Source: a virus. Taken from it: a DNA stretch of 64,000 nt. Below are positions 1-64,000 of this stretch, one piece after another (within the stretch, counting starts at the first letter, position 1; each line of letters opens with the position of its first letter). Made by a program: the position numbers and the translations under genes. The notes under the pieces were generated by a model that saw only the letters and a list, made by a program, of their open reading frames with translations, did not search any database and was not told the DNA's origin. The DNA lies in IMG/VR virus record IMGVR_UViG_3300049846_001037, positions 141,427-205,426 of that record; one strand, 5' to 3'.

Positions 1-892
1 TCGGGTCCACAGAATCGCTGAGGTCATACTTGATGTCTGCAAACTTACGAGCATCCACCTTGATAAACTTGTGGATAACCTTACTAGTTACTGACACCTC
101 AACAAAGCCCTTGTCCTCAGTGGCCTCATTGAAGTCCACCCTGTTGTTTGAGCCGCAGTAGACAATGAGTGGCTTCTCTGACAAGACCTGATATCTATGC
201 AGATGACCCATTGCAACATAAAGATAGTCCTTGCCTTCAAAGACGGACTTATCTACTACTGGTTCTGCCATCCTGTCAAAGTTGACCTGCTCTCCGCCCA
301 TCGTTGCGTTGTTGATGGAAAAGTGTCCAGCGAAGACAATGGGAGCATTCTTGTCTCTGGTCTCATAGACATCATTGATTGTTTGGACCATGTATTGCTC
401 GACTTCCTTTACATTCTCTAACCTCAACAGGCTTCTGATGGGATAGGGCATTGTCTGAACCTGCACCTTCTGTCCCTTAATGTTGAGGCTGACTATCTCT
501 GGCTTAGAAGACAGAACAAAGCTATCACTCTTGATCTTTGCCGACCTCTGTAGGAAGTTGATGATCCTGTCAACAGCCATGATAGAGTAAGACCTTCTAT
601 CTGACATGAAGACATCGTGGTTTCCCAGCACCACAACGGTAGGTATCTCGTTCTCGATGAGTTTCAGAATGCCCTCAGAGAAGGCATCCAGTTCATCTGG
701 TCCTGGGTTCTTTGTCCTAAAGATGTCGCCTGGTATCAGACAGAAGTCCATCTTGTTGCTTACGATATAGTCAATGGACTGCTGGAAGGTCTTCACGAAG
801 TCTAGGAACCTTGCATTGGCTCCACCCTTCTCGACCTTTCCCTGATACATACCAATGTGGATGTCGGCTATATGAGCAAACTTGAAATTCAA
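1..892 (-). CDS. SbcD/Mre11-like nuclease subunit, C-terminus outside window
   Basis: The product is a calcineurin-fold DNA nuclease of the SbcD/Mre11/T4 gp47 type, which with an SbcC/Rad50-like ATPase processes double-strand ends. Metal-binding motifs appear in order: D-x-H near residues 10-12, PGD near 54-56, GNHD at 90-93, then AGHF and MGHLH further on. The start is a TTG that overlaps the TGA of the upstream primase-like gene (TTGA), with AAGAGGG just before it. The reading frame stays open to the window edge, so the C-terminus and any SbcC partner lie outside. The family call is firm; the exact phage subfamily is not. Confidence 0.88.
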   Translation of the reverse strand, partial: MNFKFAHIADIHIGMYQGKVEKGGANARFLDFVKTFQQSIDYIVSNKMDFCLIPGDIFRTKNPGPDELDAFSEGILKLIENEIPTVVVLGNHDVFMSDRRSYSIMAVDRIINFLQRSAKIKSDSFVLSSKPEIVSLNIKGQKVQVQTMPYPIRSLLRLENVKEVEQYMVQTINDVYETRDKNAPIVFAGHFSINNATMGGEQVNFDRMAEPVVDKSVFEGKDYLYVAMGHLHRYQVLSEKPLIVYCGSNNRVDFNEATEDKGFVEVSVTSKVIHKFIKVDARKFADIKYDLSDSVDP

Positions 893-1437
893 ACCTTGGC
901 CCTCTTCATTATTTGAGTTGCGAAGATATCAATCTCTTTAACGTCTGTATTGTCAGGGTTATTGAAGAACATGTTCATGTCCTTGAGACAGTCATCTACA
1001 ACATGATCGTGTCCAGGGTGTTTCTTGAGCCAATCCCTGAGGTAGACCCTTAATTCGAAGTCTATCTCGTCACTGTGTCTTACTGGGTCAATCCTCGGCT
1101 TGCTTATGTTCTTGAGGATGGTATCAACGGCAAACTTGCTGCTGGTAACGTCAATATCGTCCTTGAACCTATCCAAGATTTCCTGTCTATCAAGACCCTC
1201 TTCGCCCATCATGAACTCAACGACTGAGCCAGATTGGTCACAACCAAAGCAATGGAACCTGTTTGTTCCAACATATATCTTGAACGAGCCAGTCTTCTCG
1301 TTATGGAATGGGCACCTCATTCCATAGCGGTCATCGGTCTCTTTCTTGGGGTTAAAACCATAGCTCTCTATGACATCAACAATCGAAAAACTCTTATTGA
1401 TGAAGTCTTGCAGAGCCTTGATTTGCTCCTTATTCAT
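889..1437 (-). CDS. DnaG-type primase zinc-binding domain protein
   Basis: This 182-residue protein carries a CHC2 zinc motif (CPFH, then CFGC about 20 residues later), as in the N-terminal DNA-binding domain of bacterial and phage primases. It is far shorter than a full primase, and I see no TOPRIM catalytic motif, so the polymerase part is missing or encoded elsewhere. The inner ATG was chosen because it overlaps the helicase stop by a few bases and follows a GAGAG stretch. It sits directly after the DnaB-like helicase, so a role in primer synthesis at the fork is likely. Confidence 0.82.
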   Translation of the reverse strand: MNKEQIKALQDFINKSFSIVDVIESYGFNPKKETDDRYGMRCPFHNEKTGSFKIYVGTNRFHCFGCDQSGSVVEFMMGEEGLDRQEILDRFKDDIDVTSSKFAVDTILKNISKPRIDPVRHSDEIDFELRVYLRDWLKKHPGHDHVVDDCLKDMNMFFNNPDNTDVKEIDIFATQIMKRAKV

Positions 1438-2809
1438 CAATGATGCTCTCTGAGTTGGTCTTGTCTTCGGTGTCTTGAACCAAGGCTTTGGTAAAGTCAA
1501 TGGCCATAGACCAAGTAATACCAGCCGAAGTCCTACGAGCCTTGATTAGCTTTATGTTCATTAGATTGAACTCTGGCAGAGACCTGATATACATGGCGAA
1601 GTCTGGTTTCTCAGCCGCCACCTTTGATCTGCCGAAGTCAGTAACGGAGATGTCCTCGAACTTCTTGTCAAAGGTCTCGGTCTTGGCTTGGTGGGTGCTG
1701 ATAACAACAACGCCTCTGTTATCGTAGGTCTGAGCAAAGTCCTTGAACTCCATGATGATCTGAGCAACCTTGAGATTGTCCTTGTCCTCAACACTCGGAT
1801 AGTAAGGAGAGATATGCTCCAATGAGTCGATGACTATGACATCTGGGATGAAGTCATGCTTCAACTTCAAGTCCTCAATGTAACTCTCGACGGTGTTAAC
1901 GTTGTCTGAGGTCTTGAGGAACTTGGTGATGATCCTATTTGGACGCCTCTTGGTCTCTTCCACGAAGGCATCTAAAGCAGCCCTGTCTGCATCATTGAGA
2001 TATTCCCTACCATTCATGATGGAGCTGTAGTCTACGTTTGTGGCACGGGAGTAGATACGCTCATCGAACTCTGACGGCTGCATTTCGCAGGTCAACAGCA
2101 AGACGTTGGCTTTGTCTTTCCATAGGTTGTAGACGATGTTTGTCAACACCATCGACTTACCCTGGTTGATGTTGCCAAGAATCATGAGAACATCGCCGTA
2201 CCTCAGACCCTTGGTGTCATTGTCAAATCTGCGATGACCTATCTTGAATCGCTTCTCGTTTGAAATGTCCTTGGACTTGATATGCTCGATGTTTTCCTTG
2301 GACTGAGAGGTGGTGAAGCTATACTCGCCCTCGTCGTCAGAACTTATGGCATCGCTTATCTTCATGAACTGCTTGCCGAAGTTATTGATGTCTTTGGCAA
2401 GATCAGCCACCTTAGATATCTTGCTTCGGTCTATGGCAGTGTATTTGTTGAGGTTGTCGGTAAAGCTGGACTGCATCCAGGCCATACGCAGATTGTCAAC
2501 CAGAGCATTGAACTCGTTCTCGGTTGGCTTGTCCTCGGCCTCACCCACCTGCTTGATGACCTTGAACCTGATGAAGAGCTTTGCACCCATTGGGTTGCCC
2601 TGATTCTGCTCATATATCATCCTCATGCTCGGCACTTCCTTGTGGAGCATGTACCAATCAAAGTATTCTTTGATGATATGTGTGGCAACCTCGTCTTCCG
2701 TGAAAAGCTTCATGAAAGACTTATTCGACAAAGCCTTCTTCAAGCATTTCTCACTTACCGTCATCAGGTAAATGACCTTATTTTGGACCTCTTCCATCCC
2801 TAGCATCAT
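1430..2809 (-). CDS. DnaB/gp41-family replicative helicase
   Basis: RecA-fold hexameric helicase that should unwind DNA at the phage replication fork. The C-terminal half holds Walker A (GNINQGKS), Walker B (VIVIDSLEH) and a conserved STHQ motif like helicase motif H4. The N-terminal ~180 residues are helical, as expected of the DnaB/T4 gp41 collar domain. At 459 residues its length is normal. The ATG overlaps the stop of the loader gene upstream, and the primase zinc domain follows, which gives a compact helicase-loader-primase operon. Confidence 0.92.
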   Translation of the reverse strand: MMLGMEEVQNKVIYLMTVSEKCLKKALSNKSFMKLFTEDEVATHIIKEYFDWYMLHKEVPSMRMIYEQNQGNPMGAKLFIRFKVIKQVGEAEDKPTENEFNALVDNLRMAWMQSSFTDNLNKYTAIDRSKISKVADLAKDINNFGKQFMKISDAISSDDEGEYSFTTSQSKENIEHIKSKDISNEKRFKIGHRRFDNDTKGLRYGDVLMILGNINQGKSMVLTNIVYNLWKDKANVLLLTCEMQPSEFDERIYSRATNVDYSSIMNGREYLNDADRAALDAFVEETKRRPNRIITKFLKTSDNVNTVESYIEDLKLKHDFIPDVIVIDSLEHISPYYPSVEDKDNLKVAQIIMEFKDFAQTYDNRGVVVISTHQAKTETFDKKFEDISVTDFGRSKVAAEKPDFAMYIRSLPEFNLMNIKLIKARRTSAGITWSMAIDFTKALVQDTEDKTNSESIIDE

Positions 2810-3579
2810 TGTCCCACCTTGTTTCTGAAATCGTCATCAAAGACATTTGTGAAATGCCAATTCTTGCTGCTCATAATAGACAGCACACTTAGACCATAGC
2901 GGGTCTTTATCTCGTTCTTAACCTCTGGCTTTTCCCAGGGGCGGTTATTGATCGAGTCATAAAGGTTGGCAAGCAAGATGACTGGCTTACCACCACGCTT
3001 CTTCAATACATGTATCTCCAACAGTCTGCGGGCAGAATCCTTGTCTATCTCTGCCATCTCAGACTCTTTGCCGAGTTCGTCTAGGACAAGAATATCTACG
3101 GTTGAGAAAAGCTTGTCGTAATACTCCTTCACCTCATCTGCCTTGTAGCCCTTCTTCGAAAAGGCTTCGCAGATGATGGGGAAGAACTCATAGTGAACTG
3201 TGAACTTGTTTTTGACTGCTGCTTTTAGGATTTCAATGGATAGCATGGTCTTGCCGGTACCGTTGGGACCATACATGAGGAGGTTGTGTCCCTCGTTGAC
3301 GAAACGATGAATGTCCTGAGTGATGCCATGTATCTTCTTCTTGATAATGGCTTTCTCTTCATCGGTCTCTTTGAAGGAATCAAGCGTGAGGTCGTAGTAT
3401 TCTCTTGGGATGTTTGCTGCATCCAAGTTGGTGTACAGCATCATCTTCTTAAGACACTCGCATTGCACGGCGTCTTTCTCTACTTGGCCATCCTTCCACT
3501 CCCTTTCTGGGCTGAAAAGAAAACCCTTACCTTTACAGACCTTGCACTGTTCTCTCAGATACGTGAATTTGTTTTTCAT
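2806..3579 (-). CDS. DnaC/IstB-like AAA+ helicase loader
   Basis: AAA+ ATPase of the DnaC/IstB type, expected to load the adjacent DnaB-like helicase. An N-terminal zinc motif (CKVCKGKG, then CEC) comes before Walker A (GPNGTGKT, near residues 105-112) and Walker B (ILVLDELG). Length, 257 residues, fits the family. The start lies about 47 bases inside the upstream gene, an unusually long overlap, but no later ATG would keep the zinc motif. Position between the winged-helix protein and the helicase supports the role. Confidence 0.88.
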   Translation of the reverse strand: MKNKFTYLREQCKVCKGKGFLFSPEREWKDGQVEKDAVQCECLKKMMLYTNLDAANIPREYYDLTLDSFKETDEEKAIIKKKIHGITQDIHRFVNEGHNLLMYGPNGTGKTMLSIEILKAAVKNKFTVHYEFFPIICEAFSKKGYKADEVKEYYDKLFSTVDILVLDELGKESEMAEIDKDSARRLLEIHVLKKRGGKPVILLANLYDSINNRPWEKPEVKNEIKTRYGLSVLSIMSSKNWHFTNVFDDDFRNKVGQ

Positions 3580-4471
3580 TTAACCCTTCCAAGAATTTAT
3601 CCAATATTGCCCCGCTGTAGGTTTCCTTGATCTTTGCTACAGCCTCATCTCTTCCCATTCCCTGTTTCTCTACATAGTAACGATACAGTGACTCTATCTT
3701 TCCAAGCTTTTGTTGTTCCGAAAAAACTACTGGCTTGGCGATGGGTGAGTTGACAGGTATTCCACTAAACAAGGCTCTATGGGCGCTGTTCCTCTGGTTG
3801 CCATAGAACTTCATACTTGAGACATCTGCGAACCTATTGTGCTGGTGAGCCCTCTTGATGATGTGCTCGAACATCTTCTTGGTCTGTTCGGCAGTATCGC
3901 CAGTCCTCTGCATAATCTTCTTGAGAGCAGAGGCTTCTACGACCAAGTTGTAAGATGAGTAGTTGCCACCAAAAGTCTGGTTCAATATCTTGTAGTAGTA
4001 AAAGACAAGCGATGGAGCCGTTTCCTTTGTTGGTTCGCCTTCCTCAAAGTTAAATGGCTTTGACTCAGAACTCCTGCGGATTGCCTTGACCCTCTGTTCT
4101 TCTGAGGCGTTGATAGCCTCAAGCAGATGCGGTCTGTTGTCTGCAGGAATCAAACCAGCCGAAATGCACTTGTCGGCAAGTTCTATCATCTCTTCTTTCT
4201 TTAGGTCTTTGGGAAAGAGAAACGATACGCCATCCTTCCTCTTCTTGCGTTCTATCAGATTGCAAATAGCCAAAGCATTGATCTCTTCATGTACGACCTT
4301 TGCTGGCAGCTTGGTTATGCTTATTAGGTTCTCTAGCGGGACAGACTTGCTATCTCCGCTGGCTATCCTCATTAAAAAAAGCTGATAGTGGATGCCGAAG
4401 GCTGCAAGCGAGAGAAATGGCCCGTAGTTGTAGGTCATTTGCTCTATGTATCTATGTGACTTATCACTCAT
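3533..4471 (-). CDS. Predicted winged-helix replication initiator/organizer protein
   Basis: This 312-residue protein has no named family I can assign with certainty. Its first ~90 residues look like a winged-helix domain (helical, with a basic ERKKRK wing), and its C-terminus (residues ~260-305) is a short helical region with EAVAKIKETY-type repeats, an arrangement typical of phage replisome organisers. It lies immediately upstream of the helicase loader and overlaps it, which is where initiators are usually found. The initiator role is inferred from context. Confidence 0.72.
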   Translation of the reverse strand: MSDKSHRYIEQMTYNYGPFLSLAAFGIHYQLFLMRIASGDSKSVPLENLISITKLPAKVVHEEINALAICNLIERKKRKDGVSFLFPKDLKKEEMIELADKCISAGLIPADNRPHLLEAINASEEQRVKAIRRSSESKPFNFEEGEPTKETAPSLVFYYYKILNQTFGGNYSSYNLVVEASALKKIMQRTGDTAEQTKKMFEHIIKRAHQHNRFADVSSMKFYGNQRNSAHRALFSGIPVNSPIAKPVVFSEQQKLGKIESLYRYYVEKQGMGRDEAVAKIKETYSGAILDKFLEGLNEKQIHVSERTVQGL

Positions 4472-6285
4472 AGTAGGTCTTTGATGTTTTTGTGGTTAAG
4501 AACCAGTCTCTCAACCTGATCCTCAGCAAGTCCGTCAATCACCCTGTCGAAGAGTTTCTGCTTTCTAGTGTTAGCAGCCAGAACTCTTTCCTCGACAGTA
4601 TCCCTACAAATCAGGTTAAGGACAAATATCTTTTCACGCTCTTGACCGATTCTCTCAATACGACTAATTCTCTGCTCATTGGTGGCAGGGTTGAACGAGA
4701 GATCGTAGTTGATTATAACCCCAGCCTTCTGCAAATTCAAACCAGCCTTGCCTGCATCTGTCGATAAAAACAGCTTGACCTGCTCTTCTTCATCGTTGAA
4801 TTTTGCCATTAGCTTCTTGCGGGTATCACACAACTTGTCATCTTTATAGTAGGGACAATTGATACAAACAGCCTTCTTCTTCTCGTCATCTAAAAGTATA
4901 TCTAATTTTCTTTGCTCTAAGTTCTTGTTTTTCTTGAGGACATCACGCTCTATCTCTCTCTCATACTTGCAGTCATTCTTGACCTGTCCATGCAAGTGTA
5001 CGCTCTTCAACCCAATGTTCTGGGCAATGATGTCTCCCATTCTCTTGTATTGGGTAAAGATAACAATCTTCTCTTCTGGCGGGAAACCTTTGATGATATT
5101 TTTCAGTTCATCAAACTTAGAAGAAGTTATCTTTTGCCTTTCTATCACAAGATTGAGGGCATCGCAGACTTCCCTCAAATAAGTCATCTGCGCCATGGCA
5201 TGTATCTTCTTTATCTTGCCAGTCTCCATGTCCTCAAGAATGCCGCTCTTGATCTCCTCATACTTATCACGCTCTTCTTTGGTGAGTTCTATGTAGAAGT
5301 GATTGGTGACTCTCTCTGGAAGATCGTCAAGGACATCACGCTTCTTTCTTCTGAACATGACAAACGAGAGTTTCTTGTTAAGTTCATCTAGGTTCCTGAA
5401 CTTGCCTGGCACAATCTGCTTGTATTGGTTGACTTGGCAGTAGCGGTATTTGAAGGTAGTCTCGTCCACGCCAAAGATCTTGGGATTGATGAACTTCATG
5501 ATGGTGAACAAATCCATTACATCGTTCTCAATGGGTGTTCCCGTCAAACCGACTCTATGGGCGCAATTCAACTGCTCCATAGCCTTGAAGGTTTCGGTCT
5601 TGTAGTTCTTGATTCGCTGTATCTCATCGCATATCACGATGTCCCAAGCAGTCTTCTTTAGTTCCTCAATGTCCCTATACACCAAGTCATAGTTCATGAT
5701 GGTGAAGTTGGTCTGGCGGCCGTACTTAGCAAGGCGGTCTGGACCTGATGGGATAATCGTGTAGGAGTAGTCCGTAAAACGAGCCAACTGAATCGCCCAC
5801 TCATACTTGAGGGACGCTGGGGCAACCACAAGAATCCTCAGATCCTTTGGTGATTTGCGTATGTTCTGAGAAGCATGTGAAATGGATGTGATGGTCTTAC
5901 CAAGACCCATGTCCATGCCGAGTAAGCCGTTGCCGATGACATCAAGAAACTTAGAGCCCACCTTCTGAAAAGGATAGAGCTTCACATCAGGCTTTAGCCC
6001 AATGATCTGGTATTCAAGGTCTTTGTTTTCGGCAAGTTCTTTGGTTTTTTTGTATTCGTTGATTACGGAGACGTACTTCTGTCGGGCAGGCTCGGTCATG
6101 ACTGCTTCGAGCCCGTTTTCTTTGAGGATTTTCTTGAGGATGAAAAGGTCTAAAACAGGAAAGATCCAGACCTTCTCTTTGCGAAGATAAGTTCTAGAGG
6201 GTAGTTGTTGAGCTAATGCTGATATTGAATCGGAATACTCAAAGACGAACTTTAAGTTTTCCTCATCATACAAATCGATAACCAT
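4468..6285 (-). CDS. SNF2-family DNA-dependent ATPase/helicase
   Basis: Superfamily 2 motor of the SNF2 type, probably acting in fork remodelling or recombination repair. Motif I (MGLGKT, near residue 128), motif II (CDEIQRIKN), motif III (GLTGTP) and motif VI (QRISRIERIGQ) are all present. The N-terminal ~90 residues include KVWIFPVLDL, which resembles the HARP-like domain of SMARCAL1 relatives. A cysteine cluster (CINCPYYKDDKLC, around residue 475) sits between the last motifs and may bind zinc or an iron-sulphur centre. The stop overlaps the start of the next gene by four bases. Confidence 0.9.
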   Translation of the reverse strand: MVIDLYDEENLKFVFEYSDSISALAQQLPSRTYLRKEKVWIFPVLDLFILKKILKENGLEAVMTEPARQKYVSVINEYKKTKELAENKDLEYQIIGLKPDVKLYPFQKVGSKFLDVIGNGLLGMDMGLGKTITSISHASQNIRKSPKDLRILVVAPASLKYEWAIQLARFTDYSYTIIPSGPDRLAKYGRQTNFTIMNYDLVYRDIEELKKTAWDIVICDEIQRIKNYKTETFKAMEQLNCAHRVGLTGTPIENDVMDLFTIMKFINPKIFGVDETTFKYRYCQVNQYKQIVPGKFRNLDELNKKLSFVMFRRKKRDVLDDLPERVTNHFYIELTKEERDKYEEIKSGILEDMETGKIKKIHAMAQMTYLREVCDALNLVIERQKITSSKFDELKNIIKGFPPEEKIVIFTQYKRMGDIIAQNIGLKSVHLHGQVKNDCKYEREIERDVLKKNKNLEQRKLDILLDDEKKKAVCINCPYYKDDKLCDTRKKLMAKFNDEEEQVKLFLSTDAGKAGLNLQKAGVIINYDLSFNPATNEQRISRIERIGQEREKIFVLNLICRDTVEERVLAANTRKQKLFDRVIDGLAEDQVERLVLNHKNIKDLL

Positions 6286-6543
6286 TTATAGAAACCTGTA
6301 TGGCCCCTTTAAACTAGCCCCTGAATTTCTCTTGTCAGGGTTATTGTTGACAGATCCTTTGTAGGATGGCGCAGTCTTACTTGGTTGACCGTGGTCCGTC
6401 TTCAAGTCATTCCATTCATTGAAGACCCCACATCCACATCTTGGACAATTCACATATGGCTTTTGACCAATCACGAAATTCGGAAAGGTTACATCCAGTC
6501 CACAGTTGTTACAGAGGATTGTGTTTGACTTGTCGCCCTTCAT
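6286..6543 (-). CDS. Small zinc-ribbon protein
   Basis: An 85-residue protein with a two-knuckle zinc ribbon (CNNC near residue 11 and CPRCGCG near 34) followed by a basic, Ser/Asn-rich tail. The family is not recognised. It is translationally coupled to the roadblock-domain gene upstream and directly precedes the SNF2 helicase gene, so it may be an accessory factor for that operon. Confidence 0.75.
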   Translation of the reverse strand: MKGDKSNTILCNNCGLDVTFPNFVIGQKPYVNCPRCGCGVFNEWNDLKTDHGQPSKTAPSYKGSVNNNPDKRNSGASLKGPYRFL

Positions 6544-6863
6544 GATATGAACACTCTCCCAAACCTATTGATTTCCATTTTAGCACGTCCAACATTACCA
6601 TCAAGGCTGAGGCATAGACCAAAAAAGCCATCTTCCATCAGCTTGCATATGACTATGACATCCTTGAAGTAGCATATCATCTCATTGAGGTCTTGCAGAT
6701 GCTTGAACGAAGACACGCAATTCGCTGCGAACAACTCGCTATCTATCTTTGAAGATCTCTTCCCGCTTCTATAAATCATGATGCCATCGTAGCCGCAAAA
6801 GAATGCTTCTTGGGCTCCGTCTACGTCCAAAACAATTTTTTCAAGTTTTTCTTGGCTTGTCAT
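6540..6863 (-). CDS. Roadblock/LC7-like domain protein
   Basis: A 107-residue single-domain protein. The pattern GAQEAFFCGYDGIMIYRSG, a helix and a C-terminal sheet fits the roadblock/LC7 fold found in MglB and other regulators of small GTPases and in motility complexes. No partner GTPase is seen nearby apart from the tubulin-like protein about 3 kb away. The inner ATG was preferred over one 48 bases upstream because it gives a compact domain. The fold call is by eye and moderate. Confidence 0.6.
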   Translation of the reverse strand: MTSQEKLEKIVLDVDGAQEAFFCGYDGIMIYRSGKRSSKIDSELFAANCVSSFKHLQDLNEMICYFKDVIVICKLMEDGFFGLCLSLDGNVGRAKMEINRFGRVFIS

Positions 6864-7323
6864 GTTCTTCCCACGGGTAAACCACCCACTCTTTTGCCTG
6901 AAGGTCGCCAATGTGGTAGGTTGGCTTATGGGTAGAGTGAGAGTCTAGGTGTAGACATGCCGTGTCTACGTTTTTGATGTCATTATCGACCTTGACGGCG
7001 GCCTTGATAGCAGCCTTGATCGTTTCACCACTTCTAATGACATTATCCACAAATAGAACTTTGTGGTGTGGCTTAATGAAACCTATTTGAGATATGTAGA
7101 GATCGCTCTCTGTTCTGCCTAACTTAGATCTAGTCTTCTTATCGTAGTTGAGGACCGAAACAACACCGTGCTTGGCTGATAGCATCTCGGAGAGAATGAC
7201 ACCTGGAATACAGCCGCCCCTATTTATGCTTACTACCCACTCATATTTTTTGTCGCCTATCTTCTCTCTTAATTGCTTTGTAAGACTATCAATATCCGCC
7301 CAAGTTAGGTGTTTCTCCTGCAT
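6841..7323 (-). CDS. Phosphoribosyltransferase (type I)
   Basis: The protein carries the PRPP-binding signature VLFVDNVIRSGET in a 160-residue type I phosphoribosyltransferase scaffold. The substrate base cannot be told; hypoxanthine, xanthine or an amidophosphoribosyl-type role are all possible. It overlaps deoC upstream by 35 bases, so both may act together in nucleoside and sugar-phosphate recycling during infection. Confidence 0.85.
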   Translation of the reverse strand: MQEKHLTWADIDSLTKQLREKIGDKKYEWVVSINRGGCIPGVILSEMLSAKHGVVSVLNYDKKTRSKLGRTESDLYISQIGFIKPHHKVLFVDNVIRSGETIKAAIKAAVKVDNDIKNVDTACLHLDSHSTHKPTYHIGDLQAKEWVVYPWEEHDKPRKT

Positions 7324-7975
7324 TAGTTGAAGCCCCTTTGATGATATTTATGGAACTAGAAGTTCCAAGTCTATTAGCACCGGCGTCTACTAACTGTTTT
7401 GCAAATTCATATGTTTTGATACCACCCGAAGCCTTAATCAAAATGCGGTCTCCGACATGGTTCTTGATCTTGAGAATGTCTTCTGCTGTTACATTGCGTG
7501 GACCATATCCAGTACACGTCTTGATGAAATCTATCTTGTGCCTAATGAGAAGGTCTGCAATCTTGAATAGTTCAATGTCTGTGAGGTAGCCAACTTCAAC
7601 AATGTACTTGATGGTGTTGCCGGTTTCACCCCTGATAGCCTTTATCTCCTGCTCAACATTTGCCCAAGCCCCACTCTTGATGGCTGAGATGTTTGCCACA
7701 ACGTCAAACTCATCTACGAAGACATCGTAGATAGAAACGACTTCTGTTTTTGCGTTGAATGAGAGATTGCCGTGTGGAAAGTCAACGACAGTGGCTATCT
7801 TGACTTCGGTATCATACTGGTCCAAAAAGTTTCTAGCAAATCCGACCCAATAAGGAGTTACACAAACTGAGTAGAACTTGTTATCAATTGCTTCTTGGCA
7901 CAAAGCCTTAATATCATTAGTTGTTGCGTCTGGCTTTAGAAAAGTATGATCAATGAGGGAGTTTATGGTAGACAT
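7289..7975 (-). CDS. deoC: Deoxyribose-phosphate aldolase
   Basis: DeoC splits 2-deoxyribose-5-phosphate into glyceraldehyde-3-phosphate and acetaldehyde and feeds sugar from degraded DNA into metabolism. IDHTFLKPDAT marks the N-terminus, the Schiff-base lysine is in FIKTCTGYG (residue 152), and the second lysine is in LIKASGGI (residue 181). Length, 228 residues, is normal for the family. The start codon lies only five bases after a TATAAT, so the mRNA may have almost no leader. A phosphoribosyltransferase overlaps downstream. Confidence 0.93.
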   Translation of the reverse strand: MSTINSLIDHTFLKPDATTNDIKALCQEAIDNKFYSVCVTPYWVGFARNFLDQYDTEVKIATVVDFPHGNLSFNAKTEVVSIYDVFVDEFDVVANISAIKSGAWANVEQEIKAIRGETGNTIKYIVEVGYLTDIELFKIADLLIRHKIDFIKTCTGYGPRNVTAEDILKIKNHVGDRILIKASGGIKTYEFAKQLVDAGANRLGTSSSINIIKGASTNAGETPNLGGY

Positions 7976-7980
7976 GCCCT

Positions 7981-8001
7981 ATTATACTTGTTTTCTATAA
8001 A
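7981..8001 (-). promoter_or_regulatory. TTTATA-N9-TATAAT promoter-like motif before deoC
   Basis: TTTATA, nine bases, TATAAT, ending five bases before the deoC ATG. It matches seven other sites in the window with the same spacing. Confidence 0.65.
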
Positions 8002-8008
8002 GTTCTCA

Positions 8009-8050
8009 AAAGCAAAATCCCATGACTTTTACATCATGGGATCCTGCTTT
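8009..8050 (-). terminator. Rho-independent terminator after the 8.1 kb gene
   Basis: ATCCCATGA pairs with TCATGGGAT, and the stem is extended by AAAGCA/TGCTTT, with T-rich sequence on the downstream side. It separates this gene from deoC. Confidence 0.8.
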
Positions 8051-8061
8051 TGATTTTTACC

Positions 8062-8751
8062 TTACGCTGCTGTGCCGTTCTGGGTTGGCATTACTGGATG
8101 TGGACCAGGCTGAATCTCGGCATCGCTTCTATCTTGGATTGAAGATGTTGGAAGACCAAATGGGCCAGAGAAAGCAGCGCCATTCTGCCAGTGATCTTCT
8201 GGAGCATTGGCCTCGGCGGTGTCAACAAGATTCTGATTGATGGTCTTGTCGTCAACTGAACCAGTGACTCTTGAAGTCTCAACACCCTTCTGGCTAATAG
8301 TTACATCTGCAGCCATAGTAGCGCTTACAGTCCTGACGGCACCAGGCAAATTGACGGGAAGTTCTACGTCAACCTGGGATCTGGTCAAGTTGCTGTAGTA
8401 TCCGTTAGCTGGTGAGCTAACTGCTGCAGATGTCGTCTGAGCAACCTTCTCTCCATTAACATCAGCAGAAGAATCATCTTGAATCGACTGTGGGTTAGTG
8501 GATGAGGTTGTAACAGCCTTGCTGGATCCAGTAGAGGCATCCTTAATCGTAGCAGACGGGCTGACGGCGGCATTCGAGAAGCTTTGTACGCCTCTGTCAA
8601 CAACGCCACCAAGCGAATTGTTTACAAATCCGCCTAGTCCGTTAATGTTCGAGTTTGAGCCTTGAGCAGTTCCAATGTTCTGAACGACGCCAATGGAAGC
8701 AAGTTGTCCTCTTGAAACTGGGGCTGTGATTTCTGGTTGGGTTCTGGCCAT
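8062..8751 (-). CDS. Low-complexity Ser/Thr/Asn-rich protein, unknown
   Basis: A 229-residue protein rich in Ser, Thr, Ala, Asn and Gln with few hydrophobic stretches; no family is recognised. The C-terminal part (PVNLPGAV, then alternating polar residues) could fold, but the first half looks disordered. Such composition is seen in phage virion decoration or internal proteins, though nothing here proves that. It has a strong GGAGG site, its own TTTATA-type promoter and its own terminator, so it is a single-gene unit and may be highly expressed. Confidence 0.8.
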   Translation of the reverse strand: MARTQPEITAPVSRGQLASIGVVQNIGTAQGSNSNINGLGGFVNNSLGGVVDRGVQSFSNAAVSPSATIKDASTGSSKAVTTSSTNPQSIQDDSSADVNGEKVAQTTSAAVSSPANGYYSNLTRSQVDVELPVNLPGAVRTVSATMAADVTISQKGVETSRVTGSVDDKTINQNLVDTAEANAPEDHWQNGAAFSGPFGLPTSSIQDRSDAEIQPGPHPVMPTQNGTAA

Positions 8752-8793
8752 TTTTTCCTCCGATGGCTGAAATAACTAAAATAGAACTTTCTC

Positions 8794-8814
8794 AATATAA
8801 TACTTTTCTATAAA
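8794..8814 (-). promoter_or_regulatory. TTTATA-N9-TATATT promoter-like motif
   Basis: It lies about 43 bases before the start of the low-complexity gene. An imperfect inverted repeat (CTTTCTCAATATA / TATATTGAAAAAG) flanks it, so it sits in the loop of a potential hairpin. Confidence 0.65.
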
Positions 8815-8852
8815 AAAAAGCCTATATTGAAAAAGTCTATTTAGTTATACTT

Positions 8853-9458
8853 TCATTCAGCGTTACGGCGGCCAAATGCTGGAGCCTTTTCAGCGGTCTT
8901 TGCAGCCACTCTAGGATCAACATTTTGCAGTCTTTCAATGACGGCAGCAGGAGGAGCCTCAACAAACATGTTGGTTATCTTGCTCTCGTCCTCAGTCGTA
9001 ACCTCAGAAACCTTTATTTTGCCCTCAATTGCAGCAACAAGCGGGTCATTGGCGGCTGACGCACCACGGGCTTCCTGTGGGCTGACTGCTTCCTTACCCT
9101 CTTGCTCAAAGTACTCCTTCGTATATCCAACGAAGATGCCATTGCTGGCCAAAAGGTTCTTGGTAATGTCGCTGATGCGGGCCTCGGTCTTGCAGAAGGG
9201 GCAGCGAACCTTATTGTCGTTCTTGTCAACCTCAGCGCTGAACGACTTCTGGCATTGCTGATTCTCGCAAGATGCCAAAATGCCATTGGGAGGAAGAACC
9301 AAGTCGCTCTTCTCCAAGATGTCCCTTCTATCCTTCATCATCTGCTTGGCAAATGACGTTACAGCAACCTCACCCTTACAGGTGGTGCAGATAACCTTGT
9401 CTGCATCTAGATCCAACTTGGCTTCTGAGGTGCCGCACTTCTCACAAGATACTATCAT
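8853..9458 (-). CDS. Double zinc-ribbon protein, unknown
   Basis: A 201-residue protein with CEKC/CTTC in the first 30 residues and a second ribbon (CENQQC, CPFC) around residues 64-93. The rest is helical and acidic, ending in FGRRNAE. Zinc ribbons of this type often contact RNA polymerase or nucleic acid. It shares an operon with NusG and the tubulin-like gene, so a role in transcription is possible but unproven. Confidence 0.8.
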   Translation of the reverse strand: MIVSCEKCGTSEAKLDLDADKVICTTCKGEVAVTSFAKQMMKDRRDILEKSDLVLPPNGILASCENQQCQKSFSAEVDKNDNKVRCPFCKTEARISDITKNLLASNGIFVGYTKEYFEQEGKEAVSPQEARGASAANDPLVAAIEGKIKVSEVTTEDESKITNMFVEAPPAAVIERLQNVDPRVAAKTAEKAPAFGRRNAE

Positions 9459-9470
9459 GATTTTCTCCTG

Positions 9471-10016
9471 TTATATTAGTTCTAGCTGTGATATTGAGAG
9501 AACAATGCTGTTGATGTCACCGCTAAAGAACGATGAGCATATCTTGACCTTGGTCTCTCTATTTGTTGCCTTGTGTATTTCTTGAACGATACCCTCAAAG
9601 CCAGAGAATGGACCATCAGTTACCTTGACCCGATCCTCTATCTTGATGTTCTCGTTGTTTTCCTCTGCTCTATCATCGTGGCTGGAAATTTCCTGTAACA
9701 CTACCATCATCTCTTCATCGGGGACGTGAGCATACACTCTGCGTTTCTCTTTGACATCAGCCATATTCAAAATGCCTGGTATCAGAGATACAGTAGAGAA
9801 GACAGTTTCCTTGTCCATGTCTTCACATGCGATGAATACGTATCCAGGATATAGCTTCTCAGCGTAGTTGTAGAGCTTATCCTTGTAGAACCTACTCTTC
9901 TGAGATATGGGAACGATGACCTTCTTTCTTACTTCCCGTAACGTCTCAGTAGTCTCTATCGTATTCTTGATCTTCTGTTCAAACCCGCTTGTAATGTTTA
10001 CAACATACCAATTCAA
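9471..10016 (-). CDS. NusG-like transcription elongation factor
   Basis: A 181-residue NusG/RfaH-type protein that should bind RNA polymerase and change pausing or termination. The N-terminal NGN domain begins MNWYVVNITSGFEQKI and contains LYPGYVFI, and the C-terminal KOW motif reads VKVTDGPFSGFEGIVQEI. Domain order and length match bacterial NusG. With so many intrinsic terminators in the window, a phage-specific NusG could favour read-through or host RNA polymerase takeover, but this is inference. It is followed by the zinc-ribbon gene 12 bases on. Confidence 0.9.
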   Translation of the reverse strand: MNWYVVNITSGFEQKIKNTIETTETLREVRKKVIVPISQKSRFYKDKLYNYAEKLYPGYVFIACEDMDKETVFSTVSLIPGILNMADVKEKRRVYAHVPDEEMMVVLQEISSHDDRAEENNENIKIEDRVKVTDGPFSGFEGIVQEIHKATNRETKVKICSSFFSGDINSIVLSISQLELI

Positions 10017-10031
10017 GTGTAGTCACCCCGC

Positions 10032-11327
10032 TTATCTCTCCCTTCTCTTCATACCTGGTATTTGGATGGGATTATTTTCAACCTTCTTGGGGGCGTTTGT
10101 TTCGCCTCCCGATGTGTCTATCGTAACATTAATTGACGGTGTGTTCTCAACAGGCCCATCGAGGCTAGAAACAGTCTTTCTCTCAATCTTCTTGGAACCA
10201 GGAGTGGTATTGAAAAGACCTCCAACGCCACCACTGCCAAAGTCAACATTGATACCATCATCAAGCCTATTCTGCTGGGTCTTGATCTTCTGGTATCCCT
10301 TCCTTACACTTCTCATCATCTCATCAATGTGTTCACTGGGCAAAGCAAGTCCATTGAAGAGAACGTAGACTCGCAGGAACTTCACGCTCTCGTCGTTGTA
10401 AACACCCCTAAAAAACATACCGCCGTCCAGATACGAGCTAACGTGATCAAAGACGGCGTTGATGGCCTTGGCTGAGTCAACGGTTTGAAGCGTCTTCTCT
10501 GAACCAACTATGATGACTCCGCAAGCGGAGGCTGTTTTGAGGTCGAAGCCATCCATAAAGAAATGCTTGGCTATGTTGTCGCTGACGGTCTCAGGCGTAA
10601 AGTCCTCGGCTATCTCAAAGTCTCCAATGGCGCAAACGCCACCAGTGCTTAGGAGTCTCTTTAGATCCTGCCTGTCGAGAGCAGACACATACTTGGATGG
10701 TTTCTGAGAGTATTCGTTGAACTTCCTGATGACCGAAACGATGGCGCTGTTTAGCGGTCCCCAGAAGTTTGCAGCCGTGGGAGCGAACTCATCTACGAGC
10801 TTGTTGTTGTCAACTACGATGAGTGGGCTAATGGCTGCTTGCTGGGCGTTCTGATGGATTTCCTTGAGGTTGTCTAGAGCGTTGACGAACACGAGGGTTG
10901 ATTCATTCATGAGTGGCAGCGTATAGATTGCGCCTACATTGAGACCCAATTCTGCGGCTATCTGCGAGACCACAATACCAAGTCCGCCACCTGTTCCACC
11001 ACCGCCACCAATGCAAACCAAGACCTGCTCTGTGTTCTCGTTGACCTTGCTTCGTATGAACTTTGCCACACCGTCATAAAAGTCGTCGATGGATTTTCTT
11101 ACAACGTTGGGGTCTTTACCTGCGCCGGTACCCTTTGTGATAGGCACCAAAAACTTGTTGTCTTCGCTGAGTTGCAGACCATCAAGATCCGCTTTAGCTG
11201 TGTTGATTGCTATGACGTTATTGAAGCCCTGGAATGCAAACTCCTGAGCAATGCGGCCACCAGCTTCACCAGCGCCTATGATTAGAACATTTTTGTTTAA
11301 GATAGAATCTACGTCCACTGTCACCAT
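10032..11327 (-). CDS. Tubulin/FtsZ-superfamily GTPase
   Basis: A 431-residue cytoskeletal GTPase. The nucleotide loop reads GGGGGTGGG at residues 107-115, an early GAGEAGGR motif matches loop T1, and the T7 region has ALDRQDLKRLL with two aspartates spaced like the catalytic NxDxxD. The C-terminus is a long Ser/Thr-rich linker ending IPGMKRRER, which is like the basic FtsZ tail peptide. Phages use such filaments to position the replication compartment (PhuZ) or to segregate DNA (TubZ); which applies here is not clear. AAGGAG lies before the ATG. Confidence 0.88.
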   Translation of the reverse strand: MVTVDVDSILNKNVLIIGAGEAGGRIAQEFAFQGFNNVIAINTAKADLDGLQLSEDNKFLVPITKGTGAGKDPNVVRKSIDDFYDGVAKFIRSKVNENTEQVLVCIGGGGGTGGGLGIVVSQIAAELGLNVGAIYTLPLMNESTLVFVNALDNLKEIHQNAQQAAISPLIVVDNNKLVDEFAPTAANFWGPLNSAIVSVIRKFNEYSQKPSKYVSALDRQDLKRLLSTGGVCAIGDFEIAEDFTPETVSDNIAKHFFMDGFDLKTASACGVIIVGSEKTLQTVDSAKAINAVFDHVSSYLDGGMFFRGVYNDESVKFLRVYVLFNGLALPSEHIDEMMRSVRKGYQKIKTQQNRLDDGINVDFGSGGVGGLFNTTPGSKKIERKTVSSLDGPVENTPSINVTIDTSGGETNAPKKVENNPIQIPGMKRRER

Positions 11328-11360
11328 GTTAGTCTCCTTAATTTGTATGACTTCATTATA

Positions 11361-12353
11361 TCAATTATTTTTGTGTTGCTTTGACTTATTTAAGCTACCC
11401 AATATTTTTCTTTCCTTAGCATTGATGGACCTTGGGAAATTGACGTTTAGCCTAAAGTAATGATCCCCTTGTTTTTTTACCCCATAACCCTTAGCGCATA
11501 CAACAGTATTGGGATTGGAGCATTCTGGGATTTCTACATCAGCCAAGCCATGTATGGTGCTTGCTTTTACTTTGCCACCCAATATGCACTGTAAGTAGTC
11601 AACATCAAGTATTGAGTAAATATCATTTCCATCTCTCTCATATTTCTCGTGGGGTTTTATCTCTATGTGAAGCAGCAGATCTCCATACTCACCCGTGCGT
11701 CCTTTGGTGTTGCCCCGTCCTGCAGCCCTGAGTATTTGTCCACTGGCAATGCCCTCAGGTATCTTGATTGACAACTCTGACTCTTTACGAACATAGATGT
11801 TTCCATGACACTTGCTGCACTTGATCTTCTTACCTTTTCCATGACAGGTATCACAGGTCTTTTGAATGGTCACAAAGCCATTGGACTGAACCTGAACGCC
11901 ACGTCCGCCACATGTCCCACACTCTTCATAGGCATAGTCGCCATGCTTCTCTTTGTGCGCCTCGCAGACATCGCAGATATCGTATTGGGCATACCTCACG
12001 TTCTTCTCGGACCCAAAGCAGGCCTCAAGAAACTCTATCTCAATGACCGCCTCAATGGTGGGATTGATGGTCTGAGTGGCTTTTTGCCTACGATAGAGTT
12101 CTTCGAATATGTCTTGCGGGGATGGGGGCCTGAATCCATGAGGGAAGCCACCAAAGTCTGGCTGCTGAGGTCTATCGGCTTCGCCATCAACTATCTTTTG
12201 GTAAGCCTCTGAGATTTCTTTGAACTTGGTCTCTGCGCCAGGATCCTTGTTGATGTCTGGGTGGTATTTCTTGGCCAACTTTCTATAAGCTGCCTTAACC
12301 TCATCTTGTGAGGCACCCTTTTTCAAGCCAAGGATTGAGTAGTAGTCCTTCAT
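11361..12353 (-). CDS. dnaJ: DnaJ (Hsp40) co-chaperone
   Basis: Type I Hsp40 that should stimulate host DnaK. The J-domain with HPD (residues 31-33) is followed by a short Gly/Phe/Pro linker, then a cysteine-rich region with [16 protein letters not shown] and CSKCHGN knuckles, and C-terminal substrate-binding sheets. The first knuckle (CDVCEAHK) deviates from CxxCxGxG. At 330 residues it is slightly shorter than cellular DnaJ. It joins ClpX and a Ycf46-like ATPase in a chaperone-rich block. Confidence 0.93.
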
Positions 12354-12368
12354 ATTTTACACCCACAT

Positions 12369-12407
12369 AAAAAAGCCCAAGGCCACCTTGATGGCGACCT
12401 TGGGCTG
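12369..12407 (-). terminator. Rho-independent terminator after the DUF2997 gene
   Basis: AGCCCAAGG pairs with CCTTGGGCT around an inner GCCA/TGGC stem, followed by TTTTTT. Confidence 0.85.
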
Positions 12408-12426
12408 TGTATCACATCATTGTTGC

Positions 12427-12636
12427 TTAGTTCTGGGTGCCACCGCCAACGATGTAAACATCGCTCGGCTGCTCGTTCTCGAAGAACTCGCCGGTCTTGG
12501 AGAACTTAGTCTCCCCCAAGGACTCCAAGAACTTATCGACCTTGGCGCACTTCGGACCCTTGATTCCATTGACTTCGGAGAAGATGTTTCCTTCCTTGTC
12601 AATGACGAACTTGATCTTCGCTGTAGTCTTTGACAC
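12427..12636 (-). CDS. DUF2997 family protein
   Basis: A 69-residue protein matching the DUF2997 pattern: FVIDKEGNI, then EVNGIKGPKC, then a helix ending KFLESLG. In bacteria and cyanobacteria this family is encoded next to Ycf35 (DUF1257) and a Ycf46-type AAA+ ATPase. Both are here too, which strengthens the call. The biochemical role of the set is unknown. It lies 33 bases after the DUF1257 gene with GGAG sequence before the ATG. Confidence 0.82.
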   Translation of the reverse strand: MSKTTAKIKFVIDKEGNIFSEVNGIKGPKCAKVDKFLESLGETKFSKTGEFFENEQPSDVYIVGGGTQN

Positions 12637-12669
12637 AACTAGCTCCTTTCTTTCTCGTGAGAGGTTGGT

Positions 12670-13035
12670 TTAGCCTACGAGCAAGGTCTCGTCGATCTCG
12701 CCCTCGATGACGATGCGGCCATCAGGAGTGACAGTGGCTTCGGACAATCCGGTGATGCCGTGTCCTGAGCGGCTGTTGATCTCCTTGTAAAGCTTGACCT
12801 GAGCGTACATCTGGTTGAGCTTGCTGAACAGAGCGTTGGCTCCGTAGCGCTCACCGGCCGAGAACTCGTACTTGCCATCGGCCAAGCGGGTGGCATTGAA
12901 GTTCTCAGTGCCGCTCTTGACGATGAGATCGATCTTGTTGGCGGCCTCGTTGTAGCTCCAGCCCAACTTCTCGATAGCCTGCTTGAGAGCAGACAAGTCA
13001 TTGATTACTGTTTTTACTCTAGCTGTCTGTGACAT
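12670..13035 (-). CDS. Ycf35/DUF1257 family protein
   Basis: A 121-residue protein with the DUF1257/Ycf35 layout: N-terminal LSALKQAIEKLGW, a central basic stretch and the C-terminal GRIVIEGEID. Ycf35 proteins are conserved in plastids, cyanobacteria and some other bacteria without a settled function, and travel with DUF2997 and Ycf46. A strong AAGGAGG site and a TTTATA-type promoter precede the gene, so it and the DUF2997 gene form a two-gene unit ending at a terminator. Confidence 0.82.
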   Translation of the reverse strand: MSQTARVKTVINDLSALKQAIEKLGWSYNEAANKIDLIVKSGTENFNATRLADGKYEFSAGERYGANALFSKLNQMYAQVKLYKEINSRSGHGITGLSEATVTPDGRIVIEGEIDETLLVG

Positions 13036-13077
13036 GGTTCTTTCCTCCTTGGGGGTTTGTTCCCTTTTCTTGATTCT

Positions 13078-13098
13078 ATTATATTACATTTTTATAGA
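13078..13098 (-). promoter_or_regulatory. TCTATA-N9-TATAAT promoter-like motif
   Basis: Same spacing as the other left-half motifs; it lies about 43 bases before the Ycf35-like gene. Confidence 0.65.
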
Positions 13099-13125
13099 AT
13101 ATCAAGATTTTTTTTGAGCTTTATT

Positions 13126-14391
13126 CTAAGCTGCTTTCAGTTGAGAAAACCCCTTTAGGCGGTTCTCAACGAAGTCCTTGTCTATATTATACGTCTTTTC
13201 CTTAGATCCTGGTATGGAAAACATCAAGTCATTTAAGACTTTTTCCATCACGGACCTCAATGCCCTAGCTCCTATCTTCATAGCCAAAGCATGTTCGACC
13301 ACTGCATCGAGAGCTTCTTCGGTGAAGTTCAGGGTCTTCTCGTCCATCTCAAACAGAGCCTTATATTGCTTCAAGACGGCATTCTTGGGCTCAGTGAGAA
13401 TCCTTCTTAGATCTTCTTTCTTTAGCTCGTCCAATGTGACTAGGACAGGAAGCCGACCAAGGAACTCTGGAATCAGACCATACTCAATAAGGTCTTCGTG
13501 AGTGACCATATGGAGCATTTTCTTCTTCTGTTCCTCTGCCTCTTTCTTGCTCAGGGACTCAGAACCGAACCCGATTCCAGACTTGTCCTTGTTCACCCTC
13601 GCTTCAATGGTGTCGATGATGTGTGCAAATGCGCCACCACAGATAAAGAGGATTTTGGACGTATCGATGAGAACGCTTGGTGCGCCTGGGTGCTTCCTTC
13701 CCAGGTCCACCGGAGCATTAGCCATAGTGCCTTCTAGCAGCTTCAACAAAGCCTGCTGGACACCCTCTCCCGACACGTCCCTTGACAAAGACGCCCCAGC
13801 ACCCATCTTCCTGATCTTGTCGATCTCATCAATGAAGATGATGCCAGTCTGAGCCCTTGCTATCTTCTCTTCTGGAGTCTTACCCTCTGCTTTCTGAACA
13901 AGCCTTGTCAGCATTGTCTCAACGTCATCACCGACATAGCCAGCCTGGCTAAAGGTGGTTGCATCAACGATGACGAATGGGACGCTGAAAAGATCCGCCA
14001 AATGCTTGACCATGTAGGTCTTGCCGCTACCACTGGGTCCAAGCATCAGGACGTTTGACTTGTCTATCTCCACATCCTCAAACTTCCTTGTTTGAGAATG
14101 CCTCAGCTTCTTATAGTGATTGTAGACAGCCGAGCAGAGGTATTTCTTTGCCTCTTCCTGACCTATGACGTAATTGTTCAGATGCTCCAACATTTCTGCT
14201 GGCGTATGCATCTTGATGGTGATGTTGCCTTCTGCTGCCTTTGTCTCGCCTTTGGAAAGACTGACGATGGCATGCATCTGCTCAATACAGTCATTGCAGA
14301 CTGCAATCTCACCCGAAGATGTGGAGAGGAGCTGCTTTACTTCCTCAGCTCCACGCCCACAGATAGCACACGATTTGCTTGGGGAAGCCAT
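13126..14391 (-). CDS. clpX: ClpX-like ATP-dependent unfoldase
   Basis: AAA+ unfoldase. The N-terminal zinc domain has Cys at residues 8, 11, 32 and 35, Walker A is GPSGSGKT (118-125), the pore loop is GYVGDD (150-155) and Walker B is FIDEID (185-190). A GIGFG loop at 271-275 matches the ClpP-docking IGF loop, so it could dock on host ClpP; no clpP is seen in the window. Full length, 421 residues. It follows the Ycf46-like ATPase by two bases, implying co-expression. It may redirect host proteolysis during infection. Confidence 0.94.
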
Positions 14392-14393
14392 TC

Positions 14394-16181
14394 TTAGTCC
14401 TTTCTGGTGTCCTTGGCGTCCACGAACACCAGTTTGTTGTCGCCCTTCTGGGCGGTGACTTCCTTACGAGCCTTCGATGAGTAACGAGCCCTGATACCGT
14501 CCTTCTTGTCCTTGTCCCAGCCGACCCAATCGTAGAGGTACTCGATGTCTTCCTCTGCGGTCTTGGAGAGTGGGATGCCCTCAGCGATAGCCCTGAAGAT
14601 GTGGGCATTCTTGAGCTTGCTCTTGTTCTCGTTCCAAGCGAAGATCAGAGCAGCCTTGATGGCTTCCTCGCACTCCGAGTTCGACCACTTATCGGTGGCG
14701 GCAGCAAAGCCCTTAACATCGAAGTCGTCTGGGTCATAACCCTTCTTGCGAAGGTGAATCGAGAAGGTCTCTTGACGCTCAGAAGCCTCAGGGAGCGAGA
14801 CGAAGAAGATCTCGTCAAAGCGACCCTTACGAGACAACTCTGGCGGTATCTGCCTGATGTTGTTGGCGGTGGCGACCACAAAGACGGGAGCCGTCTTGTC
14901 GTTCAACCACGTCAGCAAGGTGCCGACCACACGAGCGGTGGTGCCTGCATCTGACGAGTTGGACGAAGCCACACCAGCCAAGCCCTTCTCGATTTCGTCA
15001 ATCATGACCACGCAAGGCGACACGGCCTCGATGAGCTTGATGACCTCACGGACATTGGCTTCAGACGAACCCACAGTCTGGCTGAACACTTTGCCGACAT
15101 CGAAGCGAACCAGCGGCATAGCCAAGAGGTTGGCAGTAGCCTTTGCGGTGTATGACTTACCGCAACCTGGAGGGCCGACCAGCATCAGACCCTTCGGGGT
15201 ATCGATGCCGAACTTGTGGGCTTCCTCGGTGAAGACTGTCTGGCGCAGCTTGAGCCAGTTCTTCAACTCTTCCATGCCGCCCACGTCTTCCAACTTAACG
15301 TCCGACTCGTAGTATTCGAGCAAGCCGTTCTTGAGGATCATCTGCTTCTTTGACTCAAGCAAGAAGTCAGCCCTGATCTCCTCGAACTTGACCTGAGATA
15401 CGGTCACAACGTTGTCGATCTCTGGCAGAGAAAGACCCGTCAAGGACGTAAGTATCTTGCTGACCTCTTCGTGGGTGTATTCGGTTCTCCACGGAGCGCC
15501 TGCAGCCGAGACCTTGGAGGGATTCTTCTCGACAGTCGTCAAGATGGAATGCTGCGAGAGATAGTCCATGATTTCTTCCCTGGTGGGAAGATTCCAGTCG
15601 ATGACCGTGACGAGATTGCGCAGTTCAATTGGGATCTGCATGACTGGGCTGACAATGATGAGGCAGCGGCGAACCACGCTCTCTTCGTCATCATTGTGAA
15701 CCACGATGTCCTTCACCTTGCGGACAACACGAATGTCCTTGAGGTGAGGGTGGATGTCCTTGAGGACTACCACATGACAGTCGGCGTCATGCTTCTTGTT
15801 GGTGGGAACGTTGGTGGAGAAGAAGTTGAGAGCCGCCAAGGCGTCCTTGGATGCGTCATCGTCGGTCTTCTCTGGAACGACCAAGCCCTCGCTCTCCATC
15901 TTGCGATTGATGACGTTGATGTAGTGGTCTTCCTCATGCTCAAGGTTCTTCATGGCAGCATGGAGGGTACCCTTGGTGCAGGACCACTCGTAGTATCCAT
16001 AAGTCCTAGCCTGAGCCTTGTCTTTGTTCAGGTTCAGGGATGAGACGCACCTGCGGATATCCTGCATGGTGAATCGCTCATCGTTGGTGTTGATGTATAT
16101 AAGAGACGCACCGGAACGTATGTAATCAACTAGTTCCTGCGACACCATCGGCTTGCGGATATTCTTCTTTGCTTCAGCCAT
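14394..16181 (-). CDS. Ycf46-like AAA+ ATPase
   Basis: An AAA+ ATPase whose ~250-residue N-terminal domain matches Ycf46 proteins: [11 protein letters not shown] near the start, [14 protein letters not shown], and [11 protein letters not shown]. The AAA module has Walker A GPPGCGKS (about 336-343), Walker B VVMIDEIE and an arginine-finger region [12 protein letters not shown]. The ATG here was chosen over an in-frame GTG nine bases upstream because AGAGGG is correctly spaced. Ycf46 goes with Ycf35 and DUF2997 in other genomes, and all three are present here. Function unknown, possibly a chaperone or complex remodeller. Confidence 0.87.
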
Positions 16182-17160
16182 TGTTTTCACCCTCTGATTG
16201 TTGGAGTTTCTTCTTTGCAGCTCTTTCTGCGGCGAGTCTGTCGCCGTTTGTCACTAAGTCGCAGGTAGCCAATGGAGCCTGAGGATACAGGTTCTCGTAA
16301 ACATACTCAAGGTCTTCTGGCTTTTCAAGAACGAACAAGTCTTTTTTGTCGTAATAGCACAACTTGATTTCGCCATAGGGATTTACGTAGATCATGTCGT
16401 GGCGGGAACAGGCTCCACCAGTCATCCCCATCTCTCGCTGAATGCAGGAGTCCAAATAGATCCTGTCGTTCAGCATTGTCATGAGCGTTTCTCTTAACTT
16501 GTTGATCCGGTTATAGACGGTCTTTAGTGGCACGAAAAGCGGCTCTTGCATCAACAGATAGATGGTATCAGACACATCCAGAATTTCTTCGGCCAGACCG
16601 TTGTTGAGCTGCGTTACCATTCCATCGGTCAGCAGGATGTTGCAATTGAGCCTGCCAACATATTGCCTGATATACCTGAACGTGTCAAGTGCTTTCTGCT
16701 TTTCTTCTGGAGTCCTAGTCACAAAGTCGTTGATGGATATACCCATCAGGGCGATGTTGTTGAAGTCCAGTATGTCTTTGTATTGGGTAATGAAGTCGTA
16801 ATTGCAGAAGGTCACGAAGTCAATGCCCACCTCGTTACTCTTCTCCTTCAACCACTTGAAGTAGTAGATGTTTTTGTCAACCTTCGAGAAGTCAGGGTTC
16901 TTCTCAAACTTGAAGTCTGGATCCCGCTTCACGAAGTTGCCCGGCACAGCAACCTCACGCAACCCAATCTTCTTGGCTACTTCCACCAGACGCAAGAAGA
17001 ACTCTGGGTCTTTTTCTTTCTTGTTGGGATCAATGTCCTTCTTCAGATAGCAACCGTAACACTCATAGTCGCATTGCATCGTCGGATGGATTGAAAGTTG
17101 GTGTGGCTTTGGAATCATTCTTCTCACATGAGTTAGGATGTATGTTTTTAACACATCCAT
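16174..17160 (-). CDS. Radical SAM enzyme
   Basis: A 328-residue protein with the cluster-binding CDYECYGC motif (Cys 30, 34, 37) and a TIM-barrel-like run after it. A later cysteine group (CSRHDMIYVNPYGEIKLCYY) resembles SPASM-type auxiliary cluster regions, which suggests a peptide- or protein-modifying enzyme. The substrate is not known. It is the first gene of the ClpX/Ycf46 operon and sits just downstream of a terminator. Confidence 0.87.
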   Translation of the reverse strand: MDVLKTYILTHVRRMIPKPHQLSIHPTMQCDYECYGCYLKKDIDPNKKEKDPEFFLRLVEVAKKIGLREVAVPGNFVKRDPDFKFEKNPDFSKVDKNIYYFKWLKEKSNEVGIDFVTFCNYDFITQYKDILDFNNIALMGISINDFVTRTPEEKQKALDTFRYIRQYVGRLNCNILLTDGMVTQLNNGLAEEILDVSDTIYLLMQEPLFVPLKTVYNRINKLRETLMTMLNDRIYLDSCIQREMGMTGGACSRHDMIYVNPYGEIKLCYYDKKDLFVLEKPEDLEYVYENLYPQAPLATCDLVTNGDRLAAERAAKKKLQQSEGENNG

Positions 17161-17174
17161 GATATCTGTGTCAA

Positions 17175-17205
17175 GAAAAAAGAGACCCAGTTGCCTGGGT
17201 CTCTT
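17175..17205 (-). terminator. Rho-independent terminator after the 17.2 kb AAA+ gene
   Basis: AGAGACCCAG pairs with CTGGGTCTCT, followed by TTTTTTCTT. Confidence 0.88.
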
Positions 17206-17236
17206 CTCTTATTAGTGATACTTTGAAAAGTGATAC

Positions 17237-18829
17237 TTATGCTGATTCTTCCTCTAGTCTAATCTTGGTGATGTCAACAAGATCGATGTCTCTTGGCTTT
17301 AGCATTCCGAGGTCGCTCATATCGGGAGCAAAAACTCCATCACCATAGATTTGGTTGAGTTTTGAAACTCCTTGCTTGTAAGCGATCTCTGCATATCTCC
17401 TGCGCCTCTTGATGGCAGCAAGTTCAGCCTTGACCTCATTTTCTTTTTCTTGAATTGAATTGAGGCGTTCCTTCTTCTGCTCAACAACAGAGCCTTCAGA
17501 CTCAACCTCTTCGTGGGGGAACTTGTTTCCAATGTCCCTGAGAGAGATGATTCCAACATCCTCTGATTGCCCTGGTGCTGCTGGAGCGGCTGGATTCTTG
17601 GTTTGAATACCCTTCTGAATGTTTGACTTCTCTGCCTCTAGGTTCTTAATGACATCGTACCACCTAGAGAGGTCTTCGGTCTTCTTGATGTAGTCGATAT
17701 CAGCTTTGTATTCGCTGAACTCCTTGACTCTCTCTTCAACTTCAGCGAAAGCCTCACTGATGATAGCCTTCCACTTTCTAGGAGCAGCCCACTCTCTGTT
17801 TTCTGGAGCCACGCCCCTCTCAACATCATTGGTCTTAACAATGAGGGATGAGATGATCTTGTCTTTATCCTGCGGAGCATAGTCTATGAACAACTGTGCT
17901 TCCTTGTTGTGGGTGATAGCATCTAAGCCACCCATCCTAAGCGTCTTCTGTTGCTCGGCATCCGTGTAGTCAGGAACGTCCTTGAAGTGGAACCTGCTCT
18001 TCATCTGTCCGTCATACACGGGCTTCTGAATGCTCTCTCTGGATCCTGGAGATGTTATCTGGGAAACCTTGAGTGACTTGAAAGCCTTAACGTCCTTGGT
18101 GGCCATTGTGCCGATGATCTTTACAAGCGGCTCTGGCTCAGTCAAACCCTTGAGGGCAAACCAACCACCGGCGGCATCGGTCTCCTGGCTCAAGGCTGTA
18201 TACAACTCGTCAAGGCAAAGGATGAAGCGTCCAGAATACTTGACAGCGTTTTCTCTCAAGTCTCTCAATGGTCCTACTGAACCACCAAGCAATCCACCAG
18301 TCTGAGACAAGTTTCTTGCGTCTGTGAACATGAAGTGGTATTCGCTGACTGAGGAGGATGTTCTAAGTTGTGATGGGTCAGTCAAAACTCCACCACGGAA
18401 CCAAAGGAAGTCGTGAGACAAAGACCTCTCGGCCGCCATGATTCCAAGATACTTAAAGGTATATGACTTACCGAAACCTGCAGGGGCTCCAATGACACCA
18501 CCGACCTTACCTGTCTTGATGGAGTCCTTAATTGCATCTTGCATCTCAGCGGTGGGAGGACTGATCCTTGAGAGCTCATCCATCGTGAGGTATCTGCCTC
18601 TCTTGTTGATGGCATCAATAGCCTCGTTGGTATAGTCTTCAAAGCTAAATGTCGCTGGGAATGGATTGGGTAGAGAGGTTGGCAAAGGAAGAGCAAGTCT
18701 GGCCTCTTCGAGCCTCAAGGCATTTCTCTTTGTCTTCAGCTCGTTCCAATCCTTGTACTCTGCTTGCATGGTCAGAGTCTTGGCGGCAGCTTCAAACAAT
18801 TGCTTCTTTCTTAGAAGTTCCTTATTCAT
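17237..18829 (-). CDS. P-loop/AAA+ ATPase of unknown role
   Basis: A 530-residue ATPase with Walker A GAPAGFGKS (about residues 112-120) and Walker B ILCLDELYT. An N-terminal helical segment precedes the ATPase, and the last ~180 residues contain long charged helices (EQKKERLNSIQEKENEVK) that probably form a coiled coil. The family is not recognised. It is translationally coupled to the 186-residue gene upstream and ends at a strong terminator, so the two may form one complex. Confidence 0.85.
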   Translation of the reverse strand: MNKELLRKKQLFEAAAKTLTMQAEYKDWNELKTKRNALRLEEARLALPLPTSLPNPFPATFSFEDYTNEAIDAINKRGRYLTMDELSRISPPTAEMQDAIKDSIKTGKVGGVIGAPAGFGKSYTFKYLGIMAAERSLSHDFLWFRGGVLTDPSQLRTSSSVSEYHFMFTDARNLSQTGGLLGGSVGPLRDLRENAVKYSGRFILCLDELYTALSQETDAAGGWFALKGLTEPEPLVKIIGTMATKDVKAFKSLKVSQITSPGSRESIQKPVYDGQMKSRFHFKDVPDYTDAEQQKTLRMGGLDAITHNKEAQLFIDYAPQDKDKIISSLIVKTNDVERGVAPENREWAAPRKWKAIISEAFAEVEERVKEFSEYKADIDYIKKTEDLSRWYDVIKNLEAEKSNIQKGIQTKNPAAPAAPGQSEDVGIISLRDIGNKFPHEEVESEGSVVEQKKERLNSIQEKENEVKAELAAIKRRRRYAEIAYKQGVSKLNQIYGDGVFAPDMSDLGMLKPRDIDLVDITKIRLEEESA

Positions 18830-19386
18830 TTACCTCTCCTGTCATCTCTAAAGGATATTTTTAGACTAGCCAAATGTGGGATAGCCTCAGAAGATCTGCC
18901 AGCCCCTTGTTGTGTGTATTTTTTGTAAGCATCTATCAACTGATTGTAGGCACTGTTTCTCATGCGATGAGATGTGTCTGGAACAACTGGCAACTCAAGT
19001 CTTGTATCGCCCGTCATGATGAGGTTGTTGATCTTCTGCTTGTCGCCACTCATCAGCACCTTGAGGTTTTGAGAAATCTGTTCGTAGACTCTTTGGGGAA
19101 CTTTGTCTGAGATGGTCAAGACGCCTTCTCTCAAATACCAGAAAGCACTCTGAGGATCCCAAGCATCTTTGGGAGCAAATTGACTGCGCAAAAAGTCCAT
19201 GAAGCTTTTGTCAACACTCAAAATTCCAAACTGAACATTCTCATTCAACTCAGGCACAAAGTAAGACATCGAAAAAGACCTGCCATCACCTCTTGGCTCA
19301 AAAATGATACTTTTGAAATGAGGGGTGATCTGGGACTTTCTGAGTAACTTACGGGATGCCTCTTTGATGTGTTGTCTATAGTTCAT
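18826..19386 (-). CDS. Unknown protein with T4-capsid-targeting-like N-terminus
   Basis: A 186-residue protein without a recognised domain. Its first residues (MNYRQHIKEASRKLL) resemble the short N-terminal capsid-targeting peptide of T4 internal proteins (MKTYQEFIAEAS), a similarity seen only by eye. The AGGAG site lies 13 bases before this ATG and matches better an overlapping seven-codon frame (MHFWHEL), so translation may be controlled by that leader. It is coupled to the ATPase gene downstream. Confidence 0.75.
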   Translation of the reverse strand: MNYRQHIKEASRKLLRKSQITPHFKSIIFEPRGDGRSFSMSYFVPELNENVQFGILSVDKSFMDFLRSQFAPKDAWDPQSAFWYLREGVLTISDKVPQRVYEQISQNLKVLMSGDKQKINNLIMTGDTRLELPVVPDTSHRMRNSAYNQLIDAYKKYTQQGAGRSSEAIPHLASLKISFRDDRRGK

Positions 19387-19414
19387 GCCAGAAATGCATT
19401 CTCCTGTAGTCTTT

Positions 19415-19435
19415 TCTATAGTACTATTTTATAAA
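19415..19435 (-). promoter_or_regulatory. TTTATA-N9-TATAGA promoter-like motif
   Basis: It lies about 28 bases before the 186-residue gene, with the same spacing as the other left-half motifs. Confidence 0.55.
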
Positions 19436-19455
19436 AAATCGACATAAATCAGAGG

Positions 19456-19896
19456 CTACAGGAGACCCAGAATTCTGATTACTTCAAAAAAGATGGCGAC
19501 AGAATAGAAAACCCTGTCGGCAAAGGTGTCGGTGTAAAGGCTGAGATGTTCAAAGGCCCAAGGATGGACGGGTGAGAAGTGACCCTCACGGATATTGATG
19601 CGGTCCATCTTGTAGGAGGTCCAGGGGTTTTCCAGGTTCCAGCCCCAGCCCTTGATGACATCATAGAGCCCCAAGATATAGAAGCCAGTCAGAACGTTAA
19701 TGTAAACGCTGCCGTGATTGATATGGATCAGGTAAAAGGCGGTCAGGAAGGCAAAAACCTTCCTAAAGAAAGAGAACGGAATCCAGATATATGGACTTCC
19801 GTTCTCCGATGAAAGGGTCTTGGGGCCAATGTAAAAGATCAGAATCACGTCCAAAATGGCCGCAACGCCGATGAGTGACAGAACGATGGTATTCAT
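19456..19896 (-). CDS. Membrane protein, about four segments
   Basis: A 146-residue hydrophobic protein with predicted membrane segments near residues 3-24, 40-60, 65-82 and 128-145. The loop between them is rich in aromatic residues (WGWNLENPWTSY). No family is recognised. Its own TTGACA promoter lies in the end of the upstream gene, so it may be expressed apart from the left operons. Confidence 0.8.
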   Translation of the reverse strand: MNTIVLSLIGVAAILDVILIFYIGPKTLSSENGSPYIWIPFSFFRKVFAFLTAFYLIHINHGSVYINVLTGFYILGLYDVIKGWGWNLENPWTSYKMDRINIREGHFSPVHPWAFEHLSLYTDTFADRVFYSVAIFFEVIRILGLL

Positions 19897-19920
19897 GGCA
19901 GACCCCTTTCATCTACCTGA

Positions 19921-19949
19921 ATAGTATCACTTTCCCTTTAACTTGTCAA
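19921..19949 (-). promoter_or_regulatory. Sigma70-type promoter for the membrane-protein gene
   Basis: TTGACA, 17 bases, TACTAT. The -35 lies inside the last codons of the upstream gene. Confidence 0.7.
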
Positions 19950-20160
19950 GATGGGGCTGCAGTCTTTCCCTGAACTCTGGGGTATTGAAGGTTCTGAGCC
20001 CACCCAGACGGCGCTTAAACGTCTTTTCAGAAGGAAACTCAAAGGGTTTTTCGGCATGAGCCTTTTCAATGGTTTCGACAGCCAGATATCCGTGTTGAAT
20101 CTCAACTGTTGCCAGGATATCTAACAATTCCTCATCAGTAAATCTCTTTGGTCTTGCCAT
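19927..20160 (-). CDS. Small predicted DNA-binding protein (ARPKRFT type)
   Basis: A 77-residue basic protein starting MARPKRFTDEELLD. The N-terminal RP-x-x-(Y/F)T-x-E pattern recurs in two other small proteins of this window (at 50.8 and 55.1 kb), so they may form a family of small helix-turn-helix or minor-groove binding proteins. Regulation of phage promoters is possible; no target is shown. Confidence 0.72.
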   Translation of the reverse strand: MARPKRFTDEELLDILATVEIQHGYLAVETIEKAHAEKPFEFPSEKTFKRRLGGLRTFNTPEFRERLQPHLDKLKGK

Positions 20161-20365
20161 GAAATTTGACCCCTATTCTTTCAGCGTATGTTTCTCTTGA
20201 AGCATTGACAGCAAACGAGCAGAAGAGTAACAGCATGATTATAGTAAAAAGAATCGCCGCAGGTATTGTCAGAACAACAATGATCAAACCTAACAGCAAA
20301 CCTGCCGTCAGATGGACAACATTGTTGATGCTTTTGAGGATTGATTCTTTGATGCTGTTTTTCAT
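20135..20365 (-). CDS. Small membrane protein
   Basis: A 76-residue protein with one long or two short hydrophobic helices spanning residues 17-52, flanked by charged ends. Family unknown. It overlaps the next gene by 26 bases and belongs to the 19.9-21.6 kb operon of small membrane proteins. Confidence 0.75.
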   Translation of the reverse strand: MKNSIKESILKSINNVVHLTAGLLLGLIIVVLTIPAAILFTIIMLLLFCSFAVNASRETYAERIGVKFHGKTKEIY

Positions 20366-20372
20366 GGACGGA

Positions 20373-20588
20373 TCACTTTGCTCCGTAAATGTCCTGCGAT
20401 ATCTTCCAGCCCGTTACAATGAAAGCGCCGTTGAAATGGTTTCCTACTGGCGCAACCACATAGCCCTCTCCAATGTAGGGCTTGATGTTGATGTCGTAGT
20501 CCTGCTTCTCTGTAAGAGAGTAGTCTCTATAGATGAGGTCTCTACCATCTATGAACAATCCGGGATTAGGATTCCTTGGTCTGCTCAT
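20373..20588 (-). CDS. Unknown small protein
   Basis: A 71-residue soluble protein (MSRPRNPNPGLFIDGRD...). The ATG was chosen because AGGA stands six bases before it; an upstream in-frame TTG has no such site. No family is recognised. It overlaps the upstream gene by 23 bases. Confidence 0.7.
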   Translation of the reverse strand: MSRPRNPNPGLFIDGRDLIYRDYSLTEKQDYDINIKPYIGEGYVVAPVGNHFNGAFIVTGWKISQDIYGAK

Positions 20589-20928
20589 CGAGTATCCTGT
20601 ATAGACCATCCTGCTGCACCGCATAGGCCAGAGCATGGTTCTCTTCAAAGTGTTTGATTATCTTTATTCTTCCCTTAAAGTCATCTCCTACAATTGACTT
20701 CACAACGAACATCGGATTGTGGAGATTGGGTATTTTCTTGAAGCAGTAAATCATCACAAAAGACCTTTCGACACTATTGTTCACAGCCTTCTCTGGACTC
20801 ATGAAGACATATCCATCCAAGTTCCTGTAGGTCTTTTGAATGAACACTTTGTAATAGGTTTGTTTAGGGGGCTTTTTCTTCTGCTTCTTCGTCATGTCAG
20901 ATCGCCCCAACAGAAGCTTTTTTTCCAT
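20566..20928 (-). CDS. Unknown basic protein
   Basis: A 120-residue protein with a very basic N-terminus (KKQKKKPPKQ) followed by mixed sheet and helix. An AAGGAG six bases before this ATG supports the start, although a later ATG would avoid the 32-base overlap with the upstream gene. No known domain. Confidence 0.72.
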   Translation of the reverse strand: MEKKLLLGRSDMTKKQKKKPPKQTYYKVFIQKTYRNLDGYVFMSPEKAVNNSVERSFVMIYCFKKIPNLHNPMFVVKSIVGDDFKGRIKIIKHFEENHALAYAVQQDGLYRILDEQTKES

Positions 20929-21292
20929 CTCTCACTCCTTGTCTGTAGGCGTTGTATACATCATCGCCCCATTGTTCGAGTAGAAGGCATTTTGTGTCTT
21001 TTTGTTTTGAGAGGTCGTAAGCAGCACTGTAGATTACGAAAATCTGAAACGAGACTTCACTCTTTGAAAAGTCCTTGAAAGCCAGATCCATTTTGTTGGA
21101 CAAGCGTATACCGGCCTCTACACAGGAAAGGTCGTTAGATTGCTTTGAAAGAGTCTTCTCAAGATTCTTTTGGCGGGATAGATTTTGTGTGTGAAAGAAA
21201 AATCCTGTACCAACTAAAAGAACGAACATTGAAATGTTGAGCATCAAAAATGTCTTGTAGCTCTTAAGGAACGTGCTTTTGCCCTTAAGCAT
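20897..21292 (-). CDS. Single-pass membrane protein
   Basis: A 131-residue protein with one transmembrane helix near residues 14-33 and a helical, Lys/Ser-rich outer or inner domain behind it. Family unknown. It sits in the run of small membrane-protein genes and overlaps the downstream start. Confidence 0.77.
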   Translation of the reverse strand: MLKGKSTFLKSYKTFLMLNISMFVLLVGTGFFFHTQNLSRQKNLEKTLSKQSNDLSCVEAGIRLSNKMDLAFKDFSKSEVSFQIFVIYSAAYDLSKQKDTKCLLLEQWGDDVYNAYRQGVRDGKKASVGAI

Positions 21293-21314
21293 AAATCACC
21301 TCTTACTTCATTTG

Positions 21315-21632
21315 TTATTCTCCCTGTTGTGAGAGCGCCTGCTCCATCTGCTGCTCATAGTATCTTTGTTCCGCCAGCCTATCTATTTGTTCATCTCTCT
21401 TTTGTTTTAGACCCAAAACATACATCTTAAATTCCTGCAAACTTTTGTAGGGTGAGCCAACCACTTCATAGATAGTGGGATCACTTAAGGATGGTTCTCC
21501 TAGAATCCATCCATCAGGAGCCTTGATAGCACGATAACCCATGTACTCGGCCAGATTATTTACTTCTGCCAAGGTGCGCTCTTCGGTCTCGATGTTGTCT
21601 AGTTCATTGAGTAAGTCAGACCTCTTTCGCAT
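21315..21632 (-). CDS. Unknown helical protein with RSDLL N-terminus
   Basis: A 105-residue, mostly helical and acidic protein. It begins MRKRSDLLNELD, which partly resembles the S-x-R-x-A-D-L-L tag of the 25-28 kb operon. The start was chosen for its strong AAAGGAG site; the longer frame lacks one. No family recognised. It is the first gene after a terminator and has its own TTTATA-type motif. Confidence 0.75.
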   Translation of the reverse strand: MRKRSDLLNELDNIETEERTLAEVNNLAEYMGYRAIKAPDGWILGEPSLSDPTIYEVVGSPYKSLQEFKMYVLGLKQKRDEQIDRLAEQRYYEQQMEQALSQQGE

Positions 21633-21644
21633 GGATATCTCCTT

Positions 21645-21665
21645 TCTGTAATCCTTTTTTATAAA
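21645..21665 (-). promoter_or_regulatory. TTTATA-N9-TACAGA promoter-like motif
   Basis: It begins about ten bases after the T-run of the upstream terminator and ends 12 bases before the start codon, overlapping the region of the Shine-Dalgarno site. Confidence 0.5.
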
Positions 21666-21675
21666 AGAAGGCAAC

Positions 21676-21706
21676 AAAAAAGCCCAGATAACTAAATATC
21701 TGGGCT
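21676..21706 (-). terminator. Rho-independent terminator after the VWA gene
   Basis: AGCCCAGATA pairs with TATCTGGGCT, followed by TTTTTTG. Confidence 0.9.
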
Positions 21707-21731
21707 TTTCTGCTTCGATTTGTGACCTAGA

Positions 21732-22448
21732 TTACTTAACTGGTTCTTCCTCTTTCTCCTTCTTTGAAACTGGAGCATAGAAGGATGTAGCTGCGAAGGA
21801 CATCTCGGCACTAGCCAGATTGACAGCGTAGTTTGAGATGGCGTTGGCGTTAGAGGCAAAGGCTCTCAAGACACCCTTTGAGGAGTGGCTGTCGAATGTT
21901 GCCATGTTGCCCACGCTCATGCGAGTCCTCGTGCTGACCTTGCTGAGATCCTGATTTGCACCAAGATAGGAGAAGGTCCAACGCTTGGTCTCATTCATCT
22001 TGCCGATGGCCGCAGCAAGGGACTCACTGTTATACTTCTTCGATGAGTTCTCTTCACCATCGCTGACCACAATGACCAACGAGGAAGTGTTCTCTTCGTT
22101 GATGTCCTTGCGCTCTTTGAGCTGGTCGATGGCATGACCTACGGCGTCGTACATGGCCGTGTTGCCATTGGGAATGTAATCCTCGCTGGTGATCTCTTTC
22201 AGCTTGTCAAGTGGGATGTGGGCAAAGACCGTCTGGACATCGCCACTGAACTTGATGAGCGAAACAAACGTGTCAATGTCTTCGGACTTGCTGCCGAAGT
22301 CCTTCTTGATCTGCTGGATCTGCTCATTGATGCCGGTGATGGTGGCATCTCTCACACCCGCCATTGAACCACTCTCATCAATGACAAACGTGATGTATGA
22401 AACCTTCTTAACCTTTTCTTTCGGCTTGATGAAATTATCTCTCTTCAT
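21732..22448 (-). CDS. VWA-domain protein
   Basis: A 238-residue von Willebrand factor A protein. The metal-ion-dependent adhesion site is complete: DESGS at residue 24, the threonine in NGNTAMYDAV, and the aspartate in VVSDGEE. VWA proteins act in complex assembly, often with MoxR-type AAA+ ATPases; the AAA+ proteins at 14-19 kb are possible partners. No signal peptide is visible, so it is probably cytoplasmic. It is a single-gene unit with a GGAGG site. Confidence 0.9.
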   Translation of the reverse strand: MKRDNFIKPKEKVKKVSYITFVIDESGSMAGVRDATITGINEQIQQIKKDFGSKSEDIDTFVSLIKFSGDVQTVFAHIPLDKLKEITSEDYIPNGNTAMYDAVGHAIDQLKERKDINEENTSSLVIVVSDGEENSSKKYNSESLAAAIGKMNETKRWTFSYLGANQDLSKVSTRTRMSVGNMATFDSHSSKGVLRAFASNANAISNYAVNLASAEMSFAATSFYAPVSKKEKEEEPVK

Positions 22449-22477
22449 TACCTTTCCTCCAGGAGTGAACGTGCATA

Positions 22478-22505
22478 ATTATACCAATGGTTTTGGTATG
22501 GGTCT
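22478..22505 (-). promoter_or_regulatory. Promoter with inverted repeat before the VWA gene
   Basis: A TATAAT -10 box overlaps an inverted repeat ATACCA-N7-TGGTAT, which could be an operator. The -35 is weak. Confidence 0.5.
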
Positions 22506-22524
22506 AACATTTGTTTGGGTTGTT

Positions 22525-23169
22525 TTAGAAAGTGATAGTGATGGATCCGTCTGATGAGACTGTGATTTCTGATGGGGAGATTGATGACTTGGACAGGCGA
22601 TTGATTGTGACATTTTCGCCATCGATAAGGAGGGTTACTTCTCTTTCTTGTGTTTCATAGTTCTCGTCCTCTACTTCTGCATAGAGGCTGAGTGTTTGCG
22701 AAAAGACTATTGGGCTAATCTCTTTGACTCCCCAACCTCTAACATCGAGGTCGAGTTTCCATTTGAGATTTGCTTGACCCTGGAATCTTTCGCCATTCCT
22801 TTCACTGACAACTTTAACGGGTGTTGAGAAAGTCCAATCATCGGACTGAGCCATCTTCCTTAGGGCCGCAATCTGCTTGATTGTTTTTCTGTAATCTTTT
22901 TTGGCCAATGTTGGGGAGGCACTTGACTGCCACTCCTTCACGAGATTCTTTTTTGTCTTGTCCCAAATCTGATTCAGAAAAGTGTTATTACTGATCTGCT
23001 TCCTGAGCATCCAAGTTCCATCTGGCCTTTGCTGGACAGATGGCTTATATTGGTCGGGAGCAGGGACTTCGTTGCCCTGAGCAGGCGCAGGACGAGAGGA
23101 CCGGTCTTGGTAGGCAAGTCCTGTATCTGGGTTCCACATGTCTGGTCTGGCTGAAATTATTTTGCTCAT
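22525..23169 (-). CDS. Unknown protein, possible virion component
   Basis: A 214-residue protein with a Pro-rich, polar N-terminal third and a beta-rich C-terminus ending in a short SDGSITITF strand. No family recognised. The ATG follows directly on a TTTATA-N9-TATTGT motif with no Shine-Dalgarno site, so the mRNA probably has a very short leader. Confidence 0.75.
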   Translation of the reverse strand: MSKIISARPDMWNPDTGLAYQDRSSRPAPAQGNEVPAPDQYKPSVQQRPDGTWMLRKQISNNTFLNQIWDKTKKNLVKEWQSSASPTLAKKDYRKTIKQIAALRKMAQSDDWTFSTPVKVVSERNGERFQGQANLKWKLDLDVRGWGVKEISPIVFSQTLSLYAEVEDENYETQEREVTLLIDGENVTINRLSKSSISPSEITVSSDGSITITF

Positions 23170-23190
23170 ACAATAATAGCAAAATATAAA
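23170..23190 (-). promoter_or_regulatory. TTTATA-N9-TATTGT motif touching the start codon
   Basis: The downstream box touches the ATG, so in this copy only the TTTATA box can act as a -10-like element for an mRNA that includes the start. Confidence 0.55.
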
Positions 23191-23205
23191 AAAATGCCAT
23201 TATTG

Positions 23206-23439
23206 CTAACTGAATGAAACGCTGCCTTCGTCCTTGATGATCGCCCTGAGGTTACGCCAACTGGAGGCTTTGAAGGTCTTGCCAGCCAAATCGGAGTCTT
23301 GGTCTTTCCCAAAACTCACAGAAATATAGGGCTCGGCAATGACCACCTTGCCACCGTGGGAGCCGATGAACTTTCGCATCTCGGCTTCATCTTGCTGGTC
23401 CTGCAGGCGAACTGCTTCTTGCTCTTGGGGTTTAAGCAT
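23206..23439 (-). CDS. Unknown small protein
   Basis: A 77-residue protein, charged N-terminus (KPQEQEAVRLQDQQDE) then a short alpha/beta part with SFGKDQDSDLAGKTFKASSW. No family recognised. It has GGAGG before the ATG and its own TTGACA promoter. Confidence 0.75.
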   Translation of the reverse strand: MLKPQEQEAVRLQDQQDEAEMRKFIGSHGGKVVIAEPYISVSFGKDQDSDLAGKTFKASSWRNLRAIIKDEGSVSFS

Positions 23440-23459
23440 GACATCCTCCTGTCAACTAA

Positions 23460-23488
23460 AATCTAGCAAAAACCCAAATACTTGTCAA
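23460..23488 (-). promoter_or_regulatory. Sigma70-type promoter
   Basis: TTGACA, 17 bases, TAGATT, about 20 bases before the 77-residue gene. Confidence 0.7.
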
Positions 23489-23511
23489 TAGCCCAATTTG
23501 ATTGCGCAACG

Positions 23512-23545
23512 AAAAAGACCCCACCCGTGAAGATGGGGTCTTTTC
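23512..23545 (-). terminator. Rho-independent terminator after the 86-residue gene
   Basis: AAAGACCCCA pairs with TGGGGTCTTT, with a T-tract. Confidence 0.88.
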
Positions 23546-23552
23546 CCTTTAT

Positions 23553-23813
23553 TTACTGGGCCAAAACCTGTTTGGCCACTGAGACGGTCTTCTCGAAGAC
23601 GGGGGTCACGGTAGCCTTCTTCTCAGCCTCGAAAGCCGAAGCAAAGCCATCCATCGAGATGTGGGAGTTAGCCCAGCCAGCCAGATCCATCTCAGCCTTC
23701 ACGAACTCGTTGAACTGAGCGATGAATTCGGGGTTCGAATTCAGCTTGTTCAGGGTCTCCCCGCTAGGGTCGGTCAGAGCGGCGACCACGTTCTGCATCA
23801 ACAGGCTACGCAT
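23553..23813 (-). CDS. Unknown small acidic protein
   Basis: An 86-residue, mainly helical and mildly acidic protein of no recognised family. It has GGAGG before the ATG, its own TTGACA promoter and its own terminator, so it is a monocistronic unit and may be strongly expressed. Confidence 0.77.
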   Translation of the reverse strand: MRSLLMQNVVAALTDPSGETLNKLNSNPEFIAQFNEFVKAEMDLAGWANSHISMDGFASAFEAEKKATVTPVFEKTVSVAKQVLAQ

Positions 23814-23844
23814 GACTTCCTCCTGAGTTTTAGTTTACGAGACA

Positions 23845-23874
23845 ACTATAACACCCCAGGATCCTACTTGTCAA
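23845..23874 (-). promoter_or_regulatory. Sigma70-type promoter
   Basis: TTGACA, 18 bases, TATAGT, before the 86-residue gene. Confidence 0.7.
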
Positions 23875-23882
23875 GCCCCTTC

Positions 23883-24227
23883 TTATACCAACCTTTGGGT
23901 TGCCTCAAAGTAGCGGTCCTGATCACCCATTTTAAAGAAAAACCTTTCATTTTGAAGGCCTAATTCCTGTATCTTCTGACGAGCCGCCTCATTGACACCC
24001 TCAGGCCCGCCAAGCGGAACAGTGAAAATGTTGCCATGCTCATTGTATCTTCGGAAAGCAAAAACAACATCCTCAGAGGTTCTTTCCTTCTTATGGGGAT
24101 TTACCTCACTAGGATTGCCAGCGCTTTTTGAGACCACTTCCTTCTGCACTATGATGGCATTGGGTGGCAACTGGTTTCCAGGAATCGAGGAGTCGGCGGT
24201 CTTGTAAATAAATTTGCTGTAATCCAT
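23883..24227 (-). CDS. Unknown protein
   Basis: A 114-residue soluble protein (MDYSKFIYKTADSS...). No domain recognised. It is transcribed away from the methyltransferase gene, with both starts flanking a short AT-rich intergenic region that holds a TTTATAAAA palindrome. Confidence 0.75.
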   Translation of the reverse strand: MDYSKFIYKTADSSIPGNQLPPNAIIVQKEVVSKSAGNPSEVNPHKKERTSEDVVFAFRRYNEHGNIFTVPLGGPEGVNEAARQKIQELGLQNERFFFKMGDQDRYFEATQRLV

Positions 24228-24262
24228 GTGAAAGTTCTCCGTGTTTTAAGTAAGATATCTAT

Positions 24263-24283
24263 ATATCACTAGCTTTTTATAAA
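24263..24283. promoter_or_regulatory. TTTATA-type motif in a divergent promoter region
   Basis: TTTTATAAAA is self-complementary and lies between divergent genes. On the minus strand it fits TTTATA-N9-TGATAT; on the plus strand it ends about ten bases before the methyltransferase start. Confidence 0.45.
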
Positions 24284-24292
24284 AGGTTGCCT

Positions 24293-25009
24293 GTGGAAAA
24301 TACCATCAAACTAATGGAAGCCAACGACTGGTTCCCCACCGTCAAAGATGAGTCGGTTCAACTCTTCGTTTTGGACCCACCCTACAACGTTGGCTATGGC
24401 TACAATACCTTCAAAGATCGCAAGAAGCAATCTGATTATATCATGGAACAGGTCGAGATCCTACGCCAGTGTAGCAAGAAGCTCAAGGAAGGCGGCAGCA
24501 TCTTCTACCTGAACTATCCTGAGAGCGCTGCTGACGTATGGGCCAACGTCAACTTTCTGACCCGCTTCGAGATCATCACTTGGATCTACAACGTCCATTC
24601 TTCTGGTTCACCCGTCCGTAAAGCAACGAGGAGCTGGCTCTGGTTTTCTAAGGGAGACCCACTCATCAACCAGTCTGCTTTCGATGGTGAGTACCAGAAC
24701 CCAACCGACAAGCGTGTAGCCCAGAGAATCAAGGACGGCTTCAAACCTGCAGGCTATGACTGGTGGGAGATTCAGCAGGTCAAGAACGTCAGCAAGGAGA
24801 AGCGTGATCATCCTTGCCAGTTGCCAGAGAAGATGGTTGAGAAGATCATCTTGGGAGCATCTAACCCAGGCGATCTAGTCTGCGATGTCTACAGTGGTTC
24901 GGGCACCACAGCCATTGCAGCCATCAAGAACGGCAGGAAGTTTGACGGCTGCGATTTGGACAAGAAGTATGTTACTGAGTCAAACAACTTCCTCAAGACC
25001 CTAAAGTAA
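24293..25009 (+). CDS. DNA adenine N6-methyltransferase (DPPY type)
   Basis: A plus-strand methyltransferase of 238 residues. DPPYN (28-32) comes first and the AdoMet motif CDVYSGSGTTA is C-terminal, the beta-group order typical of N6-adenine or N4-cytosine enzymes; DPPY favours adenine. The GTG with AAAGG ahead was preferred over the TTG six bases upstream. No restriction partner is visible, so it looks like an orphan enzyme that may protect phage DNA. It is one of only two plus-strand genes in the window. Confidence 0.9.
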   Translation: MENTIKLMEANDWFPTVKDESVQLFVLDPPYNVGYGYNTFKDRKKQSDYIMEQVEILRQCSKKLKEGGSIFYLNYPESAADVWANVNFLTRFEIITWIYNVHSSGSPVRKATRSWLWFSKGDPLINQSAFDGEYQNPTDKRVAQRIKDGFKPAGYDWWEIQQVKNVSKEKRDHPCQLPEKMVEKIILGASNPGDLVCDVYSGSGTTAIAAIKNGRKFDGCDLDKKYVTESNNFLKTLK

Positions 25010-25348
25010 CTACTCCTCTTCCTCTTCTTCCTCAACCTGATCCAACGCATTGGATACCAACGGAAAGATGGTATCCAATTTTTCTTTTGCGTCTTCCCCG
25101 TTAGAGTTGCTTGGGTCGGAAATGGTCTCAACCATGTCAACGACCTGAAAGAGCGCCTGATATCTGTCTACAAGTCCAGGCCGCTCTGCAAAGGCTACGT
25201 CAGTCACAGTTCTTCTCTTGATGTTGTTTGAATCTGCCCCTTCGTCTAACTCGTTGGCTATATAGTCATCAACCTTGGCAACCATGATGTCGGCTGGCAA
25301 CTCAATGATGTACTCAACGACAACCTTTACCTCAGCCTTGTTTGACAT
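25010..25348 (-). CDS. Unknown acidic protein
   Basis: A 112-residue protein with a beta-rich N-terminal half (AEVKVVVEYIIELP) and a tail of consecutive glutamates. Family unknown. Its stop codon abuts the stop of the convergent methyltransferase gene with no visible terminator between them. Confidence 0.75.
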   Translation of the reverse strand: MSNKAEVKVVVEYIIELPADIMVAKVDDYIANELDEGADSNNIKRRTVTDVAFAERPGLVDRYQALFQVVDMVETISDPSNSNGEDAKEKLDTIFPLVSNALDQVEEEEEEE

Positions 25349-25356
25349 TTGAACTC

Positions 25357-26112
25357 CTATTTGTTCAACGCTTTGATAGCTGCCCCTACTGCTGTGTCCA
25401 ACTTTGTATGTAGCTCTGTCAAAGTGGAGAAGGTAAAACTTTTCTGATAACCCTTTCCGTCGCTGCCTTCGATGTCTGAAAACACGTATATCTCAGGCTT
25501 CTTGATGTCGAACTTCTTGTGGGTACTGGTTGGATTATAGTAATAAACCTTTACAATGAATGAGAAGTCCCAACGAGTCTGGTAGTCTGATTCCAACTCA
25601 GAAAGATGCTCTGCCACTCTTGGAAGGTTCATTTGATACAAGTTGTGGTAGTCAATCTTATCATCGGGGACATCTTTCAATTCGCCAGGGAATGCTACCT
25701 TTACCTCTGCAATGGCATCCTTCGTGCACTCTGCCGATATTTCGCTCAACTTCTTATGTAGGCTTCCTGGGTACTTACCAGAAGAAAGCATGTCGTTTGC
25801 GGTTGTATGTCCTATTAAACCAAAAGCGCCGTTGACGTGGGACCAGAATCCACTGCGGCTCTGCCACTCAAGTTCAAAGTTATCCTCGTTTATCTCGTCT
25901 TCATTGAAAAAGTCAGCCAAAGAACAGAAAGAATCAGCGTGTTGGTTTAAGACCGATTTGATGACAATAGCAATATTGGGATTGCTCTCTATGTCATCAA
26001 GAGGTAAGTCTCTTAGATTCTCCTTGTCCTGAGCAGCCTTCTCAGCAGCCTGCTGTTCTGCAAGCTCTTTATTGGTCGTCAAGAGGTCGGCTCTTCTGAA
26101 TGAGATGATCAT
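25357..26112 (-). CDS. Unknown protein with N-terminal FRRADLL tag
   Basis: A 251-residue protein beginning MIISFRRADLL, one of three in this operon with an S-x-R-x-A-D-L-L N-terminus. A polar helical linker follows, then a mixed domain. The ATG overlaps the upstream TGA (ATGA). No family recognised; the shared tag suggests common targeting, for example into the capsid. Confidence 0.77.
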   Translation of the reverse strand: MIISFRRADLLTTNKELAEQQAAEKAAQDKENLRDLPLDDIESNPNIAIVIKSVLNQHADSFCSLADFFNEDEINEDNFELEWQSRSGFWSHVNGAFGLIGHTTANDMLSSGKYPGSLHKKLSEISAECTKDAIAEVKVAFPGELKDVPDDKIDYHNLYQMNLPRVAEHLSELESDYQTRWDFSFIVKVYYYNPTSTHKKFDIKKPEIYVFSDIEGSDGKGYQKSFTFSTLTELHTKLDTAVGAAIKALNK

Positions 26113-26696
26113 CGGGGCTCCAACCAATTCTCAGCTTCGTTAAGTACCACTGGATTTGACATGTTGTGGTCGGCTAAATCTGCCTCTTGTGACTTGACTA
26201 CACTAACCTCGTAGCTGCCATCACCCCTAATAGCCTGAACAACGCCATCAAACTCTGTCCCAAAATACTTAAACTTGACCTCGCTGCCTGCTGGGAACTT
26301 GGCATCCATAATCTTGTAGGTGGCATAGACAGCACCGGAGGGCAATACTCCGCCAGATAACTTTCCCTTGTAATAATAGGGAGCCATAGAGTTCAGCGTG
26401 TTACCTACGGCATCTAGGGTATTCTTGTAAATGTTCCTCTCTCTAGCTGGAACTGGCATGGCATATTTGTTGGAGTCAACATCTACCTCTCCAACAGAAT
26501 TGACAGTCCAAGACCTTTCTAGGTTAGCCATGATCGTAACAAGAAGGTGTTGCATAAATGCGCTAACCCTAGTGGTACTGATTTTTGAATCAACGCTATC
26601 ACCCTCTGGACCATTGTAAATGACAAGCGTAAGACGGACCAATCTCTTGTCCTCATCTACCTTCTTTAAGAGGTCGGCTTGTCTGTAAGAAATCAT
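26109..26696 (-). CDS. Unknown protein with N-terminal YRQADLL tag
   Basis: A 195-residue protein beginning MISYRQADLL. The C-terminal ~60 residues (KFKYFGTEFDGVVQAIRGDGSYEV) look like a small SH3-like barrel. Family unknown. ATGA overlaps on both sides place it in a tightly coupled four-gene operon with the other tagged proteins. Confidence 0.77.
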   Translation of the reverse strand: MISYRQADLLKKVDEDKRLVRLTLVIYNGPEGDSVDSKISTTRVSAFMQHLLVTIMANLERSWTVNSVGEVDVDSNKYAMPVPARERNIYKNTLDAVGNTLNSMAPYYYKGKLSGGVLPSGAVYATYKIMDAKFPAGSEVKFKYFGTEFDGVVQAIRGDGSYEVSVVKSQEADLADHNMSNPVVLNEAENWLEPR

Positions 26697-27514
26697 TGGG
26701 TGATGAACTCCGTCATGATGATCATGGTCTTATCGTTACGTCCTTGCATGGGCTCAATATTGACCATGATGAAACTGCTCTTGTGTATCTGCTTGAATGA
26801 TTCACAGACTCTCTTTATGACTTCATTATACTGCGAATTCACATCGTCGCCCAAGGCTTTCGTGTATAAGCCGTTGCCCTCTCGGTGCAGCCCATTCTCA
26901 ACCAGCGCTATCTTGAAGCTGTTTGCCATGTCGTCATTGCGGAGGATATCATATATGTCAAAGTAAACAATGGACTGCCAACCACCGTTGACAGACCTAG
27001 TGCCTCTTGTGGCATTGACATAGTACTCCTCATGCCTCTTGCTTATTTGTGATTCTACTGTTCTCATTTTTAGGTTTGCTTCTATTCCTCTGTCCTTAAT
27101 TTCCTCTTCATCAAATTTGAAGTTCTGATTGCGCCTCAAGTCCCTGATGTCTATAGGGAAGTCATTGGGCTTAGTGCTGATCTCTCTGGTCAAGATGGCA
27201 TCCCTTATGAGGTTGCCGCTGCGGTTGATATCGAAGACTACGTAAAATGATGGCGTGTGTATCCTGACCCAGTTTTGTTTTACCAACTCAAAGGATGGAG
27301 TCTCGCCCATACCCCTCTTGATGTCTGCCCTTATGGAGTCAGCGCTCGGCAAGTTATATCCCTTCTTCTGTAGCCACTCATAATGATCAAGCATCCACTC
27401 GGCATGAGTCATGTCGTTGACTGGATAGACGTTACCACTGGGATCGATCCAACCTGAATAGTTGACTCGACCCATCGTGGGGTTGCCTAAGCTTCTGAGT
27501 GAGATTGTTATCAT
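26693..27514 (-). CDS. Unknown protein, weakly tagged
   Basis: A 273-residue protein beginning MITISLRSLGNP, where only S-x-R is shared with the tags of its neighbours. A short Pro/Gly/Asn-rich stretch is followed by an alpha/beta body. Family unknown. Overlapping start and stop codons show coupling to both neighbours. Confidence 0.77.
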   Translation of the reverse strand: MITISLRSLGNPTMGRVNYSGWIDPSGNVYPVNDMTHAEWMLDHYEWLQKKGYNLPSADSIRADIKRGMGETPSFELVKQNWVRIHTPSFYVVFDINRSGNLIRDAILTREISTKPNDFPIDIRDLRRNQNFKFDEEEIKDRGIEANLKMRTVESQISKRHEEYYVNATRGTRSVNGGWQSIVYFDIYDILRNDDMANSFKIALVENGLHREGNGLYTKALGDDVNSQYNEVIKRVCESFKQIHKSSFIMVNIEPMQGRNDKTMIIMTEFITQ

Positions 27515-27906
27515 GCCTTTGAGAATGTAAAAAGAATGGATTTGTCTACGTTGGAAACTTCCATTGTTGCATCTCCGAACCCCAATCTTGCGGCAATACC
27601 ACTAACAAGACCCTGGGCGTACTTTCGTCCTCTTTCTAGGTCGTAAGATGGAAAGTTCTTGTAGATGTTATTGGCTGAACTCTGGGGTATCTCGAACTTA
27701 TTGAACGCAAGGATATCTCTCATGAAATCTGACATCCCTTGATTGACAAACTCTGGATAATTACCCATCCATTTGCCGTCAACAATCTGCGCCACCTCTG
27801 GCCTAAAGGCTATCTGCACACCCTTATCACCTTCGACAAAGCCAATGATGCCGTAAGTCTTGGGATTTAAGCTTTCTAAAAGATCGGCGTGGCGGGATGA
27901 TAGCAT
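27511..27906 (-). CDS. Unknown protein with N-terminal SRHADLL tag
   Basis: A 131-residue protein beginning MLSSRHADLL, the first gene of the tagged operon. A small alpha/beta domain follows. There is no Shine-Dalgarno site; the ATG stands four bases after a TTTATA-N9-TATCAT motif, so the transcript is probably nearly leaderless. Confidence 0.78.
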   Translation of the reverse strand: MLSSRHADLLESLNPKTYGIIGFVEGDKGVQIAFRPEVAQIVDGKWMGNYPEFVNQGMSDFMRDILAFNKFEIPQSSANNIYKNFPSYDLERGRKYAQGLVSGIAARLGFGDATMEVSNVDKSILFTFSKA

Positions 27907-27910
27907 GGTT

Positions 27911-27931
27911 ATGATACTACTTTTTTATAAA
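27911..27931 (-). promoter_or_regulatory. TTTATA-N9-TATCAT promoter-like motif
   Basis: It starts in the T-run of the upstream terminator and ends four bases before the first gene of the tagged operon. Confidence 0.65.
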
Positions 27932-27960
27932 AAAGCCCCACCTATTTCGGTGAGGCTTCT
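27926..27960 (-). terminator. Rho-independent terminator closing the 28-37.9 kb run
   Basis: AAGCCCCACC pairs with GGTGAGGCTT (one mismatch), followed by TTTTTTAT, which doubles as the start of the next promoter motif. Confidence 0.85.
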
Positions 27961-27982
27961 TCATTCAATGATATTGTTATAC

Positions 27983-28177
27983 TTACTTGCGTTTGAGGGC
28001 TACCCAGATAATCCCTAGCACCAGCAGGAAAAGCAGCCCATACATCAAACCAAAGGTCAGCTTAGAAAAGACGACCATGACCATGTAATAGAAAGTATGC
28101 GCAATTGTTCCAATGCCGTAACCTACGATGGCTACCAACAAGAACGAAGCAATGATCCATCCCGCCAACTTGTTCAT
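27983..28177 (-). CDS. Small membrane protein, two segments
   Basis: A 64-residue, almost wholly hydrophobic protein with helices near residues 5-27 and 38-60 and a KRK end. Phage proteins of this kind include holins and membrane-acting takeover factors, but no diagnostic feature is present. It overlaps the upstream gene as ATGA. Confidence 0.77.
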   Translation of the reverse strand: MNKLAGWIIASFLLVAIVGYGIGTIAHTFYYMVMVVFSKLTFGLMYGLLFLLVLGIIWVALKRK

Positions 28178-28581
28178 TTAGGATCTCCCAGTAGCAACCT
28201 GCGTATCTTTCCTTCACCTACATGATCAAACCCAGTTCCCTCACAGTAGGGACAGGGGTCTCCAATCTTCTTCTTTGACCCACCATAACCATCACAAGTC
28301 TTACACTTCCACTGCTCAACCATGTAAAGGATGTTGGAGCCTACGTTTGTTCCCAGCCATTGAATGACCGTGTTGGCAACGAACAAGTCTCTCTTGGTGA
28401 CAGGTCCACGAAATGGTCTGCCCCCATCGCCATTGGTCAGAAGAGCAACAAGAGTCTGATGTCCTCTGTTGAACTCAAATGACTTTGCGAACAACCTCTC
28501 ACGTCCGCTGTGTATCTGCTGCAGCCGGTGAGCATCGTTACCCTGATAGGCTTTCTTGACTTTGATGGTCGTAGGCTTCAC
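28174..28581 (-). CDS. Zinc-finger protein with DnaJ-type knuckles
   Basis: A 135-residue protein with CKTCDGYG and CPYCEGTG near residues 93-118, as in the zinc region of DnaJ, but no J-domain. The N-terminal part is basic. Its role is unknown; such knuckles bind zinc and often protein partners. Confidence 0.77.
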   Translation of the reverse strand: MKPTTIKVKKAYQGNDAHRLQQIHSGRERLFAKSFEFNRGHQTLVALLTNGDGGRPFRGPVTKRDLFVANTVIQWLGTNVGSNILYMVEQWKCKTCDGYGGSKKKIGDPCPYCEGTGFDHVGEGKIRRLLLGDPK

Positions 28582-28796
28582 TTCTTCCCCTTAAACTTCT
28601 TGCATGCTTCTATCTCGCCGTCTTCCAATGCGGCGAAGCAAGGAACGCATTGCCACATCTTCTCTGATTCGAAATATCTCAGGAAGCCAACCTTCTTGCC
28701 GTACTTGCAGGGGTAAATCTTAGCCGTGTCCATGACCTCTGCCGTTGGCGTTACAGCCTGCAATGAGACACACAAAAATAGGGCTTTGAGTATCAC
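28578..28796 (-). CDS. Small secreted-type protein
   Basis: A 72-residue protein with a hydrophobic N-terminus (MILKALFLCVSLQAV) that may be a signal peptide, and cysteines (CKYG, CVPC, CKKF) in the short remainder. Family unknown. It is coupled to the zinc-finger gene downstream. Confidence 0.7.
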   Translation of the reverse strand: MILKALFLCVSLQAVTPTAEVMDTAKIYPCKYGKKVGFLRYFESEKMWQCVPCFAALEDGEIEACKKFKGKK

Positions 28797-28802
28797 GACA
28801 AC

Positions 28803-29195
28803 CTAGAAGTGATAGATGATACAGGTAAGCCCACCCAAAGCACCAAAGACCATATCCTCGGTTTTGATGTTGCTCTGGTTCTTTTCGGCATAGTAAGCCG
28901 ACACAGCAGTTCCTCCCGCCATACCCAAGAGGAGTTTGCCGATCAAGTACTTGGTTGCCCTGCCATCATTCCACATGCGGTAGGATTGCTCATCTCCCAC
29001 CCAAACCGAGACCAACTTGGCTGTGGTTATTTCGCTTTGTCCAGACATGCCAAGGTAAACATCGTAGAGGGTTGCGCTTGCATAGCCAGACACGTATGCC
29101 CAACCAATGTTTGCGTCATCCCATTTTACGGAGATGTCGGTTGCCGAAAGGTTGGACGAGAAAAGAAGTAGAAACCCTAAGACCCATGCTTTCAT
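28803..29195 (-). CDS. Secreted or membrane protein with signal peptide
   Basis: A 130-residue protein. The start at MKAWVLGFLLLFSS gives a good signal peptide ending near SNLSA; the upstream in-frame ATG would bury it. A second hydrophobic stretch lies near residues 90-107. Family unknown; probably periplasmic or inner-membrane. Confidence 0.75.
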   Translation of the reverse strand: MKAWVLGFLLLFSSNLSATDISVKWDDANIGWAYVSGYASATLYDVYLGMSGQSEITTAKLVSVWVGDEQSYRMWNDGRATKYLIGKLLLGMAGGTAVSAYYAEKNQSNIKTEDMVFGALGGLTCIIYHF

Positions 29196-29479
29196 CTCAC
29201 AGCCTCTTCCTCTTTCCGCATCCAATGATCAAAAGCCTCAAGGGAAGCCTCAAGCAGTTCTTCCTTGAGTTCTGCGGTGGCATAGAAGTAGTCGAAGCCA
29301 ATGACTGGATGCTTGGGGAAACAGAGGTTGGGTCTCTGCTTGCCACGCATGAGGGCAACGCTGTTGAAGCCCAGTCGGCCCAACTCGTTCTCATAGGCTC
29401 CACTGATGAAGCCAATGATGTTCTCGTTGATGTTGGAGTCTTCGGGTATCGGATGAAACTTTATATTCACAAAACCCAT
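29192..29479 (-). CDS. Unknown small protein
   Basis: A 95-residue soluble protein (MGFVNIKFHPIPED...). This ATG follows AGGGGTG; the longer frame begins with a TTG inside the upstream gene. No family recognised. Coupled as ATGA to the signal-peptide gene downstream. Confidence 0.72.
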   Translation of the reverse strand: MGFVNIKFHPIPEDSNINENIIGFISGAYENELGRLGFNSVALMRGKQRPNLCFPKHPVIGFDYFYATAELKEELLEASLEAFDHWMRKEEEAVR

Positions 29480-29489
29480 GATATCACCC

Positions 29490-30098
29490 CTATTCAAAAG
29501 TAATCGCAGCGCCGAAAATCATCGTGGTTAGAGATATTCCAAGGACCACTATTGCTCCTAAGACTCCAAGGAAAATGCTTTTATCTAGCTTAAAGCACTC
29601 CTTGAAGACCATCAACATCTCATGGGCTTCATCTTGCTCTTGCCCAGTGATCTGTTGGATGGCTGTCTGGTAAGCCAAACTGTTCTCGTCCATGTCCTGT
29701 ATCTTGACCAATCTTTCCTCAAGCGACTTCAATGCCTCAAGGTTCTTCTCAAAATCAAGGTCTGGAGTCTTAAGCCAAATGGCGGACGAGGGAGCAAACT
29801 TGTCCTTGTTCTCAGACAACTTACTGTAAAAGGTATGAATGTATTCGCTCTTGGCCTTGATGGTTGATGACTTAACGCCCAGATCCCAGAAACTCTTGTA
29901 GTCACGCTTGTATTCGAAGGATACCATCACGGCGGCTATGCAAAAGTAAGTAAAGCAAATGAGACCAGTGACCATTGCTATGGCTCCCGCAGTGCCACCC
30001 TCGGTTCGTCCATAATTGTCTCTGCGATATGCTGCGATAACAAAAAAGACAAATGATATTGGAAGCAGGATTGATAGTGTGATTGTCAAAGCGTCCAT
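29490..30098 (-). CDS. Membrane protein with long coiled middle
   Basis: A 202-residue protein with membrane helices near residues 3-22, 36-60 and 173-200 and a helical, charged middle that may form a coiled coil. GGGAG precedes the chosen ATG. No family recognised. Confidence 0.77.
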   Translation of the reverse strand: MDALTITLSILLPISFVFFVIAAYRRDNYGRTEGGTAGAIAMVTGLICFTYFCIAAVMVSFEYKRDYKSFWDLGVKSSTIKAKSEYIHTFYSKLSENKDKFAPSSAIWLKTPDLDFEKNLEALKSLEERLVKIQDMDENSLAYQTAIQQITGQEQDEAHEMLMVFKECFKLDKSIFLGVLGAIVVLGISLTTMIFGAAITFE

Positions 30099-30099
30099 C

Positions 30100-30258
30100 T
30101 TATTCTCCCTGTTGTTTGTGACCCTCACGGGCCAACCTGACTAACTCGATCATTTCTTGATGCGAAATGTCACTGCCGCCGCCGTCAGAGTCGCCCACCG
30201 AATAGAAGGCGTTGACAGCCACAGCTCTCCAAATCTCGTTAAGCCTCTCGTCCGTCAT
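30100..30258 (-). CDS. Small unknown protein, 52 residues
   Basis: A short frame starting MTDERLNEIWRAV and ending GHKQQGE, with GGAGG before the ATG. It fills the gap between two membrane-protein genes, and its stop is one base from the next start. It contains a GDSDGGGSD turn. Function unknown. Confidence 0.72.
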   Translation of the reverse strand: MTDERLNEIWRAVAVNAFYSVGDSDGGGSDISHQEMIELVRLAREGHKQQGE

Positions 30259-30329
30259 CTCAAATCCTCCCCAAAGATGCTATCAACATGCCCTAATGCT
30301 GTCAATCGGAATCTGACGAGTAAGTATAA

Positions 30330-30800
30330 CTACTTACCCCAGATGTGTCTCCACAAACCTCGGAAGTTCCTATAAAAACCGATGTCAGTTACAAAGTCAC
30401 TGTAAAAGTCTTTGAAGTAAACCAGCAGGATGACTGGACCAAGAAGAGATGCAAGCAACCCCAAAACCAATCTTGTTACCACTGAGAAATTACGAGACTC
30501 CTCCCACCCAGCAATAAAAGCTGCGGGAAAAGAAACAAGCAGCATTAGGGCATAGCAAGAAACAACCCAAACCAAAAAGACCGGCACCATCACCAAGAGC
30601 AATGCGGCAGAGATAGACCATTGAAAGAATTTCGGATACCTTGGTTGAGTCTGTATTACCCCGAACTCTCTGTTGGGTGTGGCTTCTGCTGCTACCGCTG
30701 TCTCAAAGAGGATCTTATGAGAAAAGCTACCAGCCTCCTGCATCTTTTTAACAGGACGCATGACCTTCTTGATGCCTTTGATGAAATCATTTCTTCTCAT
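30330..30800 (-). CDS. Membrane protein, two to three segments
   Basis: A 156-residue protein with an amphipathic basic N-terminus, membrane segments near residues 62-88 and 100-130, and a Trp-rich end. The inner ATG is chosen so that the frame overlaps the upstream gene by only 14 bases. Family unknown. Confidence 0.75.
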   Translation of the reverse strand: MRRNDFIKGIKKVMRPVKKMQEAGSFSHKILFETAVAAEATPNREFGVIQTQPRYPKFFQWSISAALLLVMVPVFLVWVVSCYALMLLVSFPAAFIAGWEESRNFSVVTRLVLGLLASLLGPVILLVYFKDFYSDFVTDIGFYRNFRGLWRHIWGK

Positions 30801-31152
30801 CGATGATCTCATATCGAGGCTCAAAACCCTTACGGGTCAATTGAGCATTCAATTCCTTGGCCGTCTTGTTATATTGGTCTGTGTAAATGGGAGGACATCC
30901 CTTGAGAGCCCTTTGGTGACTCATGTTCCTAAGCCATCTGTCTGGATTAGCGGCATCTGAACAAGGCATACAGAAGCCCATGAACTGAGGCTCATATCCA
31001 TCCTGCACCTTTTTCTCGTAATCCACATAGCCGCAAGGAACGCAGGGAGCAATGGAGCCCTTGTAGACCATCGTTCCTGTGGCCAACAGCAACGCCGCCA
31101 GAAATCCCCACAAGGCAACGACCCCAACGATCTCTTTTGTTTTCTTGGTCAT
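30787..31152 (-). CDS. Single-pass membrane protein with cysteine motifs
   Basis: A 121-residue protein, one membrane helix (residues 8-28), then a domain with CVPCGY and CMPCSD, probably zinc-binding or disulphide-bonded. Family unknown. Coupled on both sides. Confidence 0.75.
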   Translation of the reverse strand: MTKKTKEIVGVVALWGFLAALLLATGTMVYKGSIAPCVPCGYVDYEKKVQDGYEPQFMGFCMPCSDAANPDRWLRNMSHQRALKGCPPIYTDQYNKTAKELNAQLTRKGFEPRYEIIDEKK

Positions 31153-31433
31153 ATCTCCCCCGTCTTAACGAACTTCTGCAGAACAGGCAACAACATCTTT
31201 ACCTGCTCCTGATTGAGATGCATAGCTCCGTAGTCCACTATCTTGTTGGCGTTCATACCCATTTGAGGTCCAGTCTCAGTGACGCCAATCCATATAGCGG
31301 CCTGAGTAGCCAGAGAAGATGGCTGCAAGATGCACCGCTTCTCATAGCGGTCAATGAACGTGTAATAAGTGCCACCCGTGCTGTCCTTCTTCTTTTTCAG
31401 CGTTGCCTTTGGCGGCTTATGCAGGGCTCCCAT
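31149..31433 (-). CDS. Unknown small protein
   Basis: A 94-residue basic protein with a Lys-rich N-terminus and an NQEQVKMLLPVLQKF helix at the end. Family unknown. It overlaps the DUF4031 gene by 17 bases. Confidence 0.72.
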   Translation of the reverse strand: MGALHKPPKATLKKKKDSTGGTYYTFIDRYEKRCILQPSSLATQAAIWIGVTETGPQMGMNANKIVDYGAMHLNQEQVKMLLPVLQKFVKTGEI

Positions 31434-31686
31434 CTTCTCTCCTTTTTCTGATCAATCTTCCCATGAATCGCCGGTCCACCTGTAGGGCTCCAGCCTCTAT
31501 GGCCTTCTTCTTGTATTCTTGGCTAACGTCAAAGTGTTCCTTTGGCGTTCCTGCATACTGCAACCACTTCCTGCTCAAACCTATCTTGTCAGCCATCGCC
31601 AACAACTCTTCGGAAGTGTCGGCTAACATGTGGCTCATGATCATCCGACCATACTTAGCCTTCATGTCGTCTACATAGACAGCCAT
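31417..31686 (-). CDS. DUF4031 family protein
   Basis: An 89-residue protein with the DUF4031 pattern: MAVYVDDMKAKYGRM, MSHMLADTSEELLAMA, a lysine-rich K-x-W segment and HFDVSQ. The family occurs in phages and bacteria and has no settled function; its compact Asp/His pattern suggests a metal- or nucleotide-binding fold. The start overlaps the upstream stop as TAATG. Confidence 0.8.
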   Translation of the reverse strand: MAVYVDDMKAKYGRMIMSHMLADTSEELLAMADKIGLSRKWLQYAGTPKEHFDVSQEYKKKAIEAGALQVDRRFMGRLIRKRREDGSPA

Positions 31687-32015
31687 TACTTTGCCGTTGA
31701 ACTGACAGCCTCAGGTGTAGCTATGGCCGTGGGCGTGAAGGTCGGCTGAGGCGTAGATGTGGGTCGGGGTGTGGGCTCGTATTTCACAACCGCCTGACAG
31801 ACCTGCCTTCTGTGATAGATGGTGAATCCGTCTTTTTTGTCAAAGGTAGAAACACTCACCGAGCCGAAAGGTTGCCAGCCCGCCTTGATCATTTCATTGG
31901 TCTCTGTCGTCACGGATTCTTCATCCCAGCCACAGACAGCCTTGTAGGCGGTTATCTTCTCAGCCAGTAGCGGTGCAGCCACAGCAAGAATCAAGAACAA
32001 GATAGCCTTTTTCAT
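31686..32015 (-). CDS. Secreted DUF1737-like protein with Pro/Thr tail
   Basis: A 109-residue protein with a signal peptide (MKKAILFLILAVAAPLLA), then a domain with NEMIKAGWQPFGSVS and a final Q-x-x-V strand as in DUF1737, and a tail of Thr-Pro repeats. A relative without the tail is encoded at 56.7 kb. Probably periplasmic or cell-surface. Confidence 0.77.
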   Translation of the reverse strand: MKKAILFLILAVAAPLLAEKITAYKAVCGWDEESVTTETNEMIKAGWQPFGSVSVSTFDKKDGFTIYHRRQVCQAVVKYEPTPRPTSTPQPTFTPTAIATPEAVSSTAK

Positions 32016-32321
32016 TTACGCCTCCTTGATGATGATGAGACTGTCATCGCTCCAACCATGCATGAGGTTGGCATTGAAGAGGGCAGCATATTCCCCATCT
32101 CTCCTGCGCTGACCCTTCTTCCACGCCAGCGAATAGAGGGGCGTTCCATCGCAATCCCTGTCGTGGGAAGCAATGTAGCCCCTGACACCATGACTGTCGT
32201 GGTAGTCACAGTTGACCTCAACCAGAGTATCCAGAGGAATCTTGTGCTTGATCTCCAGATTGTTCTGCCTGACGGTCTTGCCATTGGCTTCAACAACATC
32301 GCTGATGCTCATGACTCTCAT
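32016..32321 (-). CDS. Unknown beta-rich protein
   Basis: A 101-residue protein with alternating strands (LVEVNCDYHDSHGVRGYIASHDRDCDG) suggesting a small barrel. No family recognised. It abuts the secreted DUF1737-like gene. Confidence 0.73.
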   Translation of the reverse strand: MRVMSISDVVEANGKTVRQNNLEIKHKIPLDTLVEVNCDYHDSHGVRGYIASHDRDCDGTPLYSLAWKKGQRRRDGEYAALFNANLMHGWSDDSLIIIKEA

Positions 32322-32653
32322 TTGCCACGCTCCAAAAAGAACAGGGAAGTACCTGGGTCTTCTATGCCCTTGCGGAGAAGTCTCATCTTATAGACCTCAT
32401 CCTCTATCTCTAACCATGCATTCCAGTAAACCAGCCTGACACCTGACTCTCTCAACTCAATGGTGTGACCATAGAGACGAGACTCTTTGAAGCCACAGAT
32501 TTCCTTCATGTGTTCAAGCTCTTTACCTTCTAAGCCCTGCAGCGTCTTACGGATGTGCTGCTTCATCAGCCGCCGATACCATCTCAGGGCTACGAACTGC
32601 TCTATCTTATAGAGAGCAATCCTGTAATAGAAGGCAATCTTGCTTAGACGCAT
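32318..32653 (-). CDS. Unknown basic helical protein
   Basis: A 111-residue protein with basic N-terminal helices (KIAFYYRIALYKIEQF). The start one base after the stop of the small upstream gene was preferred over an upstream in-frame ATG that would run through that gene. Family unknown. Confidence 0.7.
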   Translation of the reverse strand: MRLSKIAFYYRIALYKIEQFVALRWYRRLMKQHIRKTLQGLEGKELEHMKEICGFKESRLYGHTIELRESGVRLVYWNAWLEIEDEVYKMRLLRKGIEDPGTSLFFLERGK

Positions 32654-32654
32654 G

Positions 32655-32834
32655 TCAGTAGCTAGCTCTGCTGCTTCGCCCTCTGCGACCCTCACCATAA
32701 GCCCCACCGCCATAGGTGCGACGGCGCTGACTCTCACTGCTAGTGGGAGTTGGAGTGGCCTCCCTCTTTTCCTTCTCTACCTGACCAGGGCTCTTGAGAT
32801 AGGGGTCAGGCTTCTTGCCCAATCGCTTTTCCAT
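32655..32834 (-). CDS. Small disordered Arg/Gly/Ser protein
   Basis: A 59-residue frame beginning MEKRLGKKPDP with GTAGGAG before it. The C-terminal half is rich in Arg, Gly and Ser (RRRTYGGGAYGEGRRGRSS), like RNA-binding RGG regions. Function unknown. Confidence 0.68.
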   Translation of the reverse strand: MEKRLGKKPDPYLKSPGQVEKEKREATPTPTSSESQRRRTYGGGAYGEGRRGRSSRASY

Positions 32835-32842
32835 CTCATCTC

Positions 32843-33094
32843 CTACTGAGGTTCAACATTGACTTGGCAATCATACCTTTGCCCGTTCTTGCAGTCGTAG
32901 AGATACATGCCGCAATAGGCCGTGCCCATGCCAGCACACTCCACGATGGTCCCCGATGCCAGCCGATACTTGTGGTATCTGGAAGGATCCGATGGCATAT
33001 CACCCCAACCCTGATAAGCCCCATAGACACAGAAGCCTAAAAAGGCCGCTATACCCAGAATGGTCCAAGCCAATGCTTTTAGAAATTGTTTCAC
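32843..33094 (-). CDS. Membrane protein with GTG start
   Basis: An 83-residue protein, one membrane helix near residues 5-27 and a Cys-containing outer part (CAGMGTAYCGMYLYDC). The GTG overlaps the upstream TGA (GTGA) and has GAGG five bases away; the longer ATG frame overlaps more and lacks a site. It shares the short Cys domain style of the lipoproteins at 48.7 and 62.8 kb. Confidence 0.72.
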   Translation of the reverse strand: MKQFLKALAWTILGIAAFLGFCVYGAYQGWGDMPSDPSRYHKYRLASGTIVECAGMGTAYCGMYLYDCKNGQRYDCQVNVEPQ

Positions 33095-33591
33095 ACTGAC
33101 CTCATGAGGGTATTGATATATTCCTTGGCCTTGCCGTAGCCCCAAGCATGGATGTACTTCTCATCCTTAGTCACATCCTCTTTGGGGAAGAGTGTCTTGG
33201 CATCGCTCTGGATGTTGGTCTGAGACCAGTCAATCATGATGACCCTTCGCCGCCAACCGATCTTGATGGGGCCTCGTGCTGTCGTCACCTCAAACCAAGG
33301 ATAGTGAGGACGGTCCCCATATTCCTCAGGTATCTCCTTGACATAGATGGGTTGCTGAAAGCAATCCAAAAGGTCAGCCTTCTCCCGCTTGATGTCTTCT
33401 TGAACCTCTGGGTCCAGCAGCTCGCTCTGAATCGACACGAATTCAGAGATCTTCTCACACATCTCTGACAGCAGGTTCTCCTCGTCTTTGGTCATCTTAC
33501 GCCCGGCCGCAATATGGATCTGGACGCCAAGCCTTCTGTTGCCAAAAGACTCGATGGAGGCTACCTTCTTGTACTTGAGACCTTTGCTCAT
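33091..33591 (-). CDS. Unknown protein
   Basis: A 166-residue protein of no recognised family. AAAGGAG before this ATG makes the start clear. It contains an acidic helix (EDIKREKADLLDCF) and a YPWFEVTTARGPIKIGWRRR strand region. Coupled as ATGA to the upstream gene. Confidence 0.75.
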   Translation of the reverse strand: MSKGLKYKKVASIESFGNRRLGVQIHIAAGRKMTKDEENLLSEMCEKISEFVSIQSELLDPEVQEDIKREKADLLDCFQQPIYVKEIPEEYGDRPHYPWFEVTTARGPIKIGWRRRVIMIDWSQTNIQSDAKTLFPKEDVTKDEKYIHAWGYGKAKEYINTLMRSV

Positions 33592-33770
33592 GATGAAACT
33601 CCTTTGGATTCCAAAATCTCCAGAGCCCTGGTTCGCCGGTCCTGAGCATCGGCGTGATAATCGTCCCACGAATCAATGAGCCTTCGCCTCATCAGCGGGG
33701 TGAAAAAGATACCAGCAGCCGTGAAAGCCTGATGTAGCTCCTTGGCTTCTTCGTCAGTTAGCGTAATCAC
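33588..33770 (-). CDS. Unknown small helical protein
   Basis: A 60-residue, mainly helical protein with charged N- and C-terminal halves (TDEEAKELHQAF; RRTRALEILESKG). ATGA overlaps on both sides. Function unknown. Confidence 0.72.
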   Translation of the reverse strand: MITLTDEEAKELHQAFTAAGIFFTPLMRRRLIDSWDDYHADAQDRRTRALEILESKGVSS

Positions 33771-34390
33771 ATCGCCCCCATCATCGTAAAAATCATCGTG
33801 TCATCGCTACTACTAGGCTCAACATACTTCATGTGCCATGCCACAAGGTTGCAGCCCTTTCCATCACTGGCTACCAGCACCTTGTTGCCTTCAAAGAGAT
33901 TGGTTCTTACCTCAAATGAAGCCTCGTAAGACTTGCCATTGTCCTCAGTCCACTGCACCCTAGCCACCCAACACCTAGCCGTCTCAATGACCTTGATGAC
34001 AGTGGCTTCATAGATCTTGTCACCAGCATCAATATGATGCTTCTCGTAAGCCAATACTCCAGAGATGGCGAAGCGTGGCTTTACATCATCTTTGGGAAAA
34101 CGCCAGTAGATCTTCGTTTCGTAATTCCCAGGCCTCATCCAGATGTTGGTGTCGAAGGTCGTCTCATAAGTCCGCTTATCATCTATCTTGACCCTATAAG
34201 TCGTCTCATAGTGATCGTCAACCCTGACACACTTGACAACGGGAGCCATCACAGAGTCTTTCCACTCAGGAAAATCCCCACAGCCAGTCAGCAGAAGGAA
34301 GCAAAGCCCAATGACGAACTTCGCCTTGAAGGCCCAGTCCCAGCGAATGAATTTCCACTCATAGTGAACATCAACCCTATCGCCAGTCAT
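33767..34390 (-). CDS. Predicted lipoprotein
   Basis: A 207-residue protein. A hydrophobic segment ending LLLTGCGD gives a lipobox (Cys near residue 37), though the charged region before it is longer than usual. The rest is beta-rich, with repeated Y-E-T/A motifs. Probably anchored in the host envelope; superinfection exclusion is one possible role, not shown. Confidence 0.77.
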   Translation of the reverse strand: MTGDRVDVHYEWKFIRWDWAFKAKFVIGLCFLLLTGCGDFPEWKDSVMAPVVKCVRVDDHYETTYRVKIDDKRTYETTFDTNIWMRPGNYETKIYWRFPKDDVKPRFAISGVLAYEKHHIDAGDKIYEATVIKVIETARCWVARVQWTEDNGKSYEASFEVRTNLFEGNKVLVASDGKGCNLVAWHMKYVEPSSSDDTMIFTMMGAM

Positions 34391-34710
34391 TTCTTCCTCT
34401 TCTTGGGAGCAGTCTTCTTGGGAGGATGCAGGTCTATCTTGATGCCCGTTCTCTTAACCCAAGCCTCATGACTCTCCAAGGGTTCATCTAATGGTCCAGG
34501 CGTTAACTTCTCGGACTTCTTCTTGGACTTCTTCTTGTCTTTCATTAAAGACTTCAGGCCGCCCCAAAGGAGCATCAATAGCACCAGCGGCACAAAAATA
34601 GGCCATGCAGGAGCCAGCAGGGTATTGTCACCCAGCGGGTCAGGGTCAATCTCTTCCATGAGCATCACAAAGGCAAAGCAGCCAGCAATCCAAAGCAAAA
34701 ACCAGAACAT
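34387..34710 (-). CDS. Membrane protein with lysine-rich tail
   Basis: A 107-residue protein with membrane helices near residues 2-18 and 33-52 and a very basic cytoplasmic tail (DKKKSKKKSEK, PPKKTAPKKRKK) that could bind nucleic acid. Family unknown. Coupled to the lipoprotein gene. Confidence 0.75.
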   Translation of the reverse strand: MFWFLLWIAGCFAFVMLMEEIDPDPLGDNTLLAPAWPIFVPLVLLMLLWGGLKSLMKDKKKSKKKSEKLTPGPLDEPLESHEAWVKRTGIKIDLHPPKKTAPKKRKK

Positions 34711-34718
34711 GTCTTCTC

Positions 34719-35300
34719 CTAGAAGTTGATGTATCGCCGCCAGCGGGGAGTCTTCATCATCCGGTCCTGCCAGTTCTCATAGAAGGGCTGGAAGAAAGGA
34801 TGTTTTCGGAAAAGGGGATTCTCCAACTCCGCATGACAGCCGCCACAGAACATGGTCTTGTGGTCGAACCTCTCGTGTGGGAAATGCAGTCCCACCACAC
34901 AGAGCAGTCTGCTGGCCTTGTAGTTCAAGATCTTGGAAAGCCTCGTCTTCTCGAATTCGCTCTGCTTGTCCCGAACCCATTCCCACGACCCTACCGCATG
35001 ATAAGGGATATCGTGAGGAAAGAGAGCCCCACCATAGAGACTCCCATGATCGGCAAAGAAGTAGCCGCCCTGATGAACCCTGCAATCCCGATTGACGCAG
35101 ACCTTGACTTCCCTCTCAGGATAGTCTTCCTTGTTGGGGTCGCTGACATGCTCATCCAACGTCTCGAACTTGCGACCCTTCTCGTCTACCATCAAAAGCT
35201 GCATGCAGACAGGGCAACGCCAGTCACTCTCCTGCCGCCAAAACCACCAGCCGATCAAGGAATAGGTGGGATTGAAGATCTGAAACCAAGGGAAGTTCAT
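34719..35300 (-). CDS. Zinc-motif protein, unknown
   Basis: A 193-residue protein with several paired cysteines (CPVCMQ, CVNRDC, CGGCHAE) that probably bind zinc, and an aromatic-rich body. GGGAG before this ATG fixes the start, which overlaps the upstream TGA. Family unknown. Confidence 0.76.
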   Translation of the reverse strand: MNFPWFQIFNPTYSLIGWWFWRQESDWRCPVCMQLLMVDEKGRKFETLDEHVSDPNKEDYPEREVKVCVNRDCRVHQGGYFFADHGSLYGGALFPHDIPYHAVGSWEWVRDKQSEFEKTRLSKILNYKASRLLCVVGLHFPHERFDHKTMFCGGCHAELENPLFRKHPFFQPFYENWQDRMMKTPRWRRYINF

Positions 35301-35770
35301 AGCATCTTCTCCCAAGAACGCATCTTGATGGTGTAGTTTCCGTCTGCCTTCAACTGCTCGGCATAGTTCTCCGATACAAAACGCAGCCGAACCATATTCC
35401 ACTTCTTCTTGTAGAAGATGAAGCCACTGACATAGAAGTTGAAAGGAAAGCCAGGATACACTGTGTAGCTTGGGTTGACAATGTTGAAATGCTCTTTGCC
35501 CATTTGGAAAGAGAAGTTGCGCTGCCCATCTTCGGTGCCGAAACCAAAGACCTCAAAGGTCTCGTTGGAGAAGACATAGGACTCACCTTCGAATTGCCAC
35601 AACCGCATTACATTGGACTTCTCACGAGCCTTATCGATCTTGCCGTTGATCTCCCGCAAGATAGCCTTAGCCCACTTGTCCTTGTACTCAGGATTCAACT
35701 TGAGCCCCAAACCCTTCAGTACGGCTTCGAGGATCTCAGTGTCGGTTGGTAGTACCTGATCAGTCTTCAT
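35297..35770 (-). CDS. Unknown protein
   Basis: A 157-residue protein with a helical N-terminus (TDTEILEAVLKGLG) and a beta-rich C-terminus. AAGGAG precedes this ATG; the longer frame has no site and runs into spacer. Family unknown. Confidence 0.75.
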   Translation of the reverse strand: MKTDQVLPTDTEILEAVLKGLGLKLNPEYKDKWAKAILREINGKIDKAREKSNVMRLWQFEGESYVFSNETFEVFGFGTEDGQRNFSFQMGKEHFNIVNPSYTVYPGFPFNFYVSGFIFYKKKWNMVRLRFVSENYAEQLKADGNYTIKMRSWEKML

Positions 35771-35855
35771 GCCTTCTCCTTCAATGTGGGCGGCGGAACC
35801 ATGCCACCTCAAACCATTCGACGAGCGAAGCGAGACACGCCACGCCCAAAATTTT

Positions 35856-36005
35856 CTAGACCTCTTTGACCCGACCAGCCTTGTAGATGAAGGACCGCTC
35901 TTCCTTGACATGCCTTCGAGCCATCCAGAGCAAAACACTCACCAGCCACTTGGGAGCCCACTCGGTAAGATAGATCCTCAGCAGATTTTCATCCTTGATA
36001 TTCAT
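35856..36005 (-). CDS. Small basic protein, 49 residues
   Basis: A short frame MNIKDENLLRIYLTEW... with an amphipathic helix and a basic RRHVKEER stretch. It overlaps the upstream stop as ATGA, and an 85-base spacer with no other frame follows. Function unknown. Confidence 0.65.
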   Translation of the reverse strand: MNIKDENLLRIYLTEWAPKWLVSVLLWMARRHVKEERSFIYKAGRVKEV

Positions 36006-36301
36006 TTCTTCTTCCTTTCGATGGTGTAGTACTTCTTGAATATTTCAACGACGAGAGCAGGAACAATAAAGATAGCTATACTTAGGATGGCTGCAAACCC
36101 TAAGGCAAAAATCCAGTCAGTCCACTTAGGCTCAACATCAAAAGTCTTGAAGAGAACCATGATCCAGAGGTTGACAATAAACCAACCCAAAACCGTGGCA
36201 GCATAGATCACCTTCAAGAAGTTCCTAACCAAAGCAGTGTTCCTTTGGTCAGTCATCATGAAGTAAACTAATGCCGAACCTATCATCCAAAGTATGATCA
36301 T
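36002..36301 (-). CDS. Membrane protein, three segments
   Basis: A 99-residue hydrophobic protein with helices near residues 1-16, 28-52 and 64-88 and a basic end. Family unknown. ATGA overlap with the upstream gene. Confidence 0.76.
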   Translation of the reverse strand: MIILWMIGSALVYFMMTDQRNTALVRNFLKVIYAATVLGWFIVNLWIMVLFKTFDVEPKWTDWIFALGFAAILSIAIFIVPALVVEIFKKYYTIERKKK

Positions 36302-36699
36302 TTCTTATACCATGAGCTCTCGTTAAATACTTCCTTGCCATTCTTCTTGATGATGATCTTGATGAGGGTTCGCCCAGTATTGACCCACTCCTCAAAAACC
36401 AGATCCGTCTTCTTCTCTGGAGCAACCTCTTCAATGAAAAGAGCTACCTTGCCATCAATACCCTCTCGATACTCTCCCCTGTGAACTGCTGCTAGGTAAA
36501 TATCACATTTGCAATAGCACCTAGCTGTTCCTACGTCATCCACCTCATCCTTGATATTGAGATGTTTGACTTCGGTGATGAGAGCAAAACACTTCCCCGG
36601 CAGTAGTGATGAAAATGAACAGGAACCAAAACTAAATCTCTCACCCACCTTAGGTAAGAGAGCATAGTATTGAGACCAATCCCTATTCTCACCGTACAC
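36298..36699 (-). CDS. Unknown Cys-containing protein, GTG start
   Basis: A 133-residue protein. The GTG was preferred over ATGs upstream because GGAG stands seven bases before it and the overlap with the upstream gene is then short. Beta-rich, with a CYCKCDIY cluster. Family unknown. Confidence 0.7.
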   Translation of the reverse strand: MYGENRDWSQYYALLPKVGERFSFGSCSFSSLLPGKCFALITEVKHLNIKDEVDDVGTARCYCKCDIYLAAVHRGEYREGIDGKVALFIEEVAPEKKTDLVFEEWVNTGRTLIKIIIKKNGKEVFNESSWYKK

Positions 36700-36970
36700 T
36701 CTTCTGCTCCGAATGACTGCTCTTAGACCAGACATCAGGATTGAGCAAAGAATACTTCGTGCCATCGGACATCATGCCGTAAGCCCGTATCTCCCTGCCA
36801 AGCCTTCCCGCTGCATCTCTGCCCATCTCCAAAGGATCATCACAGGGCAAGACCACAGTCATTCCTTTATCGTCAGAAGAACGGTAAGCACGGGCTGAGA
36901 ACTTATTGAAGTAATCAATAAGCGTCTGAGCCTCAAAAATATCACTTACCCTGACGATGAGATGTCTCAC
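36689..36970 (-). CDS. Unknown small protein
   Basis: A 93-residue alpha/beta protein beginning MRHLIVRVSDIFEAQTLIDYF. Family unknown. It overlaps neighbours on both sides in the operon. Confidence 0.73.
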   Translation of the reverse strand: MRHLIVRVSDIFEAQTLIDYFNKFSARAYRSSDDKGMTVVLPCDDPLEMGRDAAGRLGREIRAYGMMSDGTKYSLLNPDVWSKSSHSEQKSVR

Positions 36971-37227
36971 AGCAATCCCCTCTTGTCCGCAGACCAGACA
37001 TCAGAAAGCAATGACTCAAGGAAAGTCGAACACCTTGAGTTCTTGTAAGGCCCACTCAGGTAATACCACACCGTCGAAGACCCAACGAACTGATACCGTC
37101 CCGAAGGGTAAACCAAGTAATCCATCCAGTCCAGAGGATTCCAGAGACTCAGATGAAAAGTGACATCAATTACCTTGTCACTACGATCACCCTTAAAAGG
37201 CTTGACTGAGTGGACGGTGTACTTCAT
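36967..37227 (-). CDS. Unknown small protein
   Basis: An 86-residue beta-rich protein with several Trp and Tyr residues (WNPLDWMDYLVYPSG). Family unknown; coupled as ATGA on both sides. Confidence 0.72.
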   Translation of the reverse strand: MKYTVHSVKPFKGDRSDKVIDVTFHLSLWNPLDWMDYLVYPSGRYQFVGSSTVWYYLSGPYKNSRCSTFLESLLSDVWSADKRGLL

Positions 37228-37415
37228 GGCTTCATCCTCTCTTTACACTGACAGACAATGCAAGGCTTCTCCTTGACATTGGGCCATTCCCCCGTTGCCT
37301 CTTTGTTCCTCTGCAAACAATTCACAGGCTTTGAACCAGCAGCCCTTAAACACTTCTTTGAGGCTAACTGCTCAATGTCCCAAGAATCCAACTTGAAAGC
37401 CTTAACCTTCTTCAT
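37224..37415 (-). CDS. Small basic Cys protein
   Basis: A 63-residue protein with scattered cysteines and a C-terminal CIVCQCKER cluster that may bind zinc. Family unknown. It follows the SprT-like gene as ATGA. Confidence 0.72.
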   Translation of the reverse strand: MKKVKAFKLDSWDIEQLASKKCLRAAGSKPVNCLQRNKEATGEWPNVKEKPCIVCQCKERMKP

Positions 37416-37879
37416 GCTGCCTCCAACTGATAACCATATACCTTTAAAGCCTCAGTCATCTTGATGATCTCCCCGCCTCTGACCAAGTTCCAATAAGTTT
37501 TCTCTCCCTCTTTCACAATATGCTTCCAGCCATAATGCCCCTTCATGATGCGGACATAATGCTTCGTGAACTCAGGCCCATGCGATAGGCTCTTGTCTTC
37601 TAACTTCTTCATAAAGATATAGGCATGCGTCAACTCATGAATAAAGTTATCGTATACCCGCTTGTTACTCATGCCAGCTATTCTAAAGGTATTGAAGTTA
37701 ATATGACATTTTTGGGTTTGGTGATTGTAGGTGCAAGAAGCAGATACTCCCCTTCTCTTGCCACCCCCACCAAAGGCTTCACCAGGATCATAAAAGAACT
37801 TCAACGGGATATCAGGCAATTCCCGAAAGTATTGCTTCTTGACTCTGGCAAAGATTCGCTTGACCGTGGTTCGCCGCAC
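37412..37879 (-). CDS. SprT-like zinc metalloprotease
   Basis: A 155-residue protein with HELTHAY (HExxH at 81-85) and a later SHGPEF, the SprT/Spartan arrangement. Known Spartan proteins cleave DNA-protein crosslinks; phage versions are not well studied. The zinc-binding domain is complete but there is no C-terminal zinc ribbon. It is the first gene of the long run of small membrane and envelope genes and has its own TTGACA promoter. Confidence 0.85.
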   Translation of the reverse strand: MRRTTVKRIFARVKKQYFRELPDIPLKFFYDPGEAFGGGGKRRGVSASCTYNHQTQKCHINFNTFRIAGMSNKRVYDNFIHELTHAYIFMKKLEDKSLSHGPEFTKHYVRIMKGHYGWKHIVKEGEKTYWNLVRGGEIIKMTEALKVYGYQLEAA

Positions 37880-37927
37880 AGCATGCCCCTATTTGAAGCC
37901 AGGATGGTCAGGGATCAACCTTTGGAC

Positions 37928-37957
37928 ATAATCCCACATCAGCCCCCACCTTGTCAA
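37928..37957 (-). promoter_or_regulatory. Sigma70-type promoter for the SprT operon
   Basis: TTGACA, 18 bases, GATTAT, about 50 bases before the gene. Confidence 0.6.
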
Positions 37958-38272
37958 GATAAATATCACTTGTTAGGTCGATTCTGTGGCGCAAAACCTG
38001 GAAAAAATAAAAATAGGGATTTGACTTTTTCGGGGGCTTTCGGAAAAAACTTTTTTAGCGATTTGGATAACCGCTGAGAGTACATACTCTGACACACTTT
38101 TTGACCCCCACCCCCTACTTTTTTGGGGCTTTTTTCCCCTTATATTTCAATGATTTTTGCCTCTTTTTGATGAAAATCCTTGTGTTTCAAGGCTTTTATA
38201 GCCCCCAATAGGGGTAGGAGGGGTGGGGAGGATGTCCCAGCAGGTAAGGGAAAGCCTGCAGATGTCATCCCT

Positions 38273-38290
38273 CTACTTAAATTTAAGTAA
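38273..38290. repeat. 18-bp dyad element, copy 1
   Basis: TACTTA-AATT-TAAGTA core. It lies about 315 bases from the next promoter and 44 bases from the terminator. Confidence 0.85.
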
Positions 38291-38333
38291 GCAGATGACC
38301 GGTCGCAGCAGATCCTCTGGATGTTCTCCCGTA

Positions 38334-38368
38334 AAGACAAAGACCCCGCCGAGGTTGGCAGGGTCTCT
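38334..38368 (-). terminator. Rho-independent terminator
   Basis: AGACCC/GGGTCT stem with a GCC/GG inner part and a T-rich tail. It closes the operon of the 112-residue gene. Confidence 0.75.
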
Positions 38369-38393
38369 GTGGGTGGGACGAGGTGGGGTGGTT

Positions 38394-38732
38394 CTACTTG
38401 GTGAGGTATCCATGCTTGGGGAGGTCGGTGGGGAGAGGCATGGAGAGCAGGGCAGAGATGGAAGGAACCTTCATCTTGCAGGGAGAGTGGGCGAGGTAGT
38501 CATACTTCTTGAACGCCAGTTCCTTGCCGTGGTGAGGGCAGTCCACGTAGTCGAAAGTGTAACCCTTCTTCTTGAGTTCGGCATGGAACAGGTCGAAGTC
38601 CTTCTTCGCTTGCTTGATGGCGGGGTCGCTGGGGTTCTGCTTGATGAGTTCATTGATTTCGTCCATTGCCATTGCGATAGCATGGGCAGACATCTTGGAA
38701 GCGATTGCCTTCTTCTCTTTGATGGTCAGCAT
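38394..38732 (-). CDS. Unknown helical protein
   Basis: A 112-residue protein, helical in its first 75 residues (KEKKAIASKMSAHAIAMAMDEI), with a CPHHGKEL motif that may bind metal. Family unknown. It has its own TTGACA promoter. Confidence 0.75.
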   Translation of the reverse strand: MLTIKEKKAIASKMSAHAIAMAMDEINELIKQNPSDPAIKQAKKDFDLFHAELKKKGYTFDYVDCPHHGKELAFKKYDYLAHSPCKMKVPSISALLSMPLPTDLPKHGYLTK

Positions 38733-38759
38733 GGTTTGTCTCCGAGAAGTGATATCTTT

Positions 38760-38788
38760 AATGTAACTTAGATGAGGGTTCTTGTCAA
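38760..38788 (-). promoter_or_regulatory. Sigma70-type promoter; upstream stop inside -35
   Basis: TTGACA, 17 bases, TACATT. The TGA stop of the upstream gene is part of TTGACA. Confidence 0.75.
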
Positions 38789-39009
38789 GGCATATTTAGG
38801 TCTTTGAACAGGAAGTCTTTGGGGAGTTTCCTGCCGCCGAGGTGGTCGTAGATGATGAGGCAAGGCAGGGACATGATGCCAGGCACGACGAAGGAGTTGA
38901 TGAGGAGGGTCATGGGCATGGAGAAGTGAAGATGCTGGTAGCAGATGTTCCCCACAGCGAACCAGATGAGGAAGAGGACCATGAGGAAGATGCGTTGTTT
39001 GTTGTTCAT
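38785..39009 (-). CDS. Small membrane protein
   Basis: A 74-residue protein with two hydrophobic helices (residues 6-24 and 33-52). The ATG follows TCAGGAG; the longer frame runs through the promoter. Its TGA lies within the -35 box of the next promoter. Family unknown. Confidence 0.76.
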   Translation of the reverse strand: MNNKQRIFLMVLFLIWFAVGNICYQHLHFSMPMTLLINSFVVPGIMSLPCLIIYDHLGGRKLPKDFLFKDLNMP

Positions 39010-39034
39010 GGTATTACTCCTGAGTGATGAGTAA

Positions 39035-39063
39035 AGTATAACAATAAAGATAGCACATGTCAA
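39035..39063 (-). promoter_or_regulatory. Sigma70-type promoter
   Basis: TTGACA, 17 bases, TATACT, without terminator or dyad in front. Confidence 0.8.
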
Positions 39064-39067
39064 GGGG

Positions 39068-39118
39068 TTATCTGCCGTTGACATCGGTCCAGTAGTCATC
39101 ATCGCAACGCTCGTCCAT
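39068..39118 (-). CDS. Very short frame, 16 residues
   Basis: MDERCDDDYWTDVNGR, starting one base after the stop of the upstream gene and ending a few bases from the next -35 box. No separate Shine-Dalgarno site is needed if translation is coupled. It may be real or a chance frame. Confidence 0.4.
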   Translation of the reverse strand: MDERCDDDYWTDVNGR

Positions 39119-39119
39119 G

Positions 39120-39326
39120 TTATTTCCCCCTCTTGTTGGCTTCATTGCGGAGTTTGGTCATGACTTCGAGGGCACGGGCAAGGATGGCGGCTTCGCTCTG
39201 ATGACCCAGCATGAAGACACCCAGCGAATGAACAGCATCCAACATCTCGTCATTGGGAATGGTGGGAATGCTTTGTTCCAGTTCCGCCAGCATCGCCATC
39301 TTCTCGTTGTAGACTTGGGTATCCAT
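39120..39326 (-). CDS. Unknown small helical protein
   Basis: A 68-residue helical protein (EKMAMLAELEQSIPTIPNDEML). AAGGAG precedes the ATG. Family unknown. It is the first gene after cassette 2. Confidence 0.74.
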   Translation of the reverse strand: MDTQVYNEKMAMLAELEQSIPTIPNDEMLDAVHSLGVFMLGHQSEAAILARALEVMTKLRNEANKRGK

Positions 39327-39352
39327 TGGGTTTCTCCTTAGTTGATAAAGTA

Positions 39353-39381
39353 ATTATACTAATAAAGATAGCACATGTCAA
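39353..39381 (-). promoter_or_regulatory. Cassette 2 promoter
   Basis: TTGACA, 17 bases, TATAAT: a consensus-quality promoter, 37 bases from the dyad. Confidence 0.88.
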
Positions 39382-39418
39382 GGGGGAGATGTTCGCCCGC
39401 TGCGAGGGAGGGGCGTTG

Positions 39419-39436
39419 TTACTTAAAGATAAGTAA
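39419..39436. repeat. 18-bp dyad element, copy 2
   Basis: Arms TTACTTA/TAAGTAA with AAGA in the centre. Confidence 0.88.
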
Positions 39437-39482
39437 GGAGTGCAGGGCTGCAGGATCTGGCTGCGATGAGGTTGGCACAGCA

Positions 39483-39511
39483 AAAGACCTTCCGTGTTAG
39501 GGAAGGTCTTT
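39483..39511 (-). terminator. Rho-independent terminator
   Basis: AAAGACCTTCC pairs with GGAAGGTCTTT, 46 bases from the dyad; it starts inside the last codons of the 59-residue gene. Confidence 0.88.
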
Positions 39512-39676
39512 GCGGGTCTTCTCTTTCTCTACCCTCTTGAGTATTTTGAGGGCGACTTGTTCTGCTTCTTCCAGCGTCATCAGAACCTTTTTCCTTACGT
39601 CATTCTTTTCTATCAGGCAGACATAAGGTTGTCGTAGACGTGGAAAGCGTATTTCTACTGTTTGTTTCTTTGGCAT
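39497..39676 (-). CDS. Unknown small basic protein
   Basis: A 59-residue basic protein (MPKKQTVEIRFPRLRQPY...) whose last codons run into the terminator hairpin. The inner ATG is chosen because the longer frame runs through the upstream gene. Family unknown. Confidence 0.7.
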   Translation of the reverse strand: MPKKQTVEIRFPRLRQPYVCLIEKNDVRKKVLMTLEEAEQVALKILKRVEKEKTRKDLP

Positions 39677-39683
39677 GGTGTCA

Positions 39684-39992
39684 TCAGAGTGGGATGGAGA
39701 GTTCGTGGATGAGGACTTCGGTTCCGCTTTGGAGGAGGATGATATCTTCGTCGGTTCCTCCTCTTGCCACCTTGTCCCAGCGAGAGCAGGTGCCGTGGTC
39801 GGGGTCATGCCAGTAGACCACATCGCCACGCTTTACCCTGTCTGTGGATTTGAGGCGGCGTTTGGGGCATTTGGAGCAGGGACCATCTTCGCCCAGTTCG
39901 GACTGCTTGACTTTGTTGCCACAGAGCGAGCAGTATTCTTCGCCCTGAGGGTCATAGTTCCGTTTGTGGGGTTGCTTCTTGTCGGAGTTCAT
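39684..39992 (-). CDS. Zinc-ribbon protein
   Basis: A 102-residue protein with CSLCGN and CSKCPKR about 18 residues apart, a treble-clef-type zinc ribbon, and a C-terminal half with VKRGDVVYWHDPDHG. GAGG precedes the ATG. Function unknown. Same operon as the ADP-ribosyltransferase-like gene. Confidence 0.75.
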   Translation of the reverse strand: MNSDKKQPHKRNYDPQGEEYCSLCGNKVKQSELGEDGPCSKCPKRRLKSTDRVKRGDVVYWHDPDHGTCSRWDKVARGGTDEDIILLQSGTEVLIHELSIPL

Positions 39993-39999
39993 GTCTGCC

Positions 40000-40629
40000 T
40001 CAGAGGACGATGACTTCTTTCTCGTTGCGACCACCGAGGTAAGCGAAGACTTTGCTCTTATCAATCTTGATGGTCTTCACTTTGCCCTGTTTGCCAAAGC
40101 GATTAGCGAACCAAGTTGCTTTGGTCTTAGAGAGCGAGTAAGACATTCCGTTAGGGGATTTGTCGTAGCCCCGATGGATGGTGAGGAAGTCAGGGAGATT
40201 GGCGAGTTCAAGGCGGTCCTCATCGCTCATAAAGTATTCTTTGTTGGGGACTTGAGCCGTGAGGAGTTTCTTCCAGTCCTTGATGTTCTGCCAGATGTTC
40301 TCCGAGTCAATCCAGATGGAGCCGAGCAGACCCCAATAAGTCTTAGGCTCAGTAATGCGGTTGCGGATTTTGTTGAAAGCCCACAGACGATACGGACGCT
40401 CATGCCAGAAGACATAGGCATGGAAATCTCCTTCGGCAAGGCATTTGTCACACGCTTCCTGCTTCTGCTTCAACTGCTCGTTGTAGAGGGCGTTATGCTG
40501 AGGGGTGTAGAAGATTTCCTGCACCAAAGGATGCTGAATCGCCTGCCCGAAAGGTCCGTCCATCAGACAGACGTAGAGTTCGGGGGCGAGTTCTTCTTTA
40601 CGGGCGAGGACTTCCTGAAAGTTAATCAT
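40000..40629 (-). CDS. Predicted ADP-ribosyltransferase (R-S-E type)
   Basis: A 209-residue protein whose C-terminal third has the three motifs of R-S-E ADP-ribosyltransferases in order: an arginine in IHRGY (153), S-x-S in GMSYSLS (163-165) and E-x-E in RNEKEVIVL (203-205). T4 Alt/ModA/ModB enzymes of this class modify host RNA polymerase and other proteins early in infection; the target here is unknown. There is no Shine-Dalgarno site, and the ATG lies six bases after a TATACT, so the mRNA is probably leaderless. It is the first gene after dyad 3. Confidence 0.75.
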   Translation of the reverse strand: MINFQEVLARKEELAPELYVCLMDGPFGQAIQHPLVQEIFYTPQHNALYNEQLKQKQEACDKCLAEGDFHAYVFWHERPYRLWAFNKIRNRITEPKTYWGLLGSIWIDSENIWQNIKDWKKLLTAQVPNKEYFMSDEDRLELANLPDFLTIHRGYDKSPNGMSYSLSKTKATWFANRFGKQGKVKTIKIDKSKVFAYLGGRNEKEVIVL

Positions 40630-40635
40630 GTAGTA

Positions 40636-40664
40636 AGTATAACCTATTAAGCATAGCTTGTCAA
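40636..40664 (-). promoter_or_regulatory. Cassette 3 promoter
   Basis: TTGACA, 17 bases, TATACT, immediately before the ADP-ribosyltransferase-like gene; 47 bases from the dyad. Confidence 0.88.
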
Positions 40665-40711
40665 GACGTGGGGCAAATAGACATGAGTGGCTGGTGATCC
40701 CTGGGAGCTAG

Positions 40712-40729
40712 TTACTTACATTTAAGTAG
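40712..40729. repeat. 18-bp dyad element, copy 3
   Basis: Arms TACTTA/TAAGTA with CATT in the centre. Confidence 0.85.
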
Positions 40730-40778
40730 GAAGAGGAGGTGGCTGCAGATCCGGTCATCTGGGTGGTTGGCACAAGCA

Positions 40779-40808
40779 AAAGGGACTCCGATGTTTTGGA
40801 GTCCCTTT
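40779..40808 (-). terminator. Rho-independent terminator
   Basis: AAAGGGACTCC pairs with GGAGTCCCTTT, followed by TTGC. Confidence 0.88.
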
Positions 40809-40813
40809 GGGTC

Positions 40814-41236
40814 TTAGTAGATTTCGAGTTCGTCTAGTTCTTGGGAAGTTGGGGTGGAGAATTCCTTGAGGGAGTAGCGTCTTCCTGAGTCTCTGGGCGG
40901 GTTCATGCCGCTTGTTTCTTGGACTCGGTTCCATGTGGCTATGAGTTGTTCGCCGTAGGGGCGGGACTCCACAAGGACTTTGAAAGTATTACCTTCGGAG
41001 GATTGAACAGTCATGGTCTGGAGGGTAGCGACAATGTATCCGCCTTCCCAGTTCCATGAATGATTCTTTGCTTTGGTCATCACTCTGCCCTTGCAGTCGA
41101 AGGAGTCGCCCTTGAAGAAGACGACGGCACCATGACGGGCTTTGATGCGTCGGACTTCGGTTGGTGTAACTTCCCTGTGTTTGCCTTGAGGGGGCAAAGG
41201 AAGTTCGAGGCAGTCGGGGTGGATGTTGAGTCCCAT
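40814..41236 (-). CDS. Unknown protein
   Basis: A 140-residue protein with Pro-rich N-terminus (LELPLPPQGKHR) and a beta-rich domain (GAVVFFKGDSFDCKGRV) suggesting a small barrel. AGGAGA precedes the chosen ATG. Family unknown. Confidence 0.74.
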   Translation of the reverse strand: MGLNIHPDCLELPLPPQGKHREVTPTEVRRIKARHGAVVFFKGDSFDCKGRVMTKAKNHSWNWEGGYIVATLQTMTVQSSEGNTFKVLVESRPYGEQLIATWNRVQETSGMNPPRDSGRRYSLKEFSTPTSQELDELEIY

Positions 41237-41267
41237 GACTATTTTCTCCTGCGGCGGCGATAAATCA

Positions 41268-41600
41268 TTAGCAAAACTCCCCATCGAGGAAGAAGTTGCC
41301 TGATTGGTCGTTCCACTCATTCTCCCGTGATGCCCTCTGGAATTTGGCACCAATCTGTTTCCTGTCCCTGATGAGTTTGAGCAGGTCTACTGGGGTGGAG
41401 ACATCCGAGCCATTGTCGTTGGTGAGAGTATAACCTTCTTTTGCCAGCCGCTCAACACGGGCGTACCACGAGCGGACATCCACAACGCCGTTAGCCTTGT
41501 CGCCACGGAAGGTGAATTGCCAGCCTGCTGATGACTTGCCCAGATGAACGGGCTCACCAGAGACGAAGACTTCGGGAGTCATGTAGAAGTTCGTGCCCAT
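41268..41600 (-). CDS. Unknown MGTNFYM-type protein
   Basis: A 110-residue protein beginning MGTNFYMTPEVF and containing HLGKSSAGWQFTF, a combination I recall from small uncharacterised phage proteins. No function is known. It is the second gene before the 140-residue gene in the same operon. Confidence 0.75.
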   Translation of the reverse strand: MGTNFYMTPEVFVSGEPVHLGKSSAGWQFTFRGDKANGVVDVRSWYARVERLAKEGYTLTNDNGSDVSTPVDLLKLIRDRKQIGAKFQRASRENEWNDQSGNFFLDGEFC

Positions 41601-41602
41601 GT

Positions 41603-41872
41603 TCAGCCCTGAAAAGAGATGCCTTCGGGGTGGCTGTAGAGCGTTTCGCTCATCCAGCGTCCCATTCCCTTATACCGCTTGTCTTCGTCATCGACAAGGG
41701 CAAAAGAGGTCAGGACGTAGGACCACTTGTTGTTCATGAGGTTGCGGCTCTGCTCGTTCCACTTGGCGATGAGGGCTTCGCCAACCTTCTGGGAGACGAC
41801 GAGGATCTGCTCGTTGAAGGTCTCGTTGGTCGGGGTGTGGGTGTTGGTGTAGTTCATCAGGAGCATCTGCAT
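41603..41872 (-). CDS. Unknown protein
   Basis: An 89-residue protein, N-terminal Thr/Asn-rich then helical (EALIAKWNEQSRNL). Family unknown. Two bases separate it from the next gene. Confidence 0.72.
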   Translation of the reverse strand: MQMLLMNYTNTHTPTNETFNEQILVVSQKVGEALIAKWNEQSRNLMNNKWSYVLTSFALVDDEDKRYKGMGRWMSETLYSHPEGISFQG

Positions 41873-41875
41873 GGC

Positions 41876-42043
41876 TTAGTCCTCCTCTTCCGCTTCGATG
41901 TCCACTTCGGGGTCTTCGAGCGTCAGATTGTTCTTGTTGACCTTCATCTTCTCCCACTTCTTCATGGCGTCCTTCTCGTTCTTGGCGGTGACGGTCACTT
42001 GTTCGGTGGCGAGGTAACGGACGGTGAGGTTGAAGGTCTTCAT
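41876..42043 (-). CDS. Unknown small protein, 55 residues
   Basis: A short frame MKTFNLTVRYLATEQVTVTAK... with a beta-hairpin N-terminus, a helix, and an acidic tail ending EAEEEED. AAGGAGA precedes the ATG; it is the first gene after cassette 4. Function unknown. Confidence 0.75.
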   Translation of the reverse strand: MKTFNLTVRYLATEQVTVTAKNEKDAMKKWEKMKVNKNNLTLEDPEVDIEAEEED

Positions 42044-42069
42044 GGCGGTTCTCCTTGAGTGATGACTAC

Positions 42070-42098
42070 ATCATAGTCTAATAAAGCTAGCTTGTCAA
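42070..42098 (-). promoter_or_regulatory. Cassette 4 promoter
   Basis: TTGACA, 17 bases, TATGAT; 36 bases from the dyad. Confidence 0.85.
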
Positions 42099-42134
42099 GA
42101 CCGAGGTGAGCTGCGAGGGATCCCCGTGAGCTGT

Positions 42135-42152
42135 TTACTTAAAGATAAGTAA
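42135..42152. repeat. 18-bp dyad element, copy 4
   Basis: Arms TTACTTA/TAAGTAA with AAGA in the centre, as in copy 2. GATGTCCGGTC follows. Confidence 0.88.
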
Positions 42153-42192
42153 GAAGATGTCCGGTCATCAGAAGTTGGTTGGTGGCACAAGC

Positions 42193-42222
42193 AAAAGCCC
42201 CGCCGTGTTAGGGCAGGGCTTT
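42193..42222 (-). terminator. Rho-independent terminator
   Basis: AAAGCCC/GGGCTTT stem with GCC/GGC inner part and a TTTTGC tail. Confidence 0.85.
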
Positions 42223-42240
42223 GCTTGGGATTACTGGGTT

Positions 42241-42480
42241 TTAGTAGGAGATGGACACATCGAAGTCGCCGTGTTCGTTGGTGGCTTCGAGGAGGGACTG
42301 GAGGGTTTCCTTGTCTTCGGGGTTGAGGTTGCGGAGGGTCTTGTTCAGTTCGTCCACTTTCTGCTTGGAGATGTAGTAGAGCCCGTTGTCGTTCATCGGG
42401 AAATGCTTCTCGATGAAGTCGGCGGAGGAGGAGCCGTTCAGCAGGCTGTGGTGTTCGATGCGATAGATGCTGACGGACAT
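42241..42480 (-). CDS. Unknown small protein
   Basis: A 79-residue protein (MSVSIYRIEHHSLLNG...) with an acidic helix. Family unknown. GGAG precedes the ATG. Confidence 0.73.
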   Translation of the reverse strand: MSVSIYRIEHHSLLNGSSSADFIEKHFPMNDNGLYYISKQKVDELNKTLRNLNPEDKETLQSLLEATNEHGDFDVSISY

Positions 42481-42490
42481 GGCGTTCTCC

Positions 42491-43015
42491 TTATCGGTGA
42501 ATGTTCATGGGAAGATTCTTCTTCAAGCGTTCATTGACCACCGCCGTCAAGAACACTTTCCCGAACCCTGACTTCGGGACCACCTTTTGTATCAGTTTCT
42601 TTTCTCCTTGCATGGTGATGAAGGTATCCACCTTGAAGTGTTCTTCCATTTTAGCCTTTGAGCCGTAGACTTCTACCACAGCCCCTTGCAGAACCTTGGT
42701 CAGTTCCTCATGCTTCTCATTGATAATATCACATTCCCTCTTATTAGGGAAGTTCTTCATGGGGAAGGAGATGCTATATTCTCCTTCGACAGAGTTAACA
42801 CCGCCAAAGAGGCGAAGGGACTTGCGGAAGATGAAGTCATCCAGTTTAGCCAGTTTGGATTCCAGCAGGTTGATGCCGTAGATGACGTAGGCGTTGGCGA
42901 TGGGCAACACGATGGAAAGCACCGCCGCCAGAGCCAAGCCCGAAGCCATCGCCGTCTTACCCATAGCAAGGGCGGCAAGGCAGAGGAACGAGAAGAAGAT
43001 GAAGGGGCTTCTCAT
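42491..43015 (-). CDS. Membrane protein with soluble domain
   Basis: A 174-residue protein with two membrane helices (residues 2-18 and 23-48) and a ~110-residue soluble domain. That domain contains KRECDIINEKHEELTK, similar to KSECDIIIRILGEM of the next gene upstream, which suggests a shared motif. Coupled as ATGA. Confidence 0.75.
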   Translation of the reverse strand: MRSPFIFFSFLCLAALAMGKTAMASGLALAAVLSIVLPIANAYVIYGINLLESKLAKLDDFIFRKSLRLFGGVNSVEGEYSISFPMKNFPNKRECDIINEKHEELTKVLQGAVVEVYGSKAKMEEHFKVDTFITMQGEKKLIQKVVPKSGFGKVFLTAVVNERLKKNLPMNIHR

Positions 43016-43197
43016 GGCTTCACCTCATTGAAGGGAATGATTTCTGCCTTGATGTTCATTTCACCCAGTATTCTGATGATAATATCACATTCACTTTTTG
43101 GCAACGGGTTGATATCTTCAATAATAGTGCTAGGCTCCCCATCGAAGTCGTGGTAAGCAAAGGTGCCATCTTCGAGAGTGTAGCGTATCTGGAACAT
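43012..43197 (-). CDS. Unknown small protein with ECDII motif
   Basis: A 61-residue protein whose C-terminal PLPKSECDIIIRIL motif resembles the neighbour's PNKRECDIINEKHEEL. Possibly a paralogous domain. First gene after cassette 5. Confidence 0.73.
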   Translation of the reverse strand: MFQIRYTLEDGTFAYHDFDGEPSTIIEDINPLPKSECDIIIRILGEMNIKAEIIPFNEVKP

Positions 43198-43220
43198 GGA
43201 GTTCTCCTTGAGTTAATGTA

Positions 43221-43249
43221 ATTATATAAAATTAAAGATAGCTTGTCAA
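43221..43249 (-). promoter_or_regulatory. Cassette 5 promoter
   Basis: TTGACA, 17 bases, TATAAT; 44 bases from the dyad. Confidence 0.88.
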
Positions 43250-43293
43250 TGGGGTTGGAGCAGGTGAGCTGGCTGGTGATCATGGGGAGCTGT

Positions 43294-43311
43294 TTACTTA
43301 CATTTAAGTAG
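43294..43311. repeat. 18-bp dyad element, copy 5
   Basis: Arms TACTTA/TAAGTA with CATT in the centre, as in copy 3. Confidence 0.85.
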
Positions 43312-43358
43312 GGAGGGAGCCCGCTGCAGATCTGCGAGTGGGTCGTCGTGAAAAGCAA

Positions 43359-43385
43359 AAGCCCCTCTAGAGTTCAGAGGGGCTT
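43359..43385 (-). terminator. Rho-independent terminator
   Basis: AAGCCCCTCT pairs with AGAGGGGCTT, followed by TTGC. Confidence 0.88.
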
Positions 43386-43408
43386 CGGCGTTTAAGGCTG
43401 GAGATGGT

Positions 43409-43939
43409 TTATTGCATGGAGGCGAAGGACTTCTGGAGGGCGAGTTTGAAGCATCGGCATTGTTCGGGGTCGAGGGAGAAGGCGAAATTGAGGCTGGGGT
43501 CTTCGAGGGCTATGCGGTTCTTCTCGGCGGCTGGCTTATCGCCAATGGTTGAGTAGTTGCTGTTCTCGTCCACGCACCACCAGAAGGTTTCGGGGTCGCT
43601 GGACTGGAAGGAACTCTCGTCCACGATGTCGCCCAGACGAATCCATTCCTTGAGGCGACGGGCACCGTTCTTGCCTTCGAGGTAAGCCCTGATGGCTTCG
43701 ACGGCTTCGCCCTGTTCGTTGTGGTCAGCGAGAACATGGATGGTGAAGTCATGCTTCTTGCTGTTGCGGAACTTGAAGGAAGTCTGGACCAGATTCTTCT
43801 GAGCCAACTTCCTGATGGACTTGGGGATGGCTCCGAACTCGAACTCGGCAGAGCCCATGTAGTCGAGGCTCATGTAGTCGGAGACCTTCTCACCTGCGTA
43901 GAACGTGACCTTGGGTTTGCATCGCTGGACGAGCCACAT
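43409..43939 (-). CDS. Unknown protein (YMGSAEFEFGAIPKS type)
   Basis: A 176-residue protein with DYMGSAEFEFGAIPKS, a phrase I recall from uncharacterised phage proteins, then a beta-rich domain and a Cys-x-Cys near the end. Function unknown. It follows a 106-residue gene by three bases. Confidence 0.76.
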   Translation of the reverse strand: MWLVQRCKPKVTFYAGEKVSDYMSLDYMGSAEFEFGAIPKSIRKLAQKNLVQTSFKFRNSKKHDFTIHVLADHNEQGEAVEAIRAYLEGKNGARRLKEWIRLGDIVDESSFQSSDPETFWWCVDENSNYSTIGDKPAAEKNRIALEDPSLNFAFSLDPEQCRCFKLALQKSFASMQ

Positions 43940-43942
43940 GGT

Positions 43943-44263
43943 CTACTCCTTTCCTTCGAGGATGATGTCTCCAGCCTTAGGCTTGCCGAAGTTTTGCTTC
44001 ATCGGCTTGCCCATGTTGCCACCGACACGGACGAAGATATCGTGGTCGGCATGATGGACTTCAATGACTGTGGCGGCATTGGTGTGGATACCGCCGTTCT
44101 TGCTGTGAGCCGCAACATCTCCCTGCCCATAGCGGAAATGGTCAGAGTGTTGGTAGGCGGCAACGTGTTGGATAGCGTCAGCCAGCTTCTTGCCGAACTC
44201 AGGGTCGTTCTTGATGGCATCGAGGGCATCCACCATCACAACCAACGTGGCATTGTATCCCAT
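43943..44263 (-). CDS. Unknown His-rich protein
   Basis: A 106-residue protein. The N-terminal MGYNATLVVMVDALDAI is followed by many histidines (HVAAYQHSDHFR, VIEVHHADHD), possibly metal-binding. Family unknown. First gene after cassette 6, with AAAGGAG before the ATG. Confidence 0.75.
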   Translation of the reverse strand: MGYNATLVVMVDALDAIKNDPEFGKKLADAIQHVAAYQHSDHFRYGQGDVAAHSKNGGIHTNAATVIEVHHADHDIFVRVGGNMGKPMKQNFGKPKAGDIILEGKE

Positions 44264-44290
44264 GACGTGTCTCCTTTGAGTGATGGAGTA

Positions 44291-44319
44291 AGTATAACTA
44301 ATTGGCCGATGCTTGTCAA
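44291..44319 (-). promoter_or_regulatory. Cassette 6 promoter
   Basis: TTGACA, 17 bases, TATACT; 44 bases from the dyad. Confidence 0.88.
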
Positions 44320-44363
44320 CGCATCTCCGCCTGCGAGCTGCTGGGGATCACCGGCTGCAGTGC

Positions 44364-44381
44364 TTACTTAAATTTAAGTAG
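44364..44381. repeat. 18-bp dyad element, copy 6
   Basis: Arms TACTTA/TAAGTA with AATT in the centre. Confidence 0.88.
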
Positions 44382-44427
44382 GCGGCCGTCTTCCTCGCAG
44401 CGGGCTGGGACATCTCGGCGCAGCAAA

Positions 44428-44455
44428 AAGCCCACACCTGCTGGGGTATGGGCTT
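44428..44455 (-). terminator. Rho-independent terminator
   Basis: AAGCCCA/TGGGCTT stem with CACC/GGGG inner pairing and a TTTTTG tail. Confidence 0.82.
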
Positions 44456-44479
44456 GCGGCAACAGACTGCTGGAGATGA

Positions 44480-44761
44480 TTACTTCTTCAACGCCTTGTC
44501 AATCATCTCTTGGACTTCTTTGACTATTTTATCTTTGGCTGTCTTCTCAATGGTGGCTCGGAACATGGGACGAAGGGACTCACGCTCGTAGTCGCTCACC
44601 TTTAAGCCTGCGAGGATTTCGTCTTCCACTTTGCGTAGCGTAGGAATCATCTGTTCAAAGGTCTTGAGCATCTGAACACGCAGAAACTCATTGACCTGCT
44701 CAATTTGTTTATGAACAGATTCTTGTTCCATCTCTTTTAGTGTGTTGAGTAGGTCAGCCAT
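44480..44761 (-). CDS. Unknown helical protein with N-terminal ADLL
   Basis: A 93-residue, almost fully helical protein starting MADLLNTLKEMEQ, which recalls the end of the R-x-A-D-L-L tag of the 25-28 kb operon, though the upstream arginine is absent. Family unknown. Confidence 0.72.
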   Translation of the reverse strand: MADLLNTLKEMEQESVHKQIEQVNEFLRVQMLKTFEQMIPTLRKVEDEILAGLKVSDYERESLRPMFRATIEKTAKDKIVKEVQEMIDKALKK

Positions 44762-44930
44762 TGGGCACCTTCATTGAAGCAAGACAATCTTTGCAGGTGA
44801 CTTTCTTCCAGTCAAAGGAAGATTGGGGGTCATCGTATTTCATGCCATCGTAGTCGCAGAGGATGTAGGATTCATCTTCTCCACTTGATTGGGAGCAGGT
44901 CTCTCCAGCGGCGGCATGCACGACCTTCAT
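44754..44930 (-). CDS. Small zinc-type protein, 58 residues
   Basis: A short frame with paired cysteines (ILCDYDG and TCKDCLAS) about 20 residues apart, a possible zinc ribbon. It overlaps the helical gene downstream and is coupled as ATGA to the gene upstream. Function unknown. Confidence 0.72.
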   Translation of the reverse strand: MKVVHAAAGETCSQSSGEDESYILCDYDGMKYDDPQSSFDWKKVTCKDCLASMKVPNG

Positions 44931-45286
44931 GGCTTCTGCTCCTTGTAGTTCACCATCTCTGCGATCTTTTTCAGGAGCTCATAGTTGTCCTGAACGCCCA
45001 CCACATTACCGAGGTAGTGAGCGTTAGCCTTGACCCACGCCTTGCGTTCCACTTCTTCCATTGAGAAGCAGACCCCACGCAGAGTTCCTTCACGCAGTTC
45101 CTTCTTGGAAATCTTGATGGGGTTGCGCCAGTCCTTGCCCACAATCCAAGACTGGGTGGTTTCCCCGTCAATGGTGTGAGGACGCCAATGTTCCTTCCAG
45201 ATGGGTCCGCCAGTTGAGCGACCCTGAGCATCTTTGGCGTAGACTCTGTGGTTGTCTTCGAAGATGTAGATGGTTGAGCCGATCAT
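44927..45286 (-). CDS. Unknown protein
   Basis: A 119-residue beta-rich protein (TIYIFEDNHRVYAKDAQGR...) with WKEHWRPHTIDG. Family unknown. Coupled on both sides. Confidence 0.74.
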   Translation of the reverse strand: MIGSTIYIFEDNHRVYAKDAQGRSTGGPIWKEHWRPHTIDGETTQSWIVGKDWRNPIKISKKELREGTLRGVCFSMEEVERKAWVKANAHYLGNVVGVQDNYELLKKIAEMVNYKEQKP

Positions 45287-45402
45287 TTTTGACTCCTGAG
45301 ATATTCCTGATGCATCTTGCGAATGTGTTTGGTGTTTTGGCGTTTAGTATACAGCCCAGAAGCCACAAGGAAAAGGATGAAGACCAGCCATGTGATATCC
45401 AT
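45283..45402 (-). CDS. Single-pass membrane microprotein, 39 residues
   Basis: MDITWLVFILFLVASG forms a membrane helix, followed by a basic tail. AAAGGAG lies seven bases before the ATG, inside the previous 18-codon gene, with TAATG overlap. Function unknown. Confidence 0.68.
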   Translation of the reverse strand: MDITWLVFILFLVASGLYTKRQNTKHIRKMHQEYLRSQK

Positions 45403-45458
45403 TACTTGGCTCCTTTGAATTTCTTCTTGGCTTTCTTGTATTTGCGTAGGCGGCTCAT
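45402..45458 (-). CDS. Basic microprotein, 18 residues
   Basis: MSRLRKYKKAKKKFKGAK with AGGA before the ATG. The lysine-rich sequence could bind RNA or DNA, or the frame may serve to couple translation of the membrane microprotein. It resembles another basic 16-residue frame at 55.8 kb. Confidence 0.5.
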   Translation of the reverse strand: MSRLRKYKKAKKKFKGAK

Positions 45459-45503
45459 GACACATCCTATAAGGGGGCGGTGAGAGACCGAACCCACTTT
45501 TAA

Positions 45504-45579
45504 TGGCAGAGGGGCGGATTCGAACCGCTCTCCCTATCTCTAGGGCGACTTTCCATCGTCCATCTCTGGGGCTCTCACC
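45504..45579 (-). ncRNA. tRNA-like element in an operon leader
   Basis: The RNA would begin almost at the transcription start. It has a T-arm (CGGTTCGAATCCG), a variable-arm-like hairpin CCCTA/TAGGG, and an anticodon-like loop TGGAAAG as in serine tRNA(GGA). The D-arm is not convincing, and the acceptor ends (GGTGAGAG / CTCTGCC) pair poorly. It looks like a decayed or mimic tRNA kept in the 5' leader. Confidence 0.5.
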
Positions 45580-45586
45580 TGTCATC

Positions 45587-45615
45587 AGTATAACTTTCTG
45601 GGAGACCCTTGTCAA
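45587..45615 (-). promoter_or_regulatory. Cassette 7 promoter
   Basis: TTGACA, 17 bases, TATACT; 47 bases from the dyad. The tRNA-like element starts eight bases after the -10 box. Confidence 0.88.
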
Positions 45616-45662
45616 TGACGCCAGCAGCTCTGGGGACGCCGCTGCTGATCCCCGGGAGCTGG

Positions 45663-45680
45663 TTACTTAAATTTAAGTAA
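45663..45680. repeat. 18-bp dyad element, copy 7 (perfect)
   Basis: TTACTTAAATTTAAGTAA, a perfect 18-base palindrome, preceded by GATCCCCGGGAGCTGG. Confidence 0.92.
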
Positions 45681-45715
45681 GCCAGGACATCACGGGCTGC
45701 GGCGGAGATGTGGCG

Positions 45716-45764
45716 CAAAAATAAGCCCCCTTATTTTATATAAAACTATTAGATTATAAGGGGG
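45716..45764 (-). terminator. Terminator hairpin at the border of the HNH gene
   Basis: CCCCCTTAT pairs with ATAAGGGGG around a 21-base AT-rich loop, with a T-rich tail on the minus strand. The loop holds the promoter motif of the HNH gene. Confidence 0.6.
45735..45755 (+). promoter_or_regulatory. TTTATA-N9-TAGATT promoter-like motif
   Basis: Plus-strand copy of the left-half motif, 14 bases before the HNH start codon. Confidence 0.5.
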
Positions 45765-45769
45765 TTCAC

Positions 45770-46273
45770 ATGGAAACTAAAAAGTGTTCTAAATGCCATA
45801 TAACAAAGTCTATTGATAACTTTTACGCTTCACACGTTGACAGAACATGTATTGATTGCCACAGAAAAAGGAACAAGGAATACAAGAAATTACACCCAGA
45901 GATAATTAGGGCTCAAAAGCAAAGATATAAAGAAAGGGGCAAGGGGGCAAAGGCATACGCCAGATCGATGAGTAAACTAGAGTTCAGGTTTAGAAGGTGG
46001 GAAATAAATGCCAAGAAAAGAGGAATAGTATGGGACTTAACATTCGATGATATTAAAGATATGCCTATGACATGTTTTTACAGTGAAATGGAACTTACTC
46101 TAAAACCAAATCAATTAAATACAATCTCTCTAGATAGAAAAAACAGTGATTTAGGCTATACAAAAACCAACGTTGTATTCGCCTCTGCAAAAATCAACAG
46201 AATGAAAAGCGACATGAGCATTAACGATTTTTTAATGCTATGTAAACTTGTCACAAATAAATGCCCTGGCTGA
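45770..46273 (+). CDS. HNH-type homing endonuclease
   Basis: A 167-residue plus-strand gene. An N-terminal zinc knuckle (CSKC, then CIDC) is followed by a basic linker and a C-terminal HNH-like nuclease signature with SLDRKNSDLGYTKTN and a final INRMKS. The gene is clearly more AT-rich than its neighbours and lies against the general direction, as expected of a mobile endonuclease gene that entered a cassette between two operons. GGGGG precedes the ATG. It ends at a terminator hairpin. Confidence 0.88.
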   Translation: METKKCSKCHITKSIDNFYASHVDRTCIDCHRKRNKEYKKLHPEIIRAQKQRYKERGKGAKAYARSMSKLEFRFRRWEINAKKRGIVWDLTFDDIKDMPMTCFYSEMELTLKPNQLNTISLDRKNSDLGYTKTNVVFASAKINRMKSDMSINDFLMLCKLVTNKCPG

Positions 46274-46292
46274 TTTTTACGTCAGCCAGGGC
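46263..46292. terminator. Bidirectional terminator hairpin
   Basis: GCCCTGGCTGA pairs with TCAGCCAGGGC; the left arm overlaps the end of the HNH gene. It would stop transcripts from either side, but T-runs are short. Confidence 0.65.
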
Positions 46293-46296
46293 GGTT

Positions 46297-46359
46297 TCCT
46301 GCGGCGGTCTGTCCAAGTCCCAGAGGGCGGGAGAGACCTATGCGGCAGGAAAGGGGTTC
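46297..46359. other. Hairpin-forming spacer
   Basis: TTTCCTGC pairs with GCAGGAAA, enclosing GGTCT/AGACC. It lies between the HNH gene and the next operon; no gene is seen. A GGTTCAAGTCTC T-arm-like string occurs nearby, but no cloverleaf can be drawn. Confidence 0.45.
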
Positions 46360-46365
46360 AAGTCT

Positions 46366-46563
46366 CTATATTTGTTCATACAGCAGAGCGGGGCTAAACT
46401 TTATTTTCTTCTTGGCAAAATTACACCTTAGCCACTTATCATCTATGCGTGACCTTTCAGCCTTTTTCTTGCGATTCTTCATTGCCTTTTCAACAGCCTT
46501 ATTTCTTTGAGCAATATACTCATCTGTTAAAAAGACATCATCATCCCAGTTATTGATTCTCAT
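46366..46563 (-). CDS. Unknown basic protein
   Basis: A 65-residue very basic helical protein (KAMKNRKKKAERSRID). The inner ATG is used because the longer frame runs antisense to nothing else and overlaps the upstream gene fully. Possibly nucleic-acid binding. Confidence 0.66.
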   Translation of the reverse strand: MRINNWDDDVFLTDEYIAQRNKAVEKAMKNRKKKAERSRIDDKWLRCNFAKKKIKFSPALLYEQI

Positions 46564-46570
46564 GTTGCGC

Positions 46571-46750
46571 CTAGAAGATGCCCTTACGGGCGAAGGCTCG
46601 GCGTTCTGCCCTGTTGCGGGGGACTGGGGCATTGTGCAGGTTCGCCACCATGTTGCCCAGTTCACGTTGGACGGCTTCGCTCTTGCGCTTGAGGGTGTAG
46701 AGCGAGAAGGTGGTCTTGATGGCGTAGAGCAGTCGGCGGAAGAACTTCAT
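46571..46750 (-). CDS. Unknown small basic protein, 59 residues
   Basis: A frame MKFFRRLLYAIKTTFSLYTLKRK... with an amphipathic N-terminal helix and an Arg-rich end (RAERRAFARKGIF). Coupled as ATGA to the gene upstream. Function unknown. Confidence 0.7.
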   Translation of the reverse strand: MKFFRRLLYAIKTTFSLYTLKRKSEAVQRELGNMVANLHNAPVPRNRAERRAFARKGIF

Positions 46751-46971
46751 GGCTTGCTCCTTTTCTTAGAGGCTTGCTTGCGGCTCTGGACCATGTGGTG
46801 AGCGTCCCGTAAGGCTGAGTTTATCTTGGCGAACATCGGGTCGTCAAGAGTAAACCCCATGCCGAAAAGCAATTCGACCAGTTTGCTTAACTTGGTGTGA
46901 AACTCAGCCAGTTCCTTGTCGGTAAGAGCCTGAGCCCTCATGTATTTGGCGTAGAGGTCGGTGAGTTTCAT
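46747..46971 (-). CDS. Unknown helical protein
   Basis: A 74-residue helical protein (KLTDLYAKYMRAQALTDKEL). A basic tail (RKQASKKRSKP) ends the protein. Family unknown. Confidence 0.72.
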   Translation of the reverse strand: MKLTDLYAKYMRAQALTDKELAEFHTKLSKLVELLFGMGFTLDDPMFAKINSALRDAHHMVQSRKQASKKRSKP

Positions 46972-47219
46972 GGTTCGGTCAGCCCGTCAAAGGCTCCCTT
47001 CTTGATGCAGGCAGAGCAGTTGTCCTTGCCGTTGCGTGTGACCTTGCCGCAAGTCAGGCAGAGGTCTTGCGATCTGACGGGCGTGTAGACAGTCCCGCAA
47101 GAGGGGCACTCATCATCGCAGGTGGAGTCCCAGTCGCTCGTCCACTTCTCCCTGCACTTTTTGCAATGGTAGTGGTTGCGGAAACGCATGACTGCTTCTT
47201 CGTGGAGTGTGTTGCTCAT
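46968..47219 (-). CDS. Zinc-finger protein with several CxxC pairs
   Basis: An 83-residue protein with CKKC, CPSCG, CLTCG and CSAC pairs: two zinc ribbons in series. Related in style to other small zinc proteins of the window. May bind nucleic acid or protein; function unknown. Confidence 0.75.
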   Translation of the reverse strand: MSNTLHEEAVMRFRNHYHCKKCREKWTSDWDSTCDDECPSCGTVYTPVRSQDLCLTCGKVTRNGKDNCSACIKKGAFDGLTEP

Positions 47220-47222
47220 GGC

Positions 47223-47579
47223 TTACCCCTTCACGTTGATGGGCAGGCGGGTGTAGGAGTAGCCCTTCGTGGTGAGTTCGAAGGCGTAGTGGACTTCCTT
47301 GATGGAGCAGATGAAGCCAAAGGGACGCTTGGTGGCTTTGACGAAGGTAGCCCCATGCTGTTCGACCAGAGGCTTCATCACGTTGCCGTAATCGTTGATG
47401 TTCTCGTAAGCCCTCTCGTCCATCCAACGGGAGTAGAGGTTGCAGAGGGCATCTTCCAGTTTCTTGGACTCGAAGATGGTCTTAGCCACCCTCTTGATGC
47501 CGTTGATGATGGTGTCGGTTTCGGCTGGGGTCATTTTGACCTTGAGCCAAGAGGGGCAGGGAGTAGGCTTGTGAGGCAT
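47223..47579 (-). CDS. Unknown protein
   Basis: A 118-residue protein with helical N-terminus (AETDTIINGIKRVAKTIFE) and a beta-rich C-terminus. Family unknown. First gene after a promoter without terminator or dyad. Confidence 0.74.
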   Translation of the reverse strand: MPHKPTPCPSWLKVKMTPAETDTIINGIKRVAKTIFESKKLEDALCNLYSRWMDERAYENINDYGNVMKPLVEQHGATFVKATKRPFGFICSIKEVHYAFELTTKGYSYTRLPINVKG

Positions 47580-47603
47580 GGCATTCTCCTTTGAGTTACC
47601 CCT

Positions 47604-47632
47604 ATACTAAACCATTTACTTTAGCTTGTCAA
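47604..47632 (-). promoter_or_regulatory. Sigma70-type promoter; upstream stop inside -35
   Basis: TTGACA, 17 bases, TAGTAT. The TGA of the upstream gene is part of TTGACA. Confidence 0.78.
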
Positions 47633-47943
47633 TAGACCCGCAAATCATTTTTGCTCATCAGGTCCATTTCTTGGGGCGTAGGCGTGACCTTTATACCTGC
47701 CATGCGTTCCCCCAGTAAGCCAGTATCCACACGCCAGCCTGCACATTCTTCTGCGATGTTCTGGGGTATCATCTGTTCGTTCTCACCGAACCTGTTGGCA
47801 TCATCGCATATCTTCTTGGCTTCTGTCTCGGTATACAGACCTGCCTGATGCAAGTCATTGGTATAGCCGTTGGAAGCAGGTCGCCACCAGCAGGCAATAC
47901 CCTTTGGATGTTCATGTTCAATTGACCTGATGTAGTAAAGCAT
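47629..47943 (-). CDS. Unknown protein
   Basis: A 104-residue protein beginning MLYYIRSIEHEHPKGI with an ETEAKKICDDAN helix. CTGGAGG stands before the ATG. Family unknown. Confidence 0.74.
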   Translation of the reverse strand: MLYYIRSIEHEHPKGIACWWRPASNGYTNDLHQAGLYTETEAKKICDDANRFGENEQMIPQNIAEECAGWRVDTGLLGERMAGIKVTPTPQEMDLMSKNDLRVY

Positions 47944-47963
47944 TGGTTCCTCCAGTTGTTCCC

Positions 47964-47992
47964 AGTCTAACCTGCGGAAGTCACGTCGTCAA
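47964..47992 (-). promoter_or_regulatory. Cassette 8 promoter
   Basis: TTGACG, 17 bases, TAGACT; 28 bases from the dyad. Confidence 0.75.
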
Positions 47993-48020
47993 GCCCTCTG
48001 GGGATCAGGAGGGGGTGTTC

Positions 48021-48038
48021 CTACTTAAATTTAAGTAG
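48021..48038. repeat. 18-bp dyad element, copy 8
   Basis: A perfect dyad (CTACTTAAATTTAAGTAG), extended to 20 bases by flanking C/G. Confidence 0.92.
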
Positions 48039-48080
48039 GTACTGCAGAGCTGCAGGGCGGCACTGCAGGGCGCAAAGAAA

Positions 48081-48104
48081 AAGCCCCCGTGTTGCTGGGG
48101 GCTT
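48081..48104 (-). terminator. Rho-independent terminator overlapping a stop codon
   Basis: AAGCCCCC pairs with GGGGGCTT followed by TTTCTTT. The stop codon of the coiled-coil gene touches the stem. Confidence 0.88.
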
Positions 48105-48582
48105 ATTCTTGGGAGCCTATCTTTTTCCAGTCCATTAGGGCTTGGCTATATCTGGGTTGTTCATCGTAATCATCATCGTAGTTATTTCCCCATTTGTTGC
48201 CCCTAACAGCCCCATCCACCTGCCTTAGCCGGTCACGCATTTGCCTATTCTCTTCTTGAAGGAAATGAAGAAGTTCCATCATCTCCTTAACCTTCTTTGG
48301 GGTGGTGGGAGGAACATGAGTCAACTCTTCCTCTAAGTCCCGAACAGTCTTCTCCAGTTCATCGACGGTATGTTCGTAGGTCTTTATTTCTTTATCCTTG
48401 TCATCGATCTCTTTCTGCATCTTGCCTTTCTCTTTTTCATGTTCAGAATCTTTTTCTTCTAACTTGTTCTCCAGAGAGGTGATGGTATCCCGTGCAGAAT
48501 CAAGTTCCTGTTCTAAGACAGGAACCTTTTCTGCTTCCTTCTTCAACTCCTCGTATGTGTGGAGATGGTCTAGAAGTCCCAT
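48103..48582 (-). CDS. Coiled-coil protein
   Basis: A 159-residue protein with a long heptad-like region (residues 10-90, rich in Glu and Lys, with leucines spaced) followed by a KVKEMMELLHFLQEEN helix and an Asp-rich end. Probably a homodimeric or scaffold protein; family unknown. Confidence 0.77.
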   Translation of the reverse strand: MGLLDHLHTYEELKKEAEKVPVLEQELDSARDTITSLENKLEEKDSEHEKEKGKMQKEIDDKDKEIKTYEHTVDELEKTVRDLEEELTHVPPTTPKKVKEMMELLHFLQEENRQMRDRLRQVDGAVRGNKWGNNYDDDYDEQPRYSQALMDWKKIGSQE

Positions 48583-48717
48583 TTACTTGAGGTGAGGGAA
48601 TTGTTCTTTCTCCCACTCCATCCCTTTCGTGAAGGCTCGGTGTATCCAGAAGAAGCAGATGCCAGCGATGAAGAATGGCAGGGTGATGGCTCTTGCGAAC
48701 TTCTCTCGGTTGCTCAT
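48583..48717 (-). CDS. Membrane microprotein, 44 residues
   Basis: MSNREKFARAITLPFFIAGICFFWIH... forms one membrane helix. The stop directly precedes the coiled-coil start. Function unknown. Confidence 0.68.
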   Translation of the reverse strand: MSNREKFARAITLPFFIAGICFFWIHRAFTKGMEWEKEQFPHLK

Positions 48718-48959
48718 TTCTTTTCTCCGATGATGGGAGGCAGGATGATGACCTTCTCACAGACCTTGGAGTAGGTATTGCCGCTCTTGCATCTCCAGAT
48801 GTTCAAGCAGCCCTCTGGCGTTCCCTCATAGCCGGTGCCGATGGCTTCGCAGTCATCCTCTCGGCCGTCCATGAAGGTGATGTGGAAATACTTGGGAGGC
48901 GTATCCTCACAGCCAGCCAAGAACCCCACGCAGAGGAGAGCAAGAAAAAGATTCTTCAT
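48714..48959 (-). CDS. Predicted lipoprotein
   Basis: An 81-residue protein with signal sequence ending FLAGCED, a clear lipobox (Cys near 17), followed by a Cys-rich short domain (DDCEAIGTG, CLNIWRCKSGNTYSKVC). Envelope-located. A related layout is seen at 62.8 kb. The ATG is chosen after the upstream gene's overlap. Confidence 0.78.
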   Translation of the reverse strand: MKNLFLALLCVGFLAGCEDTPPKYFHITFMDGREDDCEAIGTGYEGTPEGCLNIWRCKSGNTYSKVCEKVIILPPIIGEKK

Positions 48960-49402
48960 CGGCTCACCTCGTAGTAGTTGCATTCATGTTCGTTGCAGGC
49001 TTGATGCTTGGGAGTCCAGATGAGTCCAAAGAGGTGAGGCTCGACCATCTGCCAGTTGTAGCGGGCATAGCCGACACGAGCTTCGGAACGGACGAAACGC
49101 ATCTTCTCACAGCCCAGTCCGATGGTGCCATAGAGTTTCGGAGCGATGTAGAACTTGGGGATGAAGAGGTAGAGGACCAGAGCCGCCAAGCCCCAGCCAG
49201 CCCAGTCGTTGATGAAGGTAGACACGGCTTCGGCATGGGGAATGGTGAGGCAGAGCAGGAGCGTGGTGCCGCCATAGAGGATCATCAGAAGGTCGTAGAT
49301 GTTGATGTAGCCATCCTTAGCCAGTCGCCCACGCAAGAGGCGATAGGTAGGACGAGCCAGCAGCACAGCAGAGAAGATGTAGAGCGGCAGGAGGCTTCTC
49401 AT
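48956..49402 (-). CDS. Membrane protein, three segments
   Basis: A 148-residue protein with membrane helices near residues 3-15, 36-55 and 66-83 and a Cys/His-rich C-terminus (HQACNEHECNYYE). Family unknown. Coupled to the lipoprotein gene. Confidence 0.75.
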   Translation of the reverse strand: MRSLLPLYIFSAVLLARPTYRLLRGRLAKDGYINIYDLLMILYGGTTLLLCLTIPHAEAVSTFINDWAGWGLAALVLYLFIPKFYIAPKLYGTIGLGCEKMRFVRSEARVGYARYNWQMVEPHLFGLIWTPKHQACNEHECNYYEVSR

Positions 49403-49554
49403 GACTTCACCTCAAACTCTTTAGAGGAATAGGAGTAGTCGGGGTTCGTCTTCGTTGCTATGAACTTGTCAGCCGCTTCTTGGCTCAGGAAAATATCCTC
49501 CACCTCTGGAGACTCCCATGCCAAACAATGCTTGAAGACAACATAGACCTTCAT
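49399..49554 (-). CDS. Unknown small protein, 51 residues
   Basis: MKVYVVFKHCLAWESPEVED... with a typical strand-helix start and FLSQEAADKFI helix. The gene fills the space between two longer genes with ATGA overlaps. Function unknown. Confidence 0.73.
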   Translation of the reverse strand: MKVYVVFKHCLAWESPEVEDIFLSQEAADKFIATKTNPDYSYSSKEFEVKS

Positions 49555-49898
49555 GACTTCACCTTGAGAAGTTCTTGCATCTTGTTATGCATCTTCATCT
49601 TGTGGTCGGAGTGACCAGAGCAGGCTTGCATCTTGGGCGGGATGAAGTCGGGGTTGTGTTCCAGCCAAGCGAGAACATCGTAGCCGTTCTCGTCATCAGG
49701 GCTGTGGCTGAGTTGCCAGTCGATATGGACTTCGGAGAGCAGACCCTTCCAGTTACGGAGCATCATGATGCCATCGTAGTAGTTACGGGCATAGATGAGT
49801 TGGGTCTTGCCTGCGGCGATGTTGGCTCCATCCTCGGTATAGTCGGGGATGATGTCTTGCCAACGCTTCTGATCGTCGATGATGAGGATGACTTTCAT
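49551..49898 (-). CDS. Receiver-like domain protein
   Basis: A 115-residue protein beginning MKVILIIDDQKRW, with an aspartate in HIDWQLS, GYDVLAWLE and a C-terminal SGHSDHKMKMHNKM. This pattern resembles the cyclic-phosphate-processing receiver (cREC) group rather than classical response regulators. The ATG was chosen over an in-frame GTG. No kinase is nearby. Tentative. Confidence 0.6.
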   Translation of the reverse strand: MKVILIIDDQKRWQDIIPDYTEDGANIAAGKTQLIYARNYYDGIMMLRNWKGLLSEVHIDWQLSHSPDDENGYDVLAWLEHNPDFIPPKMQACSGHSDHKMKMHNKMQELLKVKS

Positions 49899-50590
49899 CA
49901 CGCCACCTTCCTGTAACCCTTGGAGTGGACCTTGACCTTCACCACCTTGCGGGCTTCTTCTTCGGTGTAGTCGTCCTTGGAATCCTGAACGCCACGCTCA
50001 ATGCGACCCCACTTGGCGGTGAACAGACCATTGGGGTTGGCGTAGATTTCCCAAAACTTGTTGTGGTTGCCCTTGGTGCATTCGTAGCGACCCTCGAAAT
50101 CCAGACGGCGGACGGGCTTGGCGGTGGACTTGCTGACCTTGGTGATTTTGCCGTCCTTCAACTTGAGGTAGACCTTAACACCTTCCTCGGCGTCTGTCAC
50201 GTTCTCCCTCTTGAGCTCTTTGCCCAACTTGGAGAGTTCGTGGATGTTGGCTCCCATCAGCACTTCGTAGATGGCAGGGATGGGAGCGTCAAAGGTCTCC
50301 TTGACGATTTCGAGGAAGTCACGGAGCGAGGTCTCCTTGGAAACCTTGTCCATCATCTTGCCAGCCTTCTTAGAGCCCAGCAAGAAGGCAGACGAATTGG
50401 GCAGGCAACCCTTGGACTTGAGGTACGCCTCGATGATCTTGTCACGCTCAGGGGTCCGTTCCTCAGAACCGACATACCCGCCAATCTTCTCCCCAGCCGT
50501 GAAGGCTTTGAAGAAATCGGATTCCGTCAGGTCCGAAGAAAGACCCCCCAAGACCTTGGCTTTGTCGATGACGTTGTTGTTGGTCAACAT
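49898..50590 (-). CDS. WGR-domain protein
   Basis: A 230-residue protein. The C-terminal ~60 residues form a WGR domain (KFWEIYANPNGLFTAKWGR, then HSKGYRKV at the end), the DNA-end-binding module of PARPs and bacterial relatives. The N-terminal 160 residues are helical and not recognised, with no PARP catalytic motif. First gene after cassette 9. A separate ADP-ribosyltransferase-like gene lies at 40.0 kb; whether they act together is not known. Confidence 0.8.
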   Translation of the reverse strand: MLTNNNVIDKAKVLGGLSSDLTESDFFKAFTAGEKIGGYVGSEERTPERDKIIEAYLKSKGCLPNSSAFLLGSKKAGKMMDKVSKETSLRDFLEIVKETFDAPIPAIYEVLMGANIHELSKLGKELKRENVTDAEEGVKVYLKLKDGKITKVSKSTAKPVRRLDFEGRYECTKGNHNKFWEIYANPNGLFTAKWGRIERGVQDSKDDYTEEEARKVVKVKVHSKGYRKVA

Positions 50591-50614
50591 GGTATTCTCC
50601 TGAGTTATGAGCAA

Positions 50615-50643
50615 AGTATAACTAATTAATGATAGCTTGTCAA
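50615..50643 (-). promoter_or_regulatory. Cassette 9 promoter
   Basis: TTGACA, 17 bases, TATACT; 70 bases from the dyad. Confidence 0.88.
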
Positions 50644-50713
50644 GAGGATTGTTATTGTATTTTTGTAAAGAGACTCCATCTGGGAGCCCTGGGATCCTAG
50701 CTCCCGTCGTAGG

Positions 50714-50731
50714 CTACTTAAAAATAAGTAA
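50714..50731. repeat. 18-bp dyad element, copy 9
   Basis: Arms TACTTA/TAAGTA with AAAA in the centre. Confidence 0.85.
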
Positions 50732-50784
50732 GGGCAGCAGGTGGCAGCGGGCGGAGGTGGCAGGCTGCTCTGGGCGCAAAGAAA

Positions 50785-50808
50785 AAGCCCTCCGTTTCCA
50801 GAGGGCTT
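50785..50808 (-). terminator. Rho-independent terminator
   Basis: AAGCCCTC pairs with GAGGGCTT, followed by TTTCTTTGC. Confidence 0.87.
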
Positions 50809-50833
50809 CTTCTTGCTTGGGTTGGCGAGGGTG

Positions 50834-51034
50834 TTAGTGGCGGCGGAGGTTCATGCCGAGCCGCTTCATGGCGACCAGGAGCGGGACGTACTTGAGGTTG
50901 GAGCCGTTCTTGCTGTTGACGCTCTTGAGGACCGCCTTGAGGCTCTTGGTGGGCGTGACCATCGCCACCAGCTTCTGGATGCGCTCCTTGGTGTAGATGG
51001 CGGGGCGACCACGCTTGCTCGTCTGCTTCTTCAT
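50834..51034 (-). CDS. Small predicted DNA-binding protein (RGRPAIYT type)
   Basis: A 66-residue basic protein. KRGRPAIYTKERIQKL combines an AT-hook-like RGRP with the Y-T-x-E pattern shared with the proteins at 19.9 and 55.1 kb; a helix-turn-helix may follow. It lies within the dyad-rich region and is a candidate regulator, by inference only. Confidence 0.75.
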   Translation of the reverse strand: MKKQTSKRGRPAIYTKERIQKLVAMVTPTKSLKAVLKSVNSKNGSNLKYVPLLVAMKRLGMNLRRH

Positions 51035-51088
51035 GGCGTTCTCCTACGTTTGTGAGGGTTTAGTCCCTCGGTGGTGGATGATGGATGT

Positions 51089-51117
51089 ATCTTAACCTTT
51101 TCGTTAGCGCTTGTCAA
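51089..51117 (-). promoter_or_regulatory. Sigma70-type promoter
   Basis: TTGACA, 17 bases, TAAGAT, without dyad. Confidence 0.75.
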
Positions 51118-51129
51118 GGGTTATTGTTA

Positions 51130-51345
51130 TCAACCCCAGACAATTTTCTTTATCTGCTTGACAAGGGCTTTTTGGTCAGCAGGGGTCAACTGGCTGAACA
51201 GGGTCATGTGGTCGGGAATCATCTCAGCCATGACGGAGCCAACGTTCTTCCCACCAGTCAACTGATGGACTTCATAGACCATGCGTTGCCCGATGGTCTT
51301 GGCTTCCTTCAACGCCTCTTCCAATGTCACGGCTGGCTTCTTCAT
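51130..51345 (-). CDS. Unknown small protein
   Basis: A 71-residue protein (MKKPAVTLEEALKEAKTIGQRM...) with a TPADQKALVKQIKK helix. ATGA coupling with the upstream gene decides the start. Family unknown. Confidence 0.73.
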   Translation of the reverse strand: MKKPAVTLEEALKEAKTIGQRMVYEVHQLTGGKNVGSVMAEMIPDHMTLFSQLTPADQKALVKQIKKIVWG

Positions 51346-51650
51346 GTCGGCGTTCCCTTCTGGATGTTGTAGATAGCCTTGAGCACCCACTCCTCAGTCC
51401 AACGGGAATTGCAGTTGTCGCAGGAGACATGGGCGTAGGCGTGTTCCATGTCGATAGGCTCGATGGCGTCAAGGGCTGTGGTGCCGCCGTCGAAGCCGCA
51501 GACAGGGCAGGCATAGTCTTGCAGATATTTCTTGGAAGCCTTAGCCTCTTCCTCGTCTTGGAGTTTAGCCAAGTGACCTTCGACCTCAGCCTGAACCTGC
51601 TCTGGGTCATCGGGCTTCTCAACGAGTTGTCCTGCCTTGTTGCGTGCCAT
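51342..51650 (-). CDS. Zinc-ribbon protein
   Basis: A 102-residue protein with CPVCGF and CDNCNS about 30 residues apart and an acidic coiled N-terminus (EQVQAEVEGHLAKLQDEEE). Family unknown; zinc binding is likely. Confidence 0.75.
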   Translation of the reverse strand: MARNKAGQLVEKPDDPEQVQAEVEGHLAKLQDEEEAKASKKYLQDYACPVCGFDGGTTALDAIEPIDMEHAYAHVSCDNCNSRWTEEWVLKAIYNIQKGTPT

Positions 51651-51659
51651 GTCATCATC

Positions 51660-52082
51660 CTAGATATGGACAGCGCCCTTGTCAATGCTGATGTGGCTCA
51701 GACGCTCACAGAGTTTCTTGATGCTCTGTCCTGTGGAAGCCCTCTCGTAGACTTCGTTGAGGATGAGTTCGGCTGCTTTCTGGAGAAGACCTCGGTCATC
51801 GTAAGCCCGCAGGTTGGTGCAGTAGGATGCGTCATCCACTTGCTCCCAGCCTGCTCCCGAATCACGCATGACATCGAATCGCAGCAGAGGCTCATCATCG
51901 GGGTCTTCGGGGCGGTAGTCGCCATTGATGCCTTCGGCGCAATCCCAGCAGATCTCAACACGGACATTGTTGCGGGTGACAGAGATGATGGGGCAATCGG
52001 ACTCCACATCTTCCTGCATGAGCATCCGGCGGAAGTCTTCCTTGGATTGGTGAACCTTGTCCCCGATGGCATCAAAGGGCAT
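51660..52082 (-). CDS. Unknown protein
   Basis: A 140-residue protein with acidic Cys motif (EICWDCAEG) and C-terminal helices (LLQKAAELILNEVYERA). Family unknown. Three bases from the upstream gene. Confidence 0.75.
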   Translation of the reverse strand: MPFDAIGDKVHQSKEDFRRMLMQEDVESDCPIISVTRNNVRVEICWDCAEGINGDYRPEDPDDEPLLRFDVMRDSGAGWEQVDDASYCTNLRAYDDRGLLQKAAELILNEVYERASTGQSIKKLCERLSHISIDKGAVHI

Positions 52083-52085
52083 GGC

Positions 52086-52367
52086 TTACCTCTCGATCTT
52101 GATGTTGAGGGTCTTAGCCAGAGCCTTGGCTTCCTTCTGTTCCGCTTGCGTCACGCCCTCGTTCAGAGCCTTGACTTGCAGAGCATAGTATCGCCAGTGC
52201 TTCTTCTCGTTGGAGAGCATGGTGCGGACCTGCTTCTCCAAGAGCAGCATCTCCTTACGGGTCAGGGTGGTGGTCACACCCCCGCCGTTGGCATTGATGA
52301 GCCTGACATAGAACATCTTCTTGCGGCCGTCCTTGAAGGGCTTGACGGAGATGTTGGGCTTCTTCAT
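52086..52367 (-). CDS. Unknown basic protein
   Basis: A 93-residue basic protein (SVKPFKDGRKKMFYVRLI) followed by helices. Family unknown. Confidence 0.73.
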   Translation of the reverse strand: MKKPNISVKPFKDGRKKMFYVRLINANGGGVTTTLTRKEMLLLEKQVRTMLSNEKKHWRYYALQVKALNEGVTQAEQKEAKALAKTLNIKIER

Positions 52368-52370
52368 GGC

Positions 52371-52637
52371 TTACGCCCTCCGTGTGGGGGTCATCCAGTC
52401 GGGATACTTCACCGCCCAGTCCAAGCCCACCGTGCGGCAGAACTTGGTCAGCGCCCGCTTGCCGCCCGTCAGCAGAAGGCCAGCGTGGCCGACATAGGGG
52501 GTGTGGGTCCGCCTCATGGTCACGCCCATCTCCTTCGCCACGTCCTTCATGGTGTTCCAAGGGTAGGTCGTCCCCTTGACGTAGGAGAGGTCCAACTCGA
52601 ACTGCTTCTTCGTGGGCTTCTGCTGCTTGGTAGCCAT
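52371..52637 (-). CDS. Unknown basic protein
   Basis: An 88-residue basic protein (TTYPWNTMKDVAKEMGVTMRR). A helix-turn-helix-like KDVAKEMGVTMRRT stretch is possible. First gene of its operon, after a promoter that overlaps the upstream stop. Confidence 0.73.
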   Translation of the reverse strand: MATKQQKPTKKQFELDLSYVKGTTYPWNTMKDVAKEMGVTMRRTHTPYVGHAGLLLTGGKRALTKFCRTVGLDWAVKYPDWMTPTRRA

Positions 52638-52665
52638 GACTGTCTCTGAGTTTGAGTATGGGATT

Positions 52666-52694
52666 AGTATAACTTGTTTATGCTAGCTTGTCAA
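52666..52694 (-). promoter_or_regulatory. Sigma70-type promoter; upstream stop inside -35
   Basis: TTGACA, 17 bases, TATACT. The TGA of the ParB-like gene is part of TTGACA. Confidence 0.82.
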
Positions 52695-53215
52695 GCATAG
52701 TAGAGGCAGGGGATGATTTCTTTTTTCTGCTTGAGGTAGGCGGAGACCCGATGCCAGCCATCTTGGAAAAGACCGTCATCCTTGTAGGACGAGAAGATGG
52801 TAGGGAAGTCGGTGGTCTTATGGCGAGGGATGCCTTCCCCTTCCCGCTCGTTCAACCACTCCTTGAGGGTATCATGACCGCTTTTCAAAGCCTTGAAGGA
52901 CTTCATCAGGGCGGCTTCGATCTCGGAACGGGGAACCATCGCCAAGCCAAACTTGACTTTCCCGTAATGCTTGTCGAAGAAGTCCATGTTCTTGAGGATG
53001 AACTTGTGGATAAGAGGTGAGGGGTCATCCTTGCCGAACAGGACTCCCTGATGCTCTTGTAGCTTTTTTGTCAGAGGTGGCATCTTCCATGCTTCCCCAT
53101 CCACAGCCATGTACCAGATCATCGCCCTCTTAGCCCCCAGAGGGAGTTGGGAGAAGGGCATGACCTTGCCGTATTTCTTGGCGAGGTGTCTGTTCCAGCA
53201 GTTGAGGTTAGCCAC
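52691..53215 (-). CDS. Protein with ParB/sulfiredoxin-like DGxHR motif
   Basis: A 174-residue protein. Its C-terminus reads FQDGWHRVSAYL and then IIPCLYY, the active-site phrase of the ParB/sulfiredoxin fold (D-G-x-H-R). The N-terminal 130 residues are helical and not recognised. ParB-type folds act as CTP-dependent clamps, nucleases or regulators; the role here is open. Confidence 0.65.
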   Translation of the reverse strand: MANLNCWNRHLAKKYGKVMPFSQLPLGAKRAMIWYMAVDGEAWKMPPLTKKLQEHQGVLFGKDDPSPLIHKFILKNMDFFDKHYGKVKFGLAMVPRSEIEAALMKSFKALKSGHDTLKEWLNEREGEGIPRHKTTDFPTIFSSYKDDGLFQDGWHRVSAYLKQKKEIIPCLYYA

Positions 53216-53579
53216 GGGGTTTCCATCCTTTCAGCCGCTTGGTGCAATCGGAGTTCCAGCCCAGTTCCCGCCAAGCCTTGCGGCAGGACTCAACACGGGT
53301 CATCCCCTGCTTCTCGTACTTGAAGGCGAGTTCGTTGCATTGACGCAGACGCATCAGGCGGGTGTATTCCTTCTCCCCAATGCGGCGGCGAAAGGCTTTC
53401 TCGGTCTGTTGGCTCTGGTATTCGCCCCAAGAGAGTCCCGTCTTCTTCTCGAAGTCCTTGTGGGACTGGTCCAGAGCCTTCTCAGCCAACTTAACAGCGT
53501 CAAGCAGGTCATAATACTTCTTGGCGGCGGTGTGGACGTTGGCTTTGGCGGACTTGAGGATTTGGGCTTTGGTGGACAT
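53208..53579 (-). CDS. Unknown helical basic protein
   Basis: A 123-residue helical protein with a basic C-terminus (CTKRLKGWKPRG). Family unknown. First gene after cassette 10; overlaps the ParB-like gene by eight bases. Confidence 0.74.
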   Translation of the reverse strand: MSTKAQILKSAKANVHTAAKKYYDLLDAVKLAEKALDQSHKDFEKKTGLSWGEYQSQQTEKAFRRRIGEKEYTRLMRLRQCNELAFKYEKQGMTRVESCRKAWRELGWNSDCTKRLKGWKPRG

Positions 53580-53603
53580 GGGCTTCTCCCTTGAGTTGAA
53601 CCC

Positions 53604-53632
53604 ATGATAAACTAATTCCCTGAACTTGTCAA
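53604..53632 (-). promoter_or_regulatory. Cassette 10 promoter
   Basis: TTGACA, 17 bases, TATCAT; 25 bases from the dyad. Confidence 0.85.
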
Positions 53633-53657
53633 CGCCCGCTGCGAGGAGGTGGCTCGT

Positions 53658-53675
53658 TTACTTAAATTTAAGTAG
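53658..53675. repeat. 18-bp dyad element, copy 10
   Basis: Arms TACTTA/TAAGTA with AATT in the centre; several CTGCAG sites follow. Confidence 0.88.
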
Positions 53676-53720
53676 TCTTCAGGATCCTGCAGAGCTCTGC
53701 AGCTGCAGCCTTAAGCAAGA

Positions 53721-53747
53721 AACCCCATCAAGCTTTCTGATGGGGTT
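53721..53747 (-). terminator. Rho-independent terminator holding a stop codon
   Basis: AACCCCATCA pairs with TGATGGGGTT, followed by TTCTTGC. The stop of the upstream gene lies in the stem. Confidence 0.87.
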
Positions 53748-54093
53748 CTCGTGGGAATCTGCTGATGTCTATTCGTTCTGGTGTGTGGCTGGGACTATAT
53801 CGTTCTTGTTTCTTGTAGAGCCTATTTGCAGGTATCCCGTATTTCCTGCCCTCGAACATTACCCTACACCAGTCTTTATCTTTCTGGGTGAACACCGCAA
53901 CAACTTCTACTTTCCTGACTGGGGGAGAGCTAAGTCTTTTGTCCCCATCTACGAAGGCATAGTCGGTGTAGGCTATGCTGGACTTCTCTGCCGAGGGTTT
54001 GTTGTGGTGGGTCAGTTTAATGAACCCCGGCACTTTGTCTTCATTCGTTACTGGGTTTCTCTCCAGTTTCCTGAATCTCTTGTTCGATGACAT
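53728..54093 (-). CDS. Unknown basic protein
   Basis: A 121-residue protein, basic at both ends (SSNKRFRKLERN; RFPREPHQKA), with a likely beta-barrel middle (KVEVVAVFTQKDKDW). Its last codons form part of the terminator stem. GGGAG precedes the ATG. Family unknown. Confidence 0.73.
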   Translation of the reverse strand: MSSNKRFRKLERNPVTNEDKVPGFIKLTHHNKPSAEKSSIAYTDYAFVDGDKRLSSPPVRKVEVVAVFTQKDKDWCRVMFEGRKYGIPANRLYKKQERYSPSHTPERIDISRFPREPHQKA

Positions 54094-54811
54094 TTGCTCC
54101 CCCAGAGGCGTTGGAAAAGAGAATCTTCCTAGCCTCATTATTTTCGTTGGCTTCAATCTCAATCTCTTTCATCCCGTTGGCTTCGTGAGCATGACCAAAG
54201 AGATGGAGAAATAGATTCTTGAAGAACGGATATTCATTACGCAAGGCGCTGCCGAACAATCTGGTGTAAAGGCAGTTGTAGCCGATGTGTTGTCCGCCAT
54301 AGTTGTGGTCGAGGACTTGGCTAGGCGGGGCGTGGGTAATCAGAACATTGATGTTGGGGCCGAGCTGATGCAGGAGTTCATTGAAGTCGAACTCCTCTAG
54401 CTCCTCATGCCACTCTTTGATAAGCGGGTGGATACCGACGGCCAAGCCAACGGACAAGCCATCCACTTCAACCACACGAGCGCCCTTGAATTGGGTGATG
54501 GCGTTGGGGAAAGCTTTTGAGAAGTCGCAGAAGTCGTGGTTCCCATTGACGATGATGAGAACCCGATGCGGGATTCGGTCAAGCAGAGGCTTCAAGGCAT
54601 TGATAGCCCATTGAAGTTGGTGGGCTCCCTCAGCCTCTCTGTCTATTTTACGAAATCCGTTGGCTAAGAGAGTCATGTATTTTACATGGGTAGGCGCAAT
54701 GTCCCCACTCAAGACAATCCAATCAAAGGACTGCCCTGAGGCAATAATCTTCCACAGGATCTTTAGAATCCCATGAAGGTCGGAAAGATGAAGGATGCGA
54801 AGGGTTCTCAT
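54041..54811 (-). CDS. Calcineurin-like metallophosphoesterase
   Basis: A 256-residue phosphoesterase with all metal-site motifs: DLH (11-13), SGDIAP, GNHD, a histidine in ITHAPP and GHAH. Substrate unknown; such enzymes cleave cyclic nucleotides, nucleic acids or phosphoproteins. There is no Shine-Dalgarno site, and the ATG follows CCCCACT nine bases after the -10 box, so the mRNA is probably leaderless. First gene after dyad 11. Confidence 0.87.
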   Translation of the reverse strand: MRTLRILHLSDLHGILKILWKIIASGQSFDWIVLSGDIAPTHVKYMTLLANGFRKIDREAEGAHQLQWAINALKPLLDRIPHRVLIIVNGNHDFCDFSKAFPNAITQFKGARVVEVDGLSVGLAVGIHPLIKEWHEELEEFDFNELLHQLGPNINVLITHAPPSQVLDHNYGGQHIGYNCLYTRLFGSALRNEYPFFKNLFLHLFGHAHEANGMKEIEIEANENNEARKILFSNASGGANVIEQEIQETGEKPSNE

Positions 54812-54820
54812 AGTGGGGTC

Positions 54821-54848
54821 ATTGTATTACATCTGGCTGGTTCGTCAA
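54821..54848 (-). promoter_or_regulatory. Cassette 11 promoter
   Basis: TTGACG, 16 bases, TACAAT; 58 bases from the dyad. Confidence 0.75.
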
Positions 54849-54906
54849 GTGGCCAATTTTACAAAAGGGGCTTGCTCGCTGGTGGTTTTGATGGCTCGCT
54901 ACCGAT

Positions 54907-54924
54907 TTACTTAAATTTAAGTAG
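54907..54924. repeat. 18-bp dyad element, copy 11
   Basis: Arms TACTTA/TAAGTA with AATT in the centre. Confidence 0.88.
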
Positions 54925-55075
54925 AGACTCGCCTGCAGCTAAGCCCGGATATACTGCAGTGCGCTTAAGAGCCCCATTGGGAAATAAGGGTTTTCAGACG
55001 CCTAGCTGCAGGGATCTGCAGATATGTGCCGCTAATCTCCTGGGCACGAGCTTAGTACGCCTGGGCACAACAAAA
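54925..55075. other. Longest cassette spacer
   Basis: About 150 bases between dyad 11 and its terminator, where other cassettes have 40-53. It has several CTGCAG sites and a repeated CTGGGCAC, but no gene and no clear fold. Confidence 0.5.
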
Positions 55076-55099
55076 AAGCTCCCCAGCTTGAGGGAGCTT
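55076..55099 (-). terminator. Rho-independent terminator
   Basis: AAGCTCCC pairs with GGGAGCTT, followed by TTTTTTG. Confidence 0.87.
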
Positions 55100-55127
55100 T
55101 CTTGTGCGGCTACGGGCTTACGCTTTC

Positions 55128-55370
55128 TTAGGCTACTACGGCTTCTGGCTTCTTAGCCGCATTTGCCTTTTTAATTTCGGCGTATTTCTTGGGTATCTTC
55201 AACCCATAACGCCTGATGGCTCGATTGATGGAGACATAGGGCCATTTATGACCGCCTTCCATCTTCTCGGTCTTCTCTCGGCATTGCTCCTTGATGGGCT
55301 TGCCAAGAGTCTCCTTAATTCTTATCATTTCCTTGATGTCATCTTCCGTGTAACATATGGGGCGAGGCAT
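55128..55370 (-). CDS. Small predicted DNA-binding protein (MPRPICYT type)
   Basis: An 80-residue basic protein starting MPRPICYTEDDIKEM, the third member of the RP-x-x-(Y/F)T-x-E family. A second helical part (SINRAIRRYGLKIPKKY) could be the recognition helix. AAA-rich end. Regulator role inferred. Confidence 0.75.
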   Translation of the reverse strand: MPRPICYTEDDIKEMIRIKETLGKPIKEQCREKTEKMEGGHKWPYVSINRAIRRYGLKIPKKYAEIKKANAAKKPEAVVA

Positions 55371-55408
55371 TGCTAAACCTCCAACAAGTTGGGATACAGT
55401 CTTACCTT

Positions 55409-55437
55409 ATTATACTTTTAGTGGGACGAAAGCACAA
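55409..55437 (-). promoter_or_regulatory. Sigma70-type promoter with weak -35
   Basis: TTGTGC, 17 bases, TATAAT, inside the end of the upstream gene. Confidence 0.65.
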
Positions 55438-55699
55438 GTTTTTTTGTGGAAGAATGACGGACGCCCTCTACATTGTCAAAGGCACCCCATAGTTTTCCAT
55501 AACCGGCTTTTTCGGGGAGGCGTTTCAATACACGCAACAGAACATGACCTTTGCCAGACACAGAACGATTACCGTCCGTAATTGAGAACTTGTCTTTCCC
55601 CAACGAAAGTATCATCACGCTGGTCTTGTTTATCCAAAGCCTCTCGAACTCCAGTAGGAGCTTGGCTTCGTATTGGCTTGGCTTGAAATATGCGGGCAT
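55418..55699 (-). CDS. Unknown protein
   Basis: A 93-residue protein beginning MPAYFKPSQYEAKLLLEFER, alpha/beta. Family unknown. AGGAG precedes the ATG. Confidence 0.74.
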   Translation of the reverse strand: MPAYFKPSQYEAKLLLEFERLWINKTSVMILSLGKDKFSITDGNRSVSGKGHVLLRVLKRLPEKAGYGKLWGAFDNVEGVRHSSTKKLVLSSH

Positions 55700-55724
55700 C
55701 TCTTCTCCTGAGTATCAGTAACTC

Positions 55725-55753
55725 ATTATACTCAGGAAAAGAGATCCTTTCAA
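55725..55753 (-). promoter_or_regulatory. Sigma70-type promoter
   Basis: TTGAAA, 17 bases, TATAAT. Confidence 0.75.
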
Positions 55754-55760
55754 AAAAATC

Positions 55761-55811
55761 TTATCGAACCCGCAGTTTCTTGCCGCTCTTCCCACGTCGG
55801 ATGAGGCTCAT
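55761..55811 (-). CDS. Basic microprotein, 16 residues
   Basis: MSLIRRGKSGKKLRVR with a full GGAGGATGTC ribosome-binding site, stronger than many long genes here. It resembles the 18-residue basic frame at 45.4 kb in size, charge and its Ser after Met. Confidence 0.5.
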   Translation of the reverse strand: MSLIRRGKSGKKLRVR

Positions 55812-55839
55812 GACATCCTCCTTCGGTTGATATCACTTC

Positions 55840-56253
55840 TTAGAAGAAGCCGTTGTACTTCACAGCTTCCCTGATGCTGTTGACGATCCGTGCCTTCGCA
55901 GCCCTGTCGAAGTTCTCCATCACGTTGTTCATGATGCCACTGGAGGTGACGGCTCGGCTGCTCTCGTTCAGGACGTTCTCCGTGAGGTGTTTCAGGAACC
56001 GCTCCAGCTTCTCTGACTCAGGAACCTTCTTGTTCTCCTGCAGAGCCTTGGCCATGTCGATGTAGAGCCCCAGCCACTTGTGGTAAGCAGCGTGGTCGCA
56101 GGCATTGGAGCCCCACGTCAGGAACTTATGCATGTCCTCAGCAGCCTTCTCCTTGTAGGACGCCATCAAGGCGGACATGCCCTGATGTTCCGTCCACATC
56201 CAGTTGATGCAGGCTTGCAGGTTGAGCTTGGACTTCTTCTTCACTGTAGCCAT
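55840..56253 (-). CDS. Unknown helical protein
   Basis: A 137-residue helical protein with Trp/His-rich first half (WMWTEHQG, HKFLTWGSNACDHAAYHKW). Family unknown. AGGAG precedes the ATG. Confidence 0.76.
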   Translation of the reverse strand: MATVKKKSKLNLQACINWMWTEHQGMSALMASYKEKAAEDMHKFLTWGSNACDHAAYHKWLGLYIDMAKALQENKKVPESEKLERFLKHLTENVLNESSRAVTSSGIMNNVMENFDRAAKARIVNSIREAVKYNGFF

Positions 56254-56261
56254 GACATCTC

Positions 56262-56429
56262 CTACTTAGAGCGAATGGGCTTGGCTTGAGGACGCCCCTT
56301 CTTCTTGCAGTTCGGGCAGGGCTTCTTGCGTTTGTCGTTGGCTTTCTCCAACTTCCTCAGTTCAGCCTGAGGTGTAGTTCGGGAGAACTCAGCCTTCCCC
56401 GTCTTGGGGTTGAATTCGATCTTGATCAT
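56262..56429 (-). CDS. Small zinc-knuckle basic protein, 55 residues
   Basis: MIKIEFNPKTGKAEFS..., then CPNCKKKGRPQ with a GRP and basic tail: a possible single zinc knuckle with DNA- or RNA-binding tail. ATGA coupling to the gene upstream. Confidence 0.7.
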   Translation of the reverse strand: MIKIEFNPKTGKAEFSRTTPQAELRKLEKANDKRKKPCPNCKKKGRPQAKPIRSK

Positions 56430-56674
56430 TGGATGTACTCCTCAGCAGCGTCCATCGCCATCTGGGCTTTGCCTTGACCATGAGCAGCATAGCGGGTCTC
56501 CTCGACCAACCAACGCTTGGTGCCCATCTTACCAGGCAGCGGAATCTTCACCGTGAGGACTCCCACCCCATTGTAGGTCATCACTTGGAACTTGATGCCG
56601 CTCTTATGCTCGGCCGTGAAGTCCGTCTCTGGGCGATGGACATCAGGCACCCACTTCAGTTTGGGTCGCTTCAT
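56426..56674 (-). CDS. Unknown small protein
   Basis: An 82-residue protein (KRPKLKWVPDVHRPETDF...) with a beta sheet and a C-terminal AHGQGKAQMAMDAAEEY helix. The layout resembles small double-stranded-RNA-type folds, without real evidence. Coupled both sides. Confidence 0.72.
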   Translation of the reverse strand: MKRPKLKWVPDVHRPETDFTAEHKSGIKFQVMTYNGVGVLTVKIPLPGKMGTKRWLVEETRYAAHGQGKAQMAMDAAEEYIQ

Positions 56675-56958
56675 TGCTCCACCTCTTTGGTCAGAGATTG
56701 GCAGAGTTGGTAGTAGCTGCCATTGCCTAAAGCTGTGGGACTGCCATAGAGCTTCCAGCCATCCTGGAGCATTTGGTTGACTCGCCTGCTCAGGTCATCC
56801 TCGCTGCTATCGCAGACCATCGAGTAGACCGTCACCTTCTTCGGCACCTTCTGCTCCTTCGCCCCAGACAACTGGAAGGGGACGAAGACCGCCAAGAAGA
56901 CGAGACACATCAGCGATGCCCAACCTTGTGGCGTGAGACGCTTGAAGAACTTCTTCAT
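56671..56958 (-). CDS. Membrane-anchored DUF1737-like protein
   Basis: A 95-residue protein with an N-terminal membrane segment (residues 12-32) and the same NQMLQDGWKLYGSPT plus final Q-strand pattern as the secreted protein at 31.7 kb. These look like distant paralogues. Outer face of the inner membrane is likely. Confidence 0.75.
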   Translation of the reverse strand: MKKFFKRLTPQGWASLMCLVFLAVFVPFQLSGAKEQKVPKKVTVYSMVCDSSEDDLSRRVNQMLQDGWKLYGSPTALGNGSYYQLCQSLTKEVEQ

Positions 56959-56968
56959 GGCTGGCTCC

Positions 56969-57505
56969 TCAGATGAACTTCACCTTGATGGCGACGATGT
57001 TGCCCTTGGCGTCTTCACGGGTGTAGGCGGTGTAGGAGCCATCGCCGTAACCGCTGCTCGACACGGCTCCGTGAGGCATGACGCCACCGTGGTTCTCGTG
57101 GTTGGGGTCTTCCTCGTTGCCGCAGGTGAGGGAGCAGGCGGCAGCGTAGAAGGGAGCCCCGCCATCCTTGTCCTTGTCCTTCGCCATCTTCTCCCATTGC
57201 TTGGTGATCTTGCCCACCGACTCCGAAGCCTTGCGGTAGAACTTGTCATCGAAGATGGACATCTGACCGCTGTCCACGCCGCAGTCGATGTTGAGGGCGA
57301 TCCACTTGTCGGCAGGCTTCGCCTTGGCGTGGGTCACGACCAGGCTGGCGACACGTCCCTCACGGTTGAGGTTGGCGGTAGCCTTCCACTCGCCCTTGAG
57401 GACGCCGCTGACGGTACCGGCGCAGATGGTGCCCTTCTCGTAGCAAGGGTCGGAGATGCGGACTTTGCCGGTCTCGATGGTGAAGGTTCCGATGGACTTC
57501 TTCAT
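56969..57505 (-). CDS. Unknown protein with SDPCY and VDSGQ motifs
   Basis: A 178-residue beta-rich protein with KVRISDPCYEKGT, a central VDSGQMSIFD and a final GAVSSSGYGDG. I recall this combination in uncharacterised phage and bacterial proteins but cannot name the family with confidence. Probably a soluble, compact fold. Confidence 0.75.
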   Translation of the reverse strand: MKKSIGTFTIETGKVRISDPCYEKGTICAGTVSGVLKGEWKATANLNREGRVASLVVTHAKAKPADKWIALNIDCGVDSGQMSIFDDKFYRKASESVGKITKQWEKMAKDKDKDGGAPFYAAACSLTCGNEEDPNHENHGGVMPHGAVSSSGYGDGSYTAYTREDAKGNIVAIKVKFI

Positions 57506-57508
57506 GGT

Positions 57509-57805
57509 CTACTCCTGAGAAAAGTCGATGCTGATGTTCTTGATGTTGCGGAACGCCTTCCACAAGGCATTCTCCTGCTTCTCGACCATCTCACGGGAGC
57601 CACGCAGAGTCAACCCCAGATTGATGTCGTAGGTGCGGTTCTTCGTCTGCTGGAAGTTGAAGCCCCCACCCGTGACCCTGAACTTCTTGGGGAACCCCTT
57701 GGGCAGACGGCTGTTGACCCGCTCACGAGCCTTCTGCTCGAAGGTCTCGTCATCGAAACGCTGTTCGAAAGGGATCTTGATGGTGACATCCACGATGGTC
57801 TTCAT
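57509..57805 (-). CDS. Unknown protein
   Basis: A 98-residue beta-rich protein (MKTIVDVTIKIPFEQRFD...). Family unknown. Same operon of small genes, three bases from neighbours. Confidence 0.73.
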   Translation of the reverse strand: MKTIVDVTIKIPFEQRFDDETFEQKARERVNSRLPKGFPKKFRVTGGGFNFQQTKNRTYDINLGLTLRGSREMVEKQENALWKAFRNIKNISIDFSQE

Positions 57806-57808
57806 GGC

Positions 57809-58057
57809 TTACTCTCCCTCAGGATGCAGGAACTCTTGGATGTCGTCCGCCTTCCAGTCGCCCTGCTTCTTAGCCCTGATGCGGAATGCCTTCTCGTTGA
57901 GACGTTGGTTGCTGACGGGCATGGAGACCCCAGTCAGGGAAGTCCTCTCAGCGAAGCCCTCGTTCATCTCCGCCACAGCATCATCCAGCGTGATGGTCTT
58001 GGGTATGGGCTTGGTGGAGAGGATTTCCACCTGAACGACGGTCCTGTAGAAAGCCAT
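57809..58057 (-). CDS. Unknown small protein
   Basis: An 82-residue protein with VVQVEILSTKPIPKTITLDDAV, a strand-loop-helix start I recall from small phage proteins. Function unknown. Confidence 0.73.
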   Translation of the reverse strand: MAFYRTVVQVEILSTKPIPKTITLDDAVAEMNEGFAERTSLTGVSMPVSNQRLNEKAFRIRAKKQGDWKADDIQEFLHPEGE

Positions 58058-58058
58058 G

Positions 58059-58316
58059 TCAGACTCCGGAGAAGGGCTTGCAACGGGTGACTCTGGTCAG
58101 TTTTCTGCCACCAGTCAACTCGGTGATGAGTTCGACTTCACCCTCTAAGGAGTGAGTGGAACCGAACTGAGGAACTGAGGCGTGGGACTTCAAGGAGCGA
58201 GTCCACACGAAGATGTTGCCTTCACGGTCTTCGAACATGAGGGTGTAGTTGTGGGCATTCACAGCCCCTCGTGTCTCCTTGACGTAGACCACCTTACCCG
58301 TGAAGATTGCCTTCAT
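58059..58316 (-). CDS. Unknown beta-rich protein, OB-like
   Basis: An 85-residue protein of alternating strands (AIFTGKVVYVKETRG ... LEGEVELITEL) consistent with a small OB-type barrel. No family recognised; nucleic-acid binding is possible. Confidence 0.7.
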   Translation of the reverse strand: MKAIFTGKVVYVKETRGAVNAHNYTLMFEDREGNIFVWTRSLKSHASVPQFGSTHSLEGEVELITELTGGRKLTRVTRCKPFSGV

Positions 58317-58318
58317 GG

Positions 58319-58624
58319 CTACACCAGAGAGCAGGCAACACGGTGGGCGGCCAGCAAGTCGGCAGCACCCTCATCGCCATCACCGTTGGTGTAATCGTAC
58401 TTCTTCTCCAGGTTCTTGGACCATTGGCGGTAGAACGCCATGTCGGGCAGGTCATCGTGTCCCGTGAAGCAGGTCTCGTCGTCATCAGCGCCAGGGCAGG
58501 TCGAGAGCAGTTCCACCTCAGGCTTTTCCTCCTGCCCCAGCTCCCAGCCCATCTGCTTGAGCAAACGGACCATCTCGTTGGCGACCACGGTCTCGTTCTT
58601 GCTGAGTTTGTAGATGACCTGCAT
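58319..58624 (-). CDS. Unknown acidic protein
   Basis: A 101-residue acidic helical protein (VVANEMVRLLKQMGWELGQEE). GGAGG before this ATG decides the start. Family unknown. Confidence 0.74.
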   Translation of the reverse strand: MQVIYKLSKNETVVANEMVRLLKQMGWELGQEEKPEVELLSTCPGADDDETCFTGHDDLPDMAFYRQWSKNLEKKYDYTNGDGDEGAADLLAAHRVACSLV

Positions 58625-58652
58625 GGCTTCCTCCTGCTCTTGAGTTGACTCC

Positions 58653-58681
58653 ATACTAACTTAAAGAGTACTACTTGTCAA
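58653..58681 (-). promoter_or_regulatory. Sigma70-type promoter; upstream stop inside -35
   Basis: TTGACA, 17 bases, TAGTAT. The TGA of the upstream gene is part of TTGACA. Confidence 0.8.
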
Positions 58682-58944
58682 GCCACCACGGTCAGCCCCC
58701 GCTTCATCTGCTTCTCCCACTCATCCGAATAGGCTTTGGGACGCAACAGGTTCTTTTGCTTGGGATGACCATTGCGATAAGCCCAACGGCAGACATTCTC
58801 AGCATAGTTGCGACCATTACGCCTGACACCCATCTTCCCCAGAAACTTCTCCTCAGCATGTCGAGGGTTCTTGGCTCGTAGGGGCTTATGAGTCCAACAG
58901 CACATGTCGCTGTGGATGATGGCGAAGACATAGTAACGGGGCAT
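58678..58944 (-). CDS. Unknown protein
   Basis: An 88-residue protein beginning MPRYYVFAIIHSDMCCW with a basic middle (MGVRRNGRNYAENVCRW). GGAG precedes the ATG. First gene after cassette 12. Family unknown. Confidence 0.73.
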   Translation of the reverse strand: MPRYYVFAIIHSDMCCWTHKPLRAKNPRHAEEKFLGKMGVRRNGRNYAENVCRWAYRNGHPKQKNLLRPKAYSDEWEKQMKRGLTVVA

Positions 58945-58966
58945 GGGGTTCTCCAAGTGATGTCTT

Positions 58967-58995
58967 AGTATAACTTCCCAGCAGCCACTCGTCAA
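58967..58995 (-). promoter_or_regulatory. Cassette 12 promoter
   Basis: TTGACG, 17 bases, TATACT; 48 bases from the dyad. Confidence 0.83.
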
Positions 58996-59043
58996 CCGTC
59001 GGCCGCAGCCAACTGCCGTCGTTGGGATCTGGGAGCCCCTTGT

Positions 59044-59061
59044 CTACTTAAATTTAAGTAA
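59044..59061. repeat. 18-bp dyad element, copy 12
   Basis: Arms TACTTA/TAAGTA with AATT in the centre; GATGTCCGGTC follows as in copy 4. Confidence 0.88.
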
Positions 59062-59109
59062 GCGCCGATGTCCGGTCGTTGGGCGATGAGCTCTACCCAG
59101 AAAACAGAA

Positions 59110-59134
59110 AAGCCCCACCCTTTCGGATGAGGCT
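59110..59134 (-). terminator. Rho-independent terminator
   Basis: AGCCCCA/TGAGGCT stem with one mismatch, a CCCTTTCGG loop and a TTTTCTG tail. Confidence 0.78.
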
Positions 59135-59197
59135 CTTCTGTGCACCCGGCGTACCACCCTATGCTGATCCATGGGTCATAGGGAACCCGTCTTACAC

Positions 59198-59452
59198 TTA
59201 ATACCGATGCTTGATGGCGGCGAATTGGGCGAAGGTGAGGGTAGGCTTGATGCCCTTCAACTGGCAGTAAGCCTTCCACAACTCTCTGTCGCAGGTGTAT
59301 TCGCCAGGAGTCGGCTCACACTCGATGTTGTCGATGAACTGAGCCGCTGTGTGGGAGTCGATGTCCTCCACACGCTCGAAGCCCCAGATGTCTTTGAGGT
59401 AATTGCGGCTCTCCCTCGAAAGGGGAAAAGCCGTCTTGAGGGTGGCGGACAT
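59198..59452 (-). CDS. Unknown protein
   Basis: An 84-residue helical protein with WKAYCQLKGIKPTLTFAQFAA near its end; the phrase TFAQW/F recurs in the protein at 60.3 kb (MTFAQWQKWV). Family unknown. Confidence 0.73.
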   Translation of the reverse strand: MSATLKTAFPLSRESRNYLKDIWGFERVEDIDSHTAAQFIDNIECEPTPGEYTCDRELWKAYCQLKGIKPTLTFAQFAAIKHRY

Positions 59453-59462
59453 CTTTGACTCC

Positions 59463-59561
59463 TTAGTGGTTGAAGTGCTGTACCACCGCTGCCCCGATGA
59501 CGAACAGGATGGCGATGACGATGACCAGTTCGACCAAGGTGAAGCCTCGTTGGTTACGCAT
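59463..59561 (-). CDS. Prepilin-like microprotein, 32 residues
   Basis: MRNQRGFTLVELVIVIAIL... has the type IV prepilin signal: a short positive leader, glycine before the cut site, phenylalanine at +1, glutamate at +5, then a ~20-residue hydrophobic helix. Nothing but FNH follows the helix, so there is no pilin head domain. The stop lies ten bases from the next start. It could be taken up by the host prepilin peptidase and pilus machinery and disturb it; that is inference. No upstream GGAGG is seen; translation is probably coupled to the gene before it, whose stop lies two bases away. Confidence 0.7.
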   Translation of the reverse strand: MRNQRGFTLVELVIVIAILFVIGAAVVQHFNH

Positions 59562-59563
59562 GA

Positions 59564-59776
59564 CTACCTCGAAGGGGAACGATGGACTTGCTGACGCCAG
59601 ATGTGGGCGGTGATGGTTCGGTCAGCCTCCATCTTCTTGTCCAGAAGCTTGTTGTACTTCCTCCGTCCATAGGCTTGGGCGGCGATGAGCTTGCGGCAGA
59701 GAGCAGCCAGCCTCTTGACATTGCGAGGCGTAGGGTTCTTGAGAGCCGCTTGGATGACTGCCTCTTGCTGCGTCAT
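59564..59776 (-). CDS. Unknown basic helical protein
   Basis: A 70-residue basic helical protein (RNVKRLAALCRKLIAAQAYGRRK). Family unknown. It is directly upstream of the prepilin-like frame. Confidence 0.72.
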   Translation of the reverse strand: MTQQEAVIQAALKNPTPRNVKRLAALCRKLIAAQAYGRRKYNKLLDKKMEADRTITAHIWRQQVHRSPSR

Positions 59777-59788
59777 GTCCGACTCCTA

Positions 59789-59974
59789 CTAGATGAGCTT
59801 CTTGCGGCGGAGTTTGGTCCGCAGGTTCTTGAGAGCCTTGATCTGGTTGCGGAGCTGAACGCCCTCCAGGCTGTGACCCAGATCGTGGATGCTGACGTTC
59901 TGGAGGTAGGTCTTGTACTTCTTCTCCAAGACCTTGATCTCTTCGTTGATGACATCGCTCACACGGAGTCCCAT
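59789..59974 (-). CDS. Unknown helical protein
   Basis: A 61-residue helical protein (VINEEIKVLEKKYKTYL) with a basic end (LRRKKLI). Probably a small coiled coil. Function unknown. Confidence 0.7.
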   Translation of the reverse strand: MGLRVSDVINEEIKVLEKKYKTYLQNVSIHDLGHSLEGVQLRNQIKALKNLRTKLRRKKLI

Positions 59975-59977
59975 GAC

Positions 59978-60313
59978 TTACCTCAAGAGGGATTGGAGTT
60001 GCGTCATTTCCTCGGTCAGAGTTTCATGGCGGCGTTTGGGACTGTTCCAAGAATCAAGATAGTCCCTGTCCACCAGAGCCGCAGCAGCATCCTTGACGGC
60101 TCGTTGGATATGCTTCTGAGGAACCTCAACCTTCATCTTGAGAAGGTCCAAGACCACACCAACCAAGACAGTTGGATTGTAGTCGTTTGCCTTGATCTTG
60201 TCAAGCGCCCTGCTCAGGTTGTTCTCAGTCAGAGATGCCCTGTTGCGACGGAAGTAGTCCATCTCGTCTTGGACATCATCGCAGGCAGTGCTCTGTTCGC
60301 CCCAGGCTCCCAT
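59978..60313 (-). CDS. DUF4259-like protein
   Basis: A 111-residue protein beginning MGAWGEQSTACDDVQDEM, like the MGAWG-x-G-x-F-x-N-D start of DUF4259 proteins, though the rest is less similar. Function unknown. Confidence 0.6.
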   Translation of the reverse strand: MGAWGEQSTACDDVQDEMDYFRRNRASLTENNLSRALDKIKANDYNPTVLVGVVLDLLKMKVEVPQKHIQRAVKDAAAALVDRDYLDSWNSPKRRHETLTEEMTQLQSLLR

Positions 60314-60316
60314 GAC

Positions 60317-60745
60317 TTACCTCAGATGCTTCGGTTGGCGGTTGACCCACTTCTGCCATTGAGCGAAGGTCATGTCCGCAGGCAGGTTGTGGAAGGCGAG
60401 GTACTTCTCGGTGATGCTGTGGTCATCGGGCCAGACTTCCTTGGGCTCCTCTTCACGGTTCTCGATGAAGAGCGCCACCCAGCCCAGAGGCAACTGGCTG
60501 ATGTCCTTGATGCCCTTGGGCTCCCCATCGTACATCTGCTTGATGTACTTGATCTCCGATGGGGTCAGCGTGGTCGTCACCTTGTTGCGAGAGTGGAGCT
60601 GCTTCTTGAAGGCTTCGATCTGAGCCTTCTTCTTCTTGGCGTCTTTCCGCAGATGCTTGACGGTCTTCCGCAGCTCGTCCATGATCTGACCAGCGAGGTC
60701 ATCGTCGGGCTTGGCAATGTGGACAGCGTGGTTTTGGTGAGGCAT
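60317..60745 (-). CDS. Unknown helical protein
   Basis: A 142-residue protein with a basic coiled region (RKDAKKKKAQIEAFKKQL) and a C-terminal MTFAQWQKWVNRQ, similar to a segment of the 59.2 kb protein. GGAGG precedes the chosen ATG. Family unknown. Confidence 0.74.
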   Translation of the reverse strand: MPHQNHAVHIAKPDDDLAGQIMDELRKTVKHLRKDAKKKKAQIEAFKKQLHSRNKVTTTLTPSEIKYIKQMYDGEPKGIKDISQLPLGWVALFIENREEEPKEVWPDDHSITEKYLAFHNLPADMTFAQWQKWVNRQPKHLR

Positions 60746-60770
60746 GGCGTTCCTCCTTGATGTTGAACCC

Positions 60771-60799
60771 ATCATAAACCAAACGCCTTAACTTGTCAA
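60771..60799 (-). promoter_or_regulatory. Sigma70-type promoter; upstream stop inside -35
   Basis: TTGACA, 17 bases, TATGAT. The TGA of the 52-residue gene is part of TTGACA. Confidence 0.82.
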
Positions 60800-60954
60800 T
60801 AGTAGCCCTTCAGCCTAATGAGAGACCAGCGAAGTTTATATAGATTGGTGAGGGCTTCATCAATGGTCTTGATGAACACAGGGCATCCAGCAGTCCTCTT
60901 GAGTCTCTGCATCTTCGTTATCTCTTTGCTGACGATTTCTCCATTGGCTGTCAT
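60796..60954 (-). CDS. Unknown small protein, 52 residues
   Basis: A frame MTANGEIVSKEITKMQRLK... coupled to the TilS gene as ATGA and ending in the next promoter's -35 box. Helical and basic. Function unknown; might be an accessory of TilS, by position only. Confidence 0.7.
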   Translation of the reverse strand: MTANGEIVSKEITKMQRLKRTAGCPVFIKTIDEALTNLYKLRWSLIRLKGYY

Positions 60955-61562
60955 TTGACCTCCAATGCCCTGACCTTCTTTGCGATGACTTTATGCATCC
61001 CAGGGTTGATGAGCAGAGCCTCTGGAACAATGCCATGTCGAACCCTATTACGAGCATGACCCATATCCTCGTTGGTCATGTCCTCAGTCCAAGGAACATG
61101 CTTGTTCTCGGCATAGATGATCAGGTCAGATTTTGTGGTAAGGAGGAAAGGACGGACGACATTCTTATTGCGGTAGGGGATGAGTTTGGGAACCCCATGA
61201 CAGGCACCCATCAGCCATGTCTCAATCTGGTCATCGAGATGATGGGCGGTGATGACTGGGACTTCAAGGCTATGGAAAAACTTGTAGCGTTCATCTCGCC
61301 AGTATTCTTCCCAAGACTTGCTCTTAGGCTTGTCCGAAGAAATCCTCTGAGCAATCATCCCAGTCAGTCCCATCTGGGTGAGGAAGTCCAGAGCCTTGGC
61401 GGAAGTCTCAGTGCCGTGGTCAAAGAAGACAGGGGCAATACGCCGCTTGCCATTGACCCCATGCTTGAGGAAGTGATAGACGGCCATGGAGTCTACGCCA
61501 CCAGAGACGGCAACGTAATGCAACTGGTCATATTGAGGAAGGCTTCCGAGAATCTTTAGCAT
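60951..61562 (-). CDS. tilS: TilS-like tRNA(Ile)-lysidine synthase
   Basis: A PP-loop ATPase: SGGVDSM near residue 20, ITAHHLDDQIETWLM, VRPFL, then DMTNEDMGHARNRVRH, the signature of TilS. TilS changes C34 of tRNA-Ile(CAU) to lysidine, so that it reads AUA instead of AUG. A tRNA-Ile2 gene with CAU lies ~2 kb upstream, which supports the call. At 203 residues it has the catalytic domain without the C-terminal tRNA-binding domains of long TilS. A GTG nine bases upstream is an alternative start. Confidence 0.85.
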   Translation of the reverse strand: MLKILGSLPQYDQLHYVAVSGGVDSMAVYHFLKHGVNGKRRIAPVFFDHGTETSAKALDFLTQMGLTGMIAQRISSDKPKSKSWEEYWRDERYKFFHSLEVPVITAHHLDDQIETWLMGACHGVPKLIPYRNKNVVRPFLLTTKSDLIIYAENKHVPWTEDMTNEDMGHARNRVRHGIVPEALLINPGMHKVIAKKVRALEVK

Positions 61563-61903
61563 AGCGCCCACACCGTCCTGTCTGCCCGCATCTCCACCAA
61601 CCTAGCCCTCTCAGCCTTCTCGTTGGTGTCAGCGAAGTAGAAGTGGTCAGCCTTGTAAGGGTTGTACTTCACCTGCCGCAGTTTGGCTTCGGAGCTCAAC
61701 ACTACACCAAACTCAGGTATCTTGCCAATGACGAAGGCGTGGACATTCTTACGCTTCTGCTCAAGGACTCGCTTATGCCCACCCGGACGAACACGGAATT
61801 CCACATTCGTCACAACCACAGACTTCTCATGCCCCACAACCTTGCCCCCAACCATCAGAGACCAGATGGACTTATGCAGGTTGTAGTAGATGTAGGTCTT
61901 CAT
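61556..61903 (-). CDS. Unknown protein
   Basis: A 115-residue beta-rich protein with basic middle (RPGGHKRVLEQKRKN). First gene of the TilS operon, with AGGAGG before the ATG. Possibly a nucleic-acid-binding partner; family unknown. Confidence 0.74.
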   Translation of the reverse strand: MKTYIYYNLHKSIWSLMVGGKVVGHEKSVVVTNVEFRVRPGGHKRVLEQKRKNVHAFVIGKIPEFGVVLSSEAKLRQVKYNPYKADHFYFADTNEKAERARLVEMRADRTVWALC

Positions 61904-61925
61904 GTCGTCCTCCTTGAGATGGGTT

Positions 61926-61954
61926 AATATAACTTAAGGAGAAAGACATGTCAA
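61926..61954 (-). promoter_or_regulatory. Cassette 13 promoter for the TilS operon
   Basis: TTGACA, 17 bases, TATATT; 45 bases from the dyad. Confidence 0.87.
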
Positions 61955-61999
61955 ACTCCTATCTGCGATCCTGCAGGGACATGGCACCACCTCCTTTCT

Positions 62000-62017
62000 C
62001 TACTTAAATTTAAGTAA
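62000..62017. repeat. 18-bp dyad element, copy 13
   Basis: Arms TACTTA/TAAGTA with AATT in the centre. Confidence 0.88.
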
Positions 62018-62057
62018 CCGACTTCCTCCTCCCGTGTTAGCACCGACGACAGCCCAA

Positions 62058-62094
62058 AACAAAAAACCCCCAGTCGTTAGACTGAGGGCTTTTT
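62058..62094 (-). terminator. Rho-independent terminator of the structured RNA
   Basis: CCCTCAGTC pairs with GACTGGGGG around TAAC, followed by TTTTTTG. Confidence 0.9.
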
Positions 62095-62375
62095 GTAGTT
62101 TGCTGTGGGAACACCGGATTTCTACCGGACTGGTCAGACACCTCTTTTCATAATCCACTTAGTCAGGGCGGGTATCCAGTTCTCGACTAAGTGGTGTAAC
62201 ATATTTCAATCTATAATATAAATAGGTTTTTCCCAACCTTGGCCCTTCTCCTATTTCCCATATGGAAATATGAGTTGGGTTAGAAAGGGGAACGCCTCGT
62301 ATTGTCGGCAGATGGTGATCAAGCCACCCACCGACTGACCTTTGGGCTAGTTCCACAGCAAATTGTTAAAGACCT
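62058..62375 (-). ncRNA. Stand-alone structured RNA, about 315 nt
   Basis: The unit has its own promoter and terminator and no credible reading frame. The ends pair: TTTGCTGTGG near the 5' end with CCACAGCAAA just before the terminator. Inside are several hairpins: GTCGG/CCGAC, CCCAAC/GTTGGG, ATTTCC/GGAAAT, a ten-base CCACTTAGTC/GACTAAGTGG and CCGG/CCGG. I do not find the signatures of tmRNA, RNase P, 6S or group I introns. The family is unknown; a long-stem regulatory RNA or a ribosome- or polymerase-binding RNA are options. Confidence 0.72.
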
Positions 62376-62381
62376 ATCCCT

Positions 62382-62409
62382 ATTATACTGGTTCCTTAGG
62401 GATTTACAA
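62382..62409 (-). promoter_or_regulatory. Promoter of the structured RNA
   Basis: TTGTAA, 16 bases, TATAAT, directly after the stop of the 43-residue gene. The expected start is about 14 bases before the closing stem. Confidence 0.78.
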
Positions 62410-62541
62410 CTACTTCTGGCGGTTGATGCGGCGGGAGATTCGCCCCATCTTGTTGAGAGCCTTACGCTTCCTGTTGCGGTTGGCGTAGGTCTTCCCGTTG
62501 GTCGTCTGGTTCTTGCTCTTGGGGCGGAAGAAGTTGAACAT
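62410..62541 (-). CDS. Small Arg/Asn-rich protein, 43 residues
   Basis: MFNFFRPKSKNQTTNGK..., very basic in its second half (NRNRKRKALNKMGRISRRINRQK), likely nucleic-acid binding. TAATG overlap with the upstream gene. Its stop adjoins the promoter of the structured RNA. Confidence 0.7.
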   Translation of the reverse strand: MFNFFRPKSKNQTTNGKTYANRNRKRKALNKMGRISRRINRQK

Positions 62542-62786
62542 TACTTGCTCCAGGGATTGGACAAGGCATCAGCCACCTTGTCGCAGGGAACCTCGGTATA
62601 GATGGGGCCGCTGATTCCCCTGAACCCACTCACCGCAAAGCAGAGTTGAGTCCGCTTGTCCTGAACATACTTCAGGTTGCGGGTGATGGTTCGGTCCTCT
62701 GCGGGGTTGGGGCCGAAGCCTCCATTGAACGCCACCGCAAAGAGGACCAACAGCACGATGTTGAGAACGAGCAGCACCTTGTTCAT
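62541..62786 (-). CDS. Secreted or membrane-anchored protein
   Basis: An 81-residue protein with an N-terminal hydrophobic helix (LLVLNIVLLVLFAVAF) and a small domain with two cysteines. Probably periplasmic. Family unknown. Confidence 0.75.
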   Translation of the reverse strand: MNKVLLVLNIVLLVLFAVAFNGGFGPNPAEDRTITRNLKYVQDKRTQLCFAVSGFRGISGPIYTEVPCDKVADALSNPWSK

Positions 62787-62799
62787 GGTAGACCCTTTC

Positions 62800-63057
62800 T
62801 TAATCGATCTGAGTGATGACCACGGTTCCGCTTACTTCCACGAGCTTCTTGGTTGCCTCATCCTCGAAGCAGTAGCCATCGGACTGGGATTGGTTGCTCA
62901 CGTTGCCGGTAGCCACCCATGAGCCAACCTTTTGACCCCCGCTATAGAGGTCCACCCGATGACGCTTCCCCAGCGAGTTCCACTGGGCCATCGTGGCATC
63001 CTTACAGCCACTCACCAACAGAGCGGCCAGAGCGATGAACAACAGATGCTTTCGCAT
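62800..63057 (-). CDS. Predicted lipoprotein
   Basis: An 85-residue protein with a lipobox ALLVSGCKD (Cys near 18) and a beta-rich domain (HRVDLYSGGQKVGSWVATGN). Layout is like the lipoprotein at 48.7 kb. It lies 18 bases after the tRNA pair on the same transcript. Confidence 0.78.
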   Translation of the reverse strand: MRKHLLFIALAALLVSGCKDATMAQWNSLGKRHRVDLYSGGQKVGSWVATGNVSNQSQSDGYCFEDEATKKLVEVSGTVVITQID

Positions 63058-63075
63058 GACTTCCCCTTTCAGAAA

Positions 63076-63170
63076 TGGTAGGGGTAGAGGGATTCGAACC
63101 CCCGACGATTTCCATCAAGCCAATCTCTCGACTGTCCGATGGCCCCAGGTACCGCTCCAGGCATACCCCT
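63076..63170 (-). tRNA. Class II-like tRNA with abnormal anticodon arm
   Basis: The acceptor stem AGGGGTA/TACCCCT, T-arm GGGGG-TTCGAAT-CCCTC, D-loop GGAGCGGT, a variable arm (GAT-GGAA-ATC) and encoded CCA are all good. The anticodon arm is odd: GCCATC pairs with GATTGGC around a 12-base loop containing GTCGA, instead of 5 bp and 7 bases. A loop with CGA (Ser) can be read but its stem pairs poorly. It may be a serine-type tRNA or a tRNA that lost decoding. Confidence 0.7.
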
Positions 63171-63176
63171 ATAAAA

Positions 63177-63253
63177 TGGTGGTCCCGGCAGGACTCGAAC
63201 CTGCGACCAAGCGATTATGAGTCGCCTGCTCTAACCAACTGAGCTACGGGACC
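63177..63253 (-). tRNA. tRNA-Ile2 (CAU)
   Basis: Full cloverleaf with stem GGTCCCG/CGGGACC, encoded CCA, and anticodon loop CTCATAA. The stretch around D-stem and anticodon (GAGCAGGCGACTCATAATCG) equals, as I recall it, the E. coli tRNA-Ile2, so CAU here should be modified to lysidine and read AUA. The TilS-like gene nearby supports this against an elongator Met tRNA. Confidence 0.88.
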
Positions 63254-63261
63254 ATTTACTT

Positions 63262-63291
63262 ATTATACTTTAAGACGCCCGTAAACGTCAA
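63262..63291 (-). promoter_or_regulatory. Promoter of the tRNA pair
   Basis: TTGACG, 18 bases, TATAAT, eight bases before the tRNA 5' end. Confidence 0.78.
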
Positions 63292-63528
63292 TTAGTTTTT
63301 GGTGTTTTTCAGAGGCTTGAGGCTTGCCTTGACCTTGCGGAGCTTGTTGCCCATCTCCGCCTTGCCCACCACCTCGTTGATGACACGGGTGGTCTCGATG
63401 CTCTTGGCGACCTTCTGTATTCGCTTGAGGAACTGCTTGATCCCCTGCTCACCAGCAAAGGTCTCCACAGACCCGCTGGAATGGAACATGTCGATGCGGT
63501 TGTCGCTCATCACGATGGTCGTCTGCAT
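63292..63528 (-). CDS. Unknown basic protein
   Basis: A 78-residue protein (MQTTIVMSDNRIDMF...) with a long basic helical end (KLRKVKASLKPLKNTKN). The start follows CAGGAG. Family unknown; its stop directly precedes the tRNA promoter. Confidence 0.74.
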   Translation of the reverse strand: MQTTIVMSDNRIDMFHSSGSVETFAGEQGIKQFLKRIQKVAKSIETTRVINEVVGKAEMGNKLRKVKASLKPLKNTKN

Positions 63529-63532
63529 GGTC

Positions 63533-63646
63533 TTACTCCTGTTGCCCATTGTAGCCGAGATATTCGAGCTGACGCCTGATGATCTTCACCAGCGTCTCAT
63601 CGCCCTTGGCTTCGGCTTCTTTGAGTTGTTCCAGTAGGATATTCAT
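63533..63646 (-). CDS. Small helical protein, 37 residues, leaderless
   Basis: MNILLEQLKEAEAKGDETL..., one amphipathic helix pair. No Shine-Dalgarno site; CCCCACT precedes the ATG nine bases after the -10 box, exactly as at the metallophosphoesterase gene. Function unknown. Confidence 0.68.
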   Translation of the reverse strand: MNILLEQLKEAEAKGDETLVKIIRRQLEYLGYNGQQE

Positions 63647-63655
63647 AGTGGGGTA

Positions 63656-63684
63656 AGTATAATCTTTTGAGAAATGTCTGTCAA
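63656..63684 (-). promoter_or_regulatory. Sigma70-type promoter
   Basis: TTGACA, 17 bases, TATACT. A terminator follows upstream, but no dyad lies between. Confidence 0.85.
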
Positions 63685-63694
63685 TAGAAAAATG

Positions 63695-63730
63695 CAAAAA
63701 GCCCTCCCCAATTTCTGAGGAGGGCTTCTT
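63695..63730 (-). terminator. Rho-independent terminator
   Basis: AAGCCCTCC pairs with GGAGGGCTT, followed by TTTTTGC. Confidence 0.9.
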
Positions 63731-63743
63731 GTTTAGGGCTCTT

Positions 63744-63884
63744 CTACTTCTTGGTCTTCTTTACCTGCTCGTAGGTAACGTGGGCGCAGGGGAAGTAGGG
63801 CGTTCCAGTTCCCTGCCAAGACTTCCCCTTGCATTTCGGGCAGGTCTTGACCTTGTGCTTGTTGGAGCCAGCAATGAAGCCCAT
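63744..63884 (-). CDS. Small zinc-knuckle protein, 46 residues
   Basis: MGFIAGSNKHKVKTCPKCKGKSW..., with CPKCKGKSWQGTG and a later PCAH, which could bind one zinc. AGGAGG precedes the ATG; ten bases separate it from the upstream gene. Function unknown. Confidence 0.72.
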   Translation of the reverse strand: MGFIAGSNKHKVKTCPKCKGKSWQGTGTPYFPCAHVTYEQVKKTKK

Positions 63885-63893
63885 GTCATCCTC

Positions 63894-64000
63894 CTACTTC
63901 TTAGCCATGCTCAGAGCCACCTTGAGAGCCTTCTCCTTGATGGCGGCTCCCGAACCGAACTGGGTGGCGTTGAACCGAGCCTCGTCCTTGCTCTTGAAGG
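63894..64000 (-). CDS. Unknown protein, N-terminus outside window
   Basis: Only the last ~34 residues are visible (ending KEKALKVALSMAKK). They form a basic helix. No identity can be given. Confidence 0.6.
   Translation of the reverse strand, partial: FKSKDEARFNATQFGSGAAIKEKALKVALSMAKK

Follow-up and report, generated by a model that had tools for sequence, protein, structure and literature searches.

The early region of the phage described here carries thirteen exact copies of a short palindrome, TACTTA-N4-TAAGTA (TACTTANNNNTAAGTA), each at the end of a minus-strand operon. The borders are read as boundary cassettes in which the dyad may well serve each early operon as the operator of its lead promoter. 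The window (the whole stretch of DNA analysed, 64,000 nucleotides) covers the final 64 kb of a linear virus record 205,426 bp long, the right end of which may be incomplete. The phage is a myovirus, as judged from its tail sheath, and its genes, almost all on the minus strand, include a terminase (phrog_675), a DnaE-type polymerase (phrog_405), RecA, a DnaB-like helicase, and two sigma factors. From 38 kb to the end of the record, the genes are small and mostly without assigned function; the region was labelled early from its sigma70-type promoters and small genes.

Sequence and symmetry of the dyad

A sequence-only reading of this DNA had listed thirteen dyads with their positions and centres, and a pattern count in the window confirmed all of them as exact. 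The arms are invariant in 13/13 copies, while the centre is AATT in eight (38274..38289, 44365..44380, 45664..45679, 48022..48037, 53659..53674, 54908..54923, 59045..59060, and 62001..62016), AAGA in two (39420..39435 and 42136..42151), CATT in two (40713..40728 and 43295..43310), and AAAA in one (50715..50730). The same reading had seen no copy left of 38 kb, which held when the search was extended to the remaining 141 kb of the record, so that all thirteen dyads are confined to 24 kb of 205 kb. A Markov model predicts 0.003 copies, none arose in 100 shuffles, and no additional dyad with one or two mismatches was present in the 64 kb.

The conserved unit is 18 bp, YTACTTANNNNTAAGTAR (YTACTTA-NNNN-TAAGTAR), and is slightly longer than previously stated. 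A pyrimidine stands outside each arm in 26/26 half-sites, all of which are identical over TACTTA; the information per column falls from 2.0 bits in the arms to approximately 1 bit at the adjoining pyrimidine/purine and is at background farther out. Of the four positions in the centre, three are variable. The flanks of the thirteen copies have mostly diverged beyond alignment, while the arms show no change, and the arms therefore appear to be held by selection, as for a site bound by a dimer. Very probably, then, selection maintains the dyad as a site bound by a dimer, and the earlier suggestion of such a site is supported by the symmetric motif, its invariant arms and variable centre, and its diverged flanks. 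As single-stranded DNA, the dyad folds no more than its shuffles do, which gives no support to a hairpin or cruciform, and comparison with Rfam offers no RNA explanation. A text search of the literature returned no published operator that matches it. The dyad may resemble the TACYNMT 7-2-7 arrangement of NarL type.

Placement at operon borders

Terminators and promoters were predicted by simple scans over our own gene calls. Minus-strand intrinsic terminators were found beside dyads 1 to 6, counted from the left (38335..38366, 39478..39510, 40773..40808, 42188..42222, 43353..43385, and 44422..44455), and beside dyads 8, 9, 10, 12, and 13 (48075..48104, 50777..50810, 53715..53747, 59103..59136, and 62056..62093). 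At dyad 7, the scan missed a terminator-like, long-loop hairpin with a U-tract on the same strand (45726..45764), which was picked by eye. The distance from terminator end to dyad edge is 36–46 bp in 12/13 (mean 41, sd 3), a set that includes the imperfect hairpin, and this confirms the earlier claim of a nearby terminator in twelve of thirteen. At dyad 11 (54908), the good terminator lies 143 bp away (55067..55102, minus strand), and a decayed-looking hairpin occupies the usual place (54970-54992).

On the other side, sigma70-type promoters, also on the minus strand, were predicted for dyads 2 to 13 with gaps from dyad edge to −35 box as follows: 39353..39381 (38 bp), 40636..40664 (48), 42070..42098 (37), 43221..43249 (45), 44291..44319 (45), 45587..45615 (48), 47964..47992 (29), 50615..50643 (71), 53604..53632 (26), 54821..54848 (59), 58967..58995 (49), and 61926..61954 (46). 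The gap is thus 26–71 bp in 12/13, with six at 45–49 bp (sd 12). A TTGACA promoter had been claimed for twelve of the thirteen; the proximity stands, but the −35 box is TTGACG in three of them, at dyads 8, 11, and 12. The leftmost dyad, 38274, has its terminator and no near promoter, and it closes the left end of the early region.

Both signals are present in 12 cassettes, which agrees with the earlier picture of a PeSL-like composite border, and terminator and promoter are 83–134 bp apart in most dyad borders. Several terminators to the left of 38 kb have a promoter no more than approximately 21 bp after them; the wide early border is therefore a distinct design. The genome has 27 intergenic minus-strand terminators, of which 12 are at dyad borders, plus one imperfect terminator read by eye, and no dyad accompanies the 13 that lie to the left of 38.3 kb. 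Among early borders with both a terminator and a promoter, 12/13 have a dyad; the one without lies at 63.69 kb and has its promoter and terminator almost touching. Of the early promoters without an upstream terminator, 0/10 have one (Fisher test against the 12/13 borders, p ~1e-5). The dyad does not mark early promoters in general; its partner is either the promoter that leads an operon or the preceding terminator. The earlier proposal that a regulator of the dyad controls the entire early region together is not supported by this distribution, since at least 10 strong early promoters, some likewise starting TTGACAAGCTA, and the 63.69-kb border are without a dyad.

Position alone does not separate the two assignments. 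Dyad 38274 leans toward the terminator, whereas an apparent helical phasing of the gaps to the promoter leans the other way. At a preset period of 10.5 bp, these gaps gather near one face of the helix (R 0.60, p 0.01; p = 0.02 once related flanks are merged), and they are not significantly phased when the period is free (p 0.47); the terminator-to-dyad gaps show no helical clustering.

If the terminator is the partner, a bound dyad could back it up and halt read-through polymerase before the next promoter, as a stoperator-like roadblock. In agreement with such an insulator, 13/13 dyads stand behind a terminator or its remnant, including the promoterless one, and the spacing to the terminator is tighter than that to the promoter. 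However, the border at 63.69 kb and those in other parts of the genome do without a dyad, and the known stoperators are asymmetric sites whose orientation follows transcription (PMC6550527), whereas the dyad is symmetric. We consider the insulator rather unlikely and favour the operator over it. In favour of the operator are the unchanged half-sites, the confinement to 24 kb, the association with terminator-plus-promoter borders, the clustering on one helical face at the preset period, and the negative folding and Rfam results. Counting against the operator are dyad 38274, the dyad-free border at 63.69 kb, and the phasing that is lost with a free period.

Linkers and mosaic-like borders

The GC content of the dyad flanks is 0.61–0.63 compared with 0.46 in other early intergenic DNA, and the linkers contain 14 copies of CTGCAG vs. 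1.7 expected and 15 copies of GATCC vs. 3.4 expected. GC-rich flanks with recurrent words had been described from sequence, and this holds for the composition and for these two words, but GATGTCCGGTC is an exact match in two flanks only.

The linkers also differ from the surrounding coding DNA in their 6-bp palindromes. In early coding DNA, these are at 0.23 of expectation by dinucleotide shuffles (53 vs. 207 by synonymous shuffling), and in the rest of the genome at approximately 0.55–0.6, well above the early coding DNA. A natural reading of the coding shortage is restriction avoidance. In the linkers, they are at 1.55 of expectation, with CTGCAG making up 14/27 of them; the ratio is near expectation without CTGCAG, and it is therefore safe to claim only that the shortage does not extend to the linkers.

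Related flanks occur at equal dyad offset on the same side (R40713, R43295, and R45664) and on opposite sides (R39420, L44365, and R53659). Neighbouring borders resemble each other more than distant ones when the terminator and promoter sides are each taken singly, and the similarity matrices of the two sides are uncorrelated (Mantel r 0.09–0.10, p ~0.24). Given these uncorrelated sides and the shared flank words, the borders look like mosaics joined near the dyad and not like copies of one cassette. The earlier description of one cassette with fixed geometry is weakened, as its two sides are not inherited as a pair and the distance to the promoter is variable. That the array is due to chance, or to a recent simple duplication of one cassette, is very improbable: some terminator sides are indeed alike (48022/50715 and 39420/42136), but so few copies are expected, and the flanks have largely diverged around unchanged arms. 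One-cassette duplication was rejected, the Mantel test giving it no support.

The border of dyad 7 contains a plus-strand gene of HNH/endonuclease VII type (45770..46273; phrog_1035, E 5e-26) with a GC content of 0.35 against 0.49–0.54 around it, and it has the look of a homing-type gene that arrived recently. The idea of a unit of module exchange gains support from this insertion and from the mosaic flanks. The borders might be exchange joints only, an identical sequence being kept for operon swapping by recombination with no regulator. The mosaic flanks, the swapped sides, and the inserted gene are in line with this, as is the precedent of PeSLs in T4-type phages (cited in PMC4503421). On the other hand, selection for homology should keep the centre too and not favour symmetry, whereas the centre varies, and 16–18 bp is short for homologous recombination. 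A joint without a regulator is therefore doubtful and ranks below the insulator. Exchange at the borders as such is compatible with the operator and the insulator alike.

Candidate proteins and proposed function

No helix-turn-helix family was among the best 25 Pfam/PHROGs families listed for 111 right-hand proteins, and two small basic proteins gave models of low confidence, too poor for a structure search; this yield of no DNA-binding candidate weighs against the operator. No PF00589 match, and hence no tyrosine integrase, was found in the genome, a search that a diverged fold would escape. With two sigma factors and no tyrosine integrase found, the phage could plausibly time its early genes by a switch.

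KorB and similar global regulators of plasmids act through about a dozen palindromes. This parallel, together with a multi-copy symmetric AT site within GC-rich DNA, would suit a dimeric protein in a non-regulatory role, such as DNA looping or condensation, partition, replication start, or a host nucleoid protein. Against it are the strict placement between terminator and promoter with one dyad per border, the negative search for a tyrosine integrase, and the fact that no partition system came to notice in the phage. We regard such a role as improbable.

Read directly from the DNA are the site, its symmetry, its unchanged arms, and its restriction to predicted early-operon borders. In the operator model, a border would consist, in order, of a terminator, a GC-rich linker of approximately 41 bp, the 18-bp palindromic site, a second GC-rich linker of 26–71 bp, and a host-sigma70-type promoter. 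A putative dimeric protein of phage or host origin would bind each dyad and act on the lead promoter of the operon from approximately 90 bp upstream of the start site. The most plausible purpose would be a joint switching of the early operons, with internal promoters escaping; the borders may also serve, or have served, as operon-exchange joints, a role that PeSLs have in T4-type phages.

Should the dyad prove to be an operator, its sequence (a YTACTTAAATTTAAGTAR duplex) could be used directly as bait to fish out the regulator behind early-gene timing in a large phage, and no described regulator was found for this phage group. Should the borders prove to be joints for exchange, the array would illustrate how small early genes can stay swappable in a large phage with operon expression intact.

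Relatives and other carriers

No IMG/VR record sharing the dyad array was found by exact 16-mer and dyad-plus-TTGACA scans, although relatives of the window may have been absent from some of the searches. The matches returned from IMG/VR (40 + 49 stretches) were rejected as chance, being single copies in mostly AT-rich context, and a single match among 84,980 prokaryote genomes was likewise judged to be chance. In GTDB, no genome has more than one dyad at this promoter spacing. A scan for relatives by promoter sequence was unspecific, and megablast of the early region against phages and plasmids gave no match. Relatives by terminase share 55–81% identity, and all are fragments without the early region; one of 88 kb is syntenic with the mid-genome and stops short of it.

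A distant phage, G001 (IMGVR_UViG_3300033463_000025, 143,758 bp), is linked to the present one by one early protein at 35% identity, a weak similarity. It has the palindrome ATTTTGCAAAAT in seven copies compared with 0.12 expected, six of which cluster at 110–118 kb, and the palindrome and its one-mismatch variants lie between terminator and TTGACA promoter at approximately 8/13 of its borders. The two phages are alike in their minus-strand early operons with a palindrome at analogous borders, but that of G001 is AT-rich, fuzzier, and often present twice per border, 57 bp apart. Its different palindrome fits the earlier idea of independent versions and opens both the operator and the exchange ideas to comparative testing. 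Large phages might generally split their early regions into insulated operons via phage-specific palindromic boundary elements, each bound by a dedicated protein, which time the operons and fix the joints for gain, loss, or swap, with the present phage and G001 as two independent inventions; we offer this only as a speculation.

In addition, among 93 loci of at least 10 kb gathered for other reasons, two have a dyad repeated five or six times, and in one of these (L236), it overlaps the −10 box, the conventional position of an operator. Repeated phage dyads are therefore not rare, and the placement between terminator and promoter is the less usual feature.

Comparison with known systems

PeSLs (promoter early stem-loops) are reportedly composite promoter–terminator motifs of T4-type phages, in work said to be that of Arbiol (2010) and Comeau (2014). 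They are cited in PMC4503421. The likeness lies in repeated terminator-plus-early-promoter units among small early genes in a plastic region and in signs of gene exchange at these units. In contrast, the present phage has a palindrome between a terminator and a promoter that are widely separated, the two sides are not co-inherited, so that a compact conserved composite motif is lacking, and the carrier is not T4-like by terminase or polymerase. Because the compact motif and the T4-type carrier fail, the present borders are not classed as PeSLs, though the location, and probably the exchange, matches.

The stoperators of Cluster A mycobacteriophages are asymmetric 13-bp sites, oriented with transcription and spread through the genome in many copies, most of them away from promoters, and they act on elongation (PMC6550527, PMC9283540). 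The dyad resembles them as a multi-copy site within one genome, its regulator role being putative, but it is an 18-bp palindrome within 24 kb and not an asymmetric, oriented site.

Similarly, the SPBRE element of SPbeta, bound by MrpR, is a 15-bp motif present approximately ten times in the intergenic promoter regions of one phage (PMC10516654), and the dyad is likewise a repeated site in such regions of a phage. SPBRE serves a prophage repressor, whereas no integrase was found in the present phage, and the dyad differs in lying upstream of the −35 box by the gaps given above and at operon borders only. SPBRE was predicted from sequence 24 years ahead of the discovery of its protein (PMC10516654).

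Palindrome content and candidate restriction or methylation targets

Palindromes of 4 and 6 bp are strongly depleted in the coding DNA of the early region (window 37880-63700), where those of 6 bp occur at 0.23 of the expected number vs about 0.55-0.6 in the rest of the genome. The GC-rich linkers around the dyads, the exact palindromic sites at the early operon borders, are without this depletion; across 1.1 kb of linker there are 14 copies of CTGCAG, vs three in the other 24 kb. At the level of the whole 205,426-bp phage record, CGCG is missing from all the coding sequence that was examined (0 vs approximately 180 expected under synonymous shuffling), which suggests that a restriction or methylation target is avoided.

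The confident plus-strand genes in the window are an N6/N4 DNA methylase (24293-25009), whose family has a second member elsewhere in the same genome, and an endonuclease VII/HNH-type gene of low GC (45770-46273), an insertion into the operon border that carries dyad 7; this gene has a strong hairpin at its end (46257-46292).

Small basic early proteins

Two small basic early proteins, encoded at 50834-51034 and 55128-55370, appear distantly similar, with 16 identical columns, and their structure models are of low confidence. Both may be regarded as candidate DNA binders.

Repeated border elements and palindromes in other viral records

The distant phage G001 (L066-L073) possesses, at the early operon borders between 93 and 120 kb, a repeated AT-rich unit composed of CAGAAAAA...ATTTTTCAAAAT...TTTTTCTG, which is frequently paired at a distance of 57 bp, and each TTGACA at these borders is directly preceded by a conserved A/T-rich stretch resembling an UP element. 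The record IMGVR_UViG_3300028048_000061 has six copies of GCATTATACCGTATAA near gene starts, a palindromic repeat that is promoter- or operator-like. Another phage, IMGVR_UViG_3300037400_001874, carries approximately 35 TTGACA promoters within 11 kb, many with CCCGGGC in the spacer; in five of the 35 or so promoters, the palindrome TGGTATTATAATACCA lies over the -10 box, likely an operator set.

Follow-up and report, generated by a model that had tools for sequence, protein, structure and literature searches.

Why would a phage keep a gene of only 32 codons that begins as a type IV prepilin begins and ends almost as soon as the membrane helix of a pilin is complete? This question is raised by a short frame in the window, namely the whole stretch of 64,000 nt of viral DNA analyzed here. 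It can be divided into three parts: whether the frame is a genuine gene with a genuine prepilin signal, whether other phages carry anything like it, and what such a product would do to the host.

Prepilin signal of the 32-codon frame

The frame (59463..59561, minus strand) starts with the ATG at 59561, ends with TAA, and is translated into MRNQRGFTLVELVIVIAILFVIGAAVVQHFNH; it is referred to as the mini-prepilin gene hereafter. In the preliminary description, a glycine at the cut site, Phe at +1 and Glu at +5 had been read from this frame, and we confirmed all three. The leader MRNQRG (codons 1–6; 59544..59561, minus strand) ends with Gly −1 at the predicted prepilin peptidase site, as located by an alignment of the motif in 12 phage prepilins, and is followed by the mature part, FTLVELVIVIAILFVIGAAVVQHFNH. 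The signal had also been called complete, and this is a solid claim: the mini-prepilin scored 40.1 bits against Pfam PF07963 N_methyl (cut-off 21.2; E 2.2e-10; positions 1–26 of 27) and 25.6 bits against NCBIfam TIGR02532 (cut-off 16.3), thus exceeding the curated cut-offs of both models of the prepilin cleavage/methylation motif. A six-frame search of all 205,426 bp of the record returned it as the sole prepilin-motif match (E 2.7e-10). Since it is the only match in the record and has a high score, chance is a very poor explanation, and a chance origin of the motif was ruled out by the profile score. No prepilin peptidase (peptidase A24) was found in the phage record.

The predicted mature product has 26 residues, with a Kyte-Doolittle maximum of 3.10 over 19 residues, and its AlphaFold2 model is one helix spanning residues 9–31 (mean pLDDT 88). 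The description of a hydrophobic helix with almost nothing after it was therefore accurate. Pilins and pseudopilins continue into α1-C and a globular C-terminal domain, both of which are missing here: the mini-prepilin ends 26 residues past the cut site. It also falls far under the cut-off of every pilin/pseudopilin equivalog (GspG, GspH, PilA, ComGC, and others), for example with 23.8 versus 80 for GspH. The nearest solved structures by sequence are Geobacter PilA-N, which is the best match (E 4e-5), MshA, and PilA.

The gene run around the mini-prepilin gene

The mini-prepilin gene is the fifth of six minus-strand genes. At the head of the run, a sigma-70-like promoter, TTGACA-17-TATGAT, is predicted by consensus match (11/12) at 60771..60799. 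Gene 1 is listed with 152 aa (60317..60775) in the list of open reading frames; since the promoter overlaps this listed start, a later in-frame ATG is the likelier one. Gene 2 (111 aa; 59978..60313), gene 3 (61 aa; 59789..59974), and gene 4 (70 aa; 59564..59776) follow, and gene 6 (84 aa; 59198..59452) has its own AAGGAG. The run ends with a hairpin terminator (59104..59141, minus strand) that has a 17-bp stem and a folding energy of −36.4 kcal/mol (z −6.1 versus shuffles). The profile searches found no convincing family and no functional hint for any of the five other genes, all of which are orphans.

The claim that the frame lies in a coupled gene run with normal spacing held for both of its junctions: 2 bp separate the end of gene 4 from the mini-prepilin start, 10 bp separate the mini-prepilin stop from gene 6, and both the mini-prepilin gene and gene 6 have ribosome sites. 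The Shine-Dalgarno sequence of the former, GAGG (59567..59570, minus strand), is placed 5 nt before the ATG and overlaps the end region of gene 4. The GC3 of the mini-prepilin gene (0.79) sits inside the 0.63–0.85 interval spanned by its neighbors in the run. A frameshift-broken pilin was rejected as an explanation: the following gene starts immediately and matches no pilin, and neither Pfam nor PHROGs revealed a pilin head domain in gene 6. With no recognizable head domain downstream, the mini-prepilin does not appear to be a broken pilin. The six genes form an apparent operon; judging from these sequence signals, the mini-prepilin is very likely translated, and it is a real, probably early-expressed phage gene.

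A repeated element was also noticed at the boundaries of such runs. The 16-bp palindrome TACTTAAATTTAAGTA occurs in 13 copies, of which 8 are exact and none would be expected by chance, between 38274 and 62016 of the window (for example at 59045–59060, 62001–62016, 54908–54923, and 45664–45679). Within the record, exact copies are confined to the final 26 kb. An operon-end hairpin precedes most of the copies, and all but one of the 13 lie 27–72 bp ahead of a sigma-70-like promoter, mostly TTGACA-17-TATACT-like and on the minus strand. The terminator-palindrome-promoter order thus appears as a repeated cassette, in which the palindrome is perhaps the binding site of a phage early-gene regulator.

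Relatives of the locus and the host

No syntenic relative of the run was found when viral contigs were scanned with the 152-, 111-, and 84-aa neighbors, with a tubulin-like protein, and with a TilS-like protein, nor did a scan of viral contigs with the degenerate pattern RGFTLVELVIVI give a syntenic relative of the mini-prepilin locus. The three best terminase relatives are fragments of 12–39 kb, in which the prepilin motif is absent. The terminase of the record is about 30% identical to Bacillus phage terminases; for the DnaB-like helicase, the terminase, and ClpX, many groups lie at roughly the same distance, so that none of the three points to a host.

Some of the proteins encoded elsewhere in the window deserve mention in their own right. 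The tubulin-like protein is a divergent member of the tubulin/FtsZ family (10032–11327; PF00091, 51.8 bits), whose gene adjoins a DnaJ-like frame (11361–12353) and a ClpX-like frame (13126–14391); at the sensitivity of the search, viral contigs yielded no relatives of it. The TilS-like protein is a PP-loop ATPase resembling tRNA-Ile lysidine synthetase (60951–61571; PF01171, 98 bits), with 42–47% identical relatives on two other IMG/VR contigs. The protein encoded at 61556–61903 clearly belongs to the Mycobacterium phage L5 gp82 family (PF25735, 102 bits). Near the record end, genes for tRNA-Pro(cgg) and tRNA-Met(cat) were found (63076–63253), the latter being up to 91% identical to the tRNA-Met genes of phiKZ-like phages.

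Headless prepilins in other phages

Using the mini-prepilin and two relatives as queries, we searched 50,697 phage records by tblastn. Prepilin motifs were found almost only in phages named for Pseudomonas, Aeromonas, Vibrio, Acinetobacter, Delftia, Xanthomonas, and Synechococcus. Short frames without a head domain, referred to as headless prepilins hereafter, were found in several of these groups. Among the Aeromonas T4-like phages, they have 28 aa in Aeh1 (ORF040c), avDM12, AsFcp_4, and Ah1, and 27 aa in phiAS5 and phiWae14. In the Aeromonas Shenzhenvirus phages AhP_Mru1 and AhSzw-1 they have 37 aa, in Delftia phage PhiW-14 44 aa, in the Pseudomonas Nankokuvirus phages (PAK_P3 group) 59–62 aa, in the Vibrio KVP40-like phages nt-1, KVP40, and VH7D 61–67 aa, and in Vibrio phage F86 61 aa. 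The other phage proteins with the motif are longer (82–213 aa). The headless frames that were scanned score 32–39 bits with PF07963. Gly −1, Phe +1, Thr, Leu, and Glu +5 are invariant in all 12 aligned phage prepilins, where the invariance of Glu +5 is partly built in, because the search for relatives relied on the motif.

In the Aeromonas T4-like phages, across genera, the DNA identity persists at the headless frame, yet the frame is usually unannotated: conserved frames of 27–28 aa without annotation are located at L015:1504-1587 in phiAS5, L156:637-723 in AsFcp_4, and L157:637-723 in Ah1. The exception is Aeh1, whose GenBank record notes a likeness to the N-terminal part of a pilin of secretion but assigns no function. 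Aeh1 ORF040c and the syntenic frames of Ah1, AsFcp_4, avDM12-TAAL, phiAS5, and phiWae14 resemble the mini-prepilin in consisting of the motif and one helix only and in having a good ribosome site. They differ from it in their position after nrdB, in a leader that is just MKG, and in showing no similarity to it beyond the motif. The Nankokuvirus PAK_P3 gp139 family (phrog_10597; gp166c in LSL4) likewise consists of short proteins that open with the motif and are encoded in an overlapping run of small genes, but its members carry a conserved hydrophilic tail; the mini-prepilin matches positions 1–27 of the 59-residue profile (E 2.6e-5) rather than its whole length. In the main text of the paper on the PAK_P3 transcriptome, the gene goes unmentioned. 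Fuller pilins encoded by phages (phrog_3433; Synechococcus phage ACG-2014f, Vibrio 033B, Pseudomonas LESphi3/F10) have the same signal and helix as the mini-prepilin but reach 127–213 aa with a C-terminal domain. The location of one of these is odd for a pilin: in Pseudomonas F10-like phages, a 213-aa protein with the motif (L006:2986-3627) is encoded in the tail block, flanked by the major tail gene and the tape measure gene.

As an informal class, we propose headless prepilins to be proteins that have the prepilin motif, at most about 70 aa, phage gene neighbors, and their own ribosome site; the mini-prepilin of the window has all of these. Their phages span Straboviridae, Demerecviridae, Nankokuvirus, and Ionavirus, in addition to the unassigned phage of the window, and, besides the phage of the window, six or more phage groups have a similar headless pilin. 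This recurrence suggests that phages may repeatedly use headless pilins against host pili or related secretion machinery. Because little is common across the groups beyond the motif and the helix, either repeated capture and trimming or a very old spread would be needed.

Controls for length and selection

The shortness of the phage frames was compared with that of bacterial ones. In eight bacterial genomes having the motif, out of 14 searched, only 2 of the 127 motif frames had 60 aa or fewer, both from one draft genome, while 7 of the 14 phage lineages had a form of 70 aa or fewer (Fisher p 6e-7, a rough guide since the lineages were hand-picked and length was measured differently in phages and bacteria). 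Among the 80 IMG/VR motif matches listed, both short and full-length forms occur, 10 having at most 70 codons after the motif. The short forms sit on longer contigs (median 40 versus 22 kb, p 0.005), and many of the fuller-length pilins, on shorter contigs, may be host DNA. Several matches were set aside as probable bacterial DNA, namely the Acinetobacter phage MD-2021a contigs (xcpT, ppdD), a Salmonella contig, and Microcystis phage MaAM05 (uvrA, clsA), and a match in Xanthomonas SB4 was ignored for being antisense to annotated genes. As for selection, dN (0.06–0.11) is lower than dS (0.16–0.39) in the Nankokuvirus pairs. The copies of the Aeromonas 28-aa group differ by at most two residues, so few that no ratio can be formed, and have the same length in four phages.

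What the mini-prepilin may do

Gly −1 is required for prepilin cleavage, and Glu +5 serves mainly for methylation and for fitting the subunit into the filament, being dispensable for cleavage. The retention of both residues points to docking of the matured helix with pilins or the platform, beyond its contact with the peptidase. From known prepilin biology, the following course can be pictured. The host prepilin peptidase would cut the mini-prepilin after Gly6 and N-methylate the Phe, leaving a 26-residue inner-membrane helix that resembles the α1-N stalk of a pilin or pseudopilin. This helix would most likely dock, via Phe1 and Glu5, at the assembly platform or on host pilins, and, without a head domain, it would be a dominant-negative subunit lowering the assembly of the type IV pilus or the type II pseudopilus. 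A possible gain for the phage would be the exclusion of pilus-dependent phages from the infected cell. We give an even chance to this proposal, in which the mini-prepilin is a headless prepilin that is trimmed by the host and acts dominant-negatively at type IV pilus or type II secretion assembly. The literature search found no experiments on any headless phage prepilin and, outside subscription journals, no publications on phage mini-prepilins.

Phages are known to weaken type IV pilus function with small proteins, among them blockers of twitching that bind PilB, PilZ, or a histidine kinase: Tip and Aqs1 (both PilB) and Zip (PilZ) (PMC11656802), and PIT4 (PilS, FleS) and Gp21 (PilA/PilB expression) (PMC11656802, PMC11436027, PMC10714779). 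According to the descriptions in these papers, they act on motors, regulators, or expression and are not reported to be pilin-like, which sets them apart from the mini-prepilin. The earlier statement that some phages use pilin-like or pilus-binding small proteins thus stands in part: headless prepilins do recur in Pseudomonas, Aeromonas, Vibrio, and Delftia phages, but the known inhibitors are not described as pilin-like. One phage has both kinds of protein. Nankokuvirus LSL4 is lytic, uses the type IV pilus as its receptor, and encodes the pilus inhibitor PIT4 (PMC10714779); it also has the mini-prepilin gp166c. We rejected the identification of PIT4 with the mini-prepilin, because PIT4 is gp67 and has 131 aa.

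LSL4 bears on the strongest alternative, in which the helix would be a false report of the pilin level. By mimicking free inner-membrane pilin, it would turn off PilS or an equivalent and stop the transcription of the major pilin, leaving the assembly machine untouched. PilS responds to PilA in the inner membrane, as stated in PMC6058289 with reference to Kilmury and Burrows (2016), the mini-prepilin approximates the membrane-embedded portion of a pilin, and a Nankokuvirus carrying a mini-prepilin also hits PilS through PIT4 (PMC10714779). On the other hand, shutting off transcription seems slow for a lytic infection, and pilus sensing by PilS is not known in all of the hosts concerned; we regard this alternative as unlikely.

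Rather less probable still is a helper role, in which the product would join or prime filaments as a minor pilin and shift pilus or pseudopilus dynamics in favor of the phage, for example in retraction or secretion. Phages do keep fuller versions, since the 82–213 aa prepilins have C-terminal extensions or domains, and Geobacter PilA-N, the best structure match, is a naturally short pilin that, like the mini-prepilin, is mostly an α1 helix. PilA-N is cellular, has about 61 residues when mature, and works with a PilA-C partner. Against the helper role, no separate head-domain partner was recognized beside the mini-prepilin gene, and a 26-residue helix offers little surface for new contacts.

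Two further alternatives are both very improbable. In one, the mini-prepilin would be a decoy that competes for the prepilin peptidase and thereby reduces pilin and pseudopilin processing. As a substrate it is indeed minimal, with ideal surroundings of the cut site, and the record has no peptidase of its own, but such substrate competition would require high expression, and Glu +5 is invariant in the aligned set though dispensable for cleavage. In the other, the gene would be what is left of a host pilin gene that was captured and is now decaying. Truncation can yield short pilin fragments, and our searches gave no relative of the window copy that could show selection; against this, the end of the frame leads cleanly into the ribosome site of gene 6, nothing pilin-like follows it, short sizes recur across phage groups, and 27–28 codons are kept across Aeromonas phage genera. 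Finally, a small membrane protein of another role (lysis, membrane leak, or holin-like) with a merely prepilin-like start is highly improbable, because, although many phage membrane microproteins share the single hydrophobic helix and the short basic start, the match reaches 40 bits with GFTLxE correctly placed, and in other phages the gene adjoins nrdB, thymidylate synthase, or helicase rather than lysis genes.

Significance

Returning to dominant-negative interference, this interpretation is plausible for the mini-prepilin and may be regarded as strengthened by the recurrence of headless prepilins. More broadly, the headless prepilins could be a convergent takeover class, in which at least seven phage lineages keep only the signal and the membrane helix and add no more than a short tail; after maturation by the host peptidase, these would act as dominant-negative subunits or as a false pilin-level signal and shut down host pili or type II secretion in lytic infection. 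For this general proposal, our confidence falls a little short of an even balance. The gene of the window adds one more, very short, member to a class whose sequences already stand in databases, mostly without annotation, and which, as far as we have seen, is undescribed. As short genes are often left unannotated (phiAS5, Ah1, AsFcp_4), the class is probably larger than the databases show. The phage pilus blockers described in the papers cited above target the motor, its regulators, or gene expression; if the proposal is true, a stalk copy of 27–44 residues would be a different and very cheap pilus block that uses the processing enzyme of the host. Mini-prepilins would then also serve as a simple probe of what a lone pilin helix does at the assembly platform and at PilS.
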